Below are positions 1 through 54,188 of a stretch of 54,188 bases of DNA, piece by piece (positions within the stretch are counted from its first letter, which is position 1; the number at the start of each line of letters is the position of its first letter). Location of the stretch: IMG/VR virus record IMGVR_UViG_3300032770_000026, positions 1-54,188 of that record; one strand, given 5' to 3'. The position numbers and the translations under genes are program-made. The stretch is from a virus. The notes under the pieces are model-generated. The model made no database searches and was not told the DNA's origin. It saw only the letters and a list, made by a program, of their open reading frames with translations.

Positions 1-7
1 GGCATTA
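1..7. repeat. Left copy of 7-bp terminal overlap
   Basis: GGCATTA at the left edge is identical to the last seven bases of the window (54182-54188). Collapsing the two copies keeps an HNH endonuclease reading frame open across the joint, whereas plain end-to-end joining destroys it. This suggests the window is a circular molecule cut at an arbitrary point, with a few bases of overlap left. Confidence 0.6.
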
Positions 8-70
8 AAAGAAAATATTGATTTGATACAACTATACGACCTATTAAAAAGAATAGCTAATGGAATATAG
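2..70 (+). CDS. C-terminal tail of HNH endonuclease (gene begins at right end of window)
   Basis: This open frame without a start codon encodes 22 residues (ALKENIDLIQL..., ending RIANGI) and then TAG. It is in phase with the HNH frame that runs off the right end of the window, both sides sharing the codons for Ala-Leu in the 7-base overlap. The last codons overlap the start of the next gene (ATG at 60), the tight packing seen throughout this genome. If the window is not circular, this is only the end of an unknown upstream gene. Confidence 0.6.
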   Translation, partial: ALKENIDLIQLYDLLKRIANGI

Positions 71-821
71 AATCAATGGATTTGAACAAATAAAGGCGTT
101 TTATAGATTAGTCTTTAATAATGAATATCCTTTTAAACCCCATCATATTTCATTGTATTTATTCCTGATTAATCAAAATAATAGGTCTAATTGGATGGAA
201 TGGTTTAAATGTCCTTATGACTTAGCGATGAATGGAGCTTGTATAAATAGCCGAGAAACTTATTATCGTTGTTTACATGAATTACAAGATTGGAAATTAA
301 TTGAATATAAACCTGGTATAAATAATTGGAAAGCTCCTTTAGTTAAGTTAGTAGTGTTGTCTAAAAATGGACAGGTAAACGGACAGGTAAACGGACAAGT
401 AGACGTACCAGTACCAGAACAAGCTCCCATACAACTACCCGAACAAGTAGTACGACAAGCAGTCGAACAAGTAGTCGGACAACTACCAGAACATATATAT
501 AAACAATTAACCAATAACCTTAAACCAATAACCGATAACTTAAAATCAGTTTTGGAATTTTTACAAAATTCAAAATCAACTAAAGCATGTTTATTTAAAA
601 ATTCAGAGTATTCAAATTTTGAGTTATTCAAAAGTAAATTCATTGGAACTGAATTTGAATGTGCGGACTTAAAGCATTACTATGATTCTTTTATGGATTG
701 GTCTAATTCAAAAGGTAAATTATCTAAAGATTGGATTGCCTCTGTCAGAAATGGAATGAGAAAAGATAAAGGCGAAGGTAAATTGAGATTATTGCAAATA
801 AAAACACAACTAACGAGATGA
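60..821 (+). CDS. Replication initiator / replisome organiser-like protein
   Basis: A 253-residue protein placed directly before the helicase gene, where phage replication initiators (lambda O-like, DnaD/DnaT-like) usually sit. Residues about 1-100 look like a winged-helix DNA-binding domain (pattern ISLYLFLINQNNR..W...F.CPYDLAMNGACINSRETYYRCLHEL). Residues about 104-150 are a low-complexity linker of four-residue units (NGQV, PEQV and similar), encoded by 12-bp DNA repeats. The C-terminus (YYDSFMDWSNSKG..SKDWIASVRNGM) resembles the tails of Bacteroidota replication proteins that contact the helicase. It shares ATGA with the next gene. The repeats inside the gene may be the replication origin. 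The family assignment is by pattern and position only. Confidence 0.65.
   Translation: MEYRINGFEQIKAFYRLVFNNEYPFKPHHISLYLFLINQNNRSNWMEWFKCPYDLAMNGACINSRETYYRCLHELQDWKLIEYKPGINNWKAPLVKLVVLSKNGQVNGQVNGQVDVPVPEQAPIQLPEQVVRQAVEQVVGQLPEHIYKQLTNNLKPITDNLKSVLEFLQNSKSTKACLFKNSEYSNFELFKSKFIGTEFECADLKHYYDSFMDWSNSKGKLSKDWIASVRNGMRKDKGEGKLRLLQIKTQLTR
369..500 (+). repeat. Array of eleven 12-bp iteron-like repeats, candidate replication origin
   Basis: Starting at 369 the sequence falls into 12-bp units: GGACAGGTAAAC twice, GGACAAGTAGAC, then diverged units including GAACAAGTAGTA (441), CGACAAGCAGTC (453), GAACAAGTAGTC (465) and GGACAACTACCA (477). The consensus is about GRACARGTARWC. An A+T-rich stretch follows at 501-545 with TTAACCAATAACC (507) and TTAAACCAATAACC (520). 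Iterons plus an A+T-rich region inside the initiator gene is the arrangement of the lambda origin in gene O. It could instead be only a repetitive protein linker. Confidence 0.5.
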
Positions 822-2602
822 AAATTTTATCCCTCAATACTAAGATCATTTATGACTTTGACTTTTCAGGCAAGGGATATATAAAATGCCCCGAATGTCA
901 AGAGGACCGCAAAAAGAAAAACACCAAGCCTTTTCGCGTGAATAAAGAAAAAAACGGCGGGTATTGTTATCATTGTGAATGTTCATTCGTTGAATATAAG
1001 CCTTTTAAAACTGAAAAAGCCTTCGCAATCCCAGAATGGAAAAACATTACTTCGCTAACTGATAAAGTTGTAAAATATTTCACCGGCCGAATGATAAGCC
1101 AGGATACTTTGGTTAAAATGAAAGTCTATTCTGATTGTCAATTTATGCCTCAGTTTAATAAATCAGTTGAAGTGATATGCTTCCCTTACTTCTTTAGCGA
1201 ACGATTGGTGAATATCAAATATCGCGGTCCTGAAAAATCCTTTAGTTTGGTTAAAGATGCTGAACTTGTATTTTATAATCTGAATTGCGTTTCAAATTTT
1301 GGTACTATCATAATAGTCGAGGGAGAAATTGATTGTTTAAGCATGATTGAATGCGGGTTTGAAAATTGTATATCAGTTCCAAACGGAGCTGCAGCAAAGG
1401 ATATGCCTTTTATTGATAACTATATTGAACTTTTCCAGGATAAAAAAATCATCATAGCAGTTGATAATGACTTAAGAGGATTAGAATTAAAATCTGAATT
1501 AATTCGTCGTTTTGGGTCCGAAAATTGCTTAACTATAAACTTCGAGGATTGCAAAGATGCTAACGAAGTCCTATGTGAAAAGGGCGGACCTGAGTTAAAA
1601 AGGATTATTAATGAAGCCAAAGAAATACCTGTTTCTGGTATTATAGACATTGATAGTCAATACGATGAAATTTATAATTTATTCCTTCATGGATTAGAAA
1701 AGGGTAAAACTTTGGGCATTTCAGAAATTGACGAGCTGATTACCTGGGAACTTTCGAGACTTGCTATTTGGACCGGGATACCCTCTCATGGTAAAAGTTC
1801 AATTGTAGACCTTATAAATGTTTTGTTAAATATTCGTTACGGTTGGAAAGTGGCTTATTTCAGTCCAGAAAGTTATCCTATGAAATTTCATTTTGCACGG
1901 CTTTATTCATTGATTTCCGGGCGTGCTTTTAAAGCTTTTGGTAAGCCAGACGAAAACGAATATGAAAAAGTTTATAATCATATTAATGAAAACTTTTCAT
2001 TCATCTATCCTGAAGATAATTTTAAAGTAGAAACCATACTTGAAAAGGCTAAATTTTTAGTTAAGAAAAGAGGTATAAACATACTTACCATTGACCCTTG
2101 GAATAATCTTGAGCACACAAAAAACAAAGGCGAATCCGATACTGATTACACAGGCCGGGTACTTTATGAACTAACAAAATTTGGAAAGAAAAATAATTGC
2201 TTGGTACATCTTATAGCGCATCCAACAAAGATGAAAAAACAGGTTAATGGGCTTTATGAAGTACCAAATATGTATGATATAAACGGGTCTGCTAATTTTT
2301 ACAATCGTGCTGATTATGGAATAAGTATCTATAGGTATTTTGGCGAAGATCCAAAAATAGATTTTAATGTTCTCAAGGTAAAATGGAAACATTTGGGCGA
2401 AGGTGGGACTGCGCAATTTCGATATAATACTATTAACGGTAGATTAGTTGATATAATTCAGGCTGATTCTGGATTTTTAGATAATTCAAATCTATTAGAA
2501 CCAGTTAAACAACAGACTTTAAACTTCGACATTAATCAACGAATTGAAACTAATACAAATTTCGAATATGAACAAAGAGATTCAAAAGATTTGCCTTTCT
2601 GA
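818..2602 (+). CDS. Bifunctional DNA primase-helicase (T7 gp4-like)
   Basis: A 594-residue replicative primase-helicase. The N-terminus has a CxxC...CxxC zinc-binding domain (C24, C27, C50, C53). A TOPRIM primase domain follows at about residues 165-245, with VEGEID (acidic catalytic residue) and IAVDNDLRG. The C-terminal RecA/DnaB-type helicase has Walker A GIPSHGKSS near residue 320, a Walker-B-like ILTIDPWNN, and LVHLIAHPTK further on. The order zinc finger, TOPRIM, helicase matches T7 gp4 and the Bacteroidota phage form. It would unwind DNA and make primers at the fork. Its ATG overlaps the previous stop (ATGA), implying translational coupling. Confidence 0.93.
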   Translation: MKILSLNTKIIYDFDFSGKGYIKCPECQEDRKKKNTKPFRVNKEKNGGYCYHCECSFVEYKPFKTEKAFAIPEWKNITSLTDKVVKYFTGRMISQDTLVKMKVYSDCQFMPQFNKSVEVICFPYFFSERLVNIKYRGPEKSFSLVKDAELVFYNLNCVSNFGTIIIVEGEIDCLSMIECGFENCISVPNGAAAKDMPFIDNYIELFQDKKIIIAVDNDLRGLELKSELIRRFGSENCLTINFEDCKDANEVLCEKGGPELKRIINEAKEIPVSGIIDIDSQYDEIYNLFLHGLEKGKTLGISEIDELITWELSRLAIWTGIPSHGKSSIVDLINVLLNIRYGWKVAYFSPESYPMKFHFARLYSLISGRAFKAFGKPDENEYEKVYNHINENFSFIYPEDNFKVETILEKAKFLVKKRGINILTIDPWNNLEHTKNKGESDTDYTGRVLYELTKFGKKNNCLVHLIAHPTKMKKQVNGLYEVPNMYDINGSANFYNRADYGISIYRYFGEDPKIDFNVLKVKWKHLGEGGTAQFRYNTINGRLVDIIQADSGFLDNSNLLEPVKQQTLNFDINQRIETNTNFEYEQRDSKDLPF

Positions 2603-2816
2603 GCAAGGTCAAAAACTCGAACAATTTATCCTAACGATGCCCTTAAACCAATATTTTAACACTAAAGGCGATGAAGAAACAATTCGCATAATCTGTGAAT
2701 GGATTGACCTCGACTGTATGTGGCCGTCCTATTACCTCGAATTCAACTTCGACAAGAGTAAATTTAAAAAGAAAGAATATAAAGTAAACGGAATTAAAGA
2801 ATTAAAAAGATGTTAA
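2568..2816 (+). CDS. Small hypothetical protein between helicase and methyltransferase
   Basis: An 82-residue acidic protein (starts MNKEIQKICLSEQGQ). The frame is open from a TTG at 2544, but the ATG at 2568 is preferred. It still overlaps the helicase end by 35 bases and overlaps the methyltransferase start by 7 bases. The C-terminus is rich in Asp, Trp and Lys. No known domain is recognised; its position suggests an accessory role in replication. Confidence 0.65.
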   Translation: MNKEIQKICLSEQGQKLEQFILTMPLNQYFNTKGDEETIRIICEWIDLDCMWPSYYLEFNFDKSKFKKKEYKVNGIKELKRC

Positions 2817-3607
2817 TACACGATCATTTTCAGAATTTTAAAGTTTATCAAATTCCAAAAGCTCAATTGATAATAGCTGATATTCCTTATAATGTGGGTA
2901 TTAATGCTTATGCCTCAAATCCTTCCTGGTATAAAGACGGCGATAATAAAAACGGAGAAAGCGAATTGGCCGGGAAAGAATTTTTTGATACCGATAAGGA
3001 TTTTAGGCCGGCTGAATTTATGCACTTTTGCTCGACTATGTTAAAAAAAGAACCAAAAGAAAAAGGCCAAGCCCCCGCAATGCTAGTATTTTGCGAATAT
3101 GAACAACAATTCTATTTGATAGAACTAGCTAAAAAATACGGTTTACCCAATTACATAAATCTTGTTTTCCGCAAAAACTTTTCGGCTCAGGTTTTAAAAG
3201 CAAATATGAAAATTGTTGGCAATTGTGAATATGGCTTGGTTTTTTACCGTGATAAGCTTCCAAAATTCAATAATAACGGCAAAATGGTATTTAATTGTAT
3301 CGATGTGCCGCGCGACACAAAGAATGAAAAAATACATCCTACACAAAAATCCGTTGAATTACTTGAAAGGCTGATTGAAATATTTACCGATCCTGGCGAT
3401 GTTATAATCGATCCGGTTGCCGGTAGTGGATCAACATTAATTGCAGCCGAAAACAAAGGCCGTAAGGCTTACGGATTCGAAATTAAAATGAACTTCTTTA
3501 AGGCTGCTACAAATTGGATTGAGCAAAATCAACTTATAAAAAAGGAAATTAAAGAATTAGGATACGCAAAAACTGAATTAAATAAAACTCACTTAACTCT
3601 ATTTTAA
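2810..3607 (+). CDS. Beta-class DNA adenine/cytosine-N4 methyltransferase
   Basis: A 265-residue site-specific DNA methyltransferase. The catalytic DPPY-type motif appears early as ADIPYNVG (residues 23-30), and the AdoMet-binding motif late as DPVAGSGST (from about residue 200). This order defines the beta class, which methylates exocyclic amino groups. IHPTQKS before motif I is also typical. The second motif position is Ile, where the consensus DPPY has Pro. No restriction enzyme is adjacent, so it is probably an orphan methyltransferase protecting or marking phage DNA. Confidence 0.88.
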   Translation: MLIHDHFQNFKVYQIPKAQLIIADIPYNVGINAYASNPSWYKDGDNKNGESELAGKEFFDTDKDFRPAEFMHFCSTMLKKEPKEKGQAPAMLVFCEYEQQFYLIELAKKYGLPNYINLVFRKNFSAQVLKANMKIVGNCEYGLVFYRDKLPKFNNNGKMVFNCIDVPRDTKNEKIHPTQKSVELLERLIEIFTDPGDVIIDPVAGSGSTLIAAENKGRKAYGFEIKMNFFKAATNWIEQNQLIKKEIKELGYAKTELNKTHLTLF

Positions 3608-3608
3608 A

Positions 3609-3896
3609 ATGAAAACCGAACAAATCAAATTAATCGTAACAGCCAATATCCAATATACGGATGGCAACCGTGGAAAAGCTATTGAACTGGCAAAGTATTG
3701 TACTAGAGCCTATACTCAATCTGGTATGGATTACGGGGCGAAAGTGGATAAAGTCGAGTTAATGAAAGACATAATTGATCTTGATTTATTAAATAAATAC
3801 TCTCTATTCCTAGAAAAACAAGGTTACATGGATACAGATTGGAGGGCCGAAGAACCTTTCGCAATTGACGAATTCATGAAAAGCTTGAAGAAATGA
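3609..3896 (+). CDS. Hypothetical protein, 95 aa
   Basis: A soluble, mixed-charge protein starting MKTEQIKLIVTANIQYTDGN, one base after the methyltransferase stop and overlapping the next gene (ATGA). No domain is recognised. It sits in the early replication operon. Confidence 0.7.
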   Translation: MKTEQIKLIVTANIQYTDGNRGKAIELAKYCTRAYTQSGMDYGAKVDKVELMKDIIDLDLLNKYSLFLEKQGYMDTDWRAEEPFAIDEFMKSLKK

Positions 3897-4051
3897 AACA
3901 TTACTGGACTGGAATAACAGCGACACCCTGGCATGTAACTTATTGTAAAAGATATACAGATAAAATAAGCCAATTAACTGAGAATATTGATGAAGTGACC
4001 TGTAAGGATTGCTTACGAAGGTTAAAAAGTTTGAAAGGAGAAAAGAAATGA
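3893..4051 (+). CDS. Small zinc-ribbon-like protein, 52 aa
   Basis: Begins MKHYWTGITATPWHVTYCKR and ends after VTCKDCLRRLK. The spaced TYCKR ... VTCKDCLR pattern recalls small phage proteins with a CxR...CxxC zinc-binding core. It overlaps the genes on both sides through ATGA junctions, so it is likely co-translated. Metal binding is inferred from only three cysteines (18, 37 and 40) plus His14, so it is tentative. Confidence 0.65.
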   Translation: MKHYWTGITATPWHVTYCKRYTDKISQLTENIDEVTCKDCLRRLKSLKGEKK

Positions 4052-4425
4052 CACTATTTGAAAAGAAACAAGAAATAATTTGCTTGAATCAAAGCAAAGA
4101 CGGATTAAGCACGAATGAATTAACGGAATTGCTTAATGAATATCGAATACTAGCAGTTGAACAATTTTTAATAACCCCTAAATTCTGGACTTTAATAGGT
4201 CGGTATATCCTCAGGATTTTAGGATTGCCATTTTTTAGCGCAATAGCCTTAATCTACTGTATTATTCAGTTTTTTGTATTTGTTATTAATTTCATTCGCT
4301 GGGGTGGTCAATCAATCGCATATACAAGGCATGTAAATTATAAGACTATTGCGGATGTCTATTTGAAGGTTGAAGAACTTGTAAATAAAAAGAAAACAAA
4401 TGAACCATATCTCCAAAACCAATAA
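4048..4425 (+). CDS. Membrane protein, 125 aa
   Basis: The start is set at 4048 (ATGACACTATTTG), overlapping the previous stop; the frame is open further upstream from 4009. The centre carries two closely spaced hydrophobic stretches (YILRILGLPFFSAIALIYCI and IIQFFVFVINFIRW), giving a membrane hairpin or one long segment. Both ends are charged. Function is unknown; in an early operon it could affect host membrane or exclusion, but nothing in the sequence shows this. Confidence 0.7.
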   Translation: MTLFEKKQEIICLNQSKDGLSTNELTELLNEYRILAVEQFLITPKFWTLIGRYILRILGLPFFSAIALIYCIIQFFVFVINFIRWGGQSIAYTRHVNYKTIADVYLKVEELVNKKKTNEPYLQNQ

Positions 4426-4786
4426 AGTCCGTCTTTCTACCGGCGAAAAAATATCCCGGATGGAATTCAATAAAAGGATTCATGACGCGAAAGAATTGAA
4501 GTTATCACAGCAATTGAATGAGCATGGTTTAAATTTTTGCCAAGATTGTGCAAATGATAATGAATCTCTATTTAAACTCTTGATTGATGGACAAAAGTTT
4601 ATTAATGATTTAGAATATAGAATATTAGAGTGTTCTCATGAAATCTCAGTCAAAGAATGCGTTGAATCGGGTCGGGCGGAATTAGCCTATGATTTGAATA
4701 ACATGAGAATACGATGTCATTATCATCATAAAATAAAGGATGAGTTAAACTTAAAATTCAAACAATATGAAAACACTAGCGATTGA
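4400..4786 (+). CDS. HNH-like nuclease domain protein
   Basis: A 128-residue protein with CQDC near residue 48 and a C-terminal pattern CSHEISVKEC ... RAELAYDLNNMRIRCHYHHKIKDE. The CSH (first His), NNMRI (Asn) and HH (last His) order matches the beta-beta-alpha HNH/McrA fold of small phage endonucleases. It overlaps the RuvC-like gene by 20 bases. It could process recombination intermediates or nick DNA; substrate is unknown. Confidence 0.6.
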   Translation: MNHISKTNKVRLSTGEKISRMEFNKRIHDAKELKLSQQLNEHGLNFCQDCANDNESLFKLLIDGQKFINDLEYRILECSHEISVKECVESGRAELAYDLNNMRIRCHYHHKIKDELNLKFKQYENTSD

Positions 4787-4973
4787 TCCAGGTAATATTG
4801 AATCAGCTTTTGTAATTTGGGATGGAGAAATAATCTATTCGAAAGGAAAATTAAAGAATGAAGATTTATTAAGCACTAACCTTGCTACGAAGAAGGGCTA
4901 TTGCACACAACGTTTGATAATATGGAATGGCTGGGATTCGGAGCTACTAACTTATCCCACGCCACAAAACTAA
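4767..4973 (+). pseudogene. Truncated RuvC-like Holliday junction nuclease
   Basis: The first ~32 residues (MKTLAIDPGNIESAFVIWDG, then IYSKGKLKNEDLL) match the N-terminus of phage RuvC-like resolvases, including the first catalytic Asp in AIDPGN. After LL the sequence loses resemblance to the family: the catalytic Glu and the C-terminal Asp residues are absent and the frame ends after 68 codons. The break falls at about 4868-4880, where a block of inverted-repeat, cassette-like DNA begins. No 3' remainder of the gene was found after the block. The product is probably inactive. Confidence 0.65.
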
Positions 4974-5045
4974 TAGGTAGCAAGCTGGCTAAAAAGTCCG
5001 ATAACACCCAGCTATTTTATATTATGTGTTAGCGGTTGTTAAATT

Positions 5046-5330
5046 ATGCAGTACAAAAAAGACGAAAATACAATTTGGGAAGATACTGGTAAAATTAAAG
5101 TACATAACTATCCAGCATCTTCAAGAAGTACATATTCATATATAACTCGAACTTATCGTGAAATAAAGAAGGATGCTTTTGGGTGGAAAGAAGTTGATGG
5201 AGAGCCAATTTATTTCCATGATATGACAACTGAACAGGTTACATTAGCGATGATTATGGGACAGGCTGAAAACGCATTAAATAATATTTGCAAGCGTGAG
5301 AAGTTTCTTGTTCCTATTAATAACCGCTAA
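5046..5330 (+). CDS. Hypothetical cassette protein, 94 aa
   Basis: Begins MQYKKDENTIWEDTGK. It is framed almost exactly by inverted copies of GTTAGCGGTTRTTA: one ends 4 bases before the ATG and the other overlaps the stop codon. Codon usage looks similar to host genes. No domain is recognised. The framing suggests it arrived as a single-gene cassette. Confidence 0.65.
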   Translation: MQYKKDENTIWEDTGKIKVHNYPASSRSTYSYITRTYREIKKDAFGWKEVDGEPIYFHDMTTEQVTLAMIMGQAENALNNICKREKFLVPINNR

Positions 5331-5408
5331 CGGTTGGCTGTATGATTAGTGCGCCAACCAAATTAGCAGAAATATTGATACGAGTTACAAACTTTAAAAT
5401 ACCGAGCG

Positions 5409-5765
5409 ATGGAAAATTTTGATTATGAACAAATGGAAATGCCAACACCTTGCGAGCATTGCGGTGAGATATTTGACCTTAATGACGGGTATGGCTCTGA
5501 AAAATGGCACAAGAACGTTGTAATATGCGAAAAGTGTTATAGGGAAGAAGAAGCCGAAATAGAAGAAGATGAGCGCTGGGAGGAGATAAACATTGAAATT
5601 AGCAATGCTATCTACCACCTTAAAGAAGAGGGCGCGTGGGCAAAACTTACGGACGAGAACCGCGCATTAATTATACAGCATGTTAGCGGTTCGTTGCCTG
5701 ATAAACACCCAGACACTGAAGCTGACGGCTATGTATTTTGCGGCAAATGTGGAAAGATGAAATAA
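5409..5765 (+). CDS. Zinc-ribbon cassette protein, 118 aa
   Basis: An acidic protein with an N-terminal CEHCGE...CEKCYREEE zinc ribbon (four cysteines near residues 15-40) and a C-terminal CGKCGK. The middle is Glu-rich. The repeat motif GTTAGCGGT lies inside its C-terminal coding part (5682), and its partner lies just after the stop (5772-5787), so the repeat pair forms the end of the gene. The 3' part is more G+C-rich than surrounding phage genes, consistent with transfer. Confidence 0.65.
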   Translation: MENFDYEQMEMPTPCEHCGEIFDLNDGYGSEKWHKNVVICEKCYREEEAEIEEDERWEEINIEISNAIYHLKEEGAWAKLTDENRALIIQHVSGSLPDKHPDTEADGYVFCGKCGKMK

Positions 5766-5865
5766 GCTTTCGGCAATGACCGCTAACTCTTTTATATATA
5801 CACTTCAAAATTTTGCACTAAAATGGAAAGTCAAGAAAGAATCAAACTTTTAAAGTGAATGAATT

Positions 5866-6246
5866 ATGAGGAACGACAGGGAATACCAAATTTGTAAAGC
5901 AATTTCAACATATTTAAAATTTCAGTATCCAAATGTTATTTTTCATTTTGATTATGCTGGGCTACATTTAACCAAGGCTCAAGCCGGGAAAATGAAGGAA
6001 ATACAAGGTGGAAAGGGATGGCCGGATTTGTTTATTGCAGAGCCAAAGCATAATTATCATGGTTTGTTTTTGGAAATCAAAAAAGAAAATGAGCGACTTT
6101 ATAAAAAGATTAGCCGAATTCCAATAACCGAGCATATTCAATATCAAATTAATCAAATTATTACGCTTAACAAAAAAAATTATTGTGCTTGTTTTGCAAT
6201 TGGATTTGATGAGGCAAAAAAAATTATTGATGGATATTTAGGTTAA
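5866..6246 (+). CDS. VRR-NUC domain nuclease
   Basis: A 126-residue stand-alone VRR-NUC (PD-(D/E)XK superfamily) protein. It has an N-terminal helix (EYQICKAISTYLK), KGWPDLFIAEP supplying the catalytic Asp, and LFLEIKKE supplying the ExK pair, followed by HIQYQINQI. The length fits the small phage form. Such enzymes cut branched or single-stranded DNA in replication and recombination. It is the first gene after the cassette block, about 100 bases downstream. Confidence 0.85.
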   Translation: MRNDREYQICKAISTYLKFQYPNVIFHFDYAGLHLTKAQAGKMKEIQGGKGWPDLFIAEPKHNYHGLFLEIKKENERLYKKISRIPITEHIQYQINQIITLNKKNYCACFAIGFDEAKKIIDGYLG

Positions 6247-6357
6247 TACCTAGCCTATTTTAACGTCAAATAATCAAATTTAAAAGAACAACCCCTTAAA
6301 CAAGGATAAGTATCAAAAACGAAAAATAATTGATTTAAACGCTTAAAAACGCAAAAT

Positions 6358-6528
6358 ATGAAATTTGAAGATTTGAAATTTTGTGAGGAGTTTGAAAAGA
6401 AATATAAATCGTTAGAACTTTTATTATTGATAAAAGACAATCTAACAGAGAAAGGACGAAAGGAATATTTTGAGTTAAAAACCTATATTCTCAACAATCT
6501 GGACAAATATATGGAATTAACCAACTAA
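6358..6528 (+). CDS. Small helical protein, 56 aa
   Basis: Reads MKFEDLKFCEEFEKKYKSLE, then LLLLIKDNLTEKGRKEYFEL and a Leu/Asn-rich tail. It is strongly helical and charged, preceded by an A-rich leader. No family is recognised. The minus-strand frame over the same bases is judged a shadow. Confidence 0.6.
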   Translation: MKFEDLKFCEEFEKKYKSLELLLLIKDNLTEKGRKEYFELKTYILNNLDKYMELTN

Positions 6529-6595
6529 GTCAAATAAAATCAACATAATGATATTAAATCATAACTAATTGATTAATAACTTAAGTCTAAAAAAT

Positions 6596-7102
6596 ATGGA
6601 TATACTAAACGAATCACAATCTATCATTGAATTTTTAAGAAAGAATTCAGATATTTTAAAAATCAATGGAATTGCTAAGCGTGCTGAAGTTCCTAGTTCA
6701 AGAATCTGGAACATGTTGTCGAATAGACAAATAAATCTATGTATAAAGGACGTAGCAAAACTTATTTCGGTATTATCTCCATTGGGGTATATCCCAGTTG
6801 ATGAAAAAAACGGGGGTATTAATAGAATCATCAAAAAGGTTTCCGAGATAACCAAGGTGCCGGTTTCAAAAATAACCAATTGCGCACAAGATCGTGAAGT
6901 CATAAGGGCCCGTGAATATATTGTTTTAGTAAATGAAAAAATTACTAAACTTAATTCTACGCTTTTAGGTAAAGAATTGGGTGGCAGGGATCACGCAACA
7001 ATATTATCGAACAAGAAAAGAGCAAACGGTTATCTCGAAGCAAAGGATAAATATTTTCTTGAATATTGGCCTGAAATAAAACGTCAACTACAAATAAATT
7101 AA
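6596..7102 (+). CDS. HTH protein with C-terminal DnaA domain IV
   Basis: A 168-residue protein; ATG at 6596 is chosen over an upstream in-frame TTG at 6569. The N-terminal third looks helix-turn-helix-like (GIAKRAEVPSSRIWNMLSNR). The C-terminal part matches DnaA domain IV: REVIRAREYIVLV, then KELGGRDHATIL, equivalent to the GGRDHTTVLH signature that reads DnaA boxes. There is no AAA+ ATPase domain. It may bind DnaA boxes to direct phage replication or divert host initiation. Two strong DnaA-box matches occur at 13769-13790. Confidence 0.82.
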   Translation: MDILNESQSIIEFLRKNSDILKINGIAKRAEVPSSRIWNMLSNRQINLCIKDVAKLISVLSPLGYIPVDEKNGGINRIIKKVSEITKVPVSKITNCAQDREVIRAREYIVLVNEKITKLNSTLLGKELGGRDHATILSNKKRANGYLEAKDKYFLEYWPEIKRQLQIN

Positions 7103-7163
7103 TGTATTATATTGACGAAATAGAAAAGAGAATTAAAGGATAAGAATTATTGATAATTAAGTA

Positions 7164-7193
7164 TTGAAATACCGAAATAAAAGAGTATATTTG
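7164..7193 (+). promoter_or_regulatory. Bacteroidota-type promoter for packaging genes
   Basis: TTG at 7164-7166, a 19-base spacer, then TATATTTG at 7186-7193, a full match to the Bacteroidota primary-sigma consensus (TTG-N19-TAnnTTTG). Transcription would start near 7200, just before the small GTG-started gene and the terminase genes. Confidence 0.75.
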
Positions 7194-7217
7194 CAAAATA
7201 AAATAGTAAAATGAATT

Positions 7218-7382
7218 GTGAAAAACGTAAAACCGATAAAAGTTCATGCCTTCTTAAAGGGAGGGAAAAGAGTAATTAACAAAGACGATGCTAATTTCGT
7301 TAAATTAATGACTCAGGATGGATATTTGACTTTACGTAAGGACTTAGTAAAAGAATGGGATAAACTTCCACAAAACGCATAA
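7218..7382 (+). CDS. Small hypothetical protein before terminase, 54 aa
   Basis: The start is a GTG at 7218; the ATG at 7211 is in another frame and stops after 22 codons. The product is basic at the N-terminus (VKNVKPIKVHAFLKGGKRVI) and ends KEWDKLPQNA, two bases before the terminase small subunit ATG. The domain is unrecognised. The start choice rests on frame openness only. Confidence 0.55.
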   Translation: MKNVKPIKVHAFLKGGKRVINKDDANFVKLMTQDGYLTLRKDLVKEWDKLPQNA

Positions 7383-7384
7383 GT

Positions 7385-7864
7385 ATGGCAAAGCACAAAT
7401 ATATTGAAACGCCTGAAAAAATGTGGGAATTATTCGAAGCTTATCGAAATGAGATAAAAGGTAATCCTATTGAGATCGTCGAACAAAAAAAGGGTACGTT
7501 AGTTATTCCGAAAAGTTTTGAAGGGAATATAAGTGAGCTTTTTCAATCAACAATAAATTTACCCCAGCAACGGCCTTTAACTATGGAAGGTTTTCTTAAT
7601 TACTTAGACGATAATGATATAATTTCAGATGCAACGGATTATTTTGAAAATAAAAACAATAGTTATGAAAAATATCTCCGTATCTGTAAACGCATAAAGA
7701 GAGTTATAAGGCAAGACCAAATAGAAGGTGGTATGGCTGGCATTTATAACCCTTCAATTACTCAGCGTTTAAACGGACTCACAGAAAAAACCGACATTAT
7801 GTCCGGTGGTCAACCTCTCCAAAGGACCATTATAAAGTGGGGTGATACAACATTAGAAGTATGA
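7385..7864 (+). CDS. Terminase small subunit-like protein
   Basis: A 159-residue protein overlapping the large-terminase ATG by four bases. The N-terminus (HKYIETPEKMWELFEAYR) and the C-terminus (NPSITQRLNGLTEKTDI) fit the DNA-recognition small subunits of Bacteroidota phages. The C-terminal NP..TQR.NGL..K feature recurs in this group. It would select phage DNA for packaging. The call rests mainly on these motifs and adjacency to the large subunit. Confidence 0.78.
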   Translation: MAKHKYIETPEKMWELFEAYRNEIKGNPIEIVEQKKGTLVIPKSFEGNISELFQSTINLPQQRPLTMEGFLNYLDDNDIISDATDYFENKNNSYEKYLRICKRIKRVIRQDQIEGGMAGIYNPSITQRLNGLTEKTDIMSGGQPLQRTIIKWGDTTLEV

Positions 7865-9267
7865 TCTATGAGTTTACTCCTAAACAATTAGAGGCTTTCG
7901 AGGCCTTACAATCAGAAAAATATAATTTTATTCTATATGGTGGCGCAATCCGAGGCGGAAAATCCGTTTGGGGTTTGTGTTCGTTAATTGTGTTATGTGA
8001 AATATTCCCAGGTTCCAGATGGTGTGTAGTTAGAGAAAATACAGACCGTTTAAGAACAACCACAATACCTTCGTTTCTTAAAATAAGCCCAAAAGGTAAA
8101 TTAAGACAAAATCCTTATGAATATTATCATTGGAATGGATCTACAATTCTTTTTAAAGGTGAAAACATTCAAAAAGACCCTGATTTAGATTCATTCAAAG
8201 GCTTAGAAGTGAATGGATTTCTATTTGAGGAAATAAACGAATGTCAAAAGGTTACTTTATATAAAGGATTTGAGAGGGCCGGATCATGGATTATTCCAAA
8301 TGCAAAAGTAAGGCCAAATCCTATTATACTTGCAACGTGTAATCCTACGAACGGTTGGGTTAAAGATTTGATTTATATTCCTTGGAGAAAAGGGGAATTA
8401 CCGGATAAGTGGATTTATATACCTGCTTTGATAACTGATAATCCACATATTCCACCCGAATATATTGAGAACTTAAAAAACTTGCCACGTTATGAATATG
8501 AAGTTTTTGTGGAAGGCAGTTGGGATGTTCAATTAAAAACCGGAGGTGAATTCTTAAAGGGATTTGAACCTGAAACACATATTAGACCATTAAAGTATGA
8601 TCCTGATTCAATTATTCATATCTCAATAGATTCAAACGTCGATCCTTATATTGCTGTGACTTGCTGGCAGCTTATAAAAGTGAATGATATTTGGGAAATA
8701 AGACAAATTCATGAACTTCCTGCAAGTGATCCATATAATACAGCCCGTAAAGCAGGGGATCAAGTTGGGTGGTGGCTTAGGCAAATAGGTTATAATCAAC
8801 GGGTGTTTATGAACGGCGACCGATCAACGAAAAATCGCAATAATATTGATGATGACAAACGTTCTTTTTATCAAATATTTGTTGATTCAATTAAAAGGCA
8901 GGGATTTGCAATTGAAGATAAGTTTTTGGACCATGCCCCTTCAGTATCACTCATAGGCGACTTTGTGAATGCAATATTTGATGGTACACTTAAATTTGCA
9001 AAGATTATAATTAACGAAAGTTGCAAGAAATCTATTAATGATTATATTGAAACTAAACAGGATAAGGACGGAAGTATACTTAAAAAGTTAGTTGTAAATC
9101 CAAAGACTAAAGTTAGTTACCAGGAGCACGGACACCTCACGGACACATTAAAGGATTTTATTGTACAGGCTTTTTATGAAGAGTTTACGCAGTTTGTAGA
9201 GAGGTTTAAAAAGCTTAAACCCGGCGGGACCAAAATCATCCCTCAAAGATCAAAGATTACGTTTTAA
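7861..9267 (+). CDS. terL: Terminase large subunit
   Basis: A 468-residue DNA-packaging motor. The ATPase Walker A is GGAIRGGKS (residues 27-35), the Walker B-like strand is GFLFEEINE (near residue 120), and ILATCNPTN is the coupling motif. The C-terminal nuclease half begins at HISIDSNVDPY (near residue 253), with further acidic residues in the FMNGDRST and HLTDTLKD regions. The length is normal for the family. It cuts concatemeric DNA and translocates it into the prohead through the portal. Its last 18 bases overlap a minus-strand gene. Confidence 0.93.
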   Translation: MIYEFTPKQLEAFEALQSEKYNFILYGGAIRGGKSVWGLCSLIVLCEIFPGSRWCVVRENTDRLRTTTIPSFLKISPKGKLRQNPYEYYHWNGSTILFKGENIQKDPDLDSFKGLEVNGFLFEEINECQKVTLYKGFERAGSWIIPNAKVRPNPIILATCNPTNGWVKDLIYIPWRKGELPDKWIYIPALITDNPHIPPEYIENLKNLPRYEYEVFVEGSWDVQLKTGGEFLKGFEPETHIRPLKYDPDSIIHISIDSNVDPYIAVTCWQLIKVNDIWEIRQIHELPASDPYNTARKAGDQVGWWLRQIGYNQRVFMNGDRSTKNRNNIDDDKRSFYQIFVDSIKRQGFAIEDKFLDHAPSVSLIGDFVNAIFDGTLKFAKIIINESCKKSINDYIETKQDKDGSILKKLVVNPKTKVSYQEHGHLTDTLKDFIVQAFYEEFTQFVERFKKLKPGGTKIIPQRSKITF

Positions 9268-9462
9268 GAAAGCTTGTGAATATCGTTTTTGTTTTTCAAT
9301 CTTATTTATTCTGCTTACAATAACTTTATCAGAAATATATAAATCAGTTTTGCGCAAATAACTTGTAATTGTATGATAATTAAATCCTGACACTTTTGAT
9401 AATGCCTTTATTCCGGTTGCTGCAAAACTTAATTTTGTATCTAAATCTATCAGTATATACAT
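9250..9462 (-). CDS. Small basic putative DNA-binding protein, minus strand
   Basis: 70 residues from ATG at 9462 (the frame extends to a TTG at 9474). It reads MYILIDLDTKLSFAATGIKA, then a helix-turn-helix-like stretch LSKVSGFNYHTITSYLRKT and a lysine-rich end. It is transcribed against the flanking head genes and sits just left of late promoter P1, whose palindrome begins 30 bases upstream of its start. It may be a regulator or moron. Overlap with the terminase end lowers confidence slightly. Confidence 0.6.
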   Translation of the reverse strand: MYILIDLDTKLSFAATGIKALSKVSGFNYHTITSYLRKTDLYISDKVIVSRINKIEKQKRYSQAFLKRNL

Positions 9463-9491
9463 TGTACTTGTCAAGATGGATGTATTTTACA

Positions 9492-9539
9492 TGACATACA
9501 AATGTATGCAATTTAACTAACTTTTACAACCTATTTTTG
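9492..9539 (+). promoter_or_regulatory. Late promoter P1 (palindrome plus TATTTTTG)
   Basis: GACATACAAATGTATGCAAT at 9493-9512 contains CATAC-AAAT-GTATG dyad symmetry. Exactly 19 bases later comes TATTTTTG (9532-9539), a Bacteroidota -7 box. The same element with the same spacing recurs at 16441 and 33134. No canonical -33 TTG is present at the right distance, so an activator probably binds the palindrome. It drives the connector, portal and MuF genes. Confidence 0.7.
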
Positions 9540-9554
9540 TATAAAGTTTTAACA

Positions 9555-10625
9555 ATGGCAATTACCAAAGATCAGCTTACGCAGCTTAATTTTGGGTATC
9601 TTACAGGGCAAGACTTAGTACAGTTTTGTCCGACTCAGCTTCTTACCTCAATATACGAAAAATATCCTGCTCTTTTGCAAGCTGGCGTAGATATGGCCTT
9701 AGATGAACTCAAGGGTGCTTTGTGTAATCGTTACGATATTGATTCGGAAATTTACAACGCAAATCAATCATTTAAAAATCAAACAGGCGAAATAACTATT
9801 TCGATTGCAGCCGGGACCTACGTAAGCCGAATTTATTTCAATTGGATAGACCAGCTTCAAATAATCTTGCAAGATGCTGCAAACAACGGTATGCAAATGC
9901 CAAGAGATAATTCTCCGACTATTACAATCGGTACAACATTAGACGGCGAAGAAATAATGCCTTCTCAGCAAATCAATGAAGGATCGGTTATATGGATTAA
10001 TAAAATATTCACATCAGCAACGACTTTATATTTAAACATCGTAGGAGGTAATGTCGATATTGATTTATCGGCCAACAGTGGAGTTATTACTCCGCCTATA
10101 ACTGTTGTTGAGTTACTCAACCAAACAGGTGCTTTTACTTTAGTCTTACCGGCTAATACTTATGTTTATCAAATATTTGCCAACATTCTTTTAAGTACGC
10201 CTTCGATAAAGATAGGCACAACAGCCGGGGCAAATGATGTGGCACATTTAACCCTTGTTGCTAATGCTACTTTAACACTTTTAACTCAATATTTTACCAA
10301 TGCAACAACTTTGTATTTTACCGTTACAAGTGGGTCTGTGAATTTAAGACTAGACGAAGGCTTAAACTTTGTCGCCCCAACTCCGATTGTCTCAACAAGC
10401 AAACGAGATAACTATTTTGTTAAAGTGGCTGCTTTATATTCAATCAGAAATATTCTTGGTTCAACGGCTGCGGACAATAAAAAACTCTTATCTGATTTCG
10501 AATGGGCAATGACGCAGGTCGATTTAGTTTTAGACCGACTTAGAAGTTTTAAAATAAGAACAGCGCCTTCTCCTTTAAGAAGTAGTAACGAATTAGTTAA
10601 ATCATCATTTAGAACACTAGGATAA
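9555..10625 (+). CDS. Head-tail connector protein with two inserted beta domains
   Basis: ATG at 9555 is preferred because the upstream TTG (9537) lies inside the promoter box. The first ~70 residues (ITKDQLTQLNFGYLTGQDLV) and the last ~80 (VKVAALYSIRNILG...) resemble the two halves of a short all-helical connector of the DUF1320 type. Between them are two related beta-rich units starting NQTGEITISIAAGTYV and NQTGAFTLVLPANTYV. The same unit forms most of the small virion protein at 28984. It ends directly at the portal start. It probably joins portal to tail; the beta units are likely surface decorations. Confidence 0.7.
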   Translation: MAITKDQLTQLNFGYLTGQDLVQFCPTQLLTSIYEKYPALLQAGVDMALDELKGALCNRYDIDSEIYNANQSFKNQTGEITISIAAGTYVSRIYFNWIDQLQIILQDAANNGMQMPRDNSPTITIGTTLDGEEIMPSQQINEGSVIWINKIFTSATTLYLNIVGGNVDIDLSANSGVITPPITVVELLNQTGAFTLVLPANTYVYQIFANILLSTPSIKIGTTAGANDVAHLTLVANATLTLLTQYFTNATTLYFTVTSGSVNLRLDEGLNFVAPTPIVSTSKRDNYFVKVAALYSIRNILGSTAADNKKLLSDFEWAMTQVDLVLDRLRSFKIRTAPSPLRSSNELVKSSFRTLG

Positions 10626-12083
10626 ATGCCAGCATCACAAGCACGGAAAGCAGCAAGAGCACATTTACAAGCTGAATGGCAAGCAAAATTAGCCATCGGA
10701 GGCGGAGGCTATGGACAAGGCAATAAAGTTTCAAAGCCTGCTACGGGTACTCAACCCGGAGTTAATCCGTTTATTATTCCTAAGCAATCTGGTCTTAACT
10801 ACACAACCCAGATGTTCCCAAACAACTATTATGTTGAATGGGATTTATCATCTTGGAGGGCAGCTTGCGACCAAGCTATTAAAATGGGATTTCCGGTTAG
10901 TTACGCTGCTTTAACGAGTTGGGTTTACGAGTGTAGCCCTTTCGTGCAATCTTTATTCAATGCTTTAGGCTATGGATTAACTGAGATTCCTGTTTATGTA
11001 ACAGATATGAAGGGTAATAAGATGACCGATATCACAACAGAAGTTTGTGATAAAAAATGGTTCATGGAATTACGTAAGGAGATTTTATTCTCAAGATTTT
11101 GGGGGTTTACCGGAATAAACTTCGATCCAATAAATAATAAGGTTTACAAATATCCAATGCAACAGATTGACCCTATCAATAGACTTTTAAGGCAATCAAC
11201 GTATAATTTTTCCGATGGTATAGACTTTTTTAAAACACCCAATCTTTTATTTGTTCAGCCTTCGACTAATTATGAAGAGTTTCTCGGATGGATGCAGCCT
11301 ATAACCAGGATGTTTATTCAGCAAAATATGAATTCAATGAACTGGATTCAGGCTGGAAGAAGATTAGCGTTTCCACTTCTTTCCGTTCAATACCCTGCAA
11401 GCGATAACGCTATTGATTCTGTAAATAATCTTATAAATGATTATCGGGCTGAGGCTGAAAATTATGTTGCTAATCTTGATCCTTCTAAAGCCCTTATTAC
11501 GCCTTACGTTATTGATCAAAATGGAAAAGTTCAGAGTGCGTTAGTTATTGATTCAAAAGACACTACCGCAAAAGCCGGGATGCATAAAATTTATCAGGAA
11601 TTCAATTCAGACGGTAAAAATGAAGTAAGAGAAATGATCCTCGGTGGAACCTTAACCGGGAATATTGGAGAATCTGGTGGATCTTACAATGCTGCCAAAG
11701 TCCACATGGGTAAACTTACTACTGTTATTACTGCATTAAATAATGAGGTGCTTTCAGTGTTTAATGATGAATCAGATTTTGCCCATAAATTACCTTTGTT
11801 TTATAAGGGATTTCCGAAAGAGTTTAAGTTTGACATTAATAGGACTAAGGAATTTGACATAACCGAAATCGAAAAACTTTCAAAGGCTGCTAGTGAAAAT
11901 AAATTACAACTGACTACTAAATTTTTTATCAAATATGGATTAGATGAAGAAGATATTCAAGAGGCTCCTAATCCTGCGCCAACAGGAGGTAGTTTTGACG
12001 ATGACGATACCGAAATGTCCGTTCAAATCGCCAAGCCTAAACGGTCTGTATTCGATACATTAAAAAAAAAAGAACTATACTGA
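10626..12083 (+). CDS. Portal protein (DUF935 / Mu gp29-like)
   Basis: A 485-residue portal of the Mu gp29/DUF935 type. Recognisable stretches are the Trp-rich clip region (WMQPITRMFIQQNMNSMNW), and EMILGGTLTGNIGESGGS followed by YNAAKVH, which correspond to the conserved GxTLTxxxG and KVH motifs. It forms the ring through which DNA enters the capsid. The gene ends with a run of ten A residues (12062-12071) ten bases before its stop; a -1 slip there would fuse it to the MuF protein. Confidence 0.88.
   Translation: MPASQARKAARAHLQAEWQAKLAIGGGGYGQGNKVSKPATGTQPGVNPFIIPKQSGLNYTTQMFPNNYYVEWDLSSWRAACDQAIKMGFPVSYAALTSWVYECSPFVQSLFNALGYGLTEIPVYVTDMKGNKMTDITTEVCDKKWFMELRKEILFSRFWGFTGINFDPINNKVYKYPMQQIDPINRLLRQSTYNFSDGIDFFKTPNLLFVQPSTNYEEFLGWMQPITRMFIQQNMNSMNWIQAGRRLAFPLLSVQYPASDNAIDSVNNLINDYRAEAENYVANLDPSKALITPYVIDQNGKVQSALVIDSKDTTAKAGMHKIYQEFNSDGKNEVREMILGGTLTGNIGESGGSYNAAKVHMGKLTTVITALNNEVLSVFNDESDFAHKLPLFYKGFPKEFKFDINRTKEFDITEIEKLSKAASENKLQLTTKFFIKYGLDEEDIQEAPNPAPTGGSFDDDDTEMSVQIAKPKRSVFDTLKKKELY
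12062..12071 (+). other. A10 run, possible -1 frameshift joining portal to MuF protein
   Basis: The portal reading frame crosses TTAAAAAAAAAAGAAC. Slipping back one base at the run enters the frame of the MuF gene, which is open upstream to 12041 but has no ATG, GTG or TTG before 12203. The result would be a portal-MuF fusion. A non-canonical ATT start at 12083 or a homopolymer sequencing error are alternatives. Confidence 0.4.
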
Positions 12084-12202
12084 TTGGTAGAGAATACGTT
12101 CATTTAAAAGTTAAGCCCAAACAAATAATAGCTCAACCTCTCAAGGTAAACAAAATAGAATTTGTTTATCGTAACCCGGCTAAAACCGTTATAGATAAGG
12201 AT

Positions 12203-13591
12203 ATGTATAAGGCTTATAATCATGCCTTTTATAGTGAACTCATAAATAATACTTCAATTAAGACAACTTACGAAGCCTTCGGGGACACAGCTTGGCATGA
12301 GCGATATATGCTTAATGCTTATCAATTTTCAGCCGCCAAAGATTTAAGCGAAACCAAAGCTTTGCAAGAATTAGTTTTTCAATCAGAGGGATTTAAGGAT
12401 TTCAAAGAAAAAGCAAGCGAGATAAGCGATATATTTAATGATCAGTGGCTCCGGGTTGAGATGGATGTCTGCAAGCGTAATACTGTTATGGCCGAATCAT
12501 TTAGAAAAATAGAAGAAACGAAGGATTTATATCCTTACTGGATTTATAAAACGGAAAATGATGATAGGGTAAGGGATGAACATGCTGCTTTAGAAGGTAT
12601 CGTTTTTAGGGTTGGCGATCCTGAAGGAGATAATGTCTATCCTCAAAATGATTGGAATTGTAGATGTCATGGTGAACCTGTTGACGATCAATATTTGAAA
12701 GAAGAAAATAAACAAGTTTCAAAAGGAGAAGATTATCTTAATGAAAAAGATCCAGAATCAGGGAAGCCCTATGTTAATGAAAATTTTAGATTTAATCAAT
12801 TTCATCAAGGCGCAATGCCAAATAATAGCAGTTATTCAGAAGTTTTAAGTAGTGCGAATAAAGGGAATGCCGAATTATTTGATATGCCTGCAATTCCCGA
12901 ATTAGGTAAAATGGAGGAATTGTTAACTACTCCAATAGACATGAGTAAAATCAACAATTATGAGCTATATGATATTGACGGAGACGTAGGAAAATCAAGG
13001 AAAGGAATATCACTTTTTAATAGGATTTCTAATAAAGATTTTGTATCTTTAGGTGGAGATACTCCTGATTCTGACCTAATTATAAAGAAAATTGAAACAG
13101 GAACAATGTCTCAAAATGACCTTCGTATTGCTATTAAAACAGATAAATACGAAAGTCTTGTAACAGTTTCTAAATATGGCAATAACTTAAGTTTTGACAT
13201 TGACCATGTTGATGTTTTTGAAACAGGATCAGGATTAGGCGCTAAAATGTTTGCTAATATGTTGGACGCTGCTGAAAAAAATGGGTTTGAGAATATAGAA
13301 TTAAGGGCAGCGAAAGGAATCCATGACGGCAAAACTTATAACGGGTATTATACTTGGGCTCGTTTTGGGTTTGAGTTAAGAAATGATCAACAAAAAGTCT
13401 ATTTTCTTAACCTGGTAAAGACAAAAGGAGAAACAGCAACCATAAGGAATGCTAAAACGCTTCAAGAGTTAATGAGAACTAAAGAAGGCCAGATATTTTG
13501 GAAAGAAAACGGGTTTGATTACCTGGGTTCTTTTAACATAAAGAAAGACAAAAATTACTTTTTAGACTATTATAACCATAAATTTAAATAA
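12203..13591 (+). CDS. MuF minor head protein with C-terminal GNAT-like effector domain
   Basis: 462 residues from the first ATG; the coding-like frame extends upstream to 12041 without a standard start. The MuF head-morphogenesis domain shows WIYKTENDDRVRDEHAALEG and PQNDWNCRCHGEPV near residues 115-160, the family hallmark. The last ~220 residues are unrelated to head assembly. They contain a stretch like an acetyltransferase cofactor loop (GSGLGAKMFANMLDAAEKNG) followed by NIELRAAKG and YTWARFGFEL. MuF proteins often carry toxin or enzyme domains at this position, packaged with the DNA. The acetyltransferase identity is by pattern only. Confidence 0.78.
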   Translation: MYKAYNHAFYSELINNTSIKTTYEAFGDTAWHERYMLNAYQFSAAKDLSETKALQELVFQSEGFKDFKEKASEISDIFNDQWLRVEMDVCKRNTVMAESFRKIEETKDLYPYWIYKTENDDRVRDEHAALEGIVFRVGDPEGDNVYPQNDWNCRCHGEPVDDQYLKEENKQVSKGEDYLNEKDPESGKPYVNENFRFNQFHQGAMPNNSSYSEVLSSANKGNAELFDMPAIPELGKMEELLTTPIDMSKINNYELYDIDGDVGKSRKGISLFNRISNKDFVSLGGDTPDSDLIIKKIETGTMSQNDLRIAIKTDKYESLVTVSKYGNNLSFDIDHVDVFETGSGLGAKMFANMLDAAEKNGFENIELRAAKGIHDGKTYNGYYTWARFGFELRNDQQKVYFLNLVKTKGETATIRNAKTLQELMRTKEGQIFWKENGFDYLGSFNIKKDKNYFLDYYNHKFK

Positions 13592-13732
13592 ATGGATATT
13601 CCGACTTTTGAAGAAAATAATCATCTTTGGATTGAGGAAGGGTATAAACGAAGTAAAGAATTAGGGGATGCTCGAAAAAAGGATATTGAGCAAAAAAAAG
13701 TCCCTGAAATACCCCTTGAGGAGGTAGAATAG
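13592..13732 (+). CDS. Small acidic helical protein, 46 aa
   Basis: Starts directly after the MuF stop and reads MDIPTFEENNHLWIEEGYKR with a charged helical tail ending IPLEEVE. It is the last gene before the non-coding repeat at 13733. No family is recognised; possibly a small partner of the MuF effector. Confidence 0.6.
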   Translation: MDIPTFEENNHLWIEEGYKRSKELGDARKKDIEQKKVPEIPLEEVE

Positions 13733-13768
13733 ACAAGACTTTAAAGAGGCTATATCCCTTTATACGCT

Positions 13769-13790
13769 TGTGGATAAAACTTTATGCACA
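13769..13790. promoter_or_regulatory. Two facing DnaA-box matches
   Basis: TGTGGATAA (13769-13777) is the exact complement of the DnaA box TTATCCACA. TTATGCACA (13782-13790) matches the relaxed box TTATNCACA. They lie 4 bases apart in opposite orientation. The phage encodes a DnaA domain IV protein that could read them. The boxes are not conserved in the second copy of the repeat. Confidence 0.5.
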
Positions 13791-13946
13791 AATGCCCATG
13801 AAGGTAAAAAATAACACCTTCTCCAGAAGCATAAGTATTTGATTGCTAATAATATATAAAACAAGGGTAAAAATGATTTTATTAAATACATCAAAAATAC
13901 TTAACATATTGATTATCAGCATCTCTAGTTTAGGAATAAATTATAT

Positions 13947-13960
13947 AAGTTACGTAACTT
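13947..13960. promoter_or_regulatory. Operator-like palindrome O1
   Basis: AAGTTACGTAACTT is a perfect 14-bp palindrome ending one base before the ATG at 13962. Its right half is part of TAACTTTA, which resembles a -7 box (TAnnTTTG). The same palindrome occurs twice at 32793-32883. Binding there would block transcription or translation start of the nuclease-like gene. Confidence 0.65.
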
Positions 13961-13961
13961 T

Positions 13962-14354
13962 ATGAAGGGATTAAATGATACTAAACCAAAGATGCAGGAA
14001 TTGCTTGTCTTGGTTGACGAATGGCAAAGAACATATCATTTCGACAAGGGAATTATAGTTTTTCAGAACAAAGAAAATTTAACTAACATCCGATTCAACA
14101 ACAATAGTTTTCACGAAATAGCAAAGCATACCAGGGGGGTTGAAAATTTACCTGAAGCTTTGATGCGGCCCGACGAGATTTGGAGCTATTGGGATGATCC
14201 AAAGAAACAATTAAGCGTAAGACGTAATTACATATTGTTAGGAAGTAATGGCAACTATGTTGTTAAAACTAAGGATGGCATAGTAATAAATGCTATATTT
14301 GTAGTTGATAGTTTGATAGATAGATTCAGAAAAGGGCTTTTAATTATAAGATGA
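13962..14354 (+). CDS. PBECR-type nuclease-like protein (barnase/EndoU/colicin/RelE-like)
   Basis: A 130-residue protein with features of the phage-Barnase-EndoU-ColicinE5/D-RelE (PBECR) group: HEIAKHTRGVENLPEALMRP, then DEIWSYWDDPKK, YILLGSNGNYVV and VINAIFVVDS. These domains normally form the C-terminus of MuF-type head proteins; here it is a separate gene one kb after MuF. If O1 contains the -7 box, translation may begin at the ATG at 13992 instead. It overlaps the next gene by ATGA. It is likely an RNA- or DNA-cleaving effector under tight control. Confidence 0.68.
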   Translation: MKGLNDTKPKMQELLVLVDEWQRTYHFDKGIIVFQNKENLTNIRFNNNSFHEIAKHTRGVENLPEALMRPDEIWSYWDDPKKQLSVRRNYILLGSNGNYVVKTKDGIVINAIFVVDSLIDRFRKGLLIIR

Positions 14355-14947
14355 AAACAATAACTGATCTTTTACGCGACATAACGACCAAATATTCTGA
14401 AATGCAGAAGTTAAAACAGAATATGCCTCGTATTATTGGTGTTGAATCGGTTAAGGTATTAAAAGAGAACTTTAAAAAACAAGGTTACGATTCTGGCACA
14501 GGCTTTACAGCATGGAAGAAACGCAGCAAAGCAACTGATACGGCTTATGATTATAACAGAACTTCCAGCTACAGGACGCCAAAGCTTCACAAAAAATCAA
14601 AATACAAAAATCCCTATAAGGGATCGGTTGTTTCTTCAAAACGTCCTATCATGGTTCAAACTGGAAACACAAGGGACGCGCTTAATTTCCAAGCAAACGG
14701 GAATAAAACAATTATTGGGATATTTCCAAGAATTGTGATGATAGGAGGTAAATCTCATGATGCTTTTGCTCATGCTAAGATATTAAATGAAGGTGGGACG
14801 GGGACATGGGGAAGGCATTCTACTAAAATACCTAAGAGACAGTTTATGCCGCGCCCTCAAGATCCACCCAATCAGGCAATCTTAAATCAAGTAAAGAAGA
14901 AATATTTTTTTGAATTGGATAAATTTATGGCTGATTGGAAAAAATAA
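14351..14947 (+). CDS. Phage virion morphogenesis / tail completion protein (Mu gpG-like)
   Basis: A 198-residue basic protein with the pattern of the phage virion morphogenesis family: ESVKVLKENFKKQGYDSGTG, FTAWKKR, PIMVQTGNTRDAL and ILNEGGTG, ending RQFMPRPQDPP. It likely acts at the head-tail interface. Position between MuF/effector genes and tail terminator genes agrees with Mu-like order. Confidence 0.82.
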   Translation: MKTITDLLRDITTKYSEMQKLKQNMPRIIGVESVKVLKENFKKQGYDSGTGFTAWKKRSKATDTAYDYNRTSSYRTPKLHKKSKYKNPYKGSVVSSKRPIMVQTGNTRDALNFQANGNKTIIGIFPRIVMIGGKSHDAFAHAKILNEGGTGTWGRHSTKIPKRQFMPRPQDPPNQAILNQVKKKYFFELDKFMADWKK

Positions 14948-14953
14948 AATATT

Positions 14954-15124
14954 ATGACAGAACTTGAAATACAAAAACGATTACGCAAACAAGATGTTTG
15001 GATTGATTGTAATCAATGCCAAGGAACAGGATATGTTTATAAATGTGAATGTTCAGAATGTAAGGGCACTGGTAAAGTAAGGAAACCTCAGCCTCACAGA
15101 AACTTTAAAAAAGTATTATTATGA
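14954..15124 (+). CDS. DnaJ-type zinc-finger protein, 56 aa
   Basis: The product carries CNQCQGTGYVYKCECSECKG, two CxxCxGxG-like units as in the cysteine-rich domain of DnaJ, and a basic tail. It lies between two tail genes and shares ATGA with the next. It may help fold a virion protein, but only the zinc motif is visible. Confidence 0.68.
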   Translation: MTELEIQKRLRKQDVWIDCNQCQGTGYVYKCECSECKGTGKVRKPQPHRNFKKVLL

Positions 15125-15288
15125 AAGACGAGGAATTATTAAAAGATTTATTTAATACTTTGACTGACTTTAAAGAAAATGGAACATTTTTTATATCTGC
15201 AATTGAATTAGATATGTTCTATGATGGTGAGGAATTTGAAAAAAAATTAGATAAATTACTTGAAAGAATTAAAAAAGAAATATTATGA
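15121..15288 (+). CDS. Small acidic protein, 55 aa
   Basis: Begins MKDEELLKDLFNTLTDFKEN and ends with a lysine-rich helix. Both ends overlap neighbouring genes through ATGA junctions, supporting co-translation. No domain is recognised. Confidence 0.62.
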   Translation: MKDEELLKDLFNTLTDFKENGTFFISAIELDMFYDGEEFEKKLDKLLERIKKEIL

Positions 15289-15824
15289 AAATTACCGGAG
15301 CTATCATAAACGCACTTATGAAGGAATTAAAATATTTATTCTTTGACCGTGAAGGAACTGTGATTCTTGACACTGAATTAAAAGACGATATGTCTTATAA
15401 TTTTCCTTTGTGCATACTTGAAATTCCCGAAGCCGGAGAATCGGCAAGATTGCCAGGCAACGGCGTAACCCGTTTAGACTATGACTTTGCATTAAGAGTT
15501 TATAATTATGAACCAAACGCTTATAATGAAGATGACGATAGTTATTCAGTTACTCTTTTGGATATAATCGACATTGTACGAGTTCATTTTGAAAATGAAA
15601 CATGGATAACTCAAGAGATGATAAATCTTACCACAAATTATGCGTTCAGGTTAACTTTTGGAGGCATAAACAGAGTTGAACCATTGCAGGATGAAGAAAA
15701 ACTTATCATGGGATATAGATTAACATTTAACACAATAGCAGTTGACCAAGAGACAGATTCAACAACTGATATGACAGTAACAGCAGCAACAGAAACAGGA
15801 ACGATAGTATTTAAAGATAATTAA
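15285..15824 (+). CDS. Tail terminator-like protein
   Basis: A 179-residue protein with IINALMKELKYLFFDREGTV, a central RLDYDFALRVYNYEPNAYN, and a C-terminal MGYRLTFNTIAVD. This arrangement fits small tail-terminator/completion proteins that follow the gpG-like gene in Mu-like phages. The last 30 residues are Thr-rich. The family is inferred from shape and order only. Confidence 0.6.
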   Translation: MKITGAIINALMKELKYLFFDREGTVILDTELKDDMSYNFPLCILEIPEAGESARLPGNGVTRLDYDFALRVYNYEPNAYNEDDDSYSVTLLDIIDIVRVHFENETWITQEMINLTTNYAFRLTFGGINRVEPLQDEEKLIMGYRLTFNTIAVDQETDSTTDMTVTAATETGTIVFKDN

Positions 15825-15940
15825 AATATCATTCGTGAAATTTGGTCAAAAAGAATCATACTTTTAATTATCAATAAAACGATTGATAAAATAACAATAA
15901 AGATTAAAACTGAAAAGAATATATCTGGGTTAATTTTCAT
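15821..15940 (-). CDS. 39-residue single-span membrane peptide, minus strand
   Basis: Too short for most gene finders. It reads MKINPDIFFSVLIFIVILSI and continues VLLIIKSMILFDQISRMIF: one transmembrane segment and a short polar tail. Its ATG overlaps the last codons of the HTH gene by 11 bases on the same strand, suggesting coupling. It overlaps the end of the plus-strand tail gene by 4 bases. A small hydrophobic peptide after an HTH gene could be a toxin-like or exclusion peptide. Codons 18-25 lie over an 8-bp stem (15868-15889). Confidence 0.5.
   Translation of the reverse strand: MKINPDIFFSVLIFIVILSIVLLIIKSMILFDQISRMIF
15868..15889. terminator. 8-bp stem-loop between convergent genes
   Basis: TTATCAAT, a 6-base loop, then ATTGATAA. 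It is perfectly paired but A+T-only, so it is weak as a terminator; it lies inside the minus-strand peptide gene. It may end plus-strand transcription from the tail genes. Confidence 0.3.
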
Positions 15941-16148
15941 TGCATAAAATATCATCAGTTTTTACTCCAAAGAATTTAGCAAGTCTCTCAAGGGTTACAA
16001 CTGTTTGTCCATTATGTTTGCCATCATATCGGCCTTTCTCTATGTGTTCTATTGTCCCCTTACTTACGTCAATCTCAAGGGCTAATCCGAATTGACTTAG
16101 TTTTTTACTCGTTCTTAATTCTCTAATCTTTTTACCGTTTATAGGCAT
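15930..16148 (-). CDS. XRE-family HTH regulator
   Basis: A 72-residue Cro/CI-type protein: MPINGKKIRELRTSKKLSQF, then GLALEIDVSKGTIEHIEKGR (the turn and recognition helix), then LERLAKFFGVKTDDIL. It is the second gene of a minus-strand trio (16446 to 15821) left of late promoter P2. It probably represses its own cluster or other phage genes. Confidence 0.82.
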   Translation of the reverse strand: MPINGKKIRELRTSKKLSQFGLALEIDVSKGTIEHIEKGRYDGKHNGQTVVTLERLAKFFGVKTDDILCNEN

Positions 16149-16149
16149 A

Positions 16150-16446
16150 TTAACTACGATTTAAACCTTGTGCTGGGGTTGAATAATAGGACATTCTCAA
16201 TAAATCATTAATATTTATTTGCTTACCTTTTGCTTTAACACATTTATTATAATGGTTAATGTAAGTATTATCAACAACCATAAGGGATGTTTTAGTCTTA
16301 GGCACTACATGATAGCGTTTGCCTGTTAGCTTGTGAAGTCTGTTGGCCTTGCGTTTAGCGTACCAAAAGGAAATGTAGTTGTGAATTGTGTTGTACTCAA
16401 AAATGATCCAGGTTTTAAATTGTTTCATAAAAATTTGGTTTGACAT
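16150..16446 (-). CDS. Small basic protein, minus strand
   Basis: 98 residues if the ATG at 16446 is used, 92 from the ATG at 16428. The first ATG lies within the late-promoter palindrome, so the second is plausible. The protein has an aromatic helix (WIIFEYNTIHNYISFWYAKR), then RKANRLHKLTGKRYHVVPKT and a polar tail. It is strongly basic. One base separates it from the HTH gene downstream. Function is unknown. Confidence 0.62.
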   Translation of the reverse strand: MSNQIFMKQFKTWIIFEYNTIHNYISFWYAKRKANRLHKLTGKRYHVVPKTKTSLMVVDNTYINHYNKCVKAKGKQININDLLRMSYYSTPAQGLNRS

Positions 16447-16488
16447 ACAAATGTATGCAATGAAATAGTTTAATGTATCATAATTTTG
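16441..16488 (+). promoter_or_regulatory. Late promoter P2 (palindrome plus TAATTTTG)
   Basis: GACATACAAATGTATGCAAT at 16442-16461 is followed after exactly 19 bases by TAATTTTG (16481-16488). The element is preceded by TT so that TTGACA is formed. The predicted transcript begins near 16495, about 40 bases before the capsid fusion gene. See P1 and P3 for identical copies. Confidence 0.75.
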
Positions 16489-16534
16489 CTGTAATTATTA
16501 ACAATAATTTGTTGATTAATAACAATACAGTATC

Positions 16535-19456
16535 ATGCCATACCCAAATTTCCATTCAGCAAGGATTCGTGAACCGGAAGAATTCGAGCGTATTGTTGTT
16601 TTAGAAACTTTACCAAATGGAATTATGATTTATGGTGGACCTTTAAAAAGTGATCCAAAGGGACCAACAAAACCGCAGGCCTACAGATTTCCAAAAGATA
16701 AATTCACAGTTGAAGAAGCAAAATCTTGGCTTAAAGAACACAATATAAAATACATTTTATTTGAGCCTGCGAAAGACACAAAAGAGAGCATGGAAACATC
16801 TGAAACAGTTAATTTGCAAGCTTCAAAAGGTGGAAAAAGAATAATCTTTACGAATGAAGTTCCAAACGATCAGGGGTCTATTATTCCTAATGATGTATAC
16901 GATTTTTCTCGATATAAATACAATCCTGTTCTCTTAAAAAAACATGACTGGCATTCTGACTCTATAGGAGATATGACCGACATTCAATTTGATGGTCAAA
17001 ATTGGTCTGGCATTCCAAAGTTTCATAAAATAACTGAAGAAAGCAAAAGAGCCGCTGAAATGTATGAAGGTGGATGGCTTAGGTCTGCTTCTGTTGGCGG
17101 AGAATCTATTTGGAAAACAACAGGTGAGTACGAAACTTATATCGACGAAAACGGGCAACAAAGAAAACGCCCAGTTTATTGGAAAGATGAAAATGGATTA
17201 ATGCGTTCTGAGTATTTTATGGTTTATGAAATATCTCTTCCTACCCTTCCAAGTAATCCAATGGCTGTTACTGAGGATGCGATAAGAGAAGCTGAAAAGC
17301 TTAATTTAAGCGTAATATATACCCCTGAAGAAATAGCAAATGTTCACAACAACATAGTAACATTAAAATCGAAATTAGAAATTCAAAATTCAAGCACAAT
17401 GGCGGAAAAGAAAGAAAAACCGAAACCTGCCGCTGAAGAAACTGCAACCGCTGCTGAAAAGTCGCAAGAAACAGAACAAACAGCAACGCAGAGTACCGAG
17501 AATATTGATAAAAGTAATCATGTGATTCTCGAAAATAAAAAATCCAGTATTCCTGGTTGGTTAAAAGATATTATTGGAATGACTGCAAAGTTTGCTCACC
17601 CGGAAGGGGAATATGGAGATGATCCAATAGTAAAGAAACCAGAAAAAAAAGGAGATGTATCCGACCAGCCCACGCCGACAGGTATGGCTGCAAAGAAAGA
17701 AGCCGAGGCTGAAAAGTCACGCAAAAACGCAGAGGACGCTGTAAAGAAAGTCAAAGAAGCAAAAGAAAAATACGAAGGTGCCGAAGGCGAAGAAAAAGAA
17801 AAATTCAAAAAGGAATACGACGAAGCATGCAAGGAAGCTGAAGAAGCTTGCCGTGAGGCTGAAGAAGCCGAAGAAGCTGCAAAAAAGGCAGCAAAAAAAG
17901 AGGCTGAAGAAGCAGAGGAAGAATCTGGTGCCTCTAAGAAAGAAGCCGAAGGAGAATCTGAGACTTCAAAAAAGGAAGCCTCTAAAAACAGTGTAAAAAT
18001 GAATGCAAAACCAGTAAAAAAGACAAGGGAAGAATTAAGCTCATTAGGGCTTCAACCTATCCCTCAACCTAAAATACATTTTGGCGAAAGTGTGACTTTC
18101 TCAAAATTAAGCGCTAAAGACAACAAAGAAGGCCAGCAAATTCTTAACCGTGTATTCAACGGGACTAAGGAAGGTAAAACGATTGACGATTACCGGATTA
18201 TTCTGAACTCTATTTTGGAAGATCCTAAATATTCAGCCATTGCTGAAAAGACCCGTTTCCATTTGAACCCCAATGAAGGTGCAATGGAAAGCCTAAGATC
18301 AGGATTGAGATTAACTTCAAAACCGAATCCAAACATCGGTGTTAATTTCAAAGAAATTGCAGCCCGTTTAAATACAGGCGTGGTTGAAGGTGTAAACTTT
18401 AAACTTGGCGCTAATCCTGAACGTAGGACTATGTTGACCACTGATGGAAACTTTAGTACTATGGATACTGTGGCTGTTGAATGGTTACCTTTTATCATAT
18501 ACAAACTATTCCCTTCTGAAAGTTGGAAAAATGAAATTCCTATTTTTGGCGTACAGGATACAGCCCGTAACCTTGGTATTATCTGGACAAATATAGCCGC
18601 TGATCCGACTATCGGACGCGGTACGGCTCCGGCAAATACGGTCGATTATACATACGATGATACCGCAGTAGGTTTAAAACTTACTCCTTATTATACTCCT
18701 ACAATCAGATGGACTCCAATTCACATGCATCAATTACGCTATGATCAACAGGCTTCAGGCTGGGCTCAAACACTTGCTAAACTAGAAGCGATCATGGGTG
18801 ATGATATGTTATATACTCTTGCCGCTGGTGTTATTGCAAATTCTCAGCCAATCGTTAAGACACGCGGTCCAGTTGATTCTACGCAAACACAAACATTCAT
18901 AGTAGGTACAGGAAGTAATGGTATTGATAAATTCTATTTTAATTCTTCATTTGCTGGTACTCTTACCAAACCTGGGTTCAATGACATAATGGCTATTGAG
19001 CAAATTTATGACTATTTGAATTTCAATCTGGAAAAAGAACGTCCTGTATTGGTAGTTGATTCAATTATGAAATCCTATATTAAACAGGATAAGCAAACTC
19101 AAAGCATGTTAACTAGATGGATCAATGATAATGGTTCTGAAGTTCAGAAAATAAGTAACACATTATTCCATCCACGTTCGCGTGTGGTTGCTTATGATCC
19201 CGCAGGTGGAACGGCAATTGACACTAACGCTTCTGGCGCTGTTATTCCAGTTACTACTCAAAGTGCTGCTCTTTCTTTTGTAAGCTCACAGGTTGGTATT
19301 GGCCTTGGTTTAATAGACGTGTTCTTTATTCAAGATCCAGCCAATTACGGATTCAAAATGTCTATGGACTTAAGAATCGGCATCAGGGCTTTACGTAGCG
19401 ATTATACAGGCGTTTCGCTATACGTTTACGATAGCATAGCTCAATCAGGACAATAA
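16535..19456 (+). CDS. Prohead protease - scaffold - major capsid protein fusion
   Basis: 973 residues in one frame. Residues 1-~85 are a short leading domain (FHSARIREPEEFERIVVLET). Residues ~95-270 look like a U35/HK97-type prohead protease: NPVLLKKHDWHSDSIGD with the catalytic His and GGWLRSASVGGES with the catalytic Ser. Residues ~350-500 are a highly charged Glu/Lys/Ala coiled coil of scaffold type (EEAEEAAKKAAKKEAEE). Residues ~520-973 are the capsid protein (PRSRVVAYDPAGGT; GFKMSMDLRIGIRAL). Usually these are two or three genes. Self-cleavage presumably frees the capsid part. Confidence 0.82.
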   Translation: MPYPNFHSARIREPEEFERIVVLETLPNGIMIYGGPLKSDPKGPTKPQAYRFPKDKFTVEEAKSWLKEHNIKYILFEPAKDTKESMETSETVNLQASKGGKRIIFTNEVPNDQGSIIPNDVYDFSRYKYNPVLLKKHDWHSDSIGDMTDIQFDGQNWSGIPKFHKITEESKRAAEMYEGGWLRSASVGGESIWKTTGEYETYIDENGQQRKRPVYWKDENGLMRSEYFMVYEISLPTLPSNPMAVTEDAIREAEKLNLSVIYTPEEIANVHNNIVTLKSKLEIQNSSTMAEKKEKPKPAAEETATAAEKSQETEQTATQSTENIDKSNHVILENKKSSIPGWLKDIIGMTAKFAHPEGEYGDDPIVKKPEKKGDVSDQPTPTGMAAKKEAEAEKSRKNAEDAVKKVKEAKEKYEGAEGEEKEKFKKEYDEACKEAEEACREAEEAEEAAKKAAKKEAEEAEEESGASKKEAEGESETSKKEASKNSVKMNAKPVKKTREELSSLGLQPIPQPKIHFGESVTFSKLSAKDNKEGQQILNRVFNGTKEGKTIDDYRIILNSILEDPKYSAIAEKTRFHLNPNEGAMESLRSGLRLTSKPNPNIGVNFKEIAARLNTGVVEGVNFKLGANPERRTMLTTDGNFSTMDTVAVEWLPFIIYKLFPSESWKNEIPIFGVQDTARNLGIIWTNIAADPTIGRGTAPANTVDYTYDDTAVGLKLTPYYTPTIRWTPIHMHQLRYDQQASGWAQTLAKLEAIMGDDMLYTLAAGVIANSQPIVKTRGPVDSTQTQTFIVGTGSNGIDKFYFNSSFAGTLTKPGFNDIMAIEQIYDYLNFNLEKERPVLVVDSIMKSYIKQDKQTQSMLTRWINDNGSEVQKISNTLFHPRSRVVAYDPAGGTAIDTNASGAVIPVTTQSAALSFVSSQVGIGLGLIDVFFIQDPANYGFKMSMDLRIGIRALRSDYTGVSLYVYDSIAQSGQ

Positions 19457-19463
19457 TATAAAG

Positions 19464-19481
19464 CCCCGACTCCGGTCGGGG
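19464..19481 (+). terminator. G+C-rich stem-loop after capsid gene
   Basis: CCCCGAC-TCCG-GTCGGGG forms a perfect 7-bp stem with a tetraloop, 7 bases after the capsid stop. The following sequence (TATAACTTT) is only weakly T-rich. It may partly terminate or protect the abundant capsid mRNA. Confidence 0.65.
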
Positions 19482-19504
19482 TATAACTTTAAAAATTAAG
19501 TAAA

Positions 19505-20182
19505 ATGAAAAAGATATTTATATTAGGTTTTTTATTCGTGAGTCTTGGTTTAATGGCTCAATTGCCTGTATCCACAAAAGTAAAAACCCTTTCTCCGGCG
19601 TTGGTGCCTGGCGGGATTACGACTCTTAATTCATCAAAATATGATACTCTAAAAACTGGCGATACTTTATTTTATAAGGTATTGATTAATCATGATGAAA
19701 TTGGGTATCCTTATTTGTCTCTACTTTTAAAAAGAGTAGCTGGTGCTGATACCGCAACGGTAACCGCAACTTTTTGGCAATCTGTTGATGGGTCTACCAA
19801 TTGGCAGCAAGTTAAATACTTATCCAAAGTAACCACTTTTTTGTTTGATACGACGAAATTTGCAGGAAGTACAACTGGCACAAGTACATTATTGTTTGAT
19901 ACGACTAAATATTCAGCGGGAGTTTACCGACATGATTTTTATTCGGCAACTTTAACCGGAAAGGGAAGACAACTTTATTCAGCTACAGGAACTTCAGCAA
20001 ATACCGAAACAGCTTGGACGGTTTCTCTTACAAAAGCTATAATGAAAGGTGGAACCACTGTCAGTTTTTGGCGAAACAATGCAGCTTTTGAAAGTCAATA
20101 TTTAGGTATTCGTTTTATTTCAGCTGTAAGCTCAGGTTTTAAAGGAATTTATTACGGATCAGTAAGATATGATAATAAATAA
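19505..20182 (+). CDS. Protein with Sec signal peptide following capsid gene
   Basis: A 225-residue protein whose N-terminus MKKIFILGFLFVSLGLMAQ is a typical Bacteroidota signal peptide cleaved before or after Gln. The mature part is Thr/Ser-rich and beta-like, with repeated LLFDTTKYSAG / FLFDTTKFAGS units, and ends VRYDNK. Decoration-like proteins usually occupy this location, but those are cytoplasmic. Export to the periplasm or outer membrane before lysis is the direct reading; function is unknown. Confidence 0.7.
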   Translation: MKKIFILGFLFVSLGLMAQLPVSTKVKTLSPALVPGGITTLNSSKYDTLKTGDTLFYKVLINHDEIGYPYLSLLLKRVAGADTATVTATFWQSVDGSTNWQQVKYLSKVTTFLFDTTKFAGSTTGTSTLLFDTTKYSAGVYRHDFYSATLTGKGRQLYSATGTSANTETAWTVSLTKAIMKGGTTVSFWRNNAAFESQYLGIRFISAVSSGFKGIYYGSVRYDNK

Positions 20183-20185
20183 ACT

Positions 20186-20641
20186 ATGGCTAAGAAAGAA
20201 AAAACAAATGTAAGTGTTACGAACACTATTTTTAATGTAAGACCGATACACGTTGCACGTATAAAGGCTTATTTGGATGCTGGTTATGATAAAGTAATCA
20301 TTCATGGTGACGGTATGATGTTTTGCGGGAAAACCGGCCAAACATTTGACGGTAAAACAATGGAATTTGGTTCGGATCATCACAAAGAATTTAATTCCGG
20401 TGTAGCAGAAATCAACAAAAATGAGCTTATTGCAAGAGCTAAATTTAGGGCTATTTATGTCAAAGGCGGAGAATTACCTTCAACCCCTGAAGAAGTCATA
20501 CAAGAATTCTATGATAACCAAGCCCGTGAAATGCAAAGCGCTACCAAACCCGAACTTGCAACCAACTTTAAAAATGCCGTAACAGTTCCTGACCCTGTTC
20601 AGCCTAAAGTAATTAAGGCTTCTAAACAGGAAGAAGTTTAA
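20186..20641 (+). CDS. Hypothetical protein before tail sheath, 151 aa
   Basis: Starts MAKKEKTNVSVTNTIFNVRP three bases after the previous stop. Charged and soluble, with AYLDAGYDKVIIHGDGMMFC in the middle and a disordered Pro/Lys C-terminus. It may be a head or neck component by position. No domain is recognised. Confidence 0.65.
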   Translation: MAKKEKTNVSVTNTIFNVRPIHVARIKAYLDAGYDKVIIHGDGMMFCGKTGQTFDGKTMEFGSDHHKEFNSGVAEINKNELIARAKFRAIYVKGGELPSTPEEVIQEFYDNQAREMQSATKPELATNFKNAVTVPDPVQPKVIKASKQEEV

Positions 20642-20647
20642 CCAAAT

Positions 20648-20667
20648 GGCTGGTCCAACGGCCAGCC
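20648..20667 (+). terminator. Stem-loop before sheath gene
   Basis: GGCTGG ... CCAGCC, with an inner CC/GG pair, follows the previous stop by 6 bases and is followed by TTTAATATTT. It is a likely partial terminator or processing site between two virion genes. Confidence 0.5.
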
Positions 20668-20683
20668 TTTAATATTTAAAATA

Positions 20684-22243
20684 ATGGAACATATTATAAG
20701 TACAACCATTTCAAATACACCTTCGGGAATACCGGGGTCGTTTGATGGTGTTATGATGATGATTGTAAAAGGCGTTGCGACAACTACTGGTACAACGGCA
20801 CTTGTTTTGGATACGGCTTATCTGGGTAATAAACTTGATGATTTTGTAACCGGATTAGGGATAACACCTGATTATGATTACGTAAACAGTCTTTCGGTTT
20901 ATCAACAGGTAAGTGAATTCTATACTGAGGCAGGAGACGGGGCTTACTTGTGGTTAGTTGTAACAGCGACTACTACAAACTTTGCAACTTATTGCGCTAT
21001 AGCAACCGGAACAACTTTTATGAATCTTATCAGGGGCACTAATTTAACCGATCCTGATATGCGGGTTAAAATGTTAGGATTAGGATATAATCCGCCTCAA
21101 ACCCGGCAAAGTGCAGCTGATTTCCCTTCAGATGTTACTTCTACGATTCCTTTATTGCAGCTCACACTAGCGCAATTAGCCGAAGAAGGATACGCATTAT
21201 CTGCAATAATTGACGGTGAAAATATGTCTTCGACTGCCACAGCTTCGACGCTTCAAACAATGGCAAATAAGAAAGCCTCTTCGATTTCAATGTGTATTAC
21301 AGGGTCTAAGCCTAACGGGGTAGCTTCAATTGGTGCCGCTCTTGGGAGGTTTGCAAGAATTTCTTTAGGTCATGGATTCGGAGAAGTTGACGACGGCCCT
21401 ACATCGGTTCAAAAAGCTTATTGGACAAATGGGGTAGCCGTTCCGATTGTAGGTTCTACAATATCTCAGGGCACAGATTTAACAGCTGGACATTCATATA
21501 TGGTTGTTCTAGGACCTGTAACCTATAATTCAACTGTTTATTCAGTTGGTGAAATATTTACTGTAATCGTAGGAACTTTAGGATTTACCGGAACAGGAAC
21601 GACTGTTGTTGATTTAACAACAACCGGAACTGTAGTAGTAGGTCATACTTATATGGTGCTTTTTGGTCCTATAACTTACAATAGTGTTGTTTACGGAACC
21701 GGAACAACTTTCACAGCTGTAACAAATCATACAACATTTACCGGTGGAATAGTATTTGAATTCACCGCTCAAGATGTTTCTAAACTTTTCCCGGCTGACG
21801 TAAATACTCTCGGAACCAAACAGTATATGTTTTTACGGACTTGGTTTCAACAGTCTGGTCTATATTGGAATGACGGTGCAACTTGCGATTTATCTACGAC
21901 TCCACTTTCTACCCAGGAATTCAACAGGGTAGGTAACGCATTAAGTGCTGATTTGTTAGAATTTTTAATTACAAATCTAATGGGTAAAAACGTTCCTGTT
22001 GATACGAAGACCGGGCTTGTTGCGCGTTCTTTCACAGCTGCTAAAGAAGAAGATTTTAGCCGTACATACTTAGAGCCTTTGATTGTTCCCAAGGCACCGA
22101 ATACTGTCGGGGATATATCAGCTGGAAGTCTTTCACTCGTAGGCACTCCAAACGGAGCTAATACAGTTGACTGGACTTATACGCTTACGATTAACGGAAC
22201 CCCGATTACCGGGTCTGCTACTGGAACTGTAACCTTTGTTTAA
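20684..22243 (+). CDS. Contractile tail sheath protein (DUF2586-like) with inserted repeats
   Basis: 519 residues. The N-terminal half (LTLAQLAEEGYALSAIIDGE; IGAALGRFARISLGHGFGEV) and the C-terminus (QYMFLRTWFQQSGLYWNDGA; LSTQEFNRVGNALSADLLEF) match DUF2586-type sheaths. Between about residues 265 and 360 lie two tandem ~45-residue units (GHSYMVVLGPVTYNSTVY and GHTYMVLFGPITYNSVVY) that sheaths do not need; they probably form an exposed surface domain. The gene marks the phage as a myovirus. It is followed 11 bases later by the tube gene. Confidence 0.87.
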   Translation: MEHIISTTISNTPSGIPGSFDGVMMMIVKGVATTTGTTALVLDTAYLGNKLDDFVTGLGITPDYDYVNSLSVYQQVSEFYTEAGDGAYLWLVVTATTTNFATYCAIATGTTFMNLIRGTNLTDPDMRVKMLGLGYNPPQTRQSAADFPSDVTSTIPLLQLTLAQLAEEGYALSAIIDGENMSSTATASTLQTMANKKASSISMCITGSKPNGVASIGAALGRFARISLGHGFGEVDDGPTSVQKAYWTNGVAVPIVGSTISQGTDLTAGHSYMVVLGPVTYNSTVYSVGEIFTVIVGTLGFTGTGTTVVDLTTTGTVVVGHTYMVLFGPITYNSVVYGTGTTFTAVTNHTTFTGGIVFEFTAQDVSKLFPADVNTLGTKQYMFLRTWFQQSGLYWNDGATCDLSTTPLSTQEFNRVGNALSADLLEFLITNLMGKNVPVDTKTGLVARSFTAAKEEDFSRTYLEPLIVPKAPNTVGDISAGSLSLVGTPNGANTVDWTYTLTINGTPITGSATGTVTFV

Positions 22244-22254
22244 AATTTAAAGAT

Positions 22255-22680
22255 ATGAGTTTAAATCTAAATACATTAATTTATACTTCTTCAGATTATA
22301 AGATTGCGTTATCTTATAACGGAGTGACAGTTCCTTTAAATATCGTTGAGTCTTTTGATTATGGTGGAAAAAAGGAATCTGAGTATATTCACGCAGTGGG
22401 CACAGATGAACCTGTTGGCCTTAAAACGAACACCTCAACTTATCCTGGTAAACTCTCAATGGAAGCTGGCGAAGTTGAAATATTTCTAAAGGCTGCAGGA
22501 TTAGCTCTTATGACACAAATAACCAATGCCACGATTTCTGTTGTAACATTTGACGGAAATCTGGCAAAGATTTATAAAAGTGTCGTGTTTACTTCTCATG
22601 ATGGGTCTTTCAAGGCTAAAGACAAACGTTCTTTAATTACGCTTAGTTGGGAATCAATTGGACCGGTAGGAATTTTTTAG
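22255..22680 (+). CDS. Tail tube protein
   Basis: A 141-residue beta-rich protein directly after the sheath, containing IVESFDYGGKKESEYIHAVG, KLSMEAGEVEIFL and a C-terminal DKRSLITLSWESIGPVGIF, as in inner tube proteins of Bacteroidota myoviruses. Size and order support the call. Confidence 0.82.
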   Translation: MSLNLNTLIYTSSDYKIALSYNGVTVPLNIVESFDYGGKKESEYIHAVGTDEPVGLKTNTSTYPGKLSMEAGEVEIFLKAAGLALMTQITNATISVVTFDGNLAKIYKSVVFTSHDGSFKAKDKRSLITLSWESIGPVGIF

Positions 22681-22696
22681 ATAAATTATTTTTATT

Positions 22697-23317
22697 ATGA
22701 AGATTTGTGGCATATATAAAATTACATCGCCTATTAAAAAAATATATATAGGAAAATCAATTGATATTTTTCATAGATGGAAATTATACAATAATTTAAG
22801 ATGTAAATCACAAACCCATCTTTATAATTCATTAAAAAAATACGGAGCCAATAAACATAAATTTGAGATTATTTGCCAATGTGACAAATCAGAATTAAAT
22901 AATCTTGAAAAATATTATATAGCATTATTCCAGTGTTTTAATAATAAATATGGATTAAATCTAAAGTCTGGAGGCGAAGGAGGTAGTATTTGTTCAGATG
23001 AAACTAAGAAAAAACAGAGTGATGCTCAAAAAAGGATTGGCAATAAACCTCCAATTATATGGGGAGATGCAAAAGGTAAATTTAAAAAGGGACAAAAAGC
23101 ATGGAATAAAGGCAAAAAAATGAGTCACGAACAGTATGAAGCTTGCAAAAATACTATGTTTAAAAAGGGCTCTCATTTATCAGAAGAAATTAAACAAAAA
23201 ATGTCTGAATCTCAAAAGGGGAGAAAACATACTGAAGCGACAAAAATAAAAATGAGCGAATCAGCAAAAAATAGATGTAAGCAAAATAATGAAATATTTG
23301 ATTTAATTTTAAACTAA
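22697..23317 (+). CDS. GIY-YIG homing endonuclease with NUMOD3 repeats
   Basis: A 206-residue free-standing homing enzyme. The nuclease core has GIYKIT (residues 4-9), IYIGKSIDIFHRW with the catalytic Arg, and NLEKYYIALF with Glu. The C-terminal half has NUMOD3-type DNA-binding repeats (FKKGQKAWNKGKKMS, FKKGSHLSEEIKQKMSESQK, KGRKHTEATKIKMSESAK). It sits between the tube and the chaperone genes, ending one base before the latter. It is a selfish mobile gene inserted in the tail operon without disrupting a reading frame. Confidence 0.88.
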   Translation: MKICGIYKITSPIKKIYIGKSIDIFHRWKLYNNLRCKSQTHLYNSLKKYGANKHKFEIICQCDKSELNNLEKYYIALFQCFNNKYGLNLKSGGEGGSICSDETKKKQSDAQKRIGNKPPIIWGDAKGKFKKGQKAWNKGKKMSHEQYEACKNTMFKKGSHLSEEIKQKMSESQKGRKHTEATKIKMSESAKNRCKQNNEIFDLILN

Positions 23318-23701
23318 ATGTTAACATTCGAAAAGGAACTTTCTTGGGTTAGTTATGATGTAGACGGGGATAAAGTAGTCGAATCACCACGTACAAAAAT
23401 AGCTACTTTTTATGATCTTAATCGTACTGATAAGCGTCAGCATAAATTGCACTTTAAGATCATATCTATTTTTGAAGGTCTTGAAAAAGGCAAAGACGAA
23501 GCTGATTCGATTGGAATAAGTTCAGATGGATTATATGATATAACTGTGAAGGCTATTAATATTCTTTTGGTAACCAATGAAGTTTTTAATGAAGTTGATA
23601 AAAAAGAACTACTAAATGATTCGATAGCTTTGTTAGAGCTTGGGATGTGGTTATTTAAAGAAAAATTTACCCCCTTTTTTGCGATGTTGAGAATGAGTTA
23701 A
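23318..23701 (+). CDS. Tail assembly chaperone, short form (gpE-like)
   Basis: 127 residues ending MLRMS*. It lies between tube and tape measure, the standard site of the chaperone pair. Residues include LHFKIISIFEGLEKGKDEAD and LLELGMWLFKEKF. Near the end the frame crosses CCCCCTTTTTTG, where a -1 shift gives the long form. It helps the tape measure and tube assemble and is absent from the finished particle in related phages. Confidence 0.8.
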   Translation: MLTFEKELSWVSYDVDGDKVVESPRTKIATFYDLNRTDKRQHKLHFKIISIFEGLEKGKDEADSIGISSDGLYDITVKAINILLVTNEVFNEVDKKELLNDSIALLELGMWLFKEKFTPFFAMLRMS

Positions 23702-23922
23702 ATACCATAAATAAAAAGCCCGATGAGGCTCTAAAAAATTTAATAGCTCGTGACCCGGTTTTTTATCATCAGACCATGTTTCGGGCTTTTTTACACTATA
23801 CAACTGAGGATTTGGAAAACATGGGAATTGACGAATATATGAATTGCTTGGTAATGTTAAAAAATGTACTTGAGACAATCCATGCTCCTTTTATGGATCA
23901 TAATAATTTAACCAATGCCTAG
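23318..23922 (+). CDS. Tail assembly chaperone, -1 frameshift product (gpE+E'-like)
   Basis: The short form is followed, after re-reading T23680, by a second open frame starting TGC GAT GTT GAG. It continues NELNTINKKPDEALKNLI... to TAG at 23920-23922, adding about 80 residues. The extension has no start codon of its own at the right place and overlaps the tape-measure ATG by 8 bases. Programmed -1 frameshifting here is conserved in lambda, P2 and Mu-type phages, so this is well supported by context. Confidence 0.8.
23670..23680 (+). other. Ribosomal frameshift site C5T6
   Basis: CCCCCTTTTTTG with zero-frame codons ACC CCC TTT TTT GCG. A single-base backward slip on TTT TTT leads into the long chaperone frame. 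The last T before GCG is re-read. Confidence 0.65.
23714..23791 (+). other. 11-bp inverted repeat inside chaperone extension
   Basis: AAAAAGCCCGA (23714-23724) and TCGGGCTTTTT (23781-23791) are perfect complements separated by 56 bases. The 3' arm looks like a terminator ending in T6. It begins 33 bases after the slip site. It may tune frameshifting or attenuate transcription into the tape measure; neither is shown. Confidence 0.45.
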
Positions 23923-25525
23923 TTACGCATTTCAAATAGATACAACAGGCGATAGCGCTGAGAAAATAAAGCAAATCAAGGCAGCTATTGAACAAATGGG
24001 CGGGAAACTTAAGGATATTCCTGAACACGCAAATAAAATAAAAAATGCATTTGGAGGGCTTATTAGCCAATTTAAAGGATTAGCCGGTGCTTTGGGTGTT
24101 GGATTAGGAGCGTTTGCAGGTTTTAGTTTTATAAAGCAATCTAAAGAGGCATTTGATAAATTCGAGGAATCTGTTGTTAAAATAGAGACTGCGATTAAGT
24201 CTACAGGCGGAGCTGCGCAGTTATCTTTATCTCAATTAGGTGACGAAGCTAAGAAATTAAGTGGCGTTTCTCTATTTAGCCGGGCGTCTATTATGGATGC
24301 TCAATCTATGCTACTCACGTTTACTCAGATAAAAGGTACAGTTTTTAACGAGGCAATTCCTGCGATCATGGATTTTGCTACACGTTATAAAACTGATCCG
24401 GTTGAGGCTGCTTTACAAGTTGGCAAAGCTCTTAATGACCCTGAAAAAGGATTGCATCGTCTTTCAAGAATGGGCGTTGTATTTTCAGCACAACAGGAAG
24501 CGCAAATTAAAAAATTCATGGCCGTTAACGATGTAGCCAGCGCTCAAAGGGTAATGTTAAAGGAGCTAAACACTGAATTTGGCGGACTTGCCGAAGCGAT
24601 GACAAAAACTGATGAAGGAAAGTTAAAAATGGCCGCTAAAACAATGCAAGAATTTAAAATACAAGTTGGTGAACTTGTGTCTAAAATTTTAGTGATGCTA
24701 ATCCCTGCGTTTAATACAGTAGTTAAGCTTTTCAAAGAGTTTAAAGATTGGATAACAGGAGATAGCGAATCAGCATATATTTTTAAAGAAATAATAGTGG
24801 TTATCGGCGGGGCTCTTTTAGGTTATCTTGTAGTTGTCAATGCGATTGCTTTAGCTACTAAGATTTGGACAGCCTTTCAATGGCTTTTAAATATAGCTAT
24901 GTCAGCTAATCCTATTGGGATTGTTATTATTGCCGTTGTTGCTCTTATTGCTGCTATCGCTGCTTTGTGGGATAAATGCGAAGGATTTAGAAAGATAGTA
25001 GGAGGCGTATTTGCTGAAATTGCCAAGGTTATAATGGGAATTGTACATTATTTTGTCAATCTGGCAAAGATAATGTATGATGTGTTTACATTTAATTTTA
25101 AAGATGCATGGGCTCAAGGTAAAAAATTCATCTCAGATTTTAAAAATGACTTTCTTCAGGGTTGGGGTGAAGCATGGGATAAAGGATCAAAAAAAGCCCA
25201 AGAATCTAAATTTAAATTTGGTGGATTAATCGGATTAGGAGGTAAAAAAGATCAGGAAAAATCAGCCGAAGAAAGAATGAAAATGGGAATGGGCGGAGGT
25301 CCAGGAGGGTTAGCCCAGGGAGCCATAAACACAGCCGCTTTAGGTGGTGCATCTGGTGGTCTCGGAGAGGCTAAAATTATTAAGATAGACTTTCATGCTC
25401 CACTTATGAAGATAGACGTCCCCGGAGGCAATGGGATGGATATTGTTTCAAAAGCTCCTTTAGCAATGGAATCACTTATTAGGATAGCTAATAATCTTAG
25501 TCAATCACAAGGATCAACTATGTAA
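23915..25525 (+). CDS. Tail tape measure protein
   Basis: 536 residues, short for the family and thus implying a short tail. The N-terminus is helical (KIKQIKAAIEQMGGKLKDIP); an Ala/Gly-rich segment GLAGALGVGLGAFAGFSF follows. The middle has strong hydrophobic segments near residues 290-350 (IVVIGGALLGYLVVVNAIAL; ANPIGIVIIAVVALIAAIAA). The C-terminus is Gly/Lys-rich. Tape measures of Gram-negative phages carry such segments for membrane entry. Its ATG overlaps the chaperone extension. Confidence 0.85.
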   Translation: MPSYAFQIDTTGDSAEKIKQIKAAIEQMGGKLKDIPEHANKIKNAFGGLISQFKGLAGALGVGLGAFAGFSFIKQSKEAFDKFEESVVKIETAIKSTGGAAQLSLSQLGDEAKKLSGVSLFSRASIMDAQSMLLTFTQIKGTVFNEAIPAIMDFATRYKTDPVEAALQVGKALNDPEKGLHRLSRMGVVFSAQQEAQIKKFMAVNDVASAQRVMLKELNTEFGGLAEAMTKTDEGKLKMAAKTMQEFKIQVGELVSKILVMLIPAFNTVVKLFKEFKDWITGDSESAYIFKEIIVVIGGALLGYLVVVNAIALATKIWTAFQWLLNIAMSANPIGIVIIAVVALIAAIAALWDKCEGFRKIVGGVFAEIAKVIMGIVHYFVNLAKIMYDVFTFNFKDAWAQGKKFISDFKNDFLQGWGEAWDKGSKKAQESKFKFGGLIGLGGKKDQEKSAEERMKMGMGGGPGGLAQGAINTAALGGASGGLGEAKIIKIDFHAPLMKIDVPGGNGMDIVSKAPLAMESLIRIANNLSQSQGSTM

Positions 25526-25526
25526 T

Positions 25527-25967
25527 ATGAGACTACAAGATCCTACAAATATTCCCTGGCAAGTTTTTATAAATGGAGTTGAACTTCCTTCAGATGTGCT
25601 TGTGAGCTTAAACGGAGAAAAGATAATTGCTGAAAGTAAGATTCTGGATGGGGTATCAGTATTTGAACGTATTTGTAGAAAGCCATTTGAACTTAATTTT
25701 GACTTTAATCTCAGAGCATTAAATATTTTGAATCAATATGTTTTTCCAAATGAAGACGCTTATAATATTATTACTGATGTTTGGACGCCCGATCAGGTAG
25801 TTAATTGTCAGAATACTTTTTTAAATAAAATAGGGATTAACGACATAGTAATAAAAAATATAACATTTGTACCGATACGGGGAAATACAACACTTCCTTG
25901 TACACTCAAATGTCTTGAAAATTATAACAGTAATAACCAAAAAAATACTTTAATAATACCATTATGA
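25527..25967 (+). CDS. Baseplate-associated protein (DUF6046-like), 146 aa
   Basis: Begins MRLQDPTNIPWQVFINGVEL one base after the tape measure. Mixed alpha/beta, with ILDGVSVFERICRKPFELNF. By order it should be an early tail-tip or baseplate component, as in Bacteroidota myophages. The DUF name is an impression, not a search result. Confidence 0.62.
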   Translation: MRLQDPTNIPWQVFINGVELPSDVLVSLNGEKIIAESKILDGVSVFERICRKPFELNFDFNLRALNILNQYVFPNEDAYNIITDVWTPDQVVNCQNTFLNKIGINDIVIKNITFVPIRGNTTLPCTLKCLENYNSNNQKNTLIIPL

Positions 25968-26188
25968 ATGCAAAATTAAAGGCAACAGAAATTGTTTGCG
26001 ATTTTTTAGAATCATTTAAAAGTTTAACTTTTTTTGATATTAATAAACATGAGATTGAATGTGAAATAGTTGCAAAACATAGAGCATATTATTTTATAAA
26101 ACAAAATATACTACCAACAATAGGTAGTGAGGCTGATCTTAAATTTTGGAAAAATGTTCTTGAAGAAATCAATAAAATAAATTTGTAA
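25964..26188 (+). CDS. Hypothetical tail-region protein, 74 aa
   Basis: MNAKLKATEIVCDFLESFKS and then HEIECEIVAKHRAYYFIKQN. It overlaps the genes on both sides by 4 bases and 1 base, so it is co-translated with the baseplate genes. No domain recognised; possibly a small inserted gene. Confidence 0.65.
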   Translation: MNAKLKATEIVCDFLESFKSLTFFDINKHEIECEIVAKHRAYYFIKQNILPTIGSEADLKFWKNVLEEINKINL

Positions 26189-27429
26189 TGTATTTCAACG
26201 CACATTGTAAAGTCATAATAAATGATCAAACACTTGAGACTGTTGTAAGTGTTGAGACTCATAACGATTCTAATCATATAGGCTCGTATTGTGACATTGT
26301 GCTGCCTTTGAACTCAAGAATAGAATACAAAAGCGAAACAAACCAAGCGCCAAAACCAGACAATCAAGATCCTCAGATAGATTATAGTCAGGTAAATAAC
26401 GGATATATAACGGCTCCTACTCGATACCTTTTTAATACCGGAGATCATATTATCGTCAAAGCTAAATACGATGGCTATGAACAGGTAGACGGGGCGGAGT
26501 CCGATGGCTATTTACCGATTTTTGACGGGTTTATTTATGATTTCTACGAAAGTACGCCGGTTAAAATCAAGTGTTTAGACTATATATACTGGTTTAACAT
26601 AGGTATTTATGGAAGTAAAATCATAACAGTTATAAAGAATCTAAAACCTGGAAAGAAACCACCAAAAAAACCTAAAACGAGTACTGGCCAGGGGGTATCT
26701 TTTAAAAGTACAACATTTAAAGAAATCCTACAGGACATTTGCGACACAGTGAGTTATAATATAGCCGTCTGGAATGACGAAAATGATACAGATTACCCGG
26801 AAGTTTCTTTAAGCGAGCCTATTTTTGATATGAATCTTGTTAATATATCTTTTATTCAAATGTCCCCGGCTGCCGTTCTTGAATGGTTCAAAAAAGAGCT
26901 CGGTTTGAATATTACTTTAATGGGAACTAAGCTATATGCTAATTTAGCAAGTAATACAACCGGAACGGTAATCTTACAAACAGATAAAAACATTATTGCT
27001 TCAGGGCTTCAAACGACAAATTTAAAACATTTCAAAACAAAAAAATCAAAAGGTTCAAATTCTATATTCTTAAGAATCAAGGTAAAGGCTTATTTTTTGC
27101 GGGATGACGGGACAAAAGATAGTATAGAGGTAGGTGATCCGAACGGCCAACTAAGGGAGGTATTTTTCTATAACGTCAAGAGAGATGAAAAACTATATAC
27201 TCAAATGGCAAACGAGGCCATTCAAAAATATCATCAGGACCGTTATACCGGTGAAGTCGAAACATATTTGTACCCTTTTTGCGATCTTTTCTGGAAGGTA
27301 CAATATTTTGATGTCCGGTATCCTGAAAGAAATGGATCGTACGTTGTTACGATGTTGCAACAATCATTAAATGAACACGGGTTTCACAAAAAATTAAAGC
27401 TGGCATTTTTAGACGATCAAAATGGATAA
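26188..27429 (+). CDS. Baseplate hub protein (gpD-like)
   Basis: A 413-residue protein after the tape measure block. It has YCDIVLPLNSRIEYKSE, then IFDGFIYDFYESTPVKIKCL in the style of hub beta-domains, VLEWFKKELGLNITLMGTKL, and a C-terminal DVRYPERNGSYVVTML. This organisation is seen in late-control/gpD-type hubs. It would cap the tube and hold the spike encoded next. Confidence 0.68.
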   Translation: MYFNAHCKVIINDQTLETVVSVETHNDSNHIGSYCDIVLPLNSRIEYKSETNQAPKPDNQDPQIDYSQVNNGYITAPTRYLFNTGDHIIVKAKYDGYEQVDGAESDGYLPIFDGFIYDFYESTPVKIKCLDYIYWFNIGIYGSKIITVIKNLKPGKKPPKKPKTSTGQGVSFKSTTFKEILQDICDTVSYNIAVWNDENDTDYPEVSLSEPIFDMNLVNISFIQMSPAAVLEWFKKELGLNITLMGTKLYANLASNTTGTVILQTDKNIIASGLQTTNLKHFKTKKSKGSNSIFLRIKVKAYFLRDDGTKDSIEVGDPNGQLREVFFYNVKRDEKLYTQMANEAIQKYHQDRYTGEVETYLYPFCDLFWKVQYFDVRYPERNGSYVVTMLQQSLNEHGFHKKLKLAFLDDQNG

Positions 27430-28018
27430 CGAGGCAGCAGAAAAAATAATTCATGACGGTTTGATTCGTTGGGGACGGTCTCTAATAAGGGCTTCGATTG
27501 TCACCGAGGGAGTTATTGTCTCAGTTGACGAAACTACTTATACTTGTGTTGTTGCTTTACAGACTACTAATCCTGACGGATCAGTAACAAATACAGAGAT
27601 TAATAATGTGCCTTTAAAAGTGCTTATAGGCTCCCAGGCTTCGCTTATTGAAATACCAAAAGTTAACACGACATGTACGCTTTGTTTTCGAGATAATAAT
27701 ATTCAAAGGCCTCAGCTTTACCAAGTTCATGAATGCGATAAGATTTTAATAAAAATTGGTAATACAACGTTACAGGCTGATACTAATGGGTTTGTGTTTA
27801 ATGGAGGCGATAAAGGAATGGTCAAGGCCGATGAACTTAAAACTCAAAGCGAAAAGGATAAAGCTATTTTAGATGGAATTTTACAAGTATTACAAACGCC
27901 CGTTAATGAACCTGGCAATGGAGCACCTTCTGCTTTTCAAGCTGCTTTAATAGCTGTAATAGGGACAAAACAAAGTGGAGATTGGACAAGTTTAGAAAAC
28001 GATAAAATTAAACAATAA
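27422..28018 (+). CDS. Baseplate spike protein (gpV/gp45-like)
   Basis: 198 residues with an N-terminal OB-like region (IVTEGVIVSVDETTYTCVVA) and a beta-strand middle (IPKVNTTCTLCFRDNNIQRP; ILIKIGNTTLQADTNGFVFN), as in gpV/Mu gp45-type spikes. The tail is helical and Gln/Asn-rich. It overlaps the hub gene by 8 bases and its stop overlaps the next ATG by 1 base. Confidence 0.7.
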   Translation: MDNEAAEKIIHDGLIRWGRSLIRASIVTEGVIVSVDETTYTCVVALQTTNPDGSVTNTEINNVPLKVLIGSQASLIEIPKVNTTCTLCFRDNNIQRPQLYQVHECDKILIKIGNTTLQADTNGFVFNGGDKGMVKADELKTQSEKDKAILDGILQVLQTPVNEPGNGAPSAFQAALIAVIGTKQSGDWTSLENDKIKQ

Positions 28019-28323
28019 TGGGAGACTTGCAATATAATCCACAAACGAGAGATCTTGTTATCACAAAAGGGGACTTTACGATGACTAATAACCCAAGTGT
28101 GCAGAATGGAGCTATAATCCGTGATGCTCATTGTTTTAGCCTTAGATTTCCGGTTTATGGCATCGGATTACAACGGGTTATTAATGCTCCTTTACAGGTT
28201 ATTAATTATGAAATGAACCGTTGGGTAACCCAGGTAAAAAGTGATGGTGCAAAAAAAGCAACTTTTACAGCTGAGATTGTAAATAAAACGGCTATTGTGA
28301 ATAACACAGTTTCGTATATATGA
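28018..28323 (+). CDS. Baseplate wedge protein (gpW/gp25-like)
   Basis: 101 residues: DLQYNPQTRDLVITKGDFTM then AIIRDAHCFSLRFPVYGIGL and VINYEMNRWVTQVKSDGAKK. The size, N-terminal D...L....G.F motif and order (spike, W, J) fit the small wedge protein of contractile tails. Confidence 0.68.
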   Translation: MGDLQYNPQTRDLVITKGDFTMTNNPSVQNGAIIRDAHCFSLRFPVYGIGLQRVINAPLQVINYEMNRWVTQVKSDGAKKATFTAEIVNKTAIVNNTVSYI

Positions 28324-28973
28324 TTTATGTAACAAAATATGGTGAGTCTATTCGTGATGTGTCTATCAATGCCTGCGGATCAATACAGGCATGGGAGCCT
28401 ATTCTTAATTTAAACTTATATACCGAATGGACGCCGACGCTTACAGCTGGTATGATATTAGAAGTTCCTGACGTTATTGATTCTGATGTGCAAAAAACAC
28501 AACAGCTTTATCCTTCTAATAACAATCCTAATATACCTAATCTTGATACTTTATTAACAGCTATTACTGATAATTTAGACAGTGCAACGATAAATATATT
28601 TACTCCGCCAGGTGTAACGCAATCGTTTATAAACTATTATACAGTACGGGAAAACGAGACTATAAAAGATGTTTGTTTAAACTCAACGGGCACAATAGAC
28701 AATTGGGAATCGATTTTAAATGCCAATGATTTTACCGAATGGGTACCTACTTTAACGGCCGGTCAAAAAATTGTTATACCCCCAGATGCTGAAATTCAAA
28801 ATAATGTGCTTTTTGTAACAACGAAATACCCTTCAAACAATGGACCTGATATTGCTAATTTTGATACATTGGTTAGTGATTTCATAAGCAATTTTAGTAA
28901 TTATTGGATATTACAGTCATCATACTGGGATGATTTGGGGCAGTGGATTGATATGGCTGAATGGTTAGATTAA
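28320..28973 (+). CDS. Baseplate protein with two LysM-like units
   Basis: 217 residues with an internal duplication. Unit 1 (YVTKYGESIRDVSINACGSI ... TAGMILEVPD) and unit 2 (YYTVRENETIKDVCLNSTGT ... TAGQKIVIPPD) each have the LysM pattern of a polar start, Trp in the middle (W.PILN / W.SILN) and a hydrophobic end. Both are followed by YPSNN.P. LysM units near baseplates bind tape measure or cell-wall glycans. The C-terminus is Trp/Asp-rich. Confidence 0.7.
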   Translation: MIYVTKYGESIRDVSINACGSIQAWEPILNLNLYTEWTPTLTAGMILEVPDVIDSDVQKTQQLYPSNNNPNIPNLDTLLTAITDNLDSATINIFTPPGVTQSFINYYTVRENETIKDVCLNSTGTIDNWESILNANDFTEWVPTLTAGQKIVIPPDAEIQNNVLFVTTKYPSNNGPDIANFDTLVSDFISNFSNYWILQSSYWDDLGQWIDMAEWLD

Positions 28974-28983
28974 AAACAAAGAT

Positions 28984-29358
28984 ATGTCAAGAATAAATAT
29001 AAATAATGGAGATTCAGGGTTAACGGTTAGGAATGCCTTAAACGCTATGACTTCAGAGTTATACGGAAGCCTTTCGAATGTTCCTATTAAATTGGTAGGC
29101 CAAACCGGGGCGTTTACTCAGGCAATATTAGCCGATACTTGGGTCGAAAGAATAAGTATAACGCCTGCATCTGGTACGCCGGATATTAAAATCGGAACTT
29201 CACTACACGGTACAGAGCTTTGCCCTGTGACTTCTATAGATAATTATTTGCCCGTGCTTATACAGCAATATTTTACCGATGCCAGTACCTTATATTTTGA
29301 GACTACGGGCGGAACCGTAAATGTAAGAATTGACAATTTAAATCCATACGCACTATGA
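28984..29358 (+). CDS. Small virion beta-domain protein, 124 aa
   Basis: After a short N-terminal arm, the protein is one beta unit: GQTGAFTQAILADTWVERIS ... DIKIGTSLHGTEL ... QQYFTDASTLYFETTGGTVN. The same unit occurs twice inside the connector protein at 9555-10625. It lies between the LysM protein and baseplate J. It may be a decoration or adhesion module reused on two parts of the particle. Confidence 0.68.
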   Translation: MSRININNGDSGLTVRNALNAMTSELYGSLSNVPIKLVGQTGAFTQAILADTWVERISITPASGTPDIKIGTSLHGTELCPVTSIDNYLPVLIQQYFTDASTLYFETTGGTVNVRIDNLNPYAL

Positions 29359-30128
29359 GCGCTTATTCTACGATAATTTCCTTTATACAATCAGCAATGC
29401 CTGAGCTTAATAGCACAAGCGTTGCCGGGATTGTTAATAAAATGGCCGAGGCCAACGGGCAAGTAATAGATAATACTTTAGCGGAGTTAACCAATACAGA
29501 GACTATTATTACTCAAACTATAACCGATAAAAACGACGGTCATTCGGGATCGTATATTGCCAATGCTTTAGCTTACCAAGAAGGTGATAACCTTTCTATT
29601 GATGCGAACGGTAATTATTACTATGCTGTTATTGATACAACAAAGCAAATCATAAAGCAAGCTGCATTTAAAGAAGTAATAAGTGGGTCAAGTGCTTCAC
29701 TTGTGCTAAAAGTGGCTTATATTGATCCTAATACCGGACTTTTAGCAGCCTTACCGACAAATAAAAAAACCGCCTTTGATAGTTACTTCAGATTGTTTGA
29801 AAAACCAGGTCTACCGGTAACAAAAATTTCTAATGATCCGAATACATTAGCTTTTGATGCTCTTATAACTTATGATCCCACTTATGATTATACTATTCTT
29901 CAAACAAATGTTGCTGCTGCGTTAATTACTTTCCGGGATAACTTCACTTTTAATGGGACATTCAGGAATTACTATTTGGAAAACTATTTAGTTACAAACG
30001 TGCCTGGAGTTAACGCAGTTTATCTATCAAATACGACTATTGATGCGGTACCTTTTTCAGGGGATACTGTGCTTTCAGCTGGGTACTTTAATTTTGGAAC
30101 TGTAAACGTAACTTATGAATCAATTTAA
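29355..30128 (+). CDS. Baseplate J-like wedge protein
   Basis: 257 residues starting MSAYSTIISFIQSAMPELNS with an N-terminal helical part, a middle (FDALITYDPTYDYTILQTNV) and a C-terminal FSGDTVLSAGYFNFGTVNVT. The final domain resembles J-like wedge proteins, where the C-terminus ends near AGYF. It overlaps the next gene by 14 bases. Order supports the call; divergence is high. Confidence 0.6.
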   Translation: MSAYSTIISFIQSAMPELNSTSVAGIVNKMAEANGQVIDNTLAELTNTETIITQTITDKNDGHSGSYIANALAYQEGDNLSIDANGNYYYAVIDTTKQIIKQAAFKEVISGSSASLVLKVAYIDPNTGLLAALPTNKKTAFDSYFRLFEKPGLPVTKISNDPNTLAFDALITYDPTYDYTILQTNVAAALITFRDNFTFNGTFRNYYLENYLVTNVPGVNAVYLSNTTIDAVPFSGDTVLSAGYFNFGTVNVTYESI

Positions 30129-30627
30129 GCAAATATCATATCCCAAAATGCTATATGAATGTTTGGGTGCTTACCACTCGGTAAACTCAGCCGGAGCGTT
30201 ATCTTATTTATACAAGTTCTGTCTGTGTTGTGTCTATGTGCTTCAAACCCCGTTTAATAATTTTGACTTATGGAGAATTAAAAAACTTCTTATCGCTAAT
30301 TGTCGCTGGGAAATAGGCCAATTAACAAATGTCCTTAACATGCTTTACGATCCTTCACAGAAACGAATAACCATAGGGCAAAACTCAATAGTTGGATGCT
30401 TTGTTTTTAACATAGACGAAGGCGAAAGCTCTACTTTTGTTATGAATATAGACGAAGATGAAAGTACGGTCTTTGTTCCAAACATCGACGAGGCAATAAA
30501 CAGTGCAATGGTTACATTTTATGTACCTGCTTCAATCTATACTAATACTCCGACTTTAACGTCTTTAATCGCTGATATTGAACAAATAAGATGGAAGGGT
30601 ATTTTATACCAAATTGTGTCACTCTAA
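30115..30627 (+). CDS. Baseplate/tail protein I-like with NIDE repeats
   Basis: A 170-residue protein following the J-like gene, the usual place of gpI. The first half is aromatic and Cys-rich (YLYKFCLCCVYVLQTPFNNF; LIANCRWEIGQL). The second has three copies of a short unit (VFNIDEGESST, VMNIDEDESTV, VPNIDEAINSA), a local triplication. Position is the main evidence for function. Confidence 0.58.
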   Translation: MNQFKQISYPKMLYECLGAYHSVNSAGALSYLYKFCLCCVYVLQTPFNNFDLWRIKKLLIANCRWEIGQLTNVLNMLYDPSQKRITIGQNSIVGCFVFNIDEGESSTFVMNIDEDESTVFVPNIDEAINSAMVTFYVPASIYTNTPTLTSLIADIEQIRWKGILYQIVSL

Positions 30628-30637
30628 AACTTAAAAT

Positions 30638-31633
30638 ATGTCTAATAAAATTCAATTTCCAAACAATAGATTAACGCCTCCGGCTTTAGGCAAACCGGTA
30701 TTTGCGACAGATATTCAAAATAATACTGAAAATTTGCTTGAGGCAATGAATATCCTTTTAGGATTACCAGCTTCAGGAGGTACGGCTTTTGCAATACTAT
30801 CAGGTCTTACTTATAATGAAAGCGAAGGGACCTATGACCCTGGTTATGTTTATATGAATGGAGTTATATACTACAGTGCTGATATAATATATGATCCATG
30901 TTACCTTGTACCAAATGTAACTGATACTGAATCTAAATTGCATAATCCGGATGGAAATTCTTATAATACTTATCGTATCTATTATGCGATTTCAAGCTCG
31001 TCCCCATCTGGGGGAATGCCTCAATTTACAGGTTCTATGGATCAATATCGGTTAAGTATAGTTTTAGCTAAATCACAAGCAATCGCAACTGCGGCTGCGG
31101 ATGCAACTTCAAAAGCTAATACGGCGCAATCTAATGCTGAAGAATATACTGATAATGCAATTTCAGGATTAGGAACAGCGGCAACTAAAGATGTAGGATT
31201 AGCTGCAAACAACGTTTTGCAAAGCGATGGAATGAGTAGGGATAAATTTACAATGACAAGTGATCAGTATGATAAGTTGGTTACTGTTGAAGATGATTTT
31301 GTATGTCGGAGAGCAACAGGGATGAAACAACCAAAAATTATTGAGATTACAAATTATAATATGAATACTGGTGGAGCTGTATCTGAAATTTCTATTGCAC
31401 ATGGATTGACTTATTCAAAAATAATAGGATGCCGAGTTATTATCGAAAATGACGAAGAGACATTAAAAAATGTAATTTCAGGGACTAATGGCAATGGAAG
31501 TTCGACAGCCTGTTATTATGAAGTAAATGGAACTAATATTCGCATAATTAATGAAATTGGTAGTACATATTGCAGTTCCTCTTATGATGGCACAGGACAT
31601 AGAGGATGGATTATTATAGATAATATAGCTTAA
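30638..31633 (+). CDS. Tail fibre-like protein
   Basis: 331 residues. The N-terminus (NNRLTPPALGKPVFATDIQN) likely attaches to the baseplate. A coiled, Ala-rich middle contains GLGTAATKDVGLAANNVLQS, a motif common in fibre shafts. The C-terminus (YSKIIGCRVIIENDEETLKN ... GHRGWIIIDNIA) is beta-rich. Its stop overlaps the end of the convergent minus-strand gene by 4 bases. It is the last plus-strand gene of the baseplate block. Confidence 0.72.
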   Translation: MSNKIQFPNNRLTPPALGKPVFATDIQNNTENLLEAMNILLGLPASGGTAFAILSGLTYNESEGTYDPGYVYMNGVIYYSADIIYDPCYLVPNVTDTESKLHNPDGNSYNTYRIYYAISSSSPSGGMPQFTGSMDQYRLSIVLAKSQAIATAAADATSKANTAQSNAEEYTDNAISGLGTAATKDVGLAANNVLQSDGMSRDKFTMTSDQYDKLVTVEDDFVCRRATGMKQPKIIEITNYNMNTGGAVSEISIAHGLTYSKIIGCRVIIENDEETLKNVISGTNGNGSSTACYYEVNGTNIRIINEIGSTYCSSSYDGTGHRGWIIIDNIA

Positions 31634-32565
31634 TTTGAAAAATGATTAGCTTCATTTTCAAAATAGTTATTTGAATAACCATTAACTAAATCATTTATAG
31701 CGTAAGTTGAAAGAAAATTTAGGTTTATATTGAGATGATTTAATATCTTGTTATTTGAATTTGGAGTAAATAAATCAAATTCAGTATATTGTAAAGCATG
31801 AATAAATTCATGTTTTAAATTAGCCTTAAAATCGGAATTGGAATATTTTAAAGGTTTAAAATAAGGATCATTATTTTTGAAAGCTGTTATTGTATTTCCC
31901 AATGATTGGCCAACTGTTAAGCCTTCAGTAATTGGTTTATGAGATGAAATAAACACTATTGATCCAGTTAATAATGTTTGTTTAATATTGAATGAATATC
32001 CTTTTGAAAAACTTAAATAAGCTATATATCCTATTATTGCAGGATCAATTTTAATTGATATTTTATGAAAACTAGCTTGAAAATTAAAACAATAAAGTGT
32101 TAAATATAAATTAGATGTAATTGGCTTATTATTATATCCATTGATTATAATTGATTGACCTATTGAATGAATTAATCTTGAAGTTAGCAAAAAATCATTT
32201 TGTTTTACCGAATATTTGGCCGTATAGTTAATAGCACCTCCAATAGCGCCCTTATATAATCCCTTAATCATTGCATGAGTGAATTTTTCTCCTTTTTTAT
32301 GATGAAATCCCGAACCAATTCCGCTAACTAAACTCGAAGAAATGACATTATAAGCAGCATATTTTAAGTCGTTTTGTGCCTGACAAATAACTGGAATCAT
32401 AAAGAATAAAACCAATATTTTTAGATTCTTGTTAATAAACTTTTCAACAAGCTTAGATGCATGCTTTGTTAAGGTAGTCTTATTTTCCTTGCAGAACTTT
32501 TTATAAAGTTTGTGATTTTCAGGCGAAAGCCTTACATTAAATTTTGGTAATTTGTTCTTGTACAT
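31630..32565 (-). CDS. RHH-like N-terminus fused to exported HExxH protein, minus strand
   Basis: 311 residues from the ATG at 32565 (the frame is open to 32592). Residues 1-~48 (KFNVRLSPENHKLYKKFCKE ... LTKHASKLVEKFINKN) look like a ribbon-helix-helix or similar DNA-binding domain. They run directly into a signal-peptide-like segment (ILVLFFMIPVICQAQ). The remainder has Gly-rich hydrophobic stretches and LKHEFIHALQY, an HExxH zinc-protease motif. Cytoplasmic and exported features in one chain are contradictory. A separate start near the hydrophobic segment (TTG or Met) is possible. Confidence 0.6.
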   Translation of the reverse strand: MYKNKLPKFNVRLSPENHKLYKKFCKENKTTLTKHASKLVEKFINKNLKILVLFFMIPVICQAQNDLKYAAYNVISSSLVSGIGSGFHHKKGEKFTHAMIKGLYKGAIGGAINYTAKYSVKQNDFLLTSRLIHSIGQSIIINGYNNKPITSNLYLTLYCFNFQASFHKISIKIDPAIIGYIAYLSFSKGYSFNIKQTLLTGSIVFISSHKPITEGLTVGQSLGNTITAFKNNDPYFKPLKYSNSDFKANLKHEFIHALQYTEFDLFTPNSNNKILNHLNINLNFLSTYAINDLVNGYSNNYFENEANHFSN

Positions 32566-32575
32566 GACAGTAAAA

Positions 32576-32761
32576 TTAAAATGAAATAGCAAACTGTGAT
32601 CCTATTTTCATGAGTTTTGCGCCTGTTTGCGCTGAAAAATAGGTTAAAATCTTTTCTTCCGACCAACTATTTAATATAGAATCAACTACTTTATCAAGTA
32701 TTGATTGTTCTGTGCTTTGTGGCCTGTAACACATTTCTATTATTTCTCTTTTGCTGTACAT
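32576..32761 (-). CDS. Small protein, 61 aa, minus strand
   Basis: MYSKREIIEMCYRPQSTEQS, then ILDKVVDSILNSWSEEKILT and a more hydrophobic end. It lies 10 bases before the RHH-HExxH gene. Its promoter region has TTG-N20-TAACTTTC on the minus strand, overlapped by palindrome O2. It may be the first gene of a two-gene regulated module. No family recognised. Confidence 0.58.
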   Translation of the reverse strand: MYSKREIIEMCYRPQSTEQSILDKVVDSILNSWSEEKILTYFSAQTGAKLMKIGSQFAISF

Positions 32762-32792
32762 ATCGTGTTGTTTTTCTTTACTATATTATACG

Positions 32793-32808
32793 AAAGTTAC
32801 GTAACTTT
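32793..32808. promoter_or_regulatory. Operator-like palindrome O2
   Basis: AAAGTTACGTAACTTT, a perfect 16-bp palindrome. Read on the minus strand its right half plus C makes TAACTTTC, a near -7 box with TTG 20 bases upstream. It lies 32 bases before the minus-strand ATG at 32761. Same core as O1 and O3. Confidence 0.68.
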
Positions 32809-32865
32809 GTTGTAATAAACAACATGTTTTAGAGCATAAGTGTTTTTATATTAAAGGAATCCCCT

Positions 32866-33096
32866 CATAAAGTTACGTAACTTATACAATTTATTCCTAA
32901 ACTAGAGATATTGATAATCAATATGTTAAGTGTTTTTGATGTATAAAAATATAACAAAAAATATAGTTTTTATAACTAATTGATTTACTGTTAGATTATC
33001 TTCTGGAGAGGGCTATATTTAAAATCAACCTTGGCATTTGGGCGTAAAACTTATTCTGAGACCGTGTAGAGAATTTATAGACCTTGAAAGGCTTGT
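32866..33096 (-). repeat. Copy B of ~230-bp inverted intergenic repeat
   Basis: The reverse complement of this stretch aligns with 13733-13966. The section nearest O3 is nearly identical over about 80 bases; the outer part is more diverged and the DnaA-box-like sites are not conserved. It also contains ATATTGATTATCAATAT, a perfect 17-base dyad. Downstream, the ATG-like start aligns with the PBECR gene start but stops after five codons, so a gene was probably lost here. Confidence 0.68.
32870..32883. promoter_or_regulatory. Operator-like palindrome O3
   Basis: AAGTTACGTAACTT, identical to O1, at the end of repeat copy B and 61 bases from O2. Two sites this close suggest cooperative binding by a dimeric regulator. 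Confidence 0.65.
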
Positions 33097-33133
33097 TTAA
33101 TCAAAGGCATAGGGTTATAAAATTAGACATTTT

Positions 33134-33181
33134 TGACATACAAATGTATGCAATGAATTCCTAGTGAGAACAGTAATTTTG
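33134..33181 (+). promoter_or_regulatory. Late promoter P3 (palindrome plus TAATTTTG)
   Basis: GACATACAAATGTATGCAAT at 33135-33154 followed after exactly 19 bases by TAATTTTG (33174-33181). Transcription would start near 33188, nine bases before the ATG at 33197. It drives the signal-peptide genes, the beta-helix protein and the lysis cluster. Confidence 0.75.
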
Positions 33182-33196
33182 TTCAAATATTTTACT

Positions 33197-34900
33197 ATGA
33201 AAAAGATAGTCTTTATTATCTTAACTAGCTTAACGTTAAATTGTTATTCTCAAAATCCTATCCCAATTTCTCAACCTTATAACTTTCTCCAATATGTTCA
33301 GGTTCAAAAATATATTTATGTTAAGGATAGTGTTGAGATTAATAATAAATGGTGGTCGCCTTATTGGTGGAATACCTTTAACAATAAAGTAGGGTTTAAA
33401 GATACCACTTCAACAGGCAAAATAGACACAAAAGCGCAACGCGCGACTGCATTAAATAGCTATCAAAAAAAATCAGATACAGCAACTTATGACGCTTCAA
33501 AATATTATGTTCAGCAATTATTGAATTCTTATATTAAATGGGTTGATACGTTGTCAACTGGAAAGATAGCTACAAAAAAATATGTTGCTGATCATTCAGG
33601 CGGTTCTTCAGATAGTTCTAAATTAATAACTAAATATGATTTTACTCAAGGCGTTTATGGTGAGGTTCATTTGTTGGATGAAAATAATATAAATGAATTT
33701 GCTATACAAAATGATGAAATTTTATTGCAGGCTAAATCTATTTTAGGGGCAAGTGCAGGAATCTATGCCGATACCTTTGGAAATGCATATTTAACCGGGT
33801 CAAATCATACAGGAACAAAGACGACAACTTATAAAGTTGGGCAAAATGGATTAGAGGCAACGGCTAATTATTATGCAAGAAATATTTCAAATCCAGGATG
33901 GTTAGTTGATAAAAATGCTTTAGATAGTACAGTTGCAGCTAATTCCGGCGGAAGTTTTGGTGATAGTATTTTAAAATTCGATGCTATTAAAAAGACATTC
34001 GTGCCTTATTCGAGTAAGCAAAATCAATTAAGCTTTTATAATGCAAATACATGGCCTGACAAAACAGATGATACGCTTAAATTAAATGGAATATATTGCC
34101 CTACAGGTTTGCATTTTAGAAATGGGGGTAGAATATGGGATTTTACACTTCAAGGAATGTATGGATACCCGGAATTCAACATGTTTGAAAACAATAATAT
34201 ATTAGCCCTTGGCTTTAATCCGAATAACGGGAATTATCTTTTTAACAACGTAACCCCTGATTCAGTTTTTGGAATGACATTTAATCAGCAAGATTCCATA
34301 CGATTTCAAGCGACTTCATTTTTTACAAAAATGGGAGATATAACTAAAAATAATTATATCAATGTTGATTATAAAGGAAGGCTAACTCAAGTGATAGGTG
34401 GCGTTACAAAAACTGTGTTATCAACGTCAGGGGACTTAACATTAGCGGGTGATTTAAAATATAAAGTATCTCATGGAGATGCAGTAATTTCAGGTGCTTC
34501 TTATGTACCTTCATTAACTGTAAATGTCCCTTTGAAATTAGTACCATCAATGACAGTAAAAGAATCTGATAGTATTACAATAGCAGGTGATACAGTAACA
34601 ATAGCTGCAACCAGAGGAGGTGATTATAAATTCAGAATTTATGGAAATATATCATCAGTATCAGGAAATGATTTTGTAATTAATGAAAGAAAAAATTCAG
34701 TAGTAATAGATGTAAATGATTATTTTGAATGTTCTACTACAGGCGCTACAAATTTTACTCCAATTGCTTATGAATGGTATACACATGGACTGGTAGCAGG
34801 GGATAAAATATCATGGTGGATTACAAATACAACAAACTCAGATGATCCAACAATACGTAGTTTTAAGGTCATTGTAGAAAAAGTACCGGATAAAATTTAA
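33197..34900 (+). CDS. Large fibre-like protein with signal peptide
   Basis: 567 residues from ATG at 33197; the frame opens at a GTG (33164) that lies upstream of the predicted transcript start. The N-terminus MKKIVFIILTSLTLNCYSQ is a signal peptide. The body is Ser/Thr/Asn/Gly-rich and beta-like, with fibre-type linkers (STGKIDTKAQRATALNSYQK; TGKIATKKYVADHSGGSSDS) and a C-terminal jelly-roll-like region (VVIDVNDYFECSTTGATNFT). Fibre-like sequence with an export signal is unexpected for a phage particle protein made in the cytoplasm. Confidence 0.7.
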   Translation: MKKIVFIILTSLTLNCYSQNPIPISQPYNFLQYVQVQKYIYVKDSVEINNKWWSPYWWNTFNNKVGFKDTTSTGKIDTKAQRATALNSYQKKSDTATYDASKYYVQQLLNSYIKWVDTLSTGKIATKKYVADHSGGSSDSSKLITKYDFTQGVYGEVHLLDENNINEFAIQNDEILLQAKSILGASAGIYADTFGNAYLTGSNHTGTKTTTYKVGQNGLEATANYYARNISNPGWLVDKNALDSTVAANSGGSFGDSILKFDAIKKTFVPYSSKQNQLSFYNANTWPDKTDDTLKLNGIYCPTGLHFRNGGRIWDFTLQGMYGYPEFNMFENNNILALGFNPNNGNYLFNNVTPDSVFGMTFNQQDSIRFQATSFFTKMGDITKNNYINVDYKGRLTQVIGGVTKTVLSTSGDLTLAGDLKYKVSHGDAVISGASYVPSLTVNVPLKLVPSMTVKESDSITIAGDTVTIAATRGGDYKFRIYGNISSVSGNDFVINERKNSVVIDVNDYFECSTTGATNFTPIAYEWYTHGLVAGDKISWWITNTTNSDDPTIRSFKVIVEKVPDKI

Positions 34901-34911
34901 ACTTATATATC

Positions 34912-35382
34912 ATGAAAAAGATTTTTATTTTACTAATATTTAGCTTATCAATATTGAGCTTGAAAGCTCAAACCGTAATATACCCGCCAAATACGGCTTT
35001 CGGGACGTTTGATTCGATTAAAGTCCCTGTTACCGATACTGTTTATTCACTCTCTAAGATAGGAGATATTTCGGGTTATTATAGTGTTTGGGAATTTGAC
35101 ATGAGTCGGCTTGATAGTTCGGTGAGCGTAAATCCGGGAGGCGGAAGTCGAATAATAAGGAATTCGCCGAGATTATATTCTTTCAATCCAATTATAGCCG
35201 ATTCGCTTCCTTATACTTTACCAAGGCTTAAATGGAAAACAACCACAAATGGAGTAACGCAAAATACAAAAGCTTTGCCTATTATTATTCATTTTGATTA
35301 CGAATATGCGGCAATCAAAGTAAAACGTCTAGGATGTACAGCTGGTAAATATTTATTATTCAGAGTTAATTTTCACAGATGA
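34912..35382 (+). CDS. Secreted hypothetical protein, 156 aa
   Basis: The signal peptide MKKIFILLIFSLSILSLKAQ is of Bacteroidota type. The mature part is beta-rich (SVWEFDMSRLDSSVSVNPGG; YAAIKVKRLGCTAGKYLLFR). It overlaps the next gene by ATGA. No domain recognised; co-transcribed with fibre-like genes. Confidence 0.68.
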   Translation: MKKIFILLIFSLSILSLKAQTVIYPPNTAFGTFDSIKVPVTDTVYSLSKIGDISGYYSVWEFDMSRLDSSVSVNPGGGSRIIRNSPRLYSFNPIIADSLPYTLPRLKWKTTTNGVTQNTKALPIIIHFDYEYAAIKVKRLGCTAGKYLLFRVNFHR

Positions 35383-36707
35383 GATTTAAATTACTTATAT
35401 TATTCCTCCTATTCCCCCTTTCCCTCTACTCCCAGGAAACCCGGATAACTCCCTGGGGCATAAAAGATAATTCTTTGGGTAATATGGAAGAAATACGAGA
35501 TAATTCGTTGGGGATGGAACAAACAGAAATTCCAACTTCAGTTAAAAATAAATTTTTATTCATTGGATATTATTCTCATATTTCAAATGGCAAGATGCCA
35601 AATATATTAGGTACAGATTATTTAACTGTTGCGGGAAGTGCAGGGAGCGAAACTTATCAATGTCCTAATAATGCAACATATATTACTGCTGATTCAGATA
35701 AACTTTGGTTTAATCCTACCTTACAAACTGTAACTACTGCCAATCTTATAGGATATGATTTTTTAAGAACAATCGTAAAATATGATGATGATTCACCCTA
35801 TACAATAAGATGGATTGGTATTTTAAAGGCTACCTCTACGTTTACACAATCAGAATTAAATAATCTTTTCAGATATTTTAGGCTTTCCGTATGGTGGAAT
35901 AATTCATTAAATGCCTATGGTAGAGTTAAAGAGAATAGGGGGATAGGCAAAAATTCATGGCCTCCTTATGAAACAGAATCTATTGCTTTATTTGCGCGAA
36001 TGGCAGCCGCAGGAGAACCAGCAACATCAGCAAGGAAAACAATTATTAATACTGCAATTGCTGCTTTAAAAACTGACGGCATTTGGGCAAAATTAGATTT
36101 TTTACACGTAGAAGCTGCACACGGTAATGCATCAGCCAGGTTAAATTGGATAGGAGATGTTTATAATTTAACTGATGGAGTTGCGCCTACATTCACAATT
36201 GATCAGGGATTTGCAGGTAATGGCTCAAGTAAATATTTAAGAACAGGATTTAATCCTGGGATAGCAGGTATTAAATACTCTCGCAATAGCGCAACATTAG
36301 GATGTTATTCCAGAACCTCCGGGGCGGAGACTGGCATATTTATGGGAGCCTCTACTGTTTGCGAGTTTTATGTCAATTATGGAAGTGGTGTATTTTATTT
36401 TTTTGTGAACGGAACTGAACTTAGTACAACCGGATCAACTGGTGCGGGTTTATTTACTGTAGTCAGAGATGGTGCAACTACAGAAAAAGCATATATCGGC
36501 AAAACAAAAACAGACAAAACAAATAGTTCTGTACTTCCTGATCCTGTTGAACTTTATATTTTATGTTTTAATGCAGGCACACCTAATCAGTTTAGTAATA
36601 AACAAATTGCTATGGATTTTGGAGGGAGTGCATTAACACCAACAGAACAGGGACTTTTATATGATATTATGGTAACTGGATATTTAACTTCAATTGGCGC
36701 ACAATGA
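35379..36707 (+). CDS. Secreted protein with concanavalin-like C-terminus
   Basis: 442 residues. The signal peptide is MRFKLLILFLLFPLSLYSQE. A short repeated unit follows (GIKDNSLGN, EIRDNSLGM). A helical/aromatic middle (FRYFRLSVWWNNSLNAYGRV) precedes a beta C-terminal half (FAGNGSSKYLRTGFNPGIAG ... FYFFVNGTELSTTG ... VELYILCFNAG) resembling LamG/concanavalin-type domains of fibre and adhesin proteins. Probable carbohydrate or surface binding; export signal again unusual. It overlaps the beta-helix gene by ATGA. Confidence 0.65.
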   Translation: MRFKLLILFLLFPLSLYSQETRITPWGIKDNSLGNMEEIRDNSLGMEQTEIPTSVKNKFLFIGYYSHISNGKMPNILGTDYLTVAGSAGSETYQCPNNATYITADSDKLWFNPTLQTVTTANLIGYDFLRTIVKYDDDSPYTIRWIGILKATSTFTQSELNNLFRYFRLSVWWNNSLNAYGRVKENRGIGKNSWPPYETESIALFARMAAAGEPATSARKTIINTAIAALKTDGIWAKLDFLHVEAAHGNASARLNWIGDVYNLTDGVAPTFTIDQGFAGNGSSKYLRTGFNPGIAGIKYSRNSATLGCYSRTSGAETGIFMGASTVCEFYVNYGSGVFYFFVNGTELSTTGSTGAGLFTVVRDGATTEKAYIGKTKTDKTNSSVLPDPVELYILCFNAGTPNQFSNKQIAMDFGGSALTPTEQGLLYDIMVTGYLTSIGAQ

Positions 36708-38401
36708 CAACGATAACAGAAGGAATGACATCAGCTCAGTTTATTACTGCTTTAAATGTTAATTTTGGTTTATTAGCATTCCCCAATTCGTCATTGGCTA
36801 CAATCACAAGCTCATCTGATTTAACGGCAATAAATGGGAATTTTATTATTTTAAAAAATGAAACTTATTTAACTACTAATATTTTTGCGTTATCAAATGG
36901 TATGACGGGTTCAGATTTTATCAATGCGTTAAATTATAATTTTAACAATTTGAATCTGAATATTAATGGAGCGAATGCAGTATTAACAGTCGGTACAGAT
37001 AAAAACTATAAAACTATAAATACAGCAGTCGCAAGAGCGATATCTGGCAATACTTTGAAAATTGACGCAGGGACTTATAATGAACATATTGATTTAAGTA
37101 CAAAAAGATTGAATCTAATTGGATCAGGAACTCTTGAAACAATAATTTATTATACTGAGACACTTAGTCCAACCAATATTTTCTCAACTGTAAGTATTGG
37201 AACAAATTCGACATTTGATAATATAATATTTAGAAAACTCAACAATAACGCAGCAAATAGTCATAAGGAAATAATCTCTATTTCAGCATGTAATCCTGAA
37301 TTTACTAATTGCGAAATTCAATCAGCGCAGTCAGATCATAGATTAGATATAATGCTAATCCAAAATTCATCAAATGTTACAATGACTAACTGTATTTTTG
37401 ATTGTAACGGAGTTTTGTTTGGTGATAAAGATACGCTTATAACAGTTAAGGATACTTCCACTTTTACTTATGAAGGCACAAAATTCAAAGCACAAATTTT
37501 AGCTCAAAATAGTTCTGTTGTTAATATTGATGCTGATGAATTATGGACAGGCACCGGAACAGGGTTACACACAATTGAGGCTAGTGGAACTGCAAGTATT
37601 ACAGTAAAAATAAATACAACTCATCGGGGATTTAATCAGGCTTCTAATTTAGAAATTAATGCATGGACTGAAAAACTTGTACTCGTTTGGCTAGAGGGCG
37701 ATAACACATTTACTCTAAATGGAAAATTAAGAGGTGAAATTACAGTCGATGGTTATAATAACACTGTGCTTATTAAGGATGTAACAGCCGATACCGGAGC
37801 GTGTAGAATAGTCTCAGGAGGCGGAGCACATATTAATACAAATGTAATTACAATTGATAATAGCCATTTAATCTATGATTTTGACGATGTTGCGATTGGA
37901 TTACATAACATTGAAGATACAATGGGCTGTGTTTATAAGCTCATAAATGGTACTATTTTAGAATTTTCTGGCTATCATGGTCATGCTCATACCTATGGTC
38001 AACCCATAGCTAGTAGCAACGGCGGAACTGTCTATATGAGAAATAGTCAGGTTATTCAACATTGTGATCAAATCGATGGTTATGCGATTGCTATTTCAAG
38101 CAACGGCCCAGTTGATATTGAAGATTCTGTAATTACTTGTGATGATTGGGACGGTAATGATGCACATGAATGTTTAATAGTTTCCTTATATCAATCACAT
38201 ATAAATTGCAGACTAAAAAATGTAACATTTAATAATGATACAGGGACTTTGGGTTATGCAGTTTATGTTTACTTAGCAGGTAAAACGCTTGATTCATCTG
38301 ATTATATTTGCGCTTCAGGATTAATCAATAATACCTTGGCGACAAATATTTCAAATGATATGACAAGTTATAATACATTATTAAACCATTGTACGCCATA
38401 A
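36704..38401 (+). CDS. Right-handed beta-helix (tailspike-like) protein
   Basis: 565 residues. Two related N-terminal units (GMTSAQFITALNVNFGLL and GMTGSDFINALNYNFNNL) precede a pectate-lyase-like beta-helix entry KNYKTINTAVARAISGNTLKID AGTY, then many Asn/Cys-bearing turns (NPEFTNCEIQSAQS; VTMTNCIFDCNG; RLKNVTFNN). It has no signal peptide, unlike the three genes before it. It is likely a tailspike that binds or degrades surface polysaccharide; catalytic residues cannot be placed by eye. Confidence 0.72.
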   Translation: MTTITEGMTSAQFITALNVNFGLLAFPNSSLATITSSSDLTAINGNFIILKNETYLTTNIFALSNGMTGSDFINALNYNFNNLNLNINGANAVLTVGTDKNYKTINTAVARAISGNTLKIDAGTYNEHIDLSTKRLNLIGSGTLETIIYYTETLSPTNIFSTVSIGTNSTFDNIIFRKLNNNAANSHKEIISISACNPEFTNCEIQSAQSDHRLDIMLIQNSSNVTMTNCIFDCNGVLFGDKDTLITVKDTSTFTYEGTKFKAQILAQNSSVVNIDADELWTGTGTGLHTIEASGTASITVKINTTHRGFNQASNLEINAWTEKLVLVWLEGDNTFTLNGKLRGEITVDGYNNTVLIKDVTADTGACRIVSGGGAHINTNVITIDNSHLIYDFDDVAIGLHNIEDTMGCVYKLINGTILEFSGYHGHAHTYGQPIASSNGGTVYMRNSQVIQHCDQIDGYAIAISSNGPVDIEDSVITCDDWDGNDAHECLIVSLYQSHINCRLKNVTFNNDTGTLGYAVYVYLAGKTLDSSDYICASGLINNTLATNISNDMTSYNTLLNHCTP

Positions 38402-38430
38402 TTAATGATAACACTTTATAAACTTATGAT

Positions 38431-38826
38431 ATGAAAGATTTAAAAAAAACAAACACAATTGCGATGTTCATCCTCGCAGGGCTTATAACGACAGGTTTTT
38501 TCTGCTTGTTATTTATGCTCTTTTTTGTTAATATCCCTACTGAGAATAAAGGTATGTTAGATACTGCCGTAGGCGCATTAATCGGTGCTTTTTCCGGCGG
38601 GGTAGTAGGTTACTTCTTTGGAAGTTCTGCCGGTAGTGCTGAGAAAACCCAATTAATGAACGCCGTGTCTCAATCTCAGGAATCAACGCCAAACATAGTA
38701 AATCTAACAACCCCTCAACACAAGGTTTATAAATCAGAGGATGAAATCAACGCTGATTTAGCCAGTGGAGTTTTAACCCAGGAGCAAGCGAACTTCGAAC
38801 TTGATAAATTACGTCTTAATGGTTAG
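38431..38826 (+). CDS. Membrane protein, holin-like, 131 aa
   Basis: Two hydrophobic segments at about residues 9-33 (TIAMFILAGLITTGFFCLLF) and 43-68 (AVGALIGAFSGGVVGYFFGS, Gly-rich), followed by a hydrophilic charged tail. The form is compatible with a class II holin at the start of the lysis cluster. No unique holin signature is present. Confidence 0.62.
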   Translation: MKDLKKTNTIAMFILAGLITTGFFCLLFMLFFVNIPTENKGMLDTAVGALIGAFSGGVVGYFFGSSAGSAEKTQLMNAVSQSQESTPNIVNLTTPQHKVYKSEDEINADLASGVLTQEQANFELDKLRLNG

Positions 38827-38992
38827 TTTTTTCATAGTGTTTTTAGTTAGTTGGTTATCCCAGGGTGAAGGGTTAGCGCCCCGGGTTTTGTTAAACCTTA
38901 CACAACCTTATACAATGAAAATAAAAAATAAACCGGTCGGCGACGATGACCCTCCAAGGCCACCAAACCCGCCCAATCCATTTAAATTATGA
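38819..38992 (+). CDS. Small membrane-anchored Pro-rich protein, 57 aa
   Basis: The ATG at 38819 overlaps the preceding stop. It starts MVSFFIVFLVSWLSQGEG, one membrane segment or signal anchor, and ends with a Pro-rich tail (DDDPPRPPNPPNPFKL). Pro-rich small anchored proteins occur among spanins, so an o-spanin-like role is possible, but no lipobox is visible. Confidence 0.55.
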   Translation: MVSFFIVFLVSWLSQGEGLAPRVLLNLTQPYTMKIKNKPVGDDDPPRPPNPPNPFKL

Positions 38993-39345
38993 AAACAACA
39001 GTATGCTTAGTATTTATGTGCCTATATGCTATTTATGCAATTTTCGGAGACAAACCATTCCTTTTTAATAGCTTTTGGCGTAGTTTTATTTGGATACTTG
39101 CCTGGGGATTTTCGGCAACATTATTGATTTTAGGGATATCCAAACAAGAAAGCCTATTTGATATTTCAGTCCAGGTAAGCACTATAATTTTACTTACTTT
39201 ACTTTGCGCCTTTTATTTGTTAATCATAAATAAGCCAAAGGCCGAATTTAGTAGGCTTTGTAATTATTGGATTTTAGCTTATGCCTTTGCCGCTTTTGTG
39301 CCTGTTTCTATATTTATAAGTTATGTTATTAAAATTCTGAAATGA
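38989..39345 (+). CDS. Multi-span membrane protein, 118 aa
   Basis: Three to four hydrophobic segments (TVCLVFMCLYAIYAIF; IWILAWGFSATLLILG; STIILLTLLCAFYLLII; YAFAAFVPVSIFISYV). It overlaps both neighbours by 4 bases. It is a second holin candidate or holin regulator in the lysis cluster. Confidence 0.65.
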   Translation: MKTTVCLVFMCLYAIYAIFGDKPFLFNSFWRSFIWILAWGFSATLLILGISKQESLFDISVQVSTIILLTLLCAFYLLIINKPKAEFSRLCNYWILAYAFAAFVPVSIFISYVIKILK

Positions 39346-39563
39346 TGAAAGGATTGAAAGATACCTGGGTTGGATTTTTGGCAGTATTTATTGTGTTATC
39401 AATATCGACGGCCTTTATTGTAAAGGCTATTCAGGAAAAAGCAGATAAAAAATATGTCGATAAACAAGTTCAATCAGTTATCACTTCAGTCTCTACGCCT
39501 TTAAAAGAAATGAATTGCAAATTAGATACTATCATTAACTACAACAAAAATGAACGAAAATGA
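39342..39563 (+). CDS. Membrane anchor with coiled coil, 73 aa
   Basis: One N-terminal membrane segment (VGFLAVFIVLSISTAFIV) followed by a charged helix (KAIQEKADKKYVDKQVQSVI). Topology resembles inner-membrane spanin (i-spanin) subunits. Tandem ATGs at 39342 and 39345. Overlaps the next gene. Confidence 0.6.
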   Translation: MMKGLKDTWVGFLAVFIVLSISTAFIVKAIQEKADKKYVDKQVQSVITSVSTPLKEMNCKLDTIINYNKNERK

Positions 39564-39993
39564 AATTAAGCGGATTGAGGAAGTTGTTGTTAAAACATTA
39601 TGTAGTAAAATAGAAACTGAATTAAACACAAAGTTTAATAATTATTTTAAAGGCGTTAAGCTCCTTATGGTTTCATTAACTACTTTATTTCTTGCCTTTG
39701 TAGGATTATCATTGACTAATATGGTTAGTTTGTCATCTTTTAAAGGTGACGTTCAATCAATTATTGTTGACTTAAAAAATCAGGATCAAAAAAATAGCGA
39801 TAATATAAAGAGCATAAAAGTTGAAATTGCATTACCCGTTCAACTAGCATTAGCAAAGGCCAATATGGTTGAAGCACTGCAAACAAAAGATATGGCATCC
39901 TATTATAAGTACAGCGAAATAGTTACTCAGTTGCAAATTGATATTCTTAAATTTAAATATCCTGATGACGAAAAAACAAGAGGTACTAAATGA
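39550..39993 (+). CDS. Membrane protein with flanking coiled coils, 147 aa
   Basis: An N-terminal helix, a membrane segment (KLLMVSLTTLFLAFVGLSLT) and a long periplasmic or cytoplasmic coiled coil. It is part of the same overlapping membrane cluster; it may work with the previous protein in envelope disruption. No family recognised. Confidence 0.6.
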   Translation: MNENEIKRIEEVVVKTLCSKIETELNTKFNNYFKGVKLLMVSLTTLFLAFVGLSLTNMVSLSSFKGDVQSIIVDLKNQDQKNSDNIKSIKVEIALPVQLALAKANMVEALQTKDMASYYKYSEIVTQLQIDILKFKYPDDEKTRGTK

Positions 39994-40298
39994 AAGCCAG
40001 TCCCTTCATATCGAACCCTAATTTAGATTGTTACGAAGCCTTTTTAAACAATCTAAGGCTTACTATTAATCAAAATCAATTTGATGCTCTTATTTTGCTT
40101 TGTATCGAAATAGGCACCAACACTTTTGAAAAATCTGAGTTATTCAAGGCAATAAATGATCATAGACAAAAACGAATCATCAAAAAGGAGTTTAAGAAAT
40201 TAAGTGGCCAGGTGAGTGAAAACGGACATTTCTGTATTGATTTGATGCTTGCTGAAAAGATAAAAGGATTAATCGAACTTTATTTTAAACCGATATGA
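39990..40298 (+). CDS. GH24 lysozyme-like C-terminal fragment, 102 aa
   Basis: Residues 24-60 (LRLTINQNQFDALILLCIEI, then GTNTFEKSELFKAIND) match the conserved helix region of T4/lambdoid GH24 lysozymes (TxxQFDALxSLxFNIG...F..STLL). The N-terminal catalytic Glu-bearing lobe of that family is missing, and the protein is only two thirds of normal length. It may be a degenerate or repurposed lysozyme helper. It sits between membrane genes and the DUF5675-like gene. Confidence 0.6.
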   Translation: MKASPFISNPNLDCYEAFLNNLRLTINQNQFDALILLCIEIGTNTFEKSELFKAINDHRQKRIIKKEFKKLSGQVSENGHFCIDLMLAEKIKGLIELYFKPI

Positions 40299-40717
40299 AA
40301 CTACTTATTAAACTAATCGCATTTAAAGATACCTATACAATAGGCCATCTTTACATTGATCATGAAAATGGTAATATTCAGTACTTTGCGGATACTTTAG
40401 GAGATAAATACCGCGATTTATCTGTCGAACCCAAGGTGCCTAAATTAACTCATATTCCTTGCGGAACTTATAAGGTACATTTATTTTTCTCACCTAAACA
40501 TCAGTTTTTAGTACCATTGCTTCAGGACGTGCCTCAATTCAGTATGATCGAAATACACCCCGGCAACATCCCGGAGGATACGGACGGATGTATCCTGATC
40601 GGCAAAAATACAATCAAAGGACAACTAACGAGTTCAAAAAATACTTTTAAATGTCTCATGGATTGTCTTCAGGATTCAGGGCAAAAAGAATGGTTATTAA
40701 CTATTGAGAAAGGATAA
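40295..40717 (+). CDS. DUF5675-like protein, candidate lysis enzyme
   Basis: 140 residues with the hallmark pattern: THIPCGTYKVHLFFSPKH, LLQDVPQFSMIEIHPGNIPE, then DTDGCILIGKN. HPGN...DT.GC resembles the catalytic His/Cys region of L,D-transpeptidase-like folds. The family occurs at the lysis or fibre end of many Bacteroidota and proteobacterial phages. Enzyme activity is inferred from the His/Cys pair only. Confidence 0.72.
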   Translation: MKLLIKLIAFKDTYTIGHLYIDHENGNIQYFADTLGDKYRDLSVEPKVPKLTHIPCGTYKVHLFFSPKHQFLVPLLQDVPQFSMIEIHPGNIPEDTDGCILIGKNTIKGQLTSSKNTFKCLMDCLQDSGQKEWLLTIEKG

Positions 40718-40721
40718 AACT

Positions 40722-41300
40722 ATGAAAAACTTCAAACCAACTTTAAGCATGCTACAATGGATTCTCATCCTTAGCCTGGCACTATATATTATTTTTTTGA
40801 AACAATGTAGAAAATGCCCACCGACCCAAACCATAACAGTAACTAAAATACTTCCCAGTGATACGGTTTATAAAGAACTTAAGGTTAAATTTCCCGTACC
40901 AATTCTATCAATAAGATACGATACAGTTTGGAAAACAAAGAAAATAGATACCCTGGCAATCTTAAAAGATTATTTCTGTGTTAAATTTATGCGAGATTCA
41001 ATTAAAGGCGATGAAATAAAGGGCACAATCGAAGATTCAATTTATCAGAATAATATTAAATGGAGAAAGGTATTTGCGTTAAATACTCGCAAAACAACAA
41101 TTAACACAACGATTGTCAACAACTGGAAAAACTCTGTTTATGTTGGTTTTTCAGGATACTTTGGAACGGTCCAGGGGTTGGGATTATCTGGTCAATATGT
41201 GACTAAAAATTGGTCTGCCGGTGGTGGCTATGACTTTATTAACAGGCAGATACGAGGTGACTTTGAATTAAATTTAAGATATATTTTTTCTCGAAAATAG
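40722..41300 (+). CDS. Membrane-anchored protein with beta-barrel-like C-terminus
   Basis: 192 residues from ATG at 40722 (an upstream TTG at 40704 is less likely). One N-terminal membrane segment (MLQWILILSLALYIIFLKQC) is followed by a periplasmic middle and a C-terminal stretch of alternating strands ending in Phe/Arg (VGFSGYFGTVQGLGLSGQYV; AGGGYDFINRQIRGDFELNL). Such proteins end the late operon in Bacteroidota phages; a spanin-like (envelope-bridging) role is a fair guess. Confidence 0.62.
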   Translation: MKNFKPTLSMLQWILILSLALYIIFLKQCRKCPPTQTITVTKILPSDTVYKELKVKFPVPILSIRYDTVWKTKKIDTLAILKDYFCVKFMRDSIKGDEIKGTIEDSIYQNNIKWRKVFALNTRKTTINTTIVNNWKNSVYVGFSGYFGTVQGLGLSGQYVTKNWSAGGGYDFINRQIRGDFELNLRYIFSRK

Positions 41301-41339
41301 GTAGTAGTGTTTTTTCTCATAAATTAGGTAGTTAGTTTG

Positions 41340-41369
41340 GCCGGTCGCTGTGAAGCAAACCGGCTTTTT
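41340..41369 (+). terminator. Rho-independent terminator of late operon
   Basis: GCCGGT, 13-base loop, ACCGGC, then TTTTT. It lies 40 bases after the last late gene. The intergenic 41301-41515 otherwise holds only the promoter for the next block. Confidence 0.82.
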
Positions 41370-41445
41370 CGTTAAAGGTGATTTAAATCATCTCTAAAGG
41401 GTGACGAAAATCATCGAAAAAAGGTAAAAATAATTGCCTAAATAT

Positions 41446-41476
41446 TTGCACAGGTAATTTAAAATACCTATCTTTA
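41446..41476 (+). promoter_or_regulatory. Bacteroidota-type promoter for accessory block
   Basis: TTG (41446-41448), 20 bases, TATCTTTA (41469-41476), one mismatch to TAnnTTTG. It lies 40 bases before the ATG at 41516 and just after the late terminator. Confidence 0.62.
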
Positions 41477-41515
41477 TATCATATATATAATAAAAACAAT
41501 TTAATACTTAAAGTC

Positions 41516-41869
41516 ATGAAAAAATACACAATTTACGAGGTCGAAACTGGTGCAATTCAAAGAGGTAGAATTTCTTTTACGTTTGACGGTTTCCAAATTT
41601 TTAACACATTAAAATTTTGTGAAGCAAAAAAACAAAATAAAGATAATAGGTTTATTGTACCTGTTGTTTTTAAACACAATGATTCTATTATTGAAGAAGC
41701 TCCTGAAAACGCAATTTGCATAAATGGGTATCTTGAAAACGGTAATTGGGTTTCTGAGATAGTTGTTTTAACTGATGAACAAAAAATTAAGTTAGAACAA
41801 CTTGCAACCGAATACTTTAAAAAGTCAATTTCTTTTACCGCAGCAGATTTAGTAAGACAAATTTTATGA
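41516..41869 (+). CDS. Hypothetical protein, 117 aa
   Basis: First gene after the terminator and promoter: MKKYTIYEVETGAIQRGRIS, mixed alpha/beta, ending ISFTAADLVRQIL. It overlaps the next gene by ATGA. The domain is unknown. As the promoter-proximal gene it may be highly expressed early. Confidence 0.7.
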   Translation: MKKYTIYEVETGAIQRGRISFTFDGFQIFNTLKFCEAKKQNKDNRFIVPVVFKHNDSIIEEAPENAICINGYLENGNWVSEIVVLTDEQKIKLEQLATEYFKKSISFTAADLVRQIL

Positions 41870-42198
41870 AAACAACAACAGTAATAAGCGCAACTTTCGG
41901 TAAGGGCACAGTAGTAAGTGAAGACTTAAAAGCAAAGACTATAACCGTAGATTTTAACGGCATTATCAAGACTTTAGTTACTCGCTTTGCAAACTTAACT
42001 AACGAAGATGGTTTGGCTTTTGAAGGTCAAAAAGTAAAGAAAGTTACTTCAAAAAAGACTGATTATTCAAAATTAACAGACGAAGAATTAACCAATCTTT
42101 ACAACGAAGAAAAAGCAAAATTTACAGGTGCTTTGATAAGCGCAAATAACGATGCAAAAGAAGATCATTTAAAAGGAATTGGACACATATCTAAATAA
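41866..42198 (+). CDS. SH3/Tudor-like small protein, 110 aa
   Basis: The N-terminal 45 residues (FGKGTVVSEDLKAKTITVDF, then GIIKTLVTRFANL) form the GxGxV...V.F...K.L pattern of small SH3/Tudor-like domains, as at the C-terminus of UvrD/PcrA, which contacts RNA polymerase. A Lys/Asp-rich C-terminal helix follows. It may bind host polymerase or nucleic acid; this is by pattern only. Confidence 0.6.
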   Translation: MKTTTVISATFGKGTVVSEDLKAKTITVDFNGIIKTLVTRFANLTNEDGLAFEGQKVKKVTSKKTDYSKLTDEELTNLYNEEKAKFTGALISANNDAKEDHLKGIGHISK

Positions 42199-42204
42199 AT
42201 AACT

Positions 42205-42372
42205 ATGAAAGCAATAATTTATTTAAACCAAGTAGCAATTAATGAATTTGATAATTTGGAAGATGCTTATTCTTTCACACTCGCCAACGAATGCACTTCA
42301 ATTGAAGTGATAGGACAAGGGATTTATACTATCGAAGAATTTCAAACTGCTTATTCAAATAATGAATTTTAA
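42205..42372 (+). CDS. Small acidic protein, 55 aa
   Basis: MKAIIYLNQVAINEFDNLED then a Thr/Glu-rich end. It overlaps or abuts the HTH gene that follows. No domain recognised. Confidence 0.6.
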   Translation: MKAIIYLNQVAINEFDNLEDAYSFTLANECTSIEVIGQGIYTIEEFQTAYSNNEF

Positions 42373-42373
42373 A

Positions 42374-42598
42374 ATGAGTAAATCACAAACAAGATCAATC
42401 ATAGCTTATTATCTAACTGCTATTGTAAAAGAAAAAAATCTATCTCTTTACCAGTTAGAAAAATTAACCGGATTACCGGGCCATCAGATCAAACCTGTTT
42501 TAGCCGGTGAAAAAAGCTATAATGTTGATACACTTGACAAAGTTTTAAACGCTCTTGAAATTGAAATCGGTCTTAACAACAAAGCCGGTCAAAAGTGA
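42374..42598 (+). CDS. Small XRE-type HTH protein
   Basis: 74 residues from ATG at 42374 (an in-frame ATG at 42362 overlaps the previous gene). KEKNLSLYQLEKLTGLPGHQ followed by IKPVLAGEKSYNVDTLDKVL is a Cro/CI-type helix-turn-helix. The terminator stem starts within its last codons. Probably controls this block. Confidence 0.72.
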   Translation: MSKSQTRSIIAYYLTAIVKEKNLSLYQLEKLTGLPGHQIKPVLAGEKSYNVDTLDKVLNALEIEIGLNNKAGQK

Positions 42599-42608
42599 AC
42601 CGGCTTTT
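42584..42608 (+). terminator. Rho-independent terminator
   Basis: GCCGGT, 9-base loop, ACCGGC, TTTT. The stem arms are identical to those of the terminator at 41340, so the two share origin or selection. It closes the 41516-42598 operon. The following 200 bases hold no gene and a -7-like TATATTTG at 42783-42790. Confidence 0.78.
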
Positions 42609-42782
42609 AGATTTTATCCATTCGTTTAATTTTAAGTTAGGCAGGTATTACCCATTAGCCGCATGTTTAATTCCTTTCTTTTTAGTTTATACTAAGTTTA
42701 ATTATCTGCTAAAAATAAAATAATAAAGTTCAAAGTTAATAAATATTTTTGGATTTATTTTAATAATTATTAAAATTTTGTT

Positions 42783-42790
42783 TATATTTG
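42783..42790 (+). promoter_or_regulatory. Candidate -7 element for next operon
   Basis: TATATTTG matches TAnnTTTG and lies 23 bases before the ATG at 42813. No TTG is found 19-21 bases upstream, so the promoter would be weak or regulated. Confidence 0.45.
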
Positions 42791-42812
42791 TGGGAACTAA
42801 AAATCATAAATT

Positions 42813-43193
42813 ATGAAACAAGAATTTGAAATGAGTGAAGAAGAAATGCAAGCAATACTTGACATTTCAAGAGATAACACGCCTGTTATATTTGTTGGTG
42901 TTTGGCTTGGTTTAGACAAGCAAGAAAGAGCTAATAAACTATGGCAAATAATGGCTGATAAATACGGCTTTGTGTGGGATTCCGTAGAACCCTCGGCTAA
43001 AGGAATGAGATATTTTTTGGCAACCCCTAAACCAATAGTTCCGCCTAAAACCCAAGAGGAAATTGAAATGGAAAAATACGATACAATTGGCAAAATTGTT
43101 AAACAATTGGAATACTGTGAATATAAAACAGAAGATGGGCTTCATTCATTAAAAGATAATATCGCTTTTAAGGCTTTAAAAAAGATGTCATGA
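42813..43193 (+). CDS. Hypothetical protein, 126 aa
   Basis: An acidic N-terminus (MKQEFEMSEEEMQAILDISR) and a middle NTPVIFVGVWLGLDKQERAN, followed by a Pro-rich turn and a charged helix. Overlaps the following HTH gene by ATGA. No domain recognised. Confidence 0.68.
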   Translation: MKQEFEMSEEEMQAILDISRDNTPVIFVGVWLGLDKQERANKLWQIMADKYGFVWDSVEPSAKGMRYFLATPKPIVPPKTQEEIEMEKYDTIGKIVKQLEYCEYKTEDGLHSLKDNIAFKALKKMS

Positions 43194-43369
43194 ACAATCT
43201 CAAGAAAATCTTCAAAAAAAAGGGCATAACTCAAAAATGGCTTTCTGAACAATTAAACGTAACCACTGTAACAATAAACAACTGGTGTCAGAATAAAATA
43301 CAGCCCAGCCTTGAAACCCTCGAAAAGATAGCCAAAATATTGAACATAAACAAAAAGGAACTAATATGA
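43190..43369 (+). CDS. XRE/Cro-type HTH protein, 59 aa
   Basis: FKKKGITQKWLSEQLNVTTV, then TINNWCQNKIQPSLETLEKI, is a complete minimal Cro-type helix-turn-helix. ATGA junctions at both ends place it inside an operon. It is one of four such regulators (also at 15930, 42374 and 45885). Confidence 0.78.
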   Translation: MNNLKKIFKKKGITQKWLSEQLNVTTVTINNWCQNKIQPSLETLEKIAKILNINKKELI

Positions 43370-43626
43370 ACGATGATATAATTTTAGAATCTGGTAAAAT
43401 ATATTATTTAGATTATGGATCAAATACTCAGATAATTGGTAGGTATGAAAGAAGCAATGTAACTAATCATTATTTTTATGATTTACTGCATTATTGGAAT
43501 GGATACGAAACCTTCAAACATAATAATGAATATTGTGTTAAATCTGGCATCGAGAACATAAGAAGAGCTACTAAAGCCGAAAAGCATTCTTTAATAAGAT
43601 TTGAAATTGAATTTGAATGTATTTAA
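43366..43626 (+). CDS. Hypothetical protein, 86 aa
   Basis: Starts MNDDIILESGKIYYLDYGSN, beta-rich and aromatic, with KAEKHSLIRFEIEFECI at the end. Resembles small phage proteins with an SH3-like barrel, but the assignment is uncertain. Confidence 0.62.
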   Translation: MNDDIILESGKIYYLDYGSNTQIIGRYERSNVTNHYFYDLLHYWNGYETFKHNNEYCVKSGIENIRRATKAEKHSLIRFEIEFECI

Positions 43627-43650
43627 TCGCTTCTAAATAAAATAAGTAAA

Positions 43651-43857
43651 ATGAAAAGGATAAATCATAAAGCGAGGTTATGTGCATTAAAATATCTTTG
43701 GTCATGGGCAAGGGAAGGCAGTTGCAAAGACAGTGATTTTATTATAGATAGAGAAGATTATACTGAAGTTTCCGATGATGATTTATCTTATGAAATGAAA
43801 CGAATTGAAAGACAACTTTATAAAGAAATAAATAAAACACATTTAATTGTAAGTTAA
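43651..43857 (+). CDS. Hypothetical protein, 68 aa
   Basis: A basic N-terminus (MKRINHKARLCALKYLWSWA) and an acidic middle (CKDSDFIIDREDYTEVSDDD). Soluble; no domain recognised. Preceded by an A-rich leader. Confidence 0.6.
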   Translation: MKRINHKARLCALKYLWSWAREGSCKDSDFIIDREDYTEVSDDDLSYEMKRIERQLYKEINKTHLIVS

Positions 43858-43875
43858 TCAATTTAAAATAAAGAT

Positions 43876-44148
43876 ATGGGTTACTACGGTCTAATAAAAG
43901 AAACAAGTCGTATCAAAAGAAATGATACAATTGAAGATTTGCACAGAGTAACGCAATGGAGATATTCTAAAGGATTAAGTTATATTTCTCCAAAAAGTCA
44001 ATCGGTAAGAAGTTTGGAAAATGCAGTCGCTTTATCTTTAAAAGACATTGATTTAAATAATTTGCCTGAATTAATTAGAGGTAAATCATTTTATATTAGT
44101 ATTTTACCTGAAATTTTGCTCCCTAACAAGCCAAAAAATAAATTATAA
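43876..44148 (+). CDS. Hypothetical protein, 90 aa
   Basis: MGYYGLIKETSRIKRNDTIE and YSKGLSYISPKSQSVRSLEN. Basic, no membrane segment. Four bases separate it from the next gene. Confidence 0.6.
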   Translation: MGYYGLIKETSRIKRNDTIEDLHRVTQWRYSKGLSYISPKSQSVRSLENAVALSLKDIDLNNLPELIRGKSFYISILPEILLPNKPKNKL

Positions 44149-44152
44149 AAAG

Positions 44153-44443
44153 ATGGAAGAAATAAAAAATGACAAAAGTGCAATAGATCATAATCTTATT
44201 GTAGCTGATAAAAAAATCAGGATAGCAAAAAGATGGGATATTAAAATAAGAATGATAGATAATGAATCTGTTGTTATGGAACCTTTCGACATTCCTTTCC
44301 AAAATGCTATTAATAATTTATTAAATGACAGGCAACGATTAGCTAAAAATTATTTTGATACATTGGACCAGGAAATTAAGAAGTCGATTTTAGAGACATT
44401 TGTTTATAATACTGAACAAATCAGACTTTTACTTGGTTTTTAA
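44153..44443 (+). CDS. Hypothetical protein, 96 aa
   Basis: A helical charged protein: MEEIKNDKSAIDHNLIVADK, then QNAINNLLNDRQRLAKNYFD. No domain recognised. Confidence 0.6.
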   Translation: MEEIKNDKSAIDHNLIVADKKIRIAKRWDIKIRMIDNESVVMEPFDIPFQNAINNLLNDRQRLAKNYFDTLDQEIKKSILETFVYNTEQIRLLLGF

Positions 44444-44478
44444 TCCCTCTCCCGACGAAAACAAAAATTTAGGAAAAT

Positions 44479-45195
44479 ATGGATGAAATTGAATATGAAA
44501 TTTGGAAAGAATTTGAAACTTTATCAAATTATGATGTTGATACTATTCATAATAATGTGGAAATTCATGAACATTTTGGATTGCCTTATCATGATAGATT
44601 GAATAAAGTAACTGAAAGTGGATATTCTTTACTTGATAAGGGATTTCTATCTGTTGATAGGAAAATTGATAATTTACTAAATCAATCGTCGATAAATTGG
44701 AATGAAATTAAAAAATTATACCCAGAAGCGCCTTATAAATCAATTGATCCGTGGCAAATTGATTGGATTGAAAAAAGAAAAATGCTACATAAAATATTTT
44801 TTGATGAAAAAAAGGCTATAGATTATTTTATATCAAGAAGATGGCCAAATGGTATAATATGTCCAAAATGTGGATGTCCAAACATACGAGATGTTTCAGA
44901 TCAATGGAATATGCATAATGAAAATTATAATATGTTTTATTGTCTTTTTTGCCATAAAACTTTTAGTCCAACAGTTGGGACAATATTGCAAAATACGAAA
45001 ATTACTTATATAAAATGGTTAAGTGCGGTATATTTATTAACTTCCGCTCATTCTAATACAATAAATGCTTCTGCTTTTGGCAGAGCGTTAAATATTACAC
45101 ATCATTCTTCATATTATATTTTTCAAAAAATTAAAAAAAATGTAGGGAATGAATTCTTATTTAGAATAAACAAAGGTTTATTTATTAATACTTAA
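44479..45195 (+). CDS. Orphan IS1595-like transposase N-terminal zinc domain
   Basis: 238 residues. Residues ~110-160 form a zinc ribbon (RRWPNGIICPKCGCPNIRDV ... YCLFCHKTFSPTVGTILQNT), followed by an HTH-like region (TINASAFGRALNITHHSSYY). This is the N-terminal DNA-binding part of IS1595/ISXO2-type transposases. The DDE catalytic domain is absent, no inverted repeats were seen, and ~100 unrelated residues precede it. It is probably a captured DNA-binding module used by the phage. Confidence 0.68.
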   Translation: MDEIEYEIWKEFETLSNYDVDTIHNNVEIHEHFGLPYHDRLNKVTESGYSLLDKGFLSVDRKIDNLLNQSSINWNEIKKLYPEAPYKSIDPWQIDWIEKRKMLHKIFFDEKKAIDYFISRRWPNGIICPKCGCPNIRDVSDQWNMHNENYNMFYCLFCHKTFSPTVGTILQNTKITYIKWLSAVYLLTSAHSNTINASAFGRALNITHHSSYYIFQKIKKNVGNEFLFRINKGLFINT

Positions 45196-45206
45196 AATTA
45201 ATTAAA

Positions 45207-45488
45207 ATGATAACAAAAGAACAATTAATAGAATTTGGGATGAAAGAATTATCTCAAGAAGAAGGTGGTTTTTATTTTCCTATGAAAAAAGTAATTTCAG
45301 TACCAAATGAAGAAAATGAGGATAATGATGAATTTGGGGATATTTCTATATGTGTATCAATGGCATATAATAGCTCCAAGATTGTATTGTCTTTACCTGA
45401 TGGTTCGGTTATAAATGTTTTTGTAGAAACTATTGAAGAATTGAAAGCATTTGAAAAATGTATTGCTGGGTGGGAGCCCAATTACTAA
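45207..45488 (+). CDS. Hypothetical protein, 93 aa
   Basis: Acidic: LIEFGMKELSQEEGGFYFPM and NDEFGDISICVSMAYNSSKI. Alpha/beta, soluble. The minus-strand frame over it is a shadow. Confidence 0.62.
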   Translation: MITKEQLIEFGMKELSQEEGGFYFPMKKVISVPNEENEDNDEFGDISICVSMAYNSSKIVLSLPDGSVINVFVETIEELKAFEKCIAGWEPNY

Positions 45489-45502
45489 TTTATAATACTA
45501 AA

Positions 45503-45703
45503 ATGGATGATCAAACTAGAGATTATTTAGTAGAAATGACAGTAAAAACACTTGGCATTTCAAGAAATCAAGCTAAATTAAGACTTGAGGCATTTTTAAA
45601 AAGTGGAGTTTTGGCAAAATGGAAGAATCCTGATCCAGATGAAACTATGTTTCATATAATAACAGACATAGCAATGCAAATACCACAATTAGGTGTTGAA
45701 TAA
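45503..45703 (+). CDS. Hypothetical protein, 66 aa
   Basis: The ATG at 45503 is preferred; the open frame reaches back to 45458 inside the previous gene. The product is helical (MTVKTLGISRNQAKLRLEAF) and could be a small HTH-like protein. Confidence 0.58.
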   Translation: MDDQTRDYLVEMTVKTLGISRNQAKLRLEAFLKSGVLAKWKNPDPDETMFHIITDIAMQIPQLGVE

Positions 45704-45839
45704 AAGTATAGTTAATTCTTTCACAATAGTTTCACGATTTAAAATCGGAAAACAATAAACCTCAATAGCAATAAGTCATTCATATAAAGAGGACTACAGC
45801 CTTCTAAGCGTGATGCTAAAAAAATAATTCAAAATAAAT

Positions 45840-45876
45840 TTGCTTTTTTGTAACAAATAATTTACATTTACGTAAA
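45840..45876 (+). promoter_or_regulatory. Promoter with overlapping palindrome O4 before HTH gene
   Basis: TTG (45840-45842), 20 bases, TACATTTA (45863-45870). The palindrome TTTACGTAAA (45867-45876) overlaps its end. The core TTACGTAA is shared with O1-O3. The ATG at 45885 follows after 8 bases, suggesting autoregulation of the HTH gene. The remainder of 45704-45862 holds nothing recognisable. Confidence 0.6.
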
Positions 45877-45884
45877 ATTAACCA

Positions 45885-46067
45885 ATGAATAGAATAGACG
45901 AAATATTGCAAAATAAAGGCATCATGAAAAGCTGGTTAGCTGACAAACTTAAAATTAGCCATACCTTAATGAGTTTTTACTGCAATAATACTCGTCAACC
46001 AAGTGAAGAAAGACTTAAAGAAATAGCATTAATACTTGGTGTGCCTTATAAAGATTTGTTAAACTAA
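45885..46067 (+). CDS. XRE-type HTH regulator, 60 aa
   Basis: KGIMKSWLADKLKISHTLMS, then FYCNNTRQPSEERLKEIALI, is a minimal Cro/CI-type HTH. It has its own promoter with palindrome TTTACGTAAA. It is the best candidate for the protein that binds the TTACGTAA operators at 13947, 32793 and 32870, by shared core only. Confidence 0.8.
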   Translation: MNRIDEILQNKGIMKSWLADKLKISHTLMSFYCNNTRQPSEERLKEIALILGVPYKDLLN

Positions 46068-46078
46068 ATCTAAAAGTC

Positions 46079-46333
46079 ATGAACACTGAACTTAAAATCC
46101 CGCTTGAAAATACCGCATTAAGGTATTACTGTCATAACTATGTTGATGCTGACTTATCCAAGCTACCAGATTGGCAGAAGGATTTAGCCAGAAAACGTGT
46201 TAGGGAGCTTGCTAAGGCTGATTTATCCTTAGAGGACAACATCGAGTTTATAAACTTTTGCATTGCTTACCACGAATCAAAATGTCAGCATCTTGCTGCA
46301 TATACTGAACAATTGCTTAATCAATTAAAATAG
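46079..46333 (+). CDS. Hypothetical protein, 84 aa
   Basis: MNTELKIPLENTALRYYCHN, then LPDWQKDLARKRVRELAKAD. Helical and charged, soluble. In operon after the HTH gene. Confidence 0.62.
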   Translation: MNTELKIPLENTALRYYCHNYVDADLSKLPDWQKDLARKRVRELAKADLSLEDNIEFINFCIAYHESKCQHLAAYTEQLLNQLK

Positions 46334-46338
46334 ATGCT

Positions 46339-46596
46339 ATGAAGCGTACTAAACTCAGAAGTCTTTGCGGGAAGGTAGATAAAAATCGTGAAAAATATTT
46401 ATCCTCAATAGATTCGTTAGTTTCCGAACTTGAAAAAATAAGCGGTTTAGAGTTAAGTAGCAATGATTTTCCCGGAGATGGATTAGGGATAGGATTAAAA
46501 GGCGCCGACAGATATATATCTATAAGTGAAGCATTAGAAAGAATAGAATCAACAGGAACATTAACCGAAAGTGATTTTGACGAAACTTATTTATAA
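46339..46596 (+). CDS. Hypothetical protein, 85 aa
   Basis: MKRTKLRSLCGKVDKNREKY, a Ser/Glu-rich middle and an acidic end. Five bases after the previous stop. No domain recognised. Confidence 0.6.
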   Translation: MKRTKLRSLCGKVDKNREKYLSSIDSLVSELEKISGLELSSNDFPGDGLGIGLKGADRYISISEALERIESTGTLTESDFDETYL

Positions 46597-46613
46597 TCAA
46601 TTAAAATAAAGAA

Positions 46614-47276
46614 ATGAATCAATTTAAATTACTGGATTTATATTGCTGCGCCGGTGGAGCCGCTAAAGGATATTCACTTGCAGGATTCCAGGTTGTCGGT
46701 ATAGATAAAAAATATCAAAAACATTACCCTTTCGAATTTATACAAGCCGACGCCCTGGAATATCTTGAAAATAATTGGCAAAATTATGATGCCTTTCACG
46801 CTTCACCTCCTTGTCAGAAATACAGTAATGGAGCAAAACAAATGAAAACAACCAATAATCATCCTGATTTAATAAAACCAACACATGATATACTTTTAAA
46901 AACCGGCAAGCCTTATGTTATTGAAAATATAATGCCTGCCAAAACAGAACTTATTAATCCTTTTATGTTATGCGGAACTATGTTTGGATTAGGGGTTTTT
47001 AGGCATAGATTATTCGAGACGAACTTTCAGGTTTTATTGCCAGATCATTCCAGGCATAATGGTAAAATAGGAGATGGTAAATACAATACAGTAACAGGGC
47101 ATGCTGGTGGAAGTTCAAAAAGAGACGGCTTTAAAAATGGCGGAACTGATGCCTGGAAAATATCAATGGGTATTGATTGGATGACAGGCGAAGAATTAAA
47201 AGAAGCAATTCCACCCGCTTATACAGAATTTATAGGTAAACAATTAATCGATTTTTTAAAATCTAAACAGTCATGA
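46614..47276 (+). CDS. C5-cytosine DNA methyltransferase
   Basis: A 220-residue compact phage-type C5 methyltransferase. The AdoMet motif I is LLDLYCCAGGAAKGYSLAGF; the catalytic PCQ loop is ASPPCQKYS; the ENV-type motif is YVIENI; a conserved Arg pair is RHRLFET; the C-terminal helix is EAIPPAYTEFIGKQLIDF. It lacks a large target-recognition domain. It is the second DNA methyltransferase of the genome and has no cognate nuclease nearby. It could modify phage DNA against restriction. Confidence 0.9.
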   Translation: MNQFKLLDLYCCAGGAAKGYSLAGFQVVGIDKKYQKHYPFEFIQADALEYLENNWQNYDAFHASPPCQKYSNGAKQMKTTNNHPDLIKPTHDILLKTGKPYVIENIMPAKTELINPFMLCGTMFGLGVFRHRLFETNFQVLLPDHSRHNGKIGDGKYNTVTGHAGGSSKRDGFKNGGTDAWKISMGIDWMTGEELKEAIPPAYTEFIGKQLIDFLKSKQS

Positions 47277-47737
47277 AAACACTAACAAAAGATTCAAAGT
47301 TTATGTCCCTTGAAAAGTACAGAGCAATATCAAAGTCATTAACCAAGGCTTCTGAGTGCTTTTTAAAGGCAAGAAAAATGTTCGCTTTAATAATTCTATT
47401 GTTCATTGTAGTTTCTCTAAATGCCCAATCCTTTGAGAAAATAAACGGATTAGGGAAAAGCTACCTGTTTGTTGTAAAAACTTTAGTTACATCCCAAGGG
47501 CAAGACCAACTGCAAGAAGTTAAGTTTAATAATACTCTGCCAATGGCTAACTATTTCTCTCCTGAATTTGGATTAGTCGGTTATGTCTTTAATAAAAATA
47601 AGGACAAATGCATTAAAATGGTTCTCCCTTTAGAATCGGTACATATGTTTGACTTCTCAGGGTTTAAATCTTATGAAGGCAAACTCTTATACAACGGGAC
47701 TTTTACAAGGGTTATAATTGTTGAAAATTTAAAATAG
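47273..47737 (+). CDS. Exported hypothetical protein
   Basis: 154 residues from the ATG overlapping the methyltransferase stop. A strong signal-peptide-like segment (MFALIILLFIVVSLNAQ) starts at codon 36. Translation from the ATG at 47378 would give a normal secreted protein of 119 residues. The mature part is beta-rich (ANYFSPEFGLVGYVFNKNKD). No domain recognised. It is the fifth Sec-type gene in the window. Confidence 0.6.
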   Translation: MKTLTKDSKFMSLEKYRAISKSLTKASECFLKARKMFALIILLFIVVSLNAQSFEKINGLGKSYLFVVKTLVTSQGQDQLQEVKFNNTLPMANYFSPEFGLVGYVFNKNKDKCIKMVLPLESVHMFDFSGFKSYEGKLLYNGTFTRVIIVENLK

Positions 47738-47744
47738 AAATAAG

Positions 47745-48023
47745 ATGGAAGGGAAATATACAAGAGGTAATTGGAGTATCAGGCAATATGGAATGTCATT
47801 ATTAATCGAAACAGACGAGACGTTAATTGCCAGTCTTGAAAGGTGGACTAATGGTAAGGATCAAGAGGCTAACGCCAAACTTATCGCAGCCGCTCCTGAA
47901 CTTTTAGAAGCTTGTTATGCATTTGTAAATGCGCGCGTCTCTAAAACAATGGGATATTATAGCGAAGAGCAAATTGATGCTATTGATAAAATGAAATTAG
48001 CAATTAAAAAAGCCACCGAATAA
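47745..48023 (+). CDS. Phage accessory protein, 92 aa
   Basis: Carries QEANAKLIAAAPELLEACYA, a short helical motif repeated in many phage early proteins of unknown function (ANAxLIAAAPELLEA). The N-terminus is basic and Trp-containing. No enzymatic residues recognised. Confidence 0.72.
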   Translation: MEGKYTRGNWSIRQYGMSLLIETDETLIASLERWTNGKDQEANAKLIAAAPELLEACYAFVNARVSKTMGYYSEEQIDAIDKMKLAIKKATE

Positions 48024-48044
48024 TTAATTTAATACATAAGTAAG

Positions 48045-48293
48045 ATGGAAAAATTAGGACAAGAACCTGCATTTCATTCTGAATTTGATGGAACTGAAAA
48101 GGATTTTACCGGGATGCCATGTTTAGTGCATCGTAAATATTACGGCATTTCGAAACGCTTCTATGCTGCCTGTTCTGCAATGCAAGGATTATTATCTCAT
48201 ATCGAAGGGTATGAAAAGGCAAATGGTATAGAACTTTTAATTGCAGATGCCTATGAATTTGCCGATGAACTTTTAAAACAAGAAAATGCCTAA
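48045..48293 (+). CDS. Hypothetical protein, 82 aa
   Basis: FHSEFDGTEKDFTGMPCLVH and a helical C-terminus (LLIADAYEFADELLKQENA). It overlaps the zinc-ribbon gene by 8 bases. No domain recognised. Confidence 0.6.
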   Translation: MEKLGQEPAFHSEFDGTEKDFTGMPCLVHRKYYGISKRFYAACSAMQGLLSHIEGYEKANGIELLIADAYEFADELLKQENA

Positions 48294-48477
48294 ACATTAT
48301 TGTCCCATATGCTCTGCCCCATTACCCGTAATAGGCCAATGGGTAAAATGTGAACCTTGCGGATATGCAGAACCAATTAAACATTTTAAAGGCACAAAGG
48401 AACAATCAGTATCAAACTTCCAGCACAAAAGAGAAAGAGCGAATGTGTGGGGAGGGAGAAAAAGAATTGCAGATTAA
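48286..48477 (+). CDS. Zinc-ribbon protein, 63 aa
   Basis: CPICSAPLPVIGQWVKCEPC gives two CxxC knuckles 15 residues apart; the rest is basic (KHFKGTKEQSVSN; KRERANVWGGRKR). Likely a small nucleic-acid-binding protein. Confidence 0.7.
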   Translation: MPKHYCPICSAPLPVIGQWVKCEPCGYAEPIKHFKGTKEQSVSNFQHKRERANVWGGRKRIAD

Positions 48478-48501
48478 TTTAAAACTTAAAAACATAAAAT
48501 T

Positions 48502-48690
48502 ATGAACAAAGGGTTATTAACAGCAGCTTTAGGATTAGCAGCATTATCAATGCCAATGCCACAAGTTCACGCAAGTGGATATTTTAACAATACCCCATAT
48601 TTCCCTGGTACTCATGAAAACCGCAAACGCAAACATAATAAACTACATAAAAGTAGAATCTTGCGGAGAAAGCACAGGAAAGCAGCTTAG
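48502..48690 (+). CDS. Small exported basic peptide, 62 aa
   Basis: The N-terminus MNKGLLTAALGLAALSMPMP, followed by QVHAS, looks like a signal peptide. The mature end is extremely basic (RKRKHNKLHKS; LRRKHRKAA). An exported cationic peptide could act on the envelope or bind DNA if retained. A gene in another frame overlaps its 3' end and is judged a shadow. Confidence 0.6.
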   Translation: MNKGLLTAALGLAALSMPMPQVHASGYFNNTPYFPGTHENRKRKHNKLHKSRILRRKHRKAA

Positions 48691-48710
48691 TACTAACCAA
48701 AACCAACATT

Positions 48711-48944
48711 TTGAAACTATTAAAATTATGTTTGATTTTTTCAATAATCGTTATATGTATTCTTCTGCATCAGTTATATGAGGAGAAACATAAATCAGTA
48801 AAAATAAAAACAATACCAATTGATCAATTGAAATTAGAACACGATAGGGGATTACGGGAAGGCTTTAAAATAGGACAAAAGTATTTCTGTAACCCGGAAC
48901 CAAACGACAAACAAATTGACAGTATTTTAATGATAAAAAAATAA
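48711..48944 (+). CDS. Single-span membrane protein, 77 aa
   Basis: The frame starts with TTG (48711): an N-terminal segment LKLCLIFSIIVICILLHQLY followed by a charged helical tail. No ATG is available, which makes the start uncertain. Function unknown. Confidence 0.5.
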   Translation: MKLLKLCLIFSIIVICILLHQLYEEKHKSVKIKTIPIDQLKLEHDRGLREGFKIGQKYFCNPEPNDKQIDSILMIKK

Positions 48945-48948
48945 GACT

Positions 48949-49128
48949 ATGTGGACAAATTTATTAATCTGGATTTTAATAATCATACTGATTATAGCTA
49001 TAATCCTAGGAATAGGCTGGTTTATTCACACAATCGAAAAGAACTATCCTGAACCGAAAACACCCGAACGTGAAACCCATTCTATTTATGAAGAAACTTT
49101 AAAAGATTTAAGCGATTGCGGAAAATGA
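48949..49128 (+). CDS. Single-span membrane protein, 59 aa
   Basis: MWTNLLIWILIIILIIAIIL is a membrane segment, followed by a polar tail (EKNYPEPKTPERETHSIYEE). It is shorter than the usual ORF cutoff. It shares ATGA with the next gene. Confidence 0.62.
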   Translation: MWTNLLIWILIIILIIAIILGIGWFIHTIEKNYPEPKTPERETHSIYEETLKDLSDCGK

Positions 49129-49292
49129 GAGACCTACCAATAAATAACATACTCCTCCCCTTCGAGCACGAACCATCCGACGAAGAATCTCATCATTGCG
49201 GCTCCCCAATGGATCACAAAGAGGATTGGGATACTGGGGAAGAATATTTAGAATGTAGACATTGTAATTATAACACATTAAAAACTGAATAA
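49125..49292 (+). CDS. Small zinc-finger-like protein, 55 aa
   Basis: HHCGSPMDHKED ... YLECRHCNYNTL gives paired Cys/His groups suitable for one zinc ion. Its stop overlaps the following ATG by one base. The middle is acidic. Confidence 0.6.
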   Translation: MRDLPINNILLPFEHEPSDEESHHCGSPMDHKEDWDTGEEYLECRHCNYNTLKTE

Positions 49293-49657
49293 TGGAGAAA
49301 TGCATAATTAAAACTTGTGTAAAAAAAGAAACCCAAAAAGGGACTTATTACACTATCGAACTTTCCGATGATAGAAAGGGGTTAAGTTCAGACGATTTAA
49401 CCGGGAAAATTGGACAAGAAACTGAACTCGAAGTAAAGCAAGGTAAAGAATATCAGGGCGTAATGCAATATTATTTCAACCTGCCAAAAGCAGATAAACC
49501 GGCAAATGGGAAATTTCCTGCTAAGGATTGGACTTATGAAAAAAGACGTTATGCTCTTGAGAATGCTGTTAATTTTTGCAGAGACAGAAAAGAATTAACC
49601 TCAGCAAATACAATTGATCTAGCAAATAAGTTTTTTGAATTTCTTAATACGAAATAA
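49292..49657 (+). CDS. Possible OB-fold DNA-binding protein, 121 aa
   Basis: The first half (CIIKTCVKKETQKGTYYTIE; IGQETELEVKQGKEYQGVMQ, then YYFNLPK) alternates strands as in OB-fold ssDNA-binding or annealing-associated proteins. The second half is helical. It sits two genes before the PD-(D/E)XK nuclease, a place where recombination partners occur. Weak evidence. Confidence 0.5.
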   Translation: MEKCIIKTCVKKETQKGTYYTIELSDDRKGLSSDDLTGKIGQETELEVKQGKEYQGVMQYYFNLPKADKPANGKFPAKDWTYEKRRYALENAVNFCRDRKELTSANTIDLANKFFEFLNTK

Positions 49658-49659
49658 TC

Positions 49660-49821
49660 ATGGTAAACGAAAATATTGATTTTATAATCGATAGACAGCC
49701 ATTAATTAACTGGCAAAAATGGTTAAACCAATGGATGCATACTTATAAAACCATTGAGATAATTAACTCGACAGTCCATGAGAATGGAGAAGTAACTATA
49801 ATCTTAAAACGAATCAAATGA
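49660..49821 (+). CDS. Small hypothetical protein, 53 aa
   Basis: MVNENIDFIIDRQPLINWQK, then WLNQWMHTYKTIEIINSTVH. Trp-rich, helix then strand. It overlaps the nuclease ATG by four bases. Confidence 0.6.
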   Translation: MVNENIDFIIDRQPLINWQKWLNQWMHTYKTIEIINSTVHENGEVTIILKRIK

Positions 49822-50585
49822 TAAAGTTTATCGATGAACTAGCGAATAAGATTACGATTCCAGATCAACACTTCTACGAATCGACGAAGAACCCGGGAAA
49901 ATGGTTGCCTTCAGTTACTACTTTTCTTGAGGCTTATCCTAAGGGTATAGCTTATATAATGTGGCTTAAACAAGTAGGCATGAATGCAAGCCAAATACTT
50001 AACGAAGCGGCTGAAATAGGTTCAAATATCCATGCTGCAATTGACCAATACGTAAAATCAGGATCATTAAGTTATTTAAGTAAAACCGGCCAAGAGCTTT
50101 TTAAGTGGGAGGAATGGGAGTTAATCTGCAAAGCGATGGAATTTTTCACCATTTATAAACCAGAAATAATTGTTCATGAATTTTCATTCGCTTCTGATGA
50201 ACTTGGTTATGGTGGCACTATTGATATGATTTGCAAAATCAATGGTGAAATATGGCTTATAGACTACAAATCCGGTAATGGAATATATGAAAGTCACTAC
50301 CTGCAAATTGCCGCTTATAAGAAAGCCTGGGAACTTTTAAACCCGCAATATCCAATTCAACATTCAGGGTTACTTCATTTAAAGGCAGCCACAAGAAAAG
50401 AAATTGAAGGGCAAATTCAAGGTAAGGGATGGAAAGTTGAGCAACCGGAAAACTCTTTTGAAAATGACTTTGAATATTTCCAGTACTGTCAGAAACTTTG
50501 GCATCGGGCAAACCCAAAAGTCGCCCCAAAGATTCTTGAATATCCTTTGAGTTTTACAAAACAGGAAGAACTAATTCTTAAGTAA
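49818..50585 (+). CDS. PD-(D/E)XK superfamily nuclease (RecB/Cas4-like)
   Basis: 255 residues with the full motif set: AAEIGSNIHAAIDQYVKSG (His in motif I), GYGGTIDMICKINGE (Asp), WLIDYKSGNG (D-x-K), and HYLQIAAYKKAWELL (QxxAY). This is typical of phage exonucleases used in recombination or end processing. It probably works with the small proteins just upstream. Confidence 0.87.
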   Translation: MIKFIDELANKITIPDQHFYESTKNPGKWLPSVTTFLEAYPKGIAYIMWLKQVGMNASQILNEAAEIGSNIHAAIDQYVKSGSLSYLSKTGQELFKWEEWELICKAMEFFTIYKPEIIVHEFSFASDELGYGGTIDMICKINGEIWLIDYKSGNGIYESHYLQIAAYKKAWELLNPQYPIQHSGLLHLKAATRKEIEGQIQGKGWKVEQPENSFENDFEYFQYCQKLWHRANPKVAPKILEYPLSFTKQEELILK

Positions 50586-50600
50586 ACTAAAAATAAAACA

Positions 50601-50786
50601 ATGAAAGAATTAAATGGAATATCAGCATCCGACAGTGTTAAAATCGACAAGGAATTAATACGCATAAAAACTTTGATTGACGAAGCAGACAACTATTATT
50701 TTGCAGAAAAGCCGAAAGAAAAACTTGAAATATTAAAAGCAGATATTGACGATATTTTTTCAAATATAATGAGAATATTAGAATGA
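50601..50786 (+). CDS. Small helical protein, 61 aa
   Basis: MKELNGISASDSVKIDKELI, then LIDEADNYYFAEKPKEKLEI. Entirely helical and charged. Overlaps the 30-residue frame that follows. Confidence 0.6.
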   Translation: MKELNGISASDSVKIDKELIRIKTLIDEADNYYFAEKPKEKLEILKADIDDIFSNIMRILE

Positions 50787-50875
50787 CCTATTGTCTCGAC
50801 CTAAATTTTAAAATTGTCCCATTTACCGGACAAAACTCACTCAAAACAGGTTCTTATTCTGATTGCCTAAAGTGA
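50783..50875 (+). CDS. Possible micro-protein, 30 aa
   Basis: An ATGA-coupled frame: MTYCLDLNFKIVPFTGQNSL and ending SYSDCLK. It has two Cys that could pair. The only support is the overlap junction with the previous gene. Confidence 0.35.
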   Translation: MTYCLDLNFKIVPFTGQNSLKTGSYSDCLK

Positions 50876-50896
50876 AAAATAACTAAAAACAAAATT

Positions 50897-52180
50897 ATGA
50901 AATATTTAAAAATTAAAAACGATGGCCTTTTAGATTCACGTCTCATATATCTAATGGGCGGAACAACTAAGGCCAATGATCATTACAAAATAGGTCAATT
51001 TGGCACCGGTATAAAATACGTGCTCGCATGGCTTTTGAGAAATAATATTTTTTTCAAAATATTCATAGGCGGAAAAGAACTTGTTATTTCTACGAAAACC
51101 GAAATCATTAGGGATACGGAATTTAATGTAATTTACATCAATAATGAACGGACAAGTATAACCACAAATATGGGGTTGAATTGGAAAGCATGGATGATTA
51201 TTCGTGAAATTTGGTGTAATGCATTGGACGAAGAAAACGGGTCATATTGCGAAACTGAAGAAGTTCTGCCAGAGGAAAATAGCACTGAGTTTTATATTCA
51301 ATTAACTGGTGAAATAAAAGATGTTTTTGATAATTGGACAAAGTATTTTATTTCTCAACAACCACTACAGAATGAAAGAGATTTCGCTATTTATCATGGT
51401 GGCGAAACCTTGAGGCTTTATAAAAATGGCATTCTTATAAAGGAAATCGAAAACTACAAAACAGTTTTCGCTTATGATATTAAGAATGCAAACATAAACG
51501 AACTCAGGGAATTCAATGGCACTGCGTCAAACGAGATTGTAAGGATATTCCCTTTTTTAAACAAGGCATGTATTGATATCTTACTTAACAACATAAAGGG
51601 ATGTTATGAAGAAACAATGAACTACGATTGGTACGGAATCCCTGCCTACGGAGACCAATGGAAAGAAGCTATCGGCGCGGCTAAATTCATTGATTACGAT
51701 TCTTATGATAAATTAATTGTCAGACAGCCGAAATTAGCAGAAGAACCAATTATTCAGGTGCCTAAAGGATTATTCAAAGAACTTATTAAACACTTCCCGT
51801 CAGTTTCAATACTCCGTGTATCCGACAAGGTAAATACTTTTTATGAAACTTCGTCCTATTTATTCAACGAAAAGATTCAAATCTGCATTAAAATACTCGA
51901 ATCATGTAATTATTTTCTTGACAAAGATCTGAAGATAATTACAGGAATGTTTGGTAATTCGTTAACTCAAGGGTCAATTAATTTTGATTCAAAGGAAATA
52001 CGTTTATCTGAGGATTTAGAACACTTATCCGACATTGAATTAATATATGTTCTAATTGAAGAAAACGAACATTACCGGACTTCATTTGACGATTGTTCCC
52101 GTGAATTTCAAACCCATTTTCTTAAACTGTATACAAACATGCTTTTAAAACAGGCAAAAGAAAATATTTCACAAAATTGA
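50897..52180 (+). CDS. GHKL-type ATPase-like protein
   Basis: 427 residues. The N-terminus LDSRLIYLMGGTTKANDHYK, then IGQFGTGIKYVLAWLLR, resembles the G box and lid of GHKL ATPases (Hsp90, histidine kinase, MutL, MORC). REIWCNALDEENG resembles the N box (E...N). In that family, N and G boxes bind ATP; here the G-type motif precedes the N-type motif, a permuted order. The C-terminus has LIEENEHYRTSFDDCSREFQ, reminiscent of a degenerate zinc-protease helix. Function in phages is unknown. Confidence 0.62.
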   Translation: MKYLKIKNDGLLDSRLIYLMGGTTKANDHYKIGQFGTGIKYVLAWLLRNNIFFKIFIGGKELVISTKTEIIRDTEFNVIYINNERTSITTNMGLNWKAWMIIREIWCNALDEENGSYCETEEVLPEENSTEFYIQLTGEIKDVFDNWTKYFISQQPLQNERDFAIYHGGETLRLYKNGILIKEIENYKTVFAYDIKNANINELREFNGTASNEIVRIFPFLNKACIDILLNNIKGCYEETMNYDWYGIPAYGDQWKEAIGAAKFIDYDSYDKLIVRQPKLAEEPIIQVPKGLFKELIKHFPSVSILRVSDKVNTFYETSSYLFNEKIQICIKILESCNYFLDKDLKIITGMFGNSLTQGSINFDSKEIRLSEDLEHLSDIELIYVLIEENEHYRTSFDDCSREFQTHFLKLYTNMLLKQAKENISQN

Positions 52181-52182
52181 TT

Positions 52183-52284
52183 ATGAATCCTAACCCCTTC
52201 TCTTATCCATCCCGAAAAACCGTAAAAGCAATTCAGGAATGGAAAATAAAAAACGCCCTGAAGGGGTTGATACAAGTAAAGTAA
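52183..52284 (+). CDS. Possible micro-protein, 33 aa
   Basis: MNPNPFSYPSRKTVKAIQEW and a basic end LKGLIQVK. It starts two bases after the previous stop and ends 16 bases before the next ATG, so it fills the gap as a gene would. Confidence 0.5.
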   Translation: MNPNPFSYPSRKTVKAIQEWKIKNALKGLIQVK

Positions 52285-52300
52285 TTTTAAAATTGATAAA

Positions 52301-52585
52301 ATGACAACATTTGAATACGGAGTAATGAGTTCAAAATATTCATGTGAAGCTGAAAATAAATTAACGGCTTATGTTGCTATGTGCTTGCATTACGATAGGA
52401 ATAATCACATGATTGCTATTTATGCGCCTGAGGAATGTAAAAAAGATAGTTGGCTTAATCCATTTGGCCAAGTATCTAAAAGACTAGATGAAGTATTCGG
52501 AGGCGAAGGGGCTTTTGATAAATATGTTGATTCACATATCGAAGAAATTAGGACTTGTTATAAATCTATTAAACAATTGTGTTAA
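52301..52585 (+). CDS. Hypothetical protein, 94 aa
   Basis: MTTFEYGVMSSKYSCEAENK, LTAYVAMCLHYDRNNHMIAI. Alpha/beta with three Cys. Its stop overlaps the next ATG by one base. No domain recognised. Confidence 0.65.
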   Translation: MTTFEYGVMSSKYSCEAENKLTAYVAMCLHYDRNNHMIAIYAPEECKKDSWLNPFGQVSKRLDEVFGGEGAFDKYVDSHIEEIRTCYKSIKQLC

Positions 52586-53022
52586 TGGACTTTCTAGCTA
52601 AGATAACCGGACAAAATCATTTTGAGCCATTAGGCGCGGAGGCATTTAAAAAGTCTCTTAAATTAAAACCTGATGATTATATCCGACTTGAAACCTGGAA
52701 AGAAAGAAATATTCAATTTCATCGCAAATATTTTGCCTTTTTAAACACCATAATCTATTTTTTGCCAGAGGATGAGAAATACGATCGCTTTAGAAATATC
52801 GATTACCTACGTGAAGAATTAATGATAATGATCGGGTCTGTGGACATTCATATCACCATGGACGGCGAGCAAATTTTAAGGCCAAAATCGATAAGTTTTA
52901 AATCGATGGACAATGAAGCTTTTGAAAAAGTCTATTCGCTTTCGATTGATGCGGCCTTGAAATACTTCTTGCATCATCTTAATAAAGAGGATTTTGAACG
53001 ACAAATATTAAGTTTTATTTAA
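52585..53022 (+). CDS. DUF1367-like phage protein
   Basis: 145 residues from ATG at 52585. ETWKERNIQFHRKYFAFLNT matches the hallmark R-N..FHRKYFAL of the DUF1367 family of early phage proteins next to recombination genes. The C-terminus (SFKSMDNEAFEKVYSLSIDA) also fits. Molecular role is unknown. Confidence 0.75.
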   Translation: MDFLAKITGQNHFEPLGAEAFKKSLKLKPDDYIRLETWKERNIQFHRKYFAFLNTIIYFLPEDEKYDRFRNIDYLREELMIMIGSVDIHITMDGEQILRPKSISFKSMDNEAFEKVYSLSIDAALKYFLHHLNKEDFERQILSFI

Positions 53023-53033
53023 AAATAGAAAGT

Positions 53034-53141
53034 ATGAATAACGGAGAATTTTCATCTGAAATTATCGCATTTACAGCCCAAAATAGTAATTATCAAGTTG
53101 ATAGAAGTTATATTTCTTTAAGTCATATTTATATCAAATAG
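53034..53141 (+). CDS. Possible small protein, 35 aa
   Basis: MNNGEFSSEIIAFTAQNSNY, then QVDRSYISLSHIYIK. Spacing to the previous gene is 11 bases. Weak evidence from position and open frame only. A 17-codon frame at 53176-53229 follows and is even less certain. Confidence 0.35.
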   Translation: MNNGEFSSEIIAFTAQNSNYQVDRSYISLSHIYIK

Positions 53142-53234
53142 TTGAAAAATTAAATTGGGTTATTAAAAATCTAAAATGATTTGTACAAATACGATTGAAG
53201 TATATGGAACAGATAACCATCTAAAATAAACAGT

Positions 53235-53483
53235 ATGTCAAAAGAAAGAATTGAATTAAACAAATCAGAAAAAGAATTACTTGAATTTTCGGCTGGTGAC
53301 TTAATTCCAGAATTAGCTAAAAATCCAAATCTACAACATGTAAGAATGTCTGCATTTGACTATTACAATCCACAGACAAAAGAATATTATCAAGTTCATG
53401 TTTTAGTCACGCGGGACGAAAGCGACTTTCTGGAGTTTTTACAGACTGAAGAGATGTCAGCATATGGGAAAAAAATAGTTTAA
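53235..53483 (+). CDS. Hypothetical protein, 82 aa
   Basis: MSKERIELNKSEKELLEFSA, acidic C-terminus (ESDFLEFLQTEEMSA). Alpha/beta. No domain recognised. Followed by a weak stem-loop. Confidence 0.65.
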   Translation: MSKERIELNKSEKELLEFSAGDLIPELAKNPNLQHVRMSAFDYYNPQTKEYYQVHVLVTRDESDFLEFLQTEEMSAYGKKIV

Positions 53484-53504
53484 TTATTGACTTTTAGATT
53501 TTTC

Positions 53505-53535
53505 CCTCTTTACCTGAGAAGGGCTAAGAGGTTTT
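53505..53535 (+). terminator. Weak terminator-like stem-loop
   Basis: CCTCTT, 15-base loop, AAGAGG, then TTTT. It lies 22 bases after the stop at 53483. Stem is short, so termination may be partial. Confidence 0.45.
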
Positions 53536-53562
53536 ACTAACTTAAAAATGGAATTATGAAAA
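53536..53562 (+). repeat. 27-base translation leader, first copy
   Basis: The leader ACTAACTTAAAAATGGAATT plus ATGAAAA is identical at 53536 and 53727. Each contains a three-codon frame, ATG GAA TTA TGA, whose stop overlaps the ATG of the next gene. This suggests coupled re-initiation. Confidence 0.6.
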
Positions 53563-53723
53563 CACCTTACAAATGTCCTTATCAACACAAAAAAAGTTGT
53601 GATAAAGTTGATCCAAACGGATGGCTTTATATGGTTTGTGAAGAATGCGAACATTACGAAAATGGAGTGCGTGAAACCGGATCATTTTTATCATTTTCCT
53701 GGTTTAAAAAGAAACGTAACTAA
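53556..53723 (+). CDS. Small Cys-rich protein, 55 aa
   Basis: MKTPYKCPYQHKKSCDKVDP, then MVCEECEHYENG, giving five Cys in pairs typical of a zinc-binding fold. The C-terminus is basic (WFKKKRN). Begins inside the duplicated leader. Confidence 0.65.
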   Translation: MKTPYKCPYQHKKSCDKVDPNGWLYMVCEECEHYENGVRETGSFLSFSWFKKKRN

Positions 53724-53726
53724 TTG

Positions 53727-53753
53727 ACTAACTTAAAAATGGAATTATGAAAA
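53727..53753 (+). repeat. 27-base translation leader, second copy
   Basis: Identical to 53536-53562, again with ATG GAA TTA TGA overlapping a gene start (ATG at 53747). The gap between the copies is exactly one small gene, so the pair may derive from a local gene duplication followed by replacement of the coding part. Confidence 0.6.
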
Positions 53754-53878
53754 AGATTGTAAAAGCTTGGATTTGGATTTTATATGCCATTTCATTCCTT
53801 GTAACTCCTATTGTGATTATTTGGCAAATGGCTAATGAGCACGCTAATGAAATCGGGAATTATATTGATAAAGATTGA
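53747..53878 (+). CDS. Single-span membrane peptide, 43 aa
   Basis: MKKIVKAWIWILYAISFLVT, then PIVIIWQMANEH and an acidic tail. One membrane segment with a basic N-terminus. Below usual length cutoffs but preceded by the conserved leader. Confidence 0.62.
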   Translation: MKKIVKAWIWILYAISFLVTPIVIIWQMANEHANEIGNYIDKD

Positions 53879-53960
53879 ACTAACTAACTGATTTATTAAT
53901 ATTTTTTGAAATGAAAGAGATGTATGGCATTATCCTATACTGAACAATTACAGGACCAAC

Positions 53961-53976
53961 GATGGATGGATAGATA
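53961..53976 (+). repeat. GATR tetranucleotide run in HNH gene
   Basis: GATGGATGGATAGATA: four 4-base units. Gain or loss of a unit changes the reading frame. With three units the HNH gene would be intact. Confidence 0.6.
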
Positions 53977-54181
53977 AATCTGATAAAATAAAGGAAAGAG
54001 ATAATAATACCTGTCAGATTTGCGGAACGAAAGAGCATTATGTTTACGTACATCATATTTGTTATTTACCTGATACGCTTGCATGGGAATATGACGATGA
54101 ACTTTTACAAACAGTATGCAGAAAACACCATGAACAACTAACTTATGACATGCCTAAAGTTGCAGGAATTATAGCATTTCA

Positions 54182-54188
54182 GGCATTA
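54182..54188. repeat. Right copy of 7-bp terminal overlap
   Basis: GGCATTA, identical to bases 1-7. See the left copy for the circularity argument. Confidence 0.6.

Follow-up and report, generated by a model that had tools for sequence, protein, structure and literature searches.

Signal peptides exposing glutamine on fibre and capsid-adjacent proteins of a Bacteroidota phage suggest that part of the virion is made outside the cytoplasm

Tailed-phage assembly, that of the fibres included, is in the textbook view wholly cytoplasmic. The viral DNA studied here (the window: the whole 54,188-nucleotide stretch of IMG/VR record IMGVR_UViG_3300032770_000026) raises the question of why four genes that lie among its capsid and fibre genes should begin with signal peptides, and where their products go. 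The window virus is a contractile-tailed dsDNA phage of Bacteroidota. Its gene order starts with terminase (7861) and portal (10626), continues through a fusion of protease, scaffold and capsid protein (16535) to the sheath (20684), the tube (22255) and the tape measure (23915), and closes with baseplate genes that reach 30627 (head and tail genes are named from position and weak matches). A host search among genome contigs returned one short contig, binned under Methylococcaceae and probably wrongly so; hence, no host was assigned.

Q-rule signal peptides in the virion module

A glutamine right after the cleavage site is the "Q-rule" of Bacteroidetes, where it marks substrates of signal peptidase I (PMC5837995). 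An earlier note on this DNA held that the genes at 19505, 33197, 34912 and 35379 begin with Sec signal peptides ending in A or S plus Q, and all four were confirmed. Cleavage is predicted after LMA in 19505, CYS in 33197, LKA in 34912 and LYS in 35379, each time exposing Gln. The predicted signal peptides are MKKIFILGFLFVSLGLMA (19505, followed by QLP), MKKIVFIILTSLTLNCYS (33197, followed by QNP), MKKIFILLIFSLSILSLKA (34912, followed by QTV) and MRFKLLILFLLFPLSLYS (35379, followed by QET). For 33197, the longest open reading frame starts from a GTG at 33164, and it is the ATG at 33197 that gives the signal peptide. These calls rest on a rule of our own (a basic n-region, an uncharged hydrophobic stretch, a small residue at -1, an uncharged one at -3 and Gln at +1), on the published Q-rule and on conservation. 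Our rule was passed by 4 of the 86 called genes in the window, compared with a mean of 0.07 passing genes (maximum 1) in 60 order-3 Markov shuffles of the window, none of 139 internal Met positions used as a control, and none of 134 genes in two Alphaproteobacteria phages.

A conserved export signal behind the capsid gene

The post-capsid gene (19505..20182, + strand; signal peptide 19505-19558) encodes a putatively exported protein of 225 aa, mature from Gln19. Used as a query, this protein returned no relatives from the phage collection or the viral contigs; relatives were instead reached via capsid, sheath, baseplate and terminase proteins, and the post-capsid set was defined by place, as those genes that separate the capsid gene from the conserved gene following it. 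Because the set was picked by position, it carries no bias towards signal peptides. A Q-rule signal was found in 12/12 distinct relatives having a gene there (the window, L002, L003/L006, L005, L013, L016, L017, L019/L020, L022-L026, L030, L038/L040 and L042), and Gln stands at +1 in all of them, as it does in all four window proteins. Divergence across the set takes capsid identity to about 31% and identity of the mature part to 13%. The gene is absent in three lineages (L021, L027/L028 and L029), and is therefore dispensable in some. The small protein encoded at 34912 was considered as a further family member, and is not a detectable relative.

This conservation bears on the possibility that there is no real export, with the proteins staying in the cytoplasm or at the inner membrane face, either intact or processed by a protease of the phage, and fibres assembling in the ordinary way. 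Known fibre assembly is cytoplasmic, a homologous lyase domain occurs in a signal-less virion protein (see below), and prohead-protease cleavage has been suggested for signal-like starts of capsid proteins (PMC10367356). Nonetheless, we regard this explanation as quite improbable, given that the +1 Gln of all post-capsid proteins, a set chosen by position, matches signal peptidase I substrates of Bacteroidetes (PMC5837995), and that a periplasmic glycosylation sequon is enriched. Export of the fibres and the post-capsid protein is, as a reading of sequence, well supported, and agrees with the earlier note, which had supposed it: Q-rule signals persist among strongly diverged relatives, and the proteins that bear them are enriched for the periplasmic sequon.

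An AlphaFold model of 19505 (mean pLDDT 74) predicts a beta-sandwich. Foldseek comparison of this model with the PDB gave no match at E <= 0.001. Matches to solved structures were to common jelly-rolls only (Z up to 9.7), and other fold matches were to unnamed small phage proteins; these outcomes do not prove a new fold. There was no sequence match to a solved decoration protein. The protein resembles head-decoration proteins in adjoining the capsid gene and in being a small, predicted beta protein, and it would probably bind the head.

A GC-rich hairpin (CCCCGACTCCGGTCGGGG) at 19463-19480 separates the capsid stop codon from the post-capsid gene, and possibly sets the expression level of the latter. 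The central insert of 19505-20182 repeats an LFDTTK motif and contains an LYSATGT stretch; it resembles the L002 version, which is otherwise very different, indicating a mosaic.

The fibre module

Behind the baseplate, the module comprises a gene of 162-174 aa, an adaptor (285-331 aa) that lacks a signal peptide and a fibre of 293-1009 aa (some shortened by contig ends) that has one. The fibre is usually followed by a small signal-peptide protein, and sometimes by one more, adhesin-like, that likewise carries a signal. In the window, these are represented by a proximal fibre or adaptor (331 aa; 30638..31633, + strand), a putatively exported distal tail fibre (567 aa; 33197..34900, + strand; signal peptide 33197-33250), a small, fast-evolving protein with an export signal (156 aa; 34912..35382, + strand; signal peptide 34912-34968) and a fibre or adhesin protein with the same kind of signal (442 aa; 35379..36707, + strand; signal peptide 35379-35432). 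A pectinesterase-like beta-helix protein without a signal peptide follows (36704..38401, + strand; Pfam Pectinesterase, E 2e-5, under the gathering cut-off), and serves as a contrast gene.

The distal fibre carries a signal in 7/7 lineages with a readable fibre region (L009 among them), and the proximal adaptor, always in the same place, carries one in none of the lineages read. Surveying relatives for conserved signal peptides, as the earlier note had suggested, thus revealed them at both the distal fibre and post-capsid positions. The mature N-terminus of 33197, Q-x-I-x-x-x-Q-x-Y-x-F, is common to the fibres of six other lineages, with the remainder variable; most fibres continue after the signal with Q-T-I-I-[ST]-Q-P-Y-x-F-x-K-Y-I-T-V-K-D-S or near variants. 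A position behind the baseplate and, as judged from the sequences, an attachment end that is fixed and a distal end that varies make up the usual layout of a tail fibre. In sequence comparisons, 33197 gave a weak PHROG tail fiber match (E 0.0018; its AlphaFold model, pLDDT 31, was unusable), and the relative L041 matches both fibres and spikes from the tails of other phages (E 5e-5 to 0.1). Protein 35379 matches phrog_18498 (E 8e-22), and its C-terminal domain (about residues 170-441) is widespread in phages (101 phage records). In L035/L036, the fibre is followed by a protein that combines a signal peptide and a Laminin_G_3 domain.

Virion proteins with signal peptides in cultured phages

Ten proteins of the Cellulophaga phages phi10:1 (gp091-094), phi18:3 (gp085-087) and phi19:1 (gp101-103; accessions KC821618, KC821620 and KC821607, respectively) are recorded as virion structural by MS/MS, and 10/10 have Q-rule signals. 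Homologues of these proteins in phi19:3, phi46:3 and Ingeline have such signals too. The MS/MS records are silent on whether the signal peptide was removed, and detection through co-purification with envelope fragments is possible. Signal peptides go unmentioned in the Cellulophaga gene tables and in one flavophage paper (PMC8776804). The three isolates are like the window in having consecutive distal fibre genes, each with a Q-rule signal, a fixed N-terminal module and a swapped distal domain, but differ in that no sequence relationship to the window fibres was seen and sequons are not enriched. For example, phi10:1 gp093 and phi18:3 gp086 share 83% identity over residues 1-118 and are unrelated beyond, and the initial 42 residues of gp094 are found again, at 88-93% identity, in phi13:2, phi18:3 and Nekkels. 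Such sharing of N-terminal modules with swapped distal parts indicates that the signal is part of the attachment module. A homologous pectate-lyase domain of phi17:2 lies on a structural protein with a different N-terminus and no signal peptide; hence, the domain itself does not need export. Signal-peptide fibre genes were found in none of 11b, phi40:1, phi14:2, phi18:1, phi17:1, lotta8-1, elemoA and immuto (several scanned in part). A general rule that all Bacteroidota phages export their fibres was accordingly rejected, as most isolates scanned were without such genes.

Signal-peptide fibres are therefore members of the virion in other Bacteroidota phages, according to the MS/MS records, and are likely to be so in the window's phage. 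Taken with the export tags in the window, the presence of such tagged proteins in particles of cultured phages makes it probable that the particle is partly built beyond the cytoplasm. Of the three roles that the earlier note had proposed (superinfection blocking, capture of particles to aggregates and decoration of released virions), the last fits best, on account of these ten proteins.

Alternatively, the proteins could be exported without ever joining the virion, and merely be encoded among virion genes while acting in or outside the host envelope (in superinfection exclusion, receptor masking, or as a diffusible depolymerase or adhesin). Their export signals are conserved, and exported phage proteins that modify the host are known. 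Lambda Lom and Bor and T5 Llp are exported host outer-membrane proteins or lipoproteins, and lom lies among virion genes; they resemble the window's proteins in being exported and encoded by tailed phages, but are neither fibres nor virion parts. Phages of Porphyromonas gingivalis ("Nixviridae") have five functionally uncharacterised Q-rule genes, for which a part in modifying the host outer membrane has been proposed (PMC10367356). As host Sec and signal peptidase I substrates do, these phage-encoded signal peptides are predicted to expose Gln on cleavage, which is the likeness to the window; the window differs in its conserved fibre and post-capsid genes and in the virion MS/MS evidence from other isolates. 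We consider a role apart from the virion unlikely, in view of the fibre-type architecture, in which the mature N-terminus stays fixed while distal parts are exchanged, the MS/MS detection in virions of three isolates, and the lack of any surface-anchoring or type 9 secretion (T9SS) signal in Pfam and NCBIfam scans of the proteins.

Probable destination of the exported proteins

The earlier note had also envisaged display on the host surface, or release to the medium, before lysis. Scans with Pfam and NCBIfam found no match in these proteins to the T9SS C-terminal sorting domain (PF18962, TIGR04183), and a lipobox Cys at +1 is absent, the cleavage motif being A/S followed by Q in all four. With neither a T9SS nor a lipoprotein signal, surface display before lysis is unsupported. 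A T9SS domain search of the whole record was uninformative, since no control genome came above the cut-off. The simplest destination is the periplasm, where the proteins would wait until lysis.

O-glycosylation sequons in exported proteins

Bacteroidota O-glycosylate proteins at D-[ST]-[AILVMT], and only noncytoplasmic ones (PMC12871550). In 32 signal-peptide proteins of the window's clade, we counted 126 such sequons against 36.4 expected from the proteins' own composition (3.5-fold, z 14.9, although homologues are not independent and z values overstate the evidence), while other proteins on the same contigs had 1.26 times the expected number. By family, there were 40 against 7.6 expected in post-capsid proteins and 67 against 20.7 in fibres. 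In the window itself, sequons numbered 5 against 0.9 expected in 19505, 11 against 2.5 in 33197 and 3 against 0.5 in 34912, with none in 35379 despite its signal peptide. One alignment column holds D-[ST]-[LVIF] in 12/12 post-capsid proteins, with Ser and Thr interchanging. These counts suggest that exported proteins of the window's clade are probably O-glycosylated in the periplasm.

The enrichment might instead stem from the beta-strand and turn composition of fibres, in which case export would be real and glycosylation would not. This would affect one step only, and is compatible with the main explanation. In its favour, signal-peptide fibres of the Cellulophaga phages have only 0.37 times the expected sequons (7 against 18.9; non-signal structural proteins there, 0.64 times), 35379 has none, and the homologous proteins are non-independent samples. 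However, fibre-region proteins of the same phage that lack a signal are not enriched (none in 30638; 3 against 3.0 expected in 36704), control motifs are at or below expectation (D[ST] plus another residue, 0.9 times; N[ST], 0.74 times; reversed motif, 0.83 times), and Ser and Thr swap at the invariant sequon column. We view a purely compositional origin as a serious possibility, if somewhat doubtful. Given the lack of enrichment in Cellulophaga fibres and in 35379, glycosylation would at most be a trait of the window's clade, and there of some proteins only.

A proposed two-compartment route of assembly

If export and virion membership both hold, assembly is divided between two compartments. 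Building on the conserved signal peptides, the conserved N-terminal module with its variable distal part and the sequon enrichment, we think it fairly probable that the fibres, together with a protein associated with the capsid, undergo export, cleavage and maturation in the periplasm, and at lysis join particles assembled in the cytoplasm. In the steps that we infer, the capsid, sheath, baseplate and proximal fibre adaptor would be made and assembled in the cytoplasm, and the products of 33197, 34912, 35379 and 19505 would be exported by Sec and cut by signal peptidase I before Gln, which would then presumably cyclise to pyroglutamate. In the window's clade, the exported proteins would probably be O-glycosylated in the periplasm by the host's general system. 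On lysis, periplasmic proteins would meet the particles and bind: the conserved mature N-terminus would fasten fibres to the baseplate or adaptor, and the post-capsid protein would probably attach to the head. The fuller version, for some tailed phages of Bacteroidota, in which fibres and capsid-associated protein bear pyroglutamate and host O-glycans and are added at lysis only, such that the virion wears the glycans of its last host, has in our estimation a slightly less than even chance of being right.

If this is true, the receptor-binding end of the particle is built and modified outside the cytoplasm, unlike in the accepted view of tailed-virus assembly. Possible benefits include less sticking inside the cell, better folding, and host glycans that hide the particle or alter binding. 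It would also explain why fibre genes in some Bacteroidota phages look like those of secreted proteins, and would be a caution for annotation pipelines in which genes with signal peptides are classed as host-like.

The filamentous phage M13 offers a partial parallel, in that its coat proteins gp3 and gp8 are exported by Sec and their signal peptides cleaved before they join the particle. Virion proteins thus pass Sec before particle entry in M13 as proposed here, but M13 is assembled at the membrane during extrusion, whereas the head and tail of the window's phage are presumably assembled in the cytoplasm. No literature linking Q-rule signals to virion fibres was found in a search that most subscription papers lay outside. 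A survey of Bacteroides phage DGRs describes phage DGR proteins without signal peptides, other Bacteroides phage papers mention signal peptides in their methods only, and a rumen phage paper gives counts only.

Other features of the virion module

The protease-scaffold-major capsid protein fusion (16535..19456, + strand), the reference gene of the head module, is a single 973 aa gene combining a protease, a scaffold-like Lys/Glu-rich stretch and the capsid protein. It reached IMG/VR relatives at 60-74% identity, and its N-terminal part weakly matched Roseobacter and Synechococcus phage genes labelled "major capsid protein". The initial ~100 residues are absent from the fusion in L003, L005 and L006. 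GIY-YIG-type endonuclease-like genes are inserted in the virion module of the window (22697-23317) and of L010 (5938-6687), at sites that differ between these two relatives.

A fifth gene of the signal-peptide kind, absent from the earlier note, lies convergently at 31630..32592 (- strand), and encodes a signal-peptide-like segment and an HExxH motif (HEFIH). In the window, an RHH-like N-terminus is joined in frame ahead of the signal-like segment, and there is no usual start codon at the signal. Its relative at L007:864-1664 opens with a clean Q-rule signal peptide (MKTLTLILALVISVNMSA, followed by QND).

Among the Cellulophaga phages, the same signal-peptide N-terminal module is joined to unrelated distal domains at 44100-46433 of KC821618 and 34544-36901 of KC821620 (L065 and L072), which belong to two families. 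A module common to two families, as compared at the sequence level, suggests that fibre cassettes have been exchanged on hosts that these phages share.
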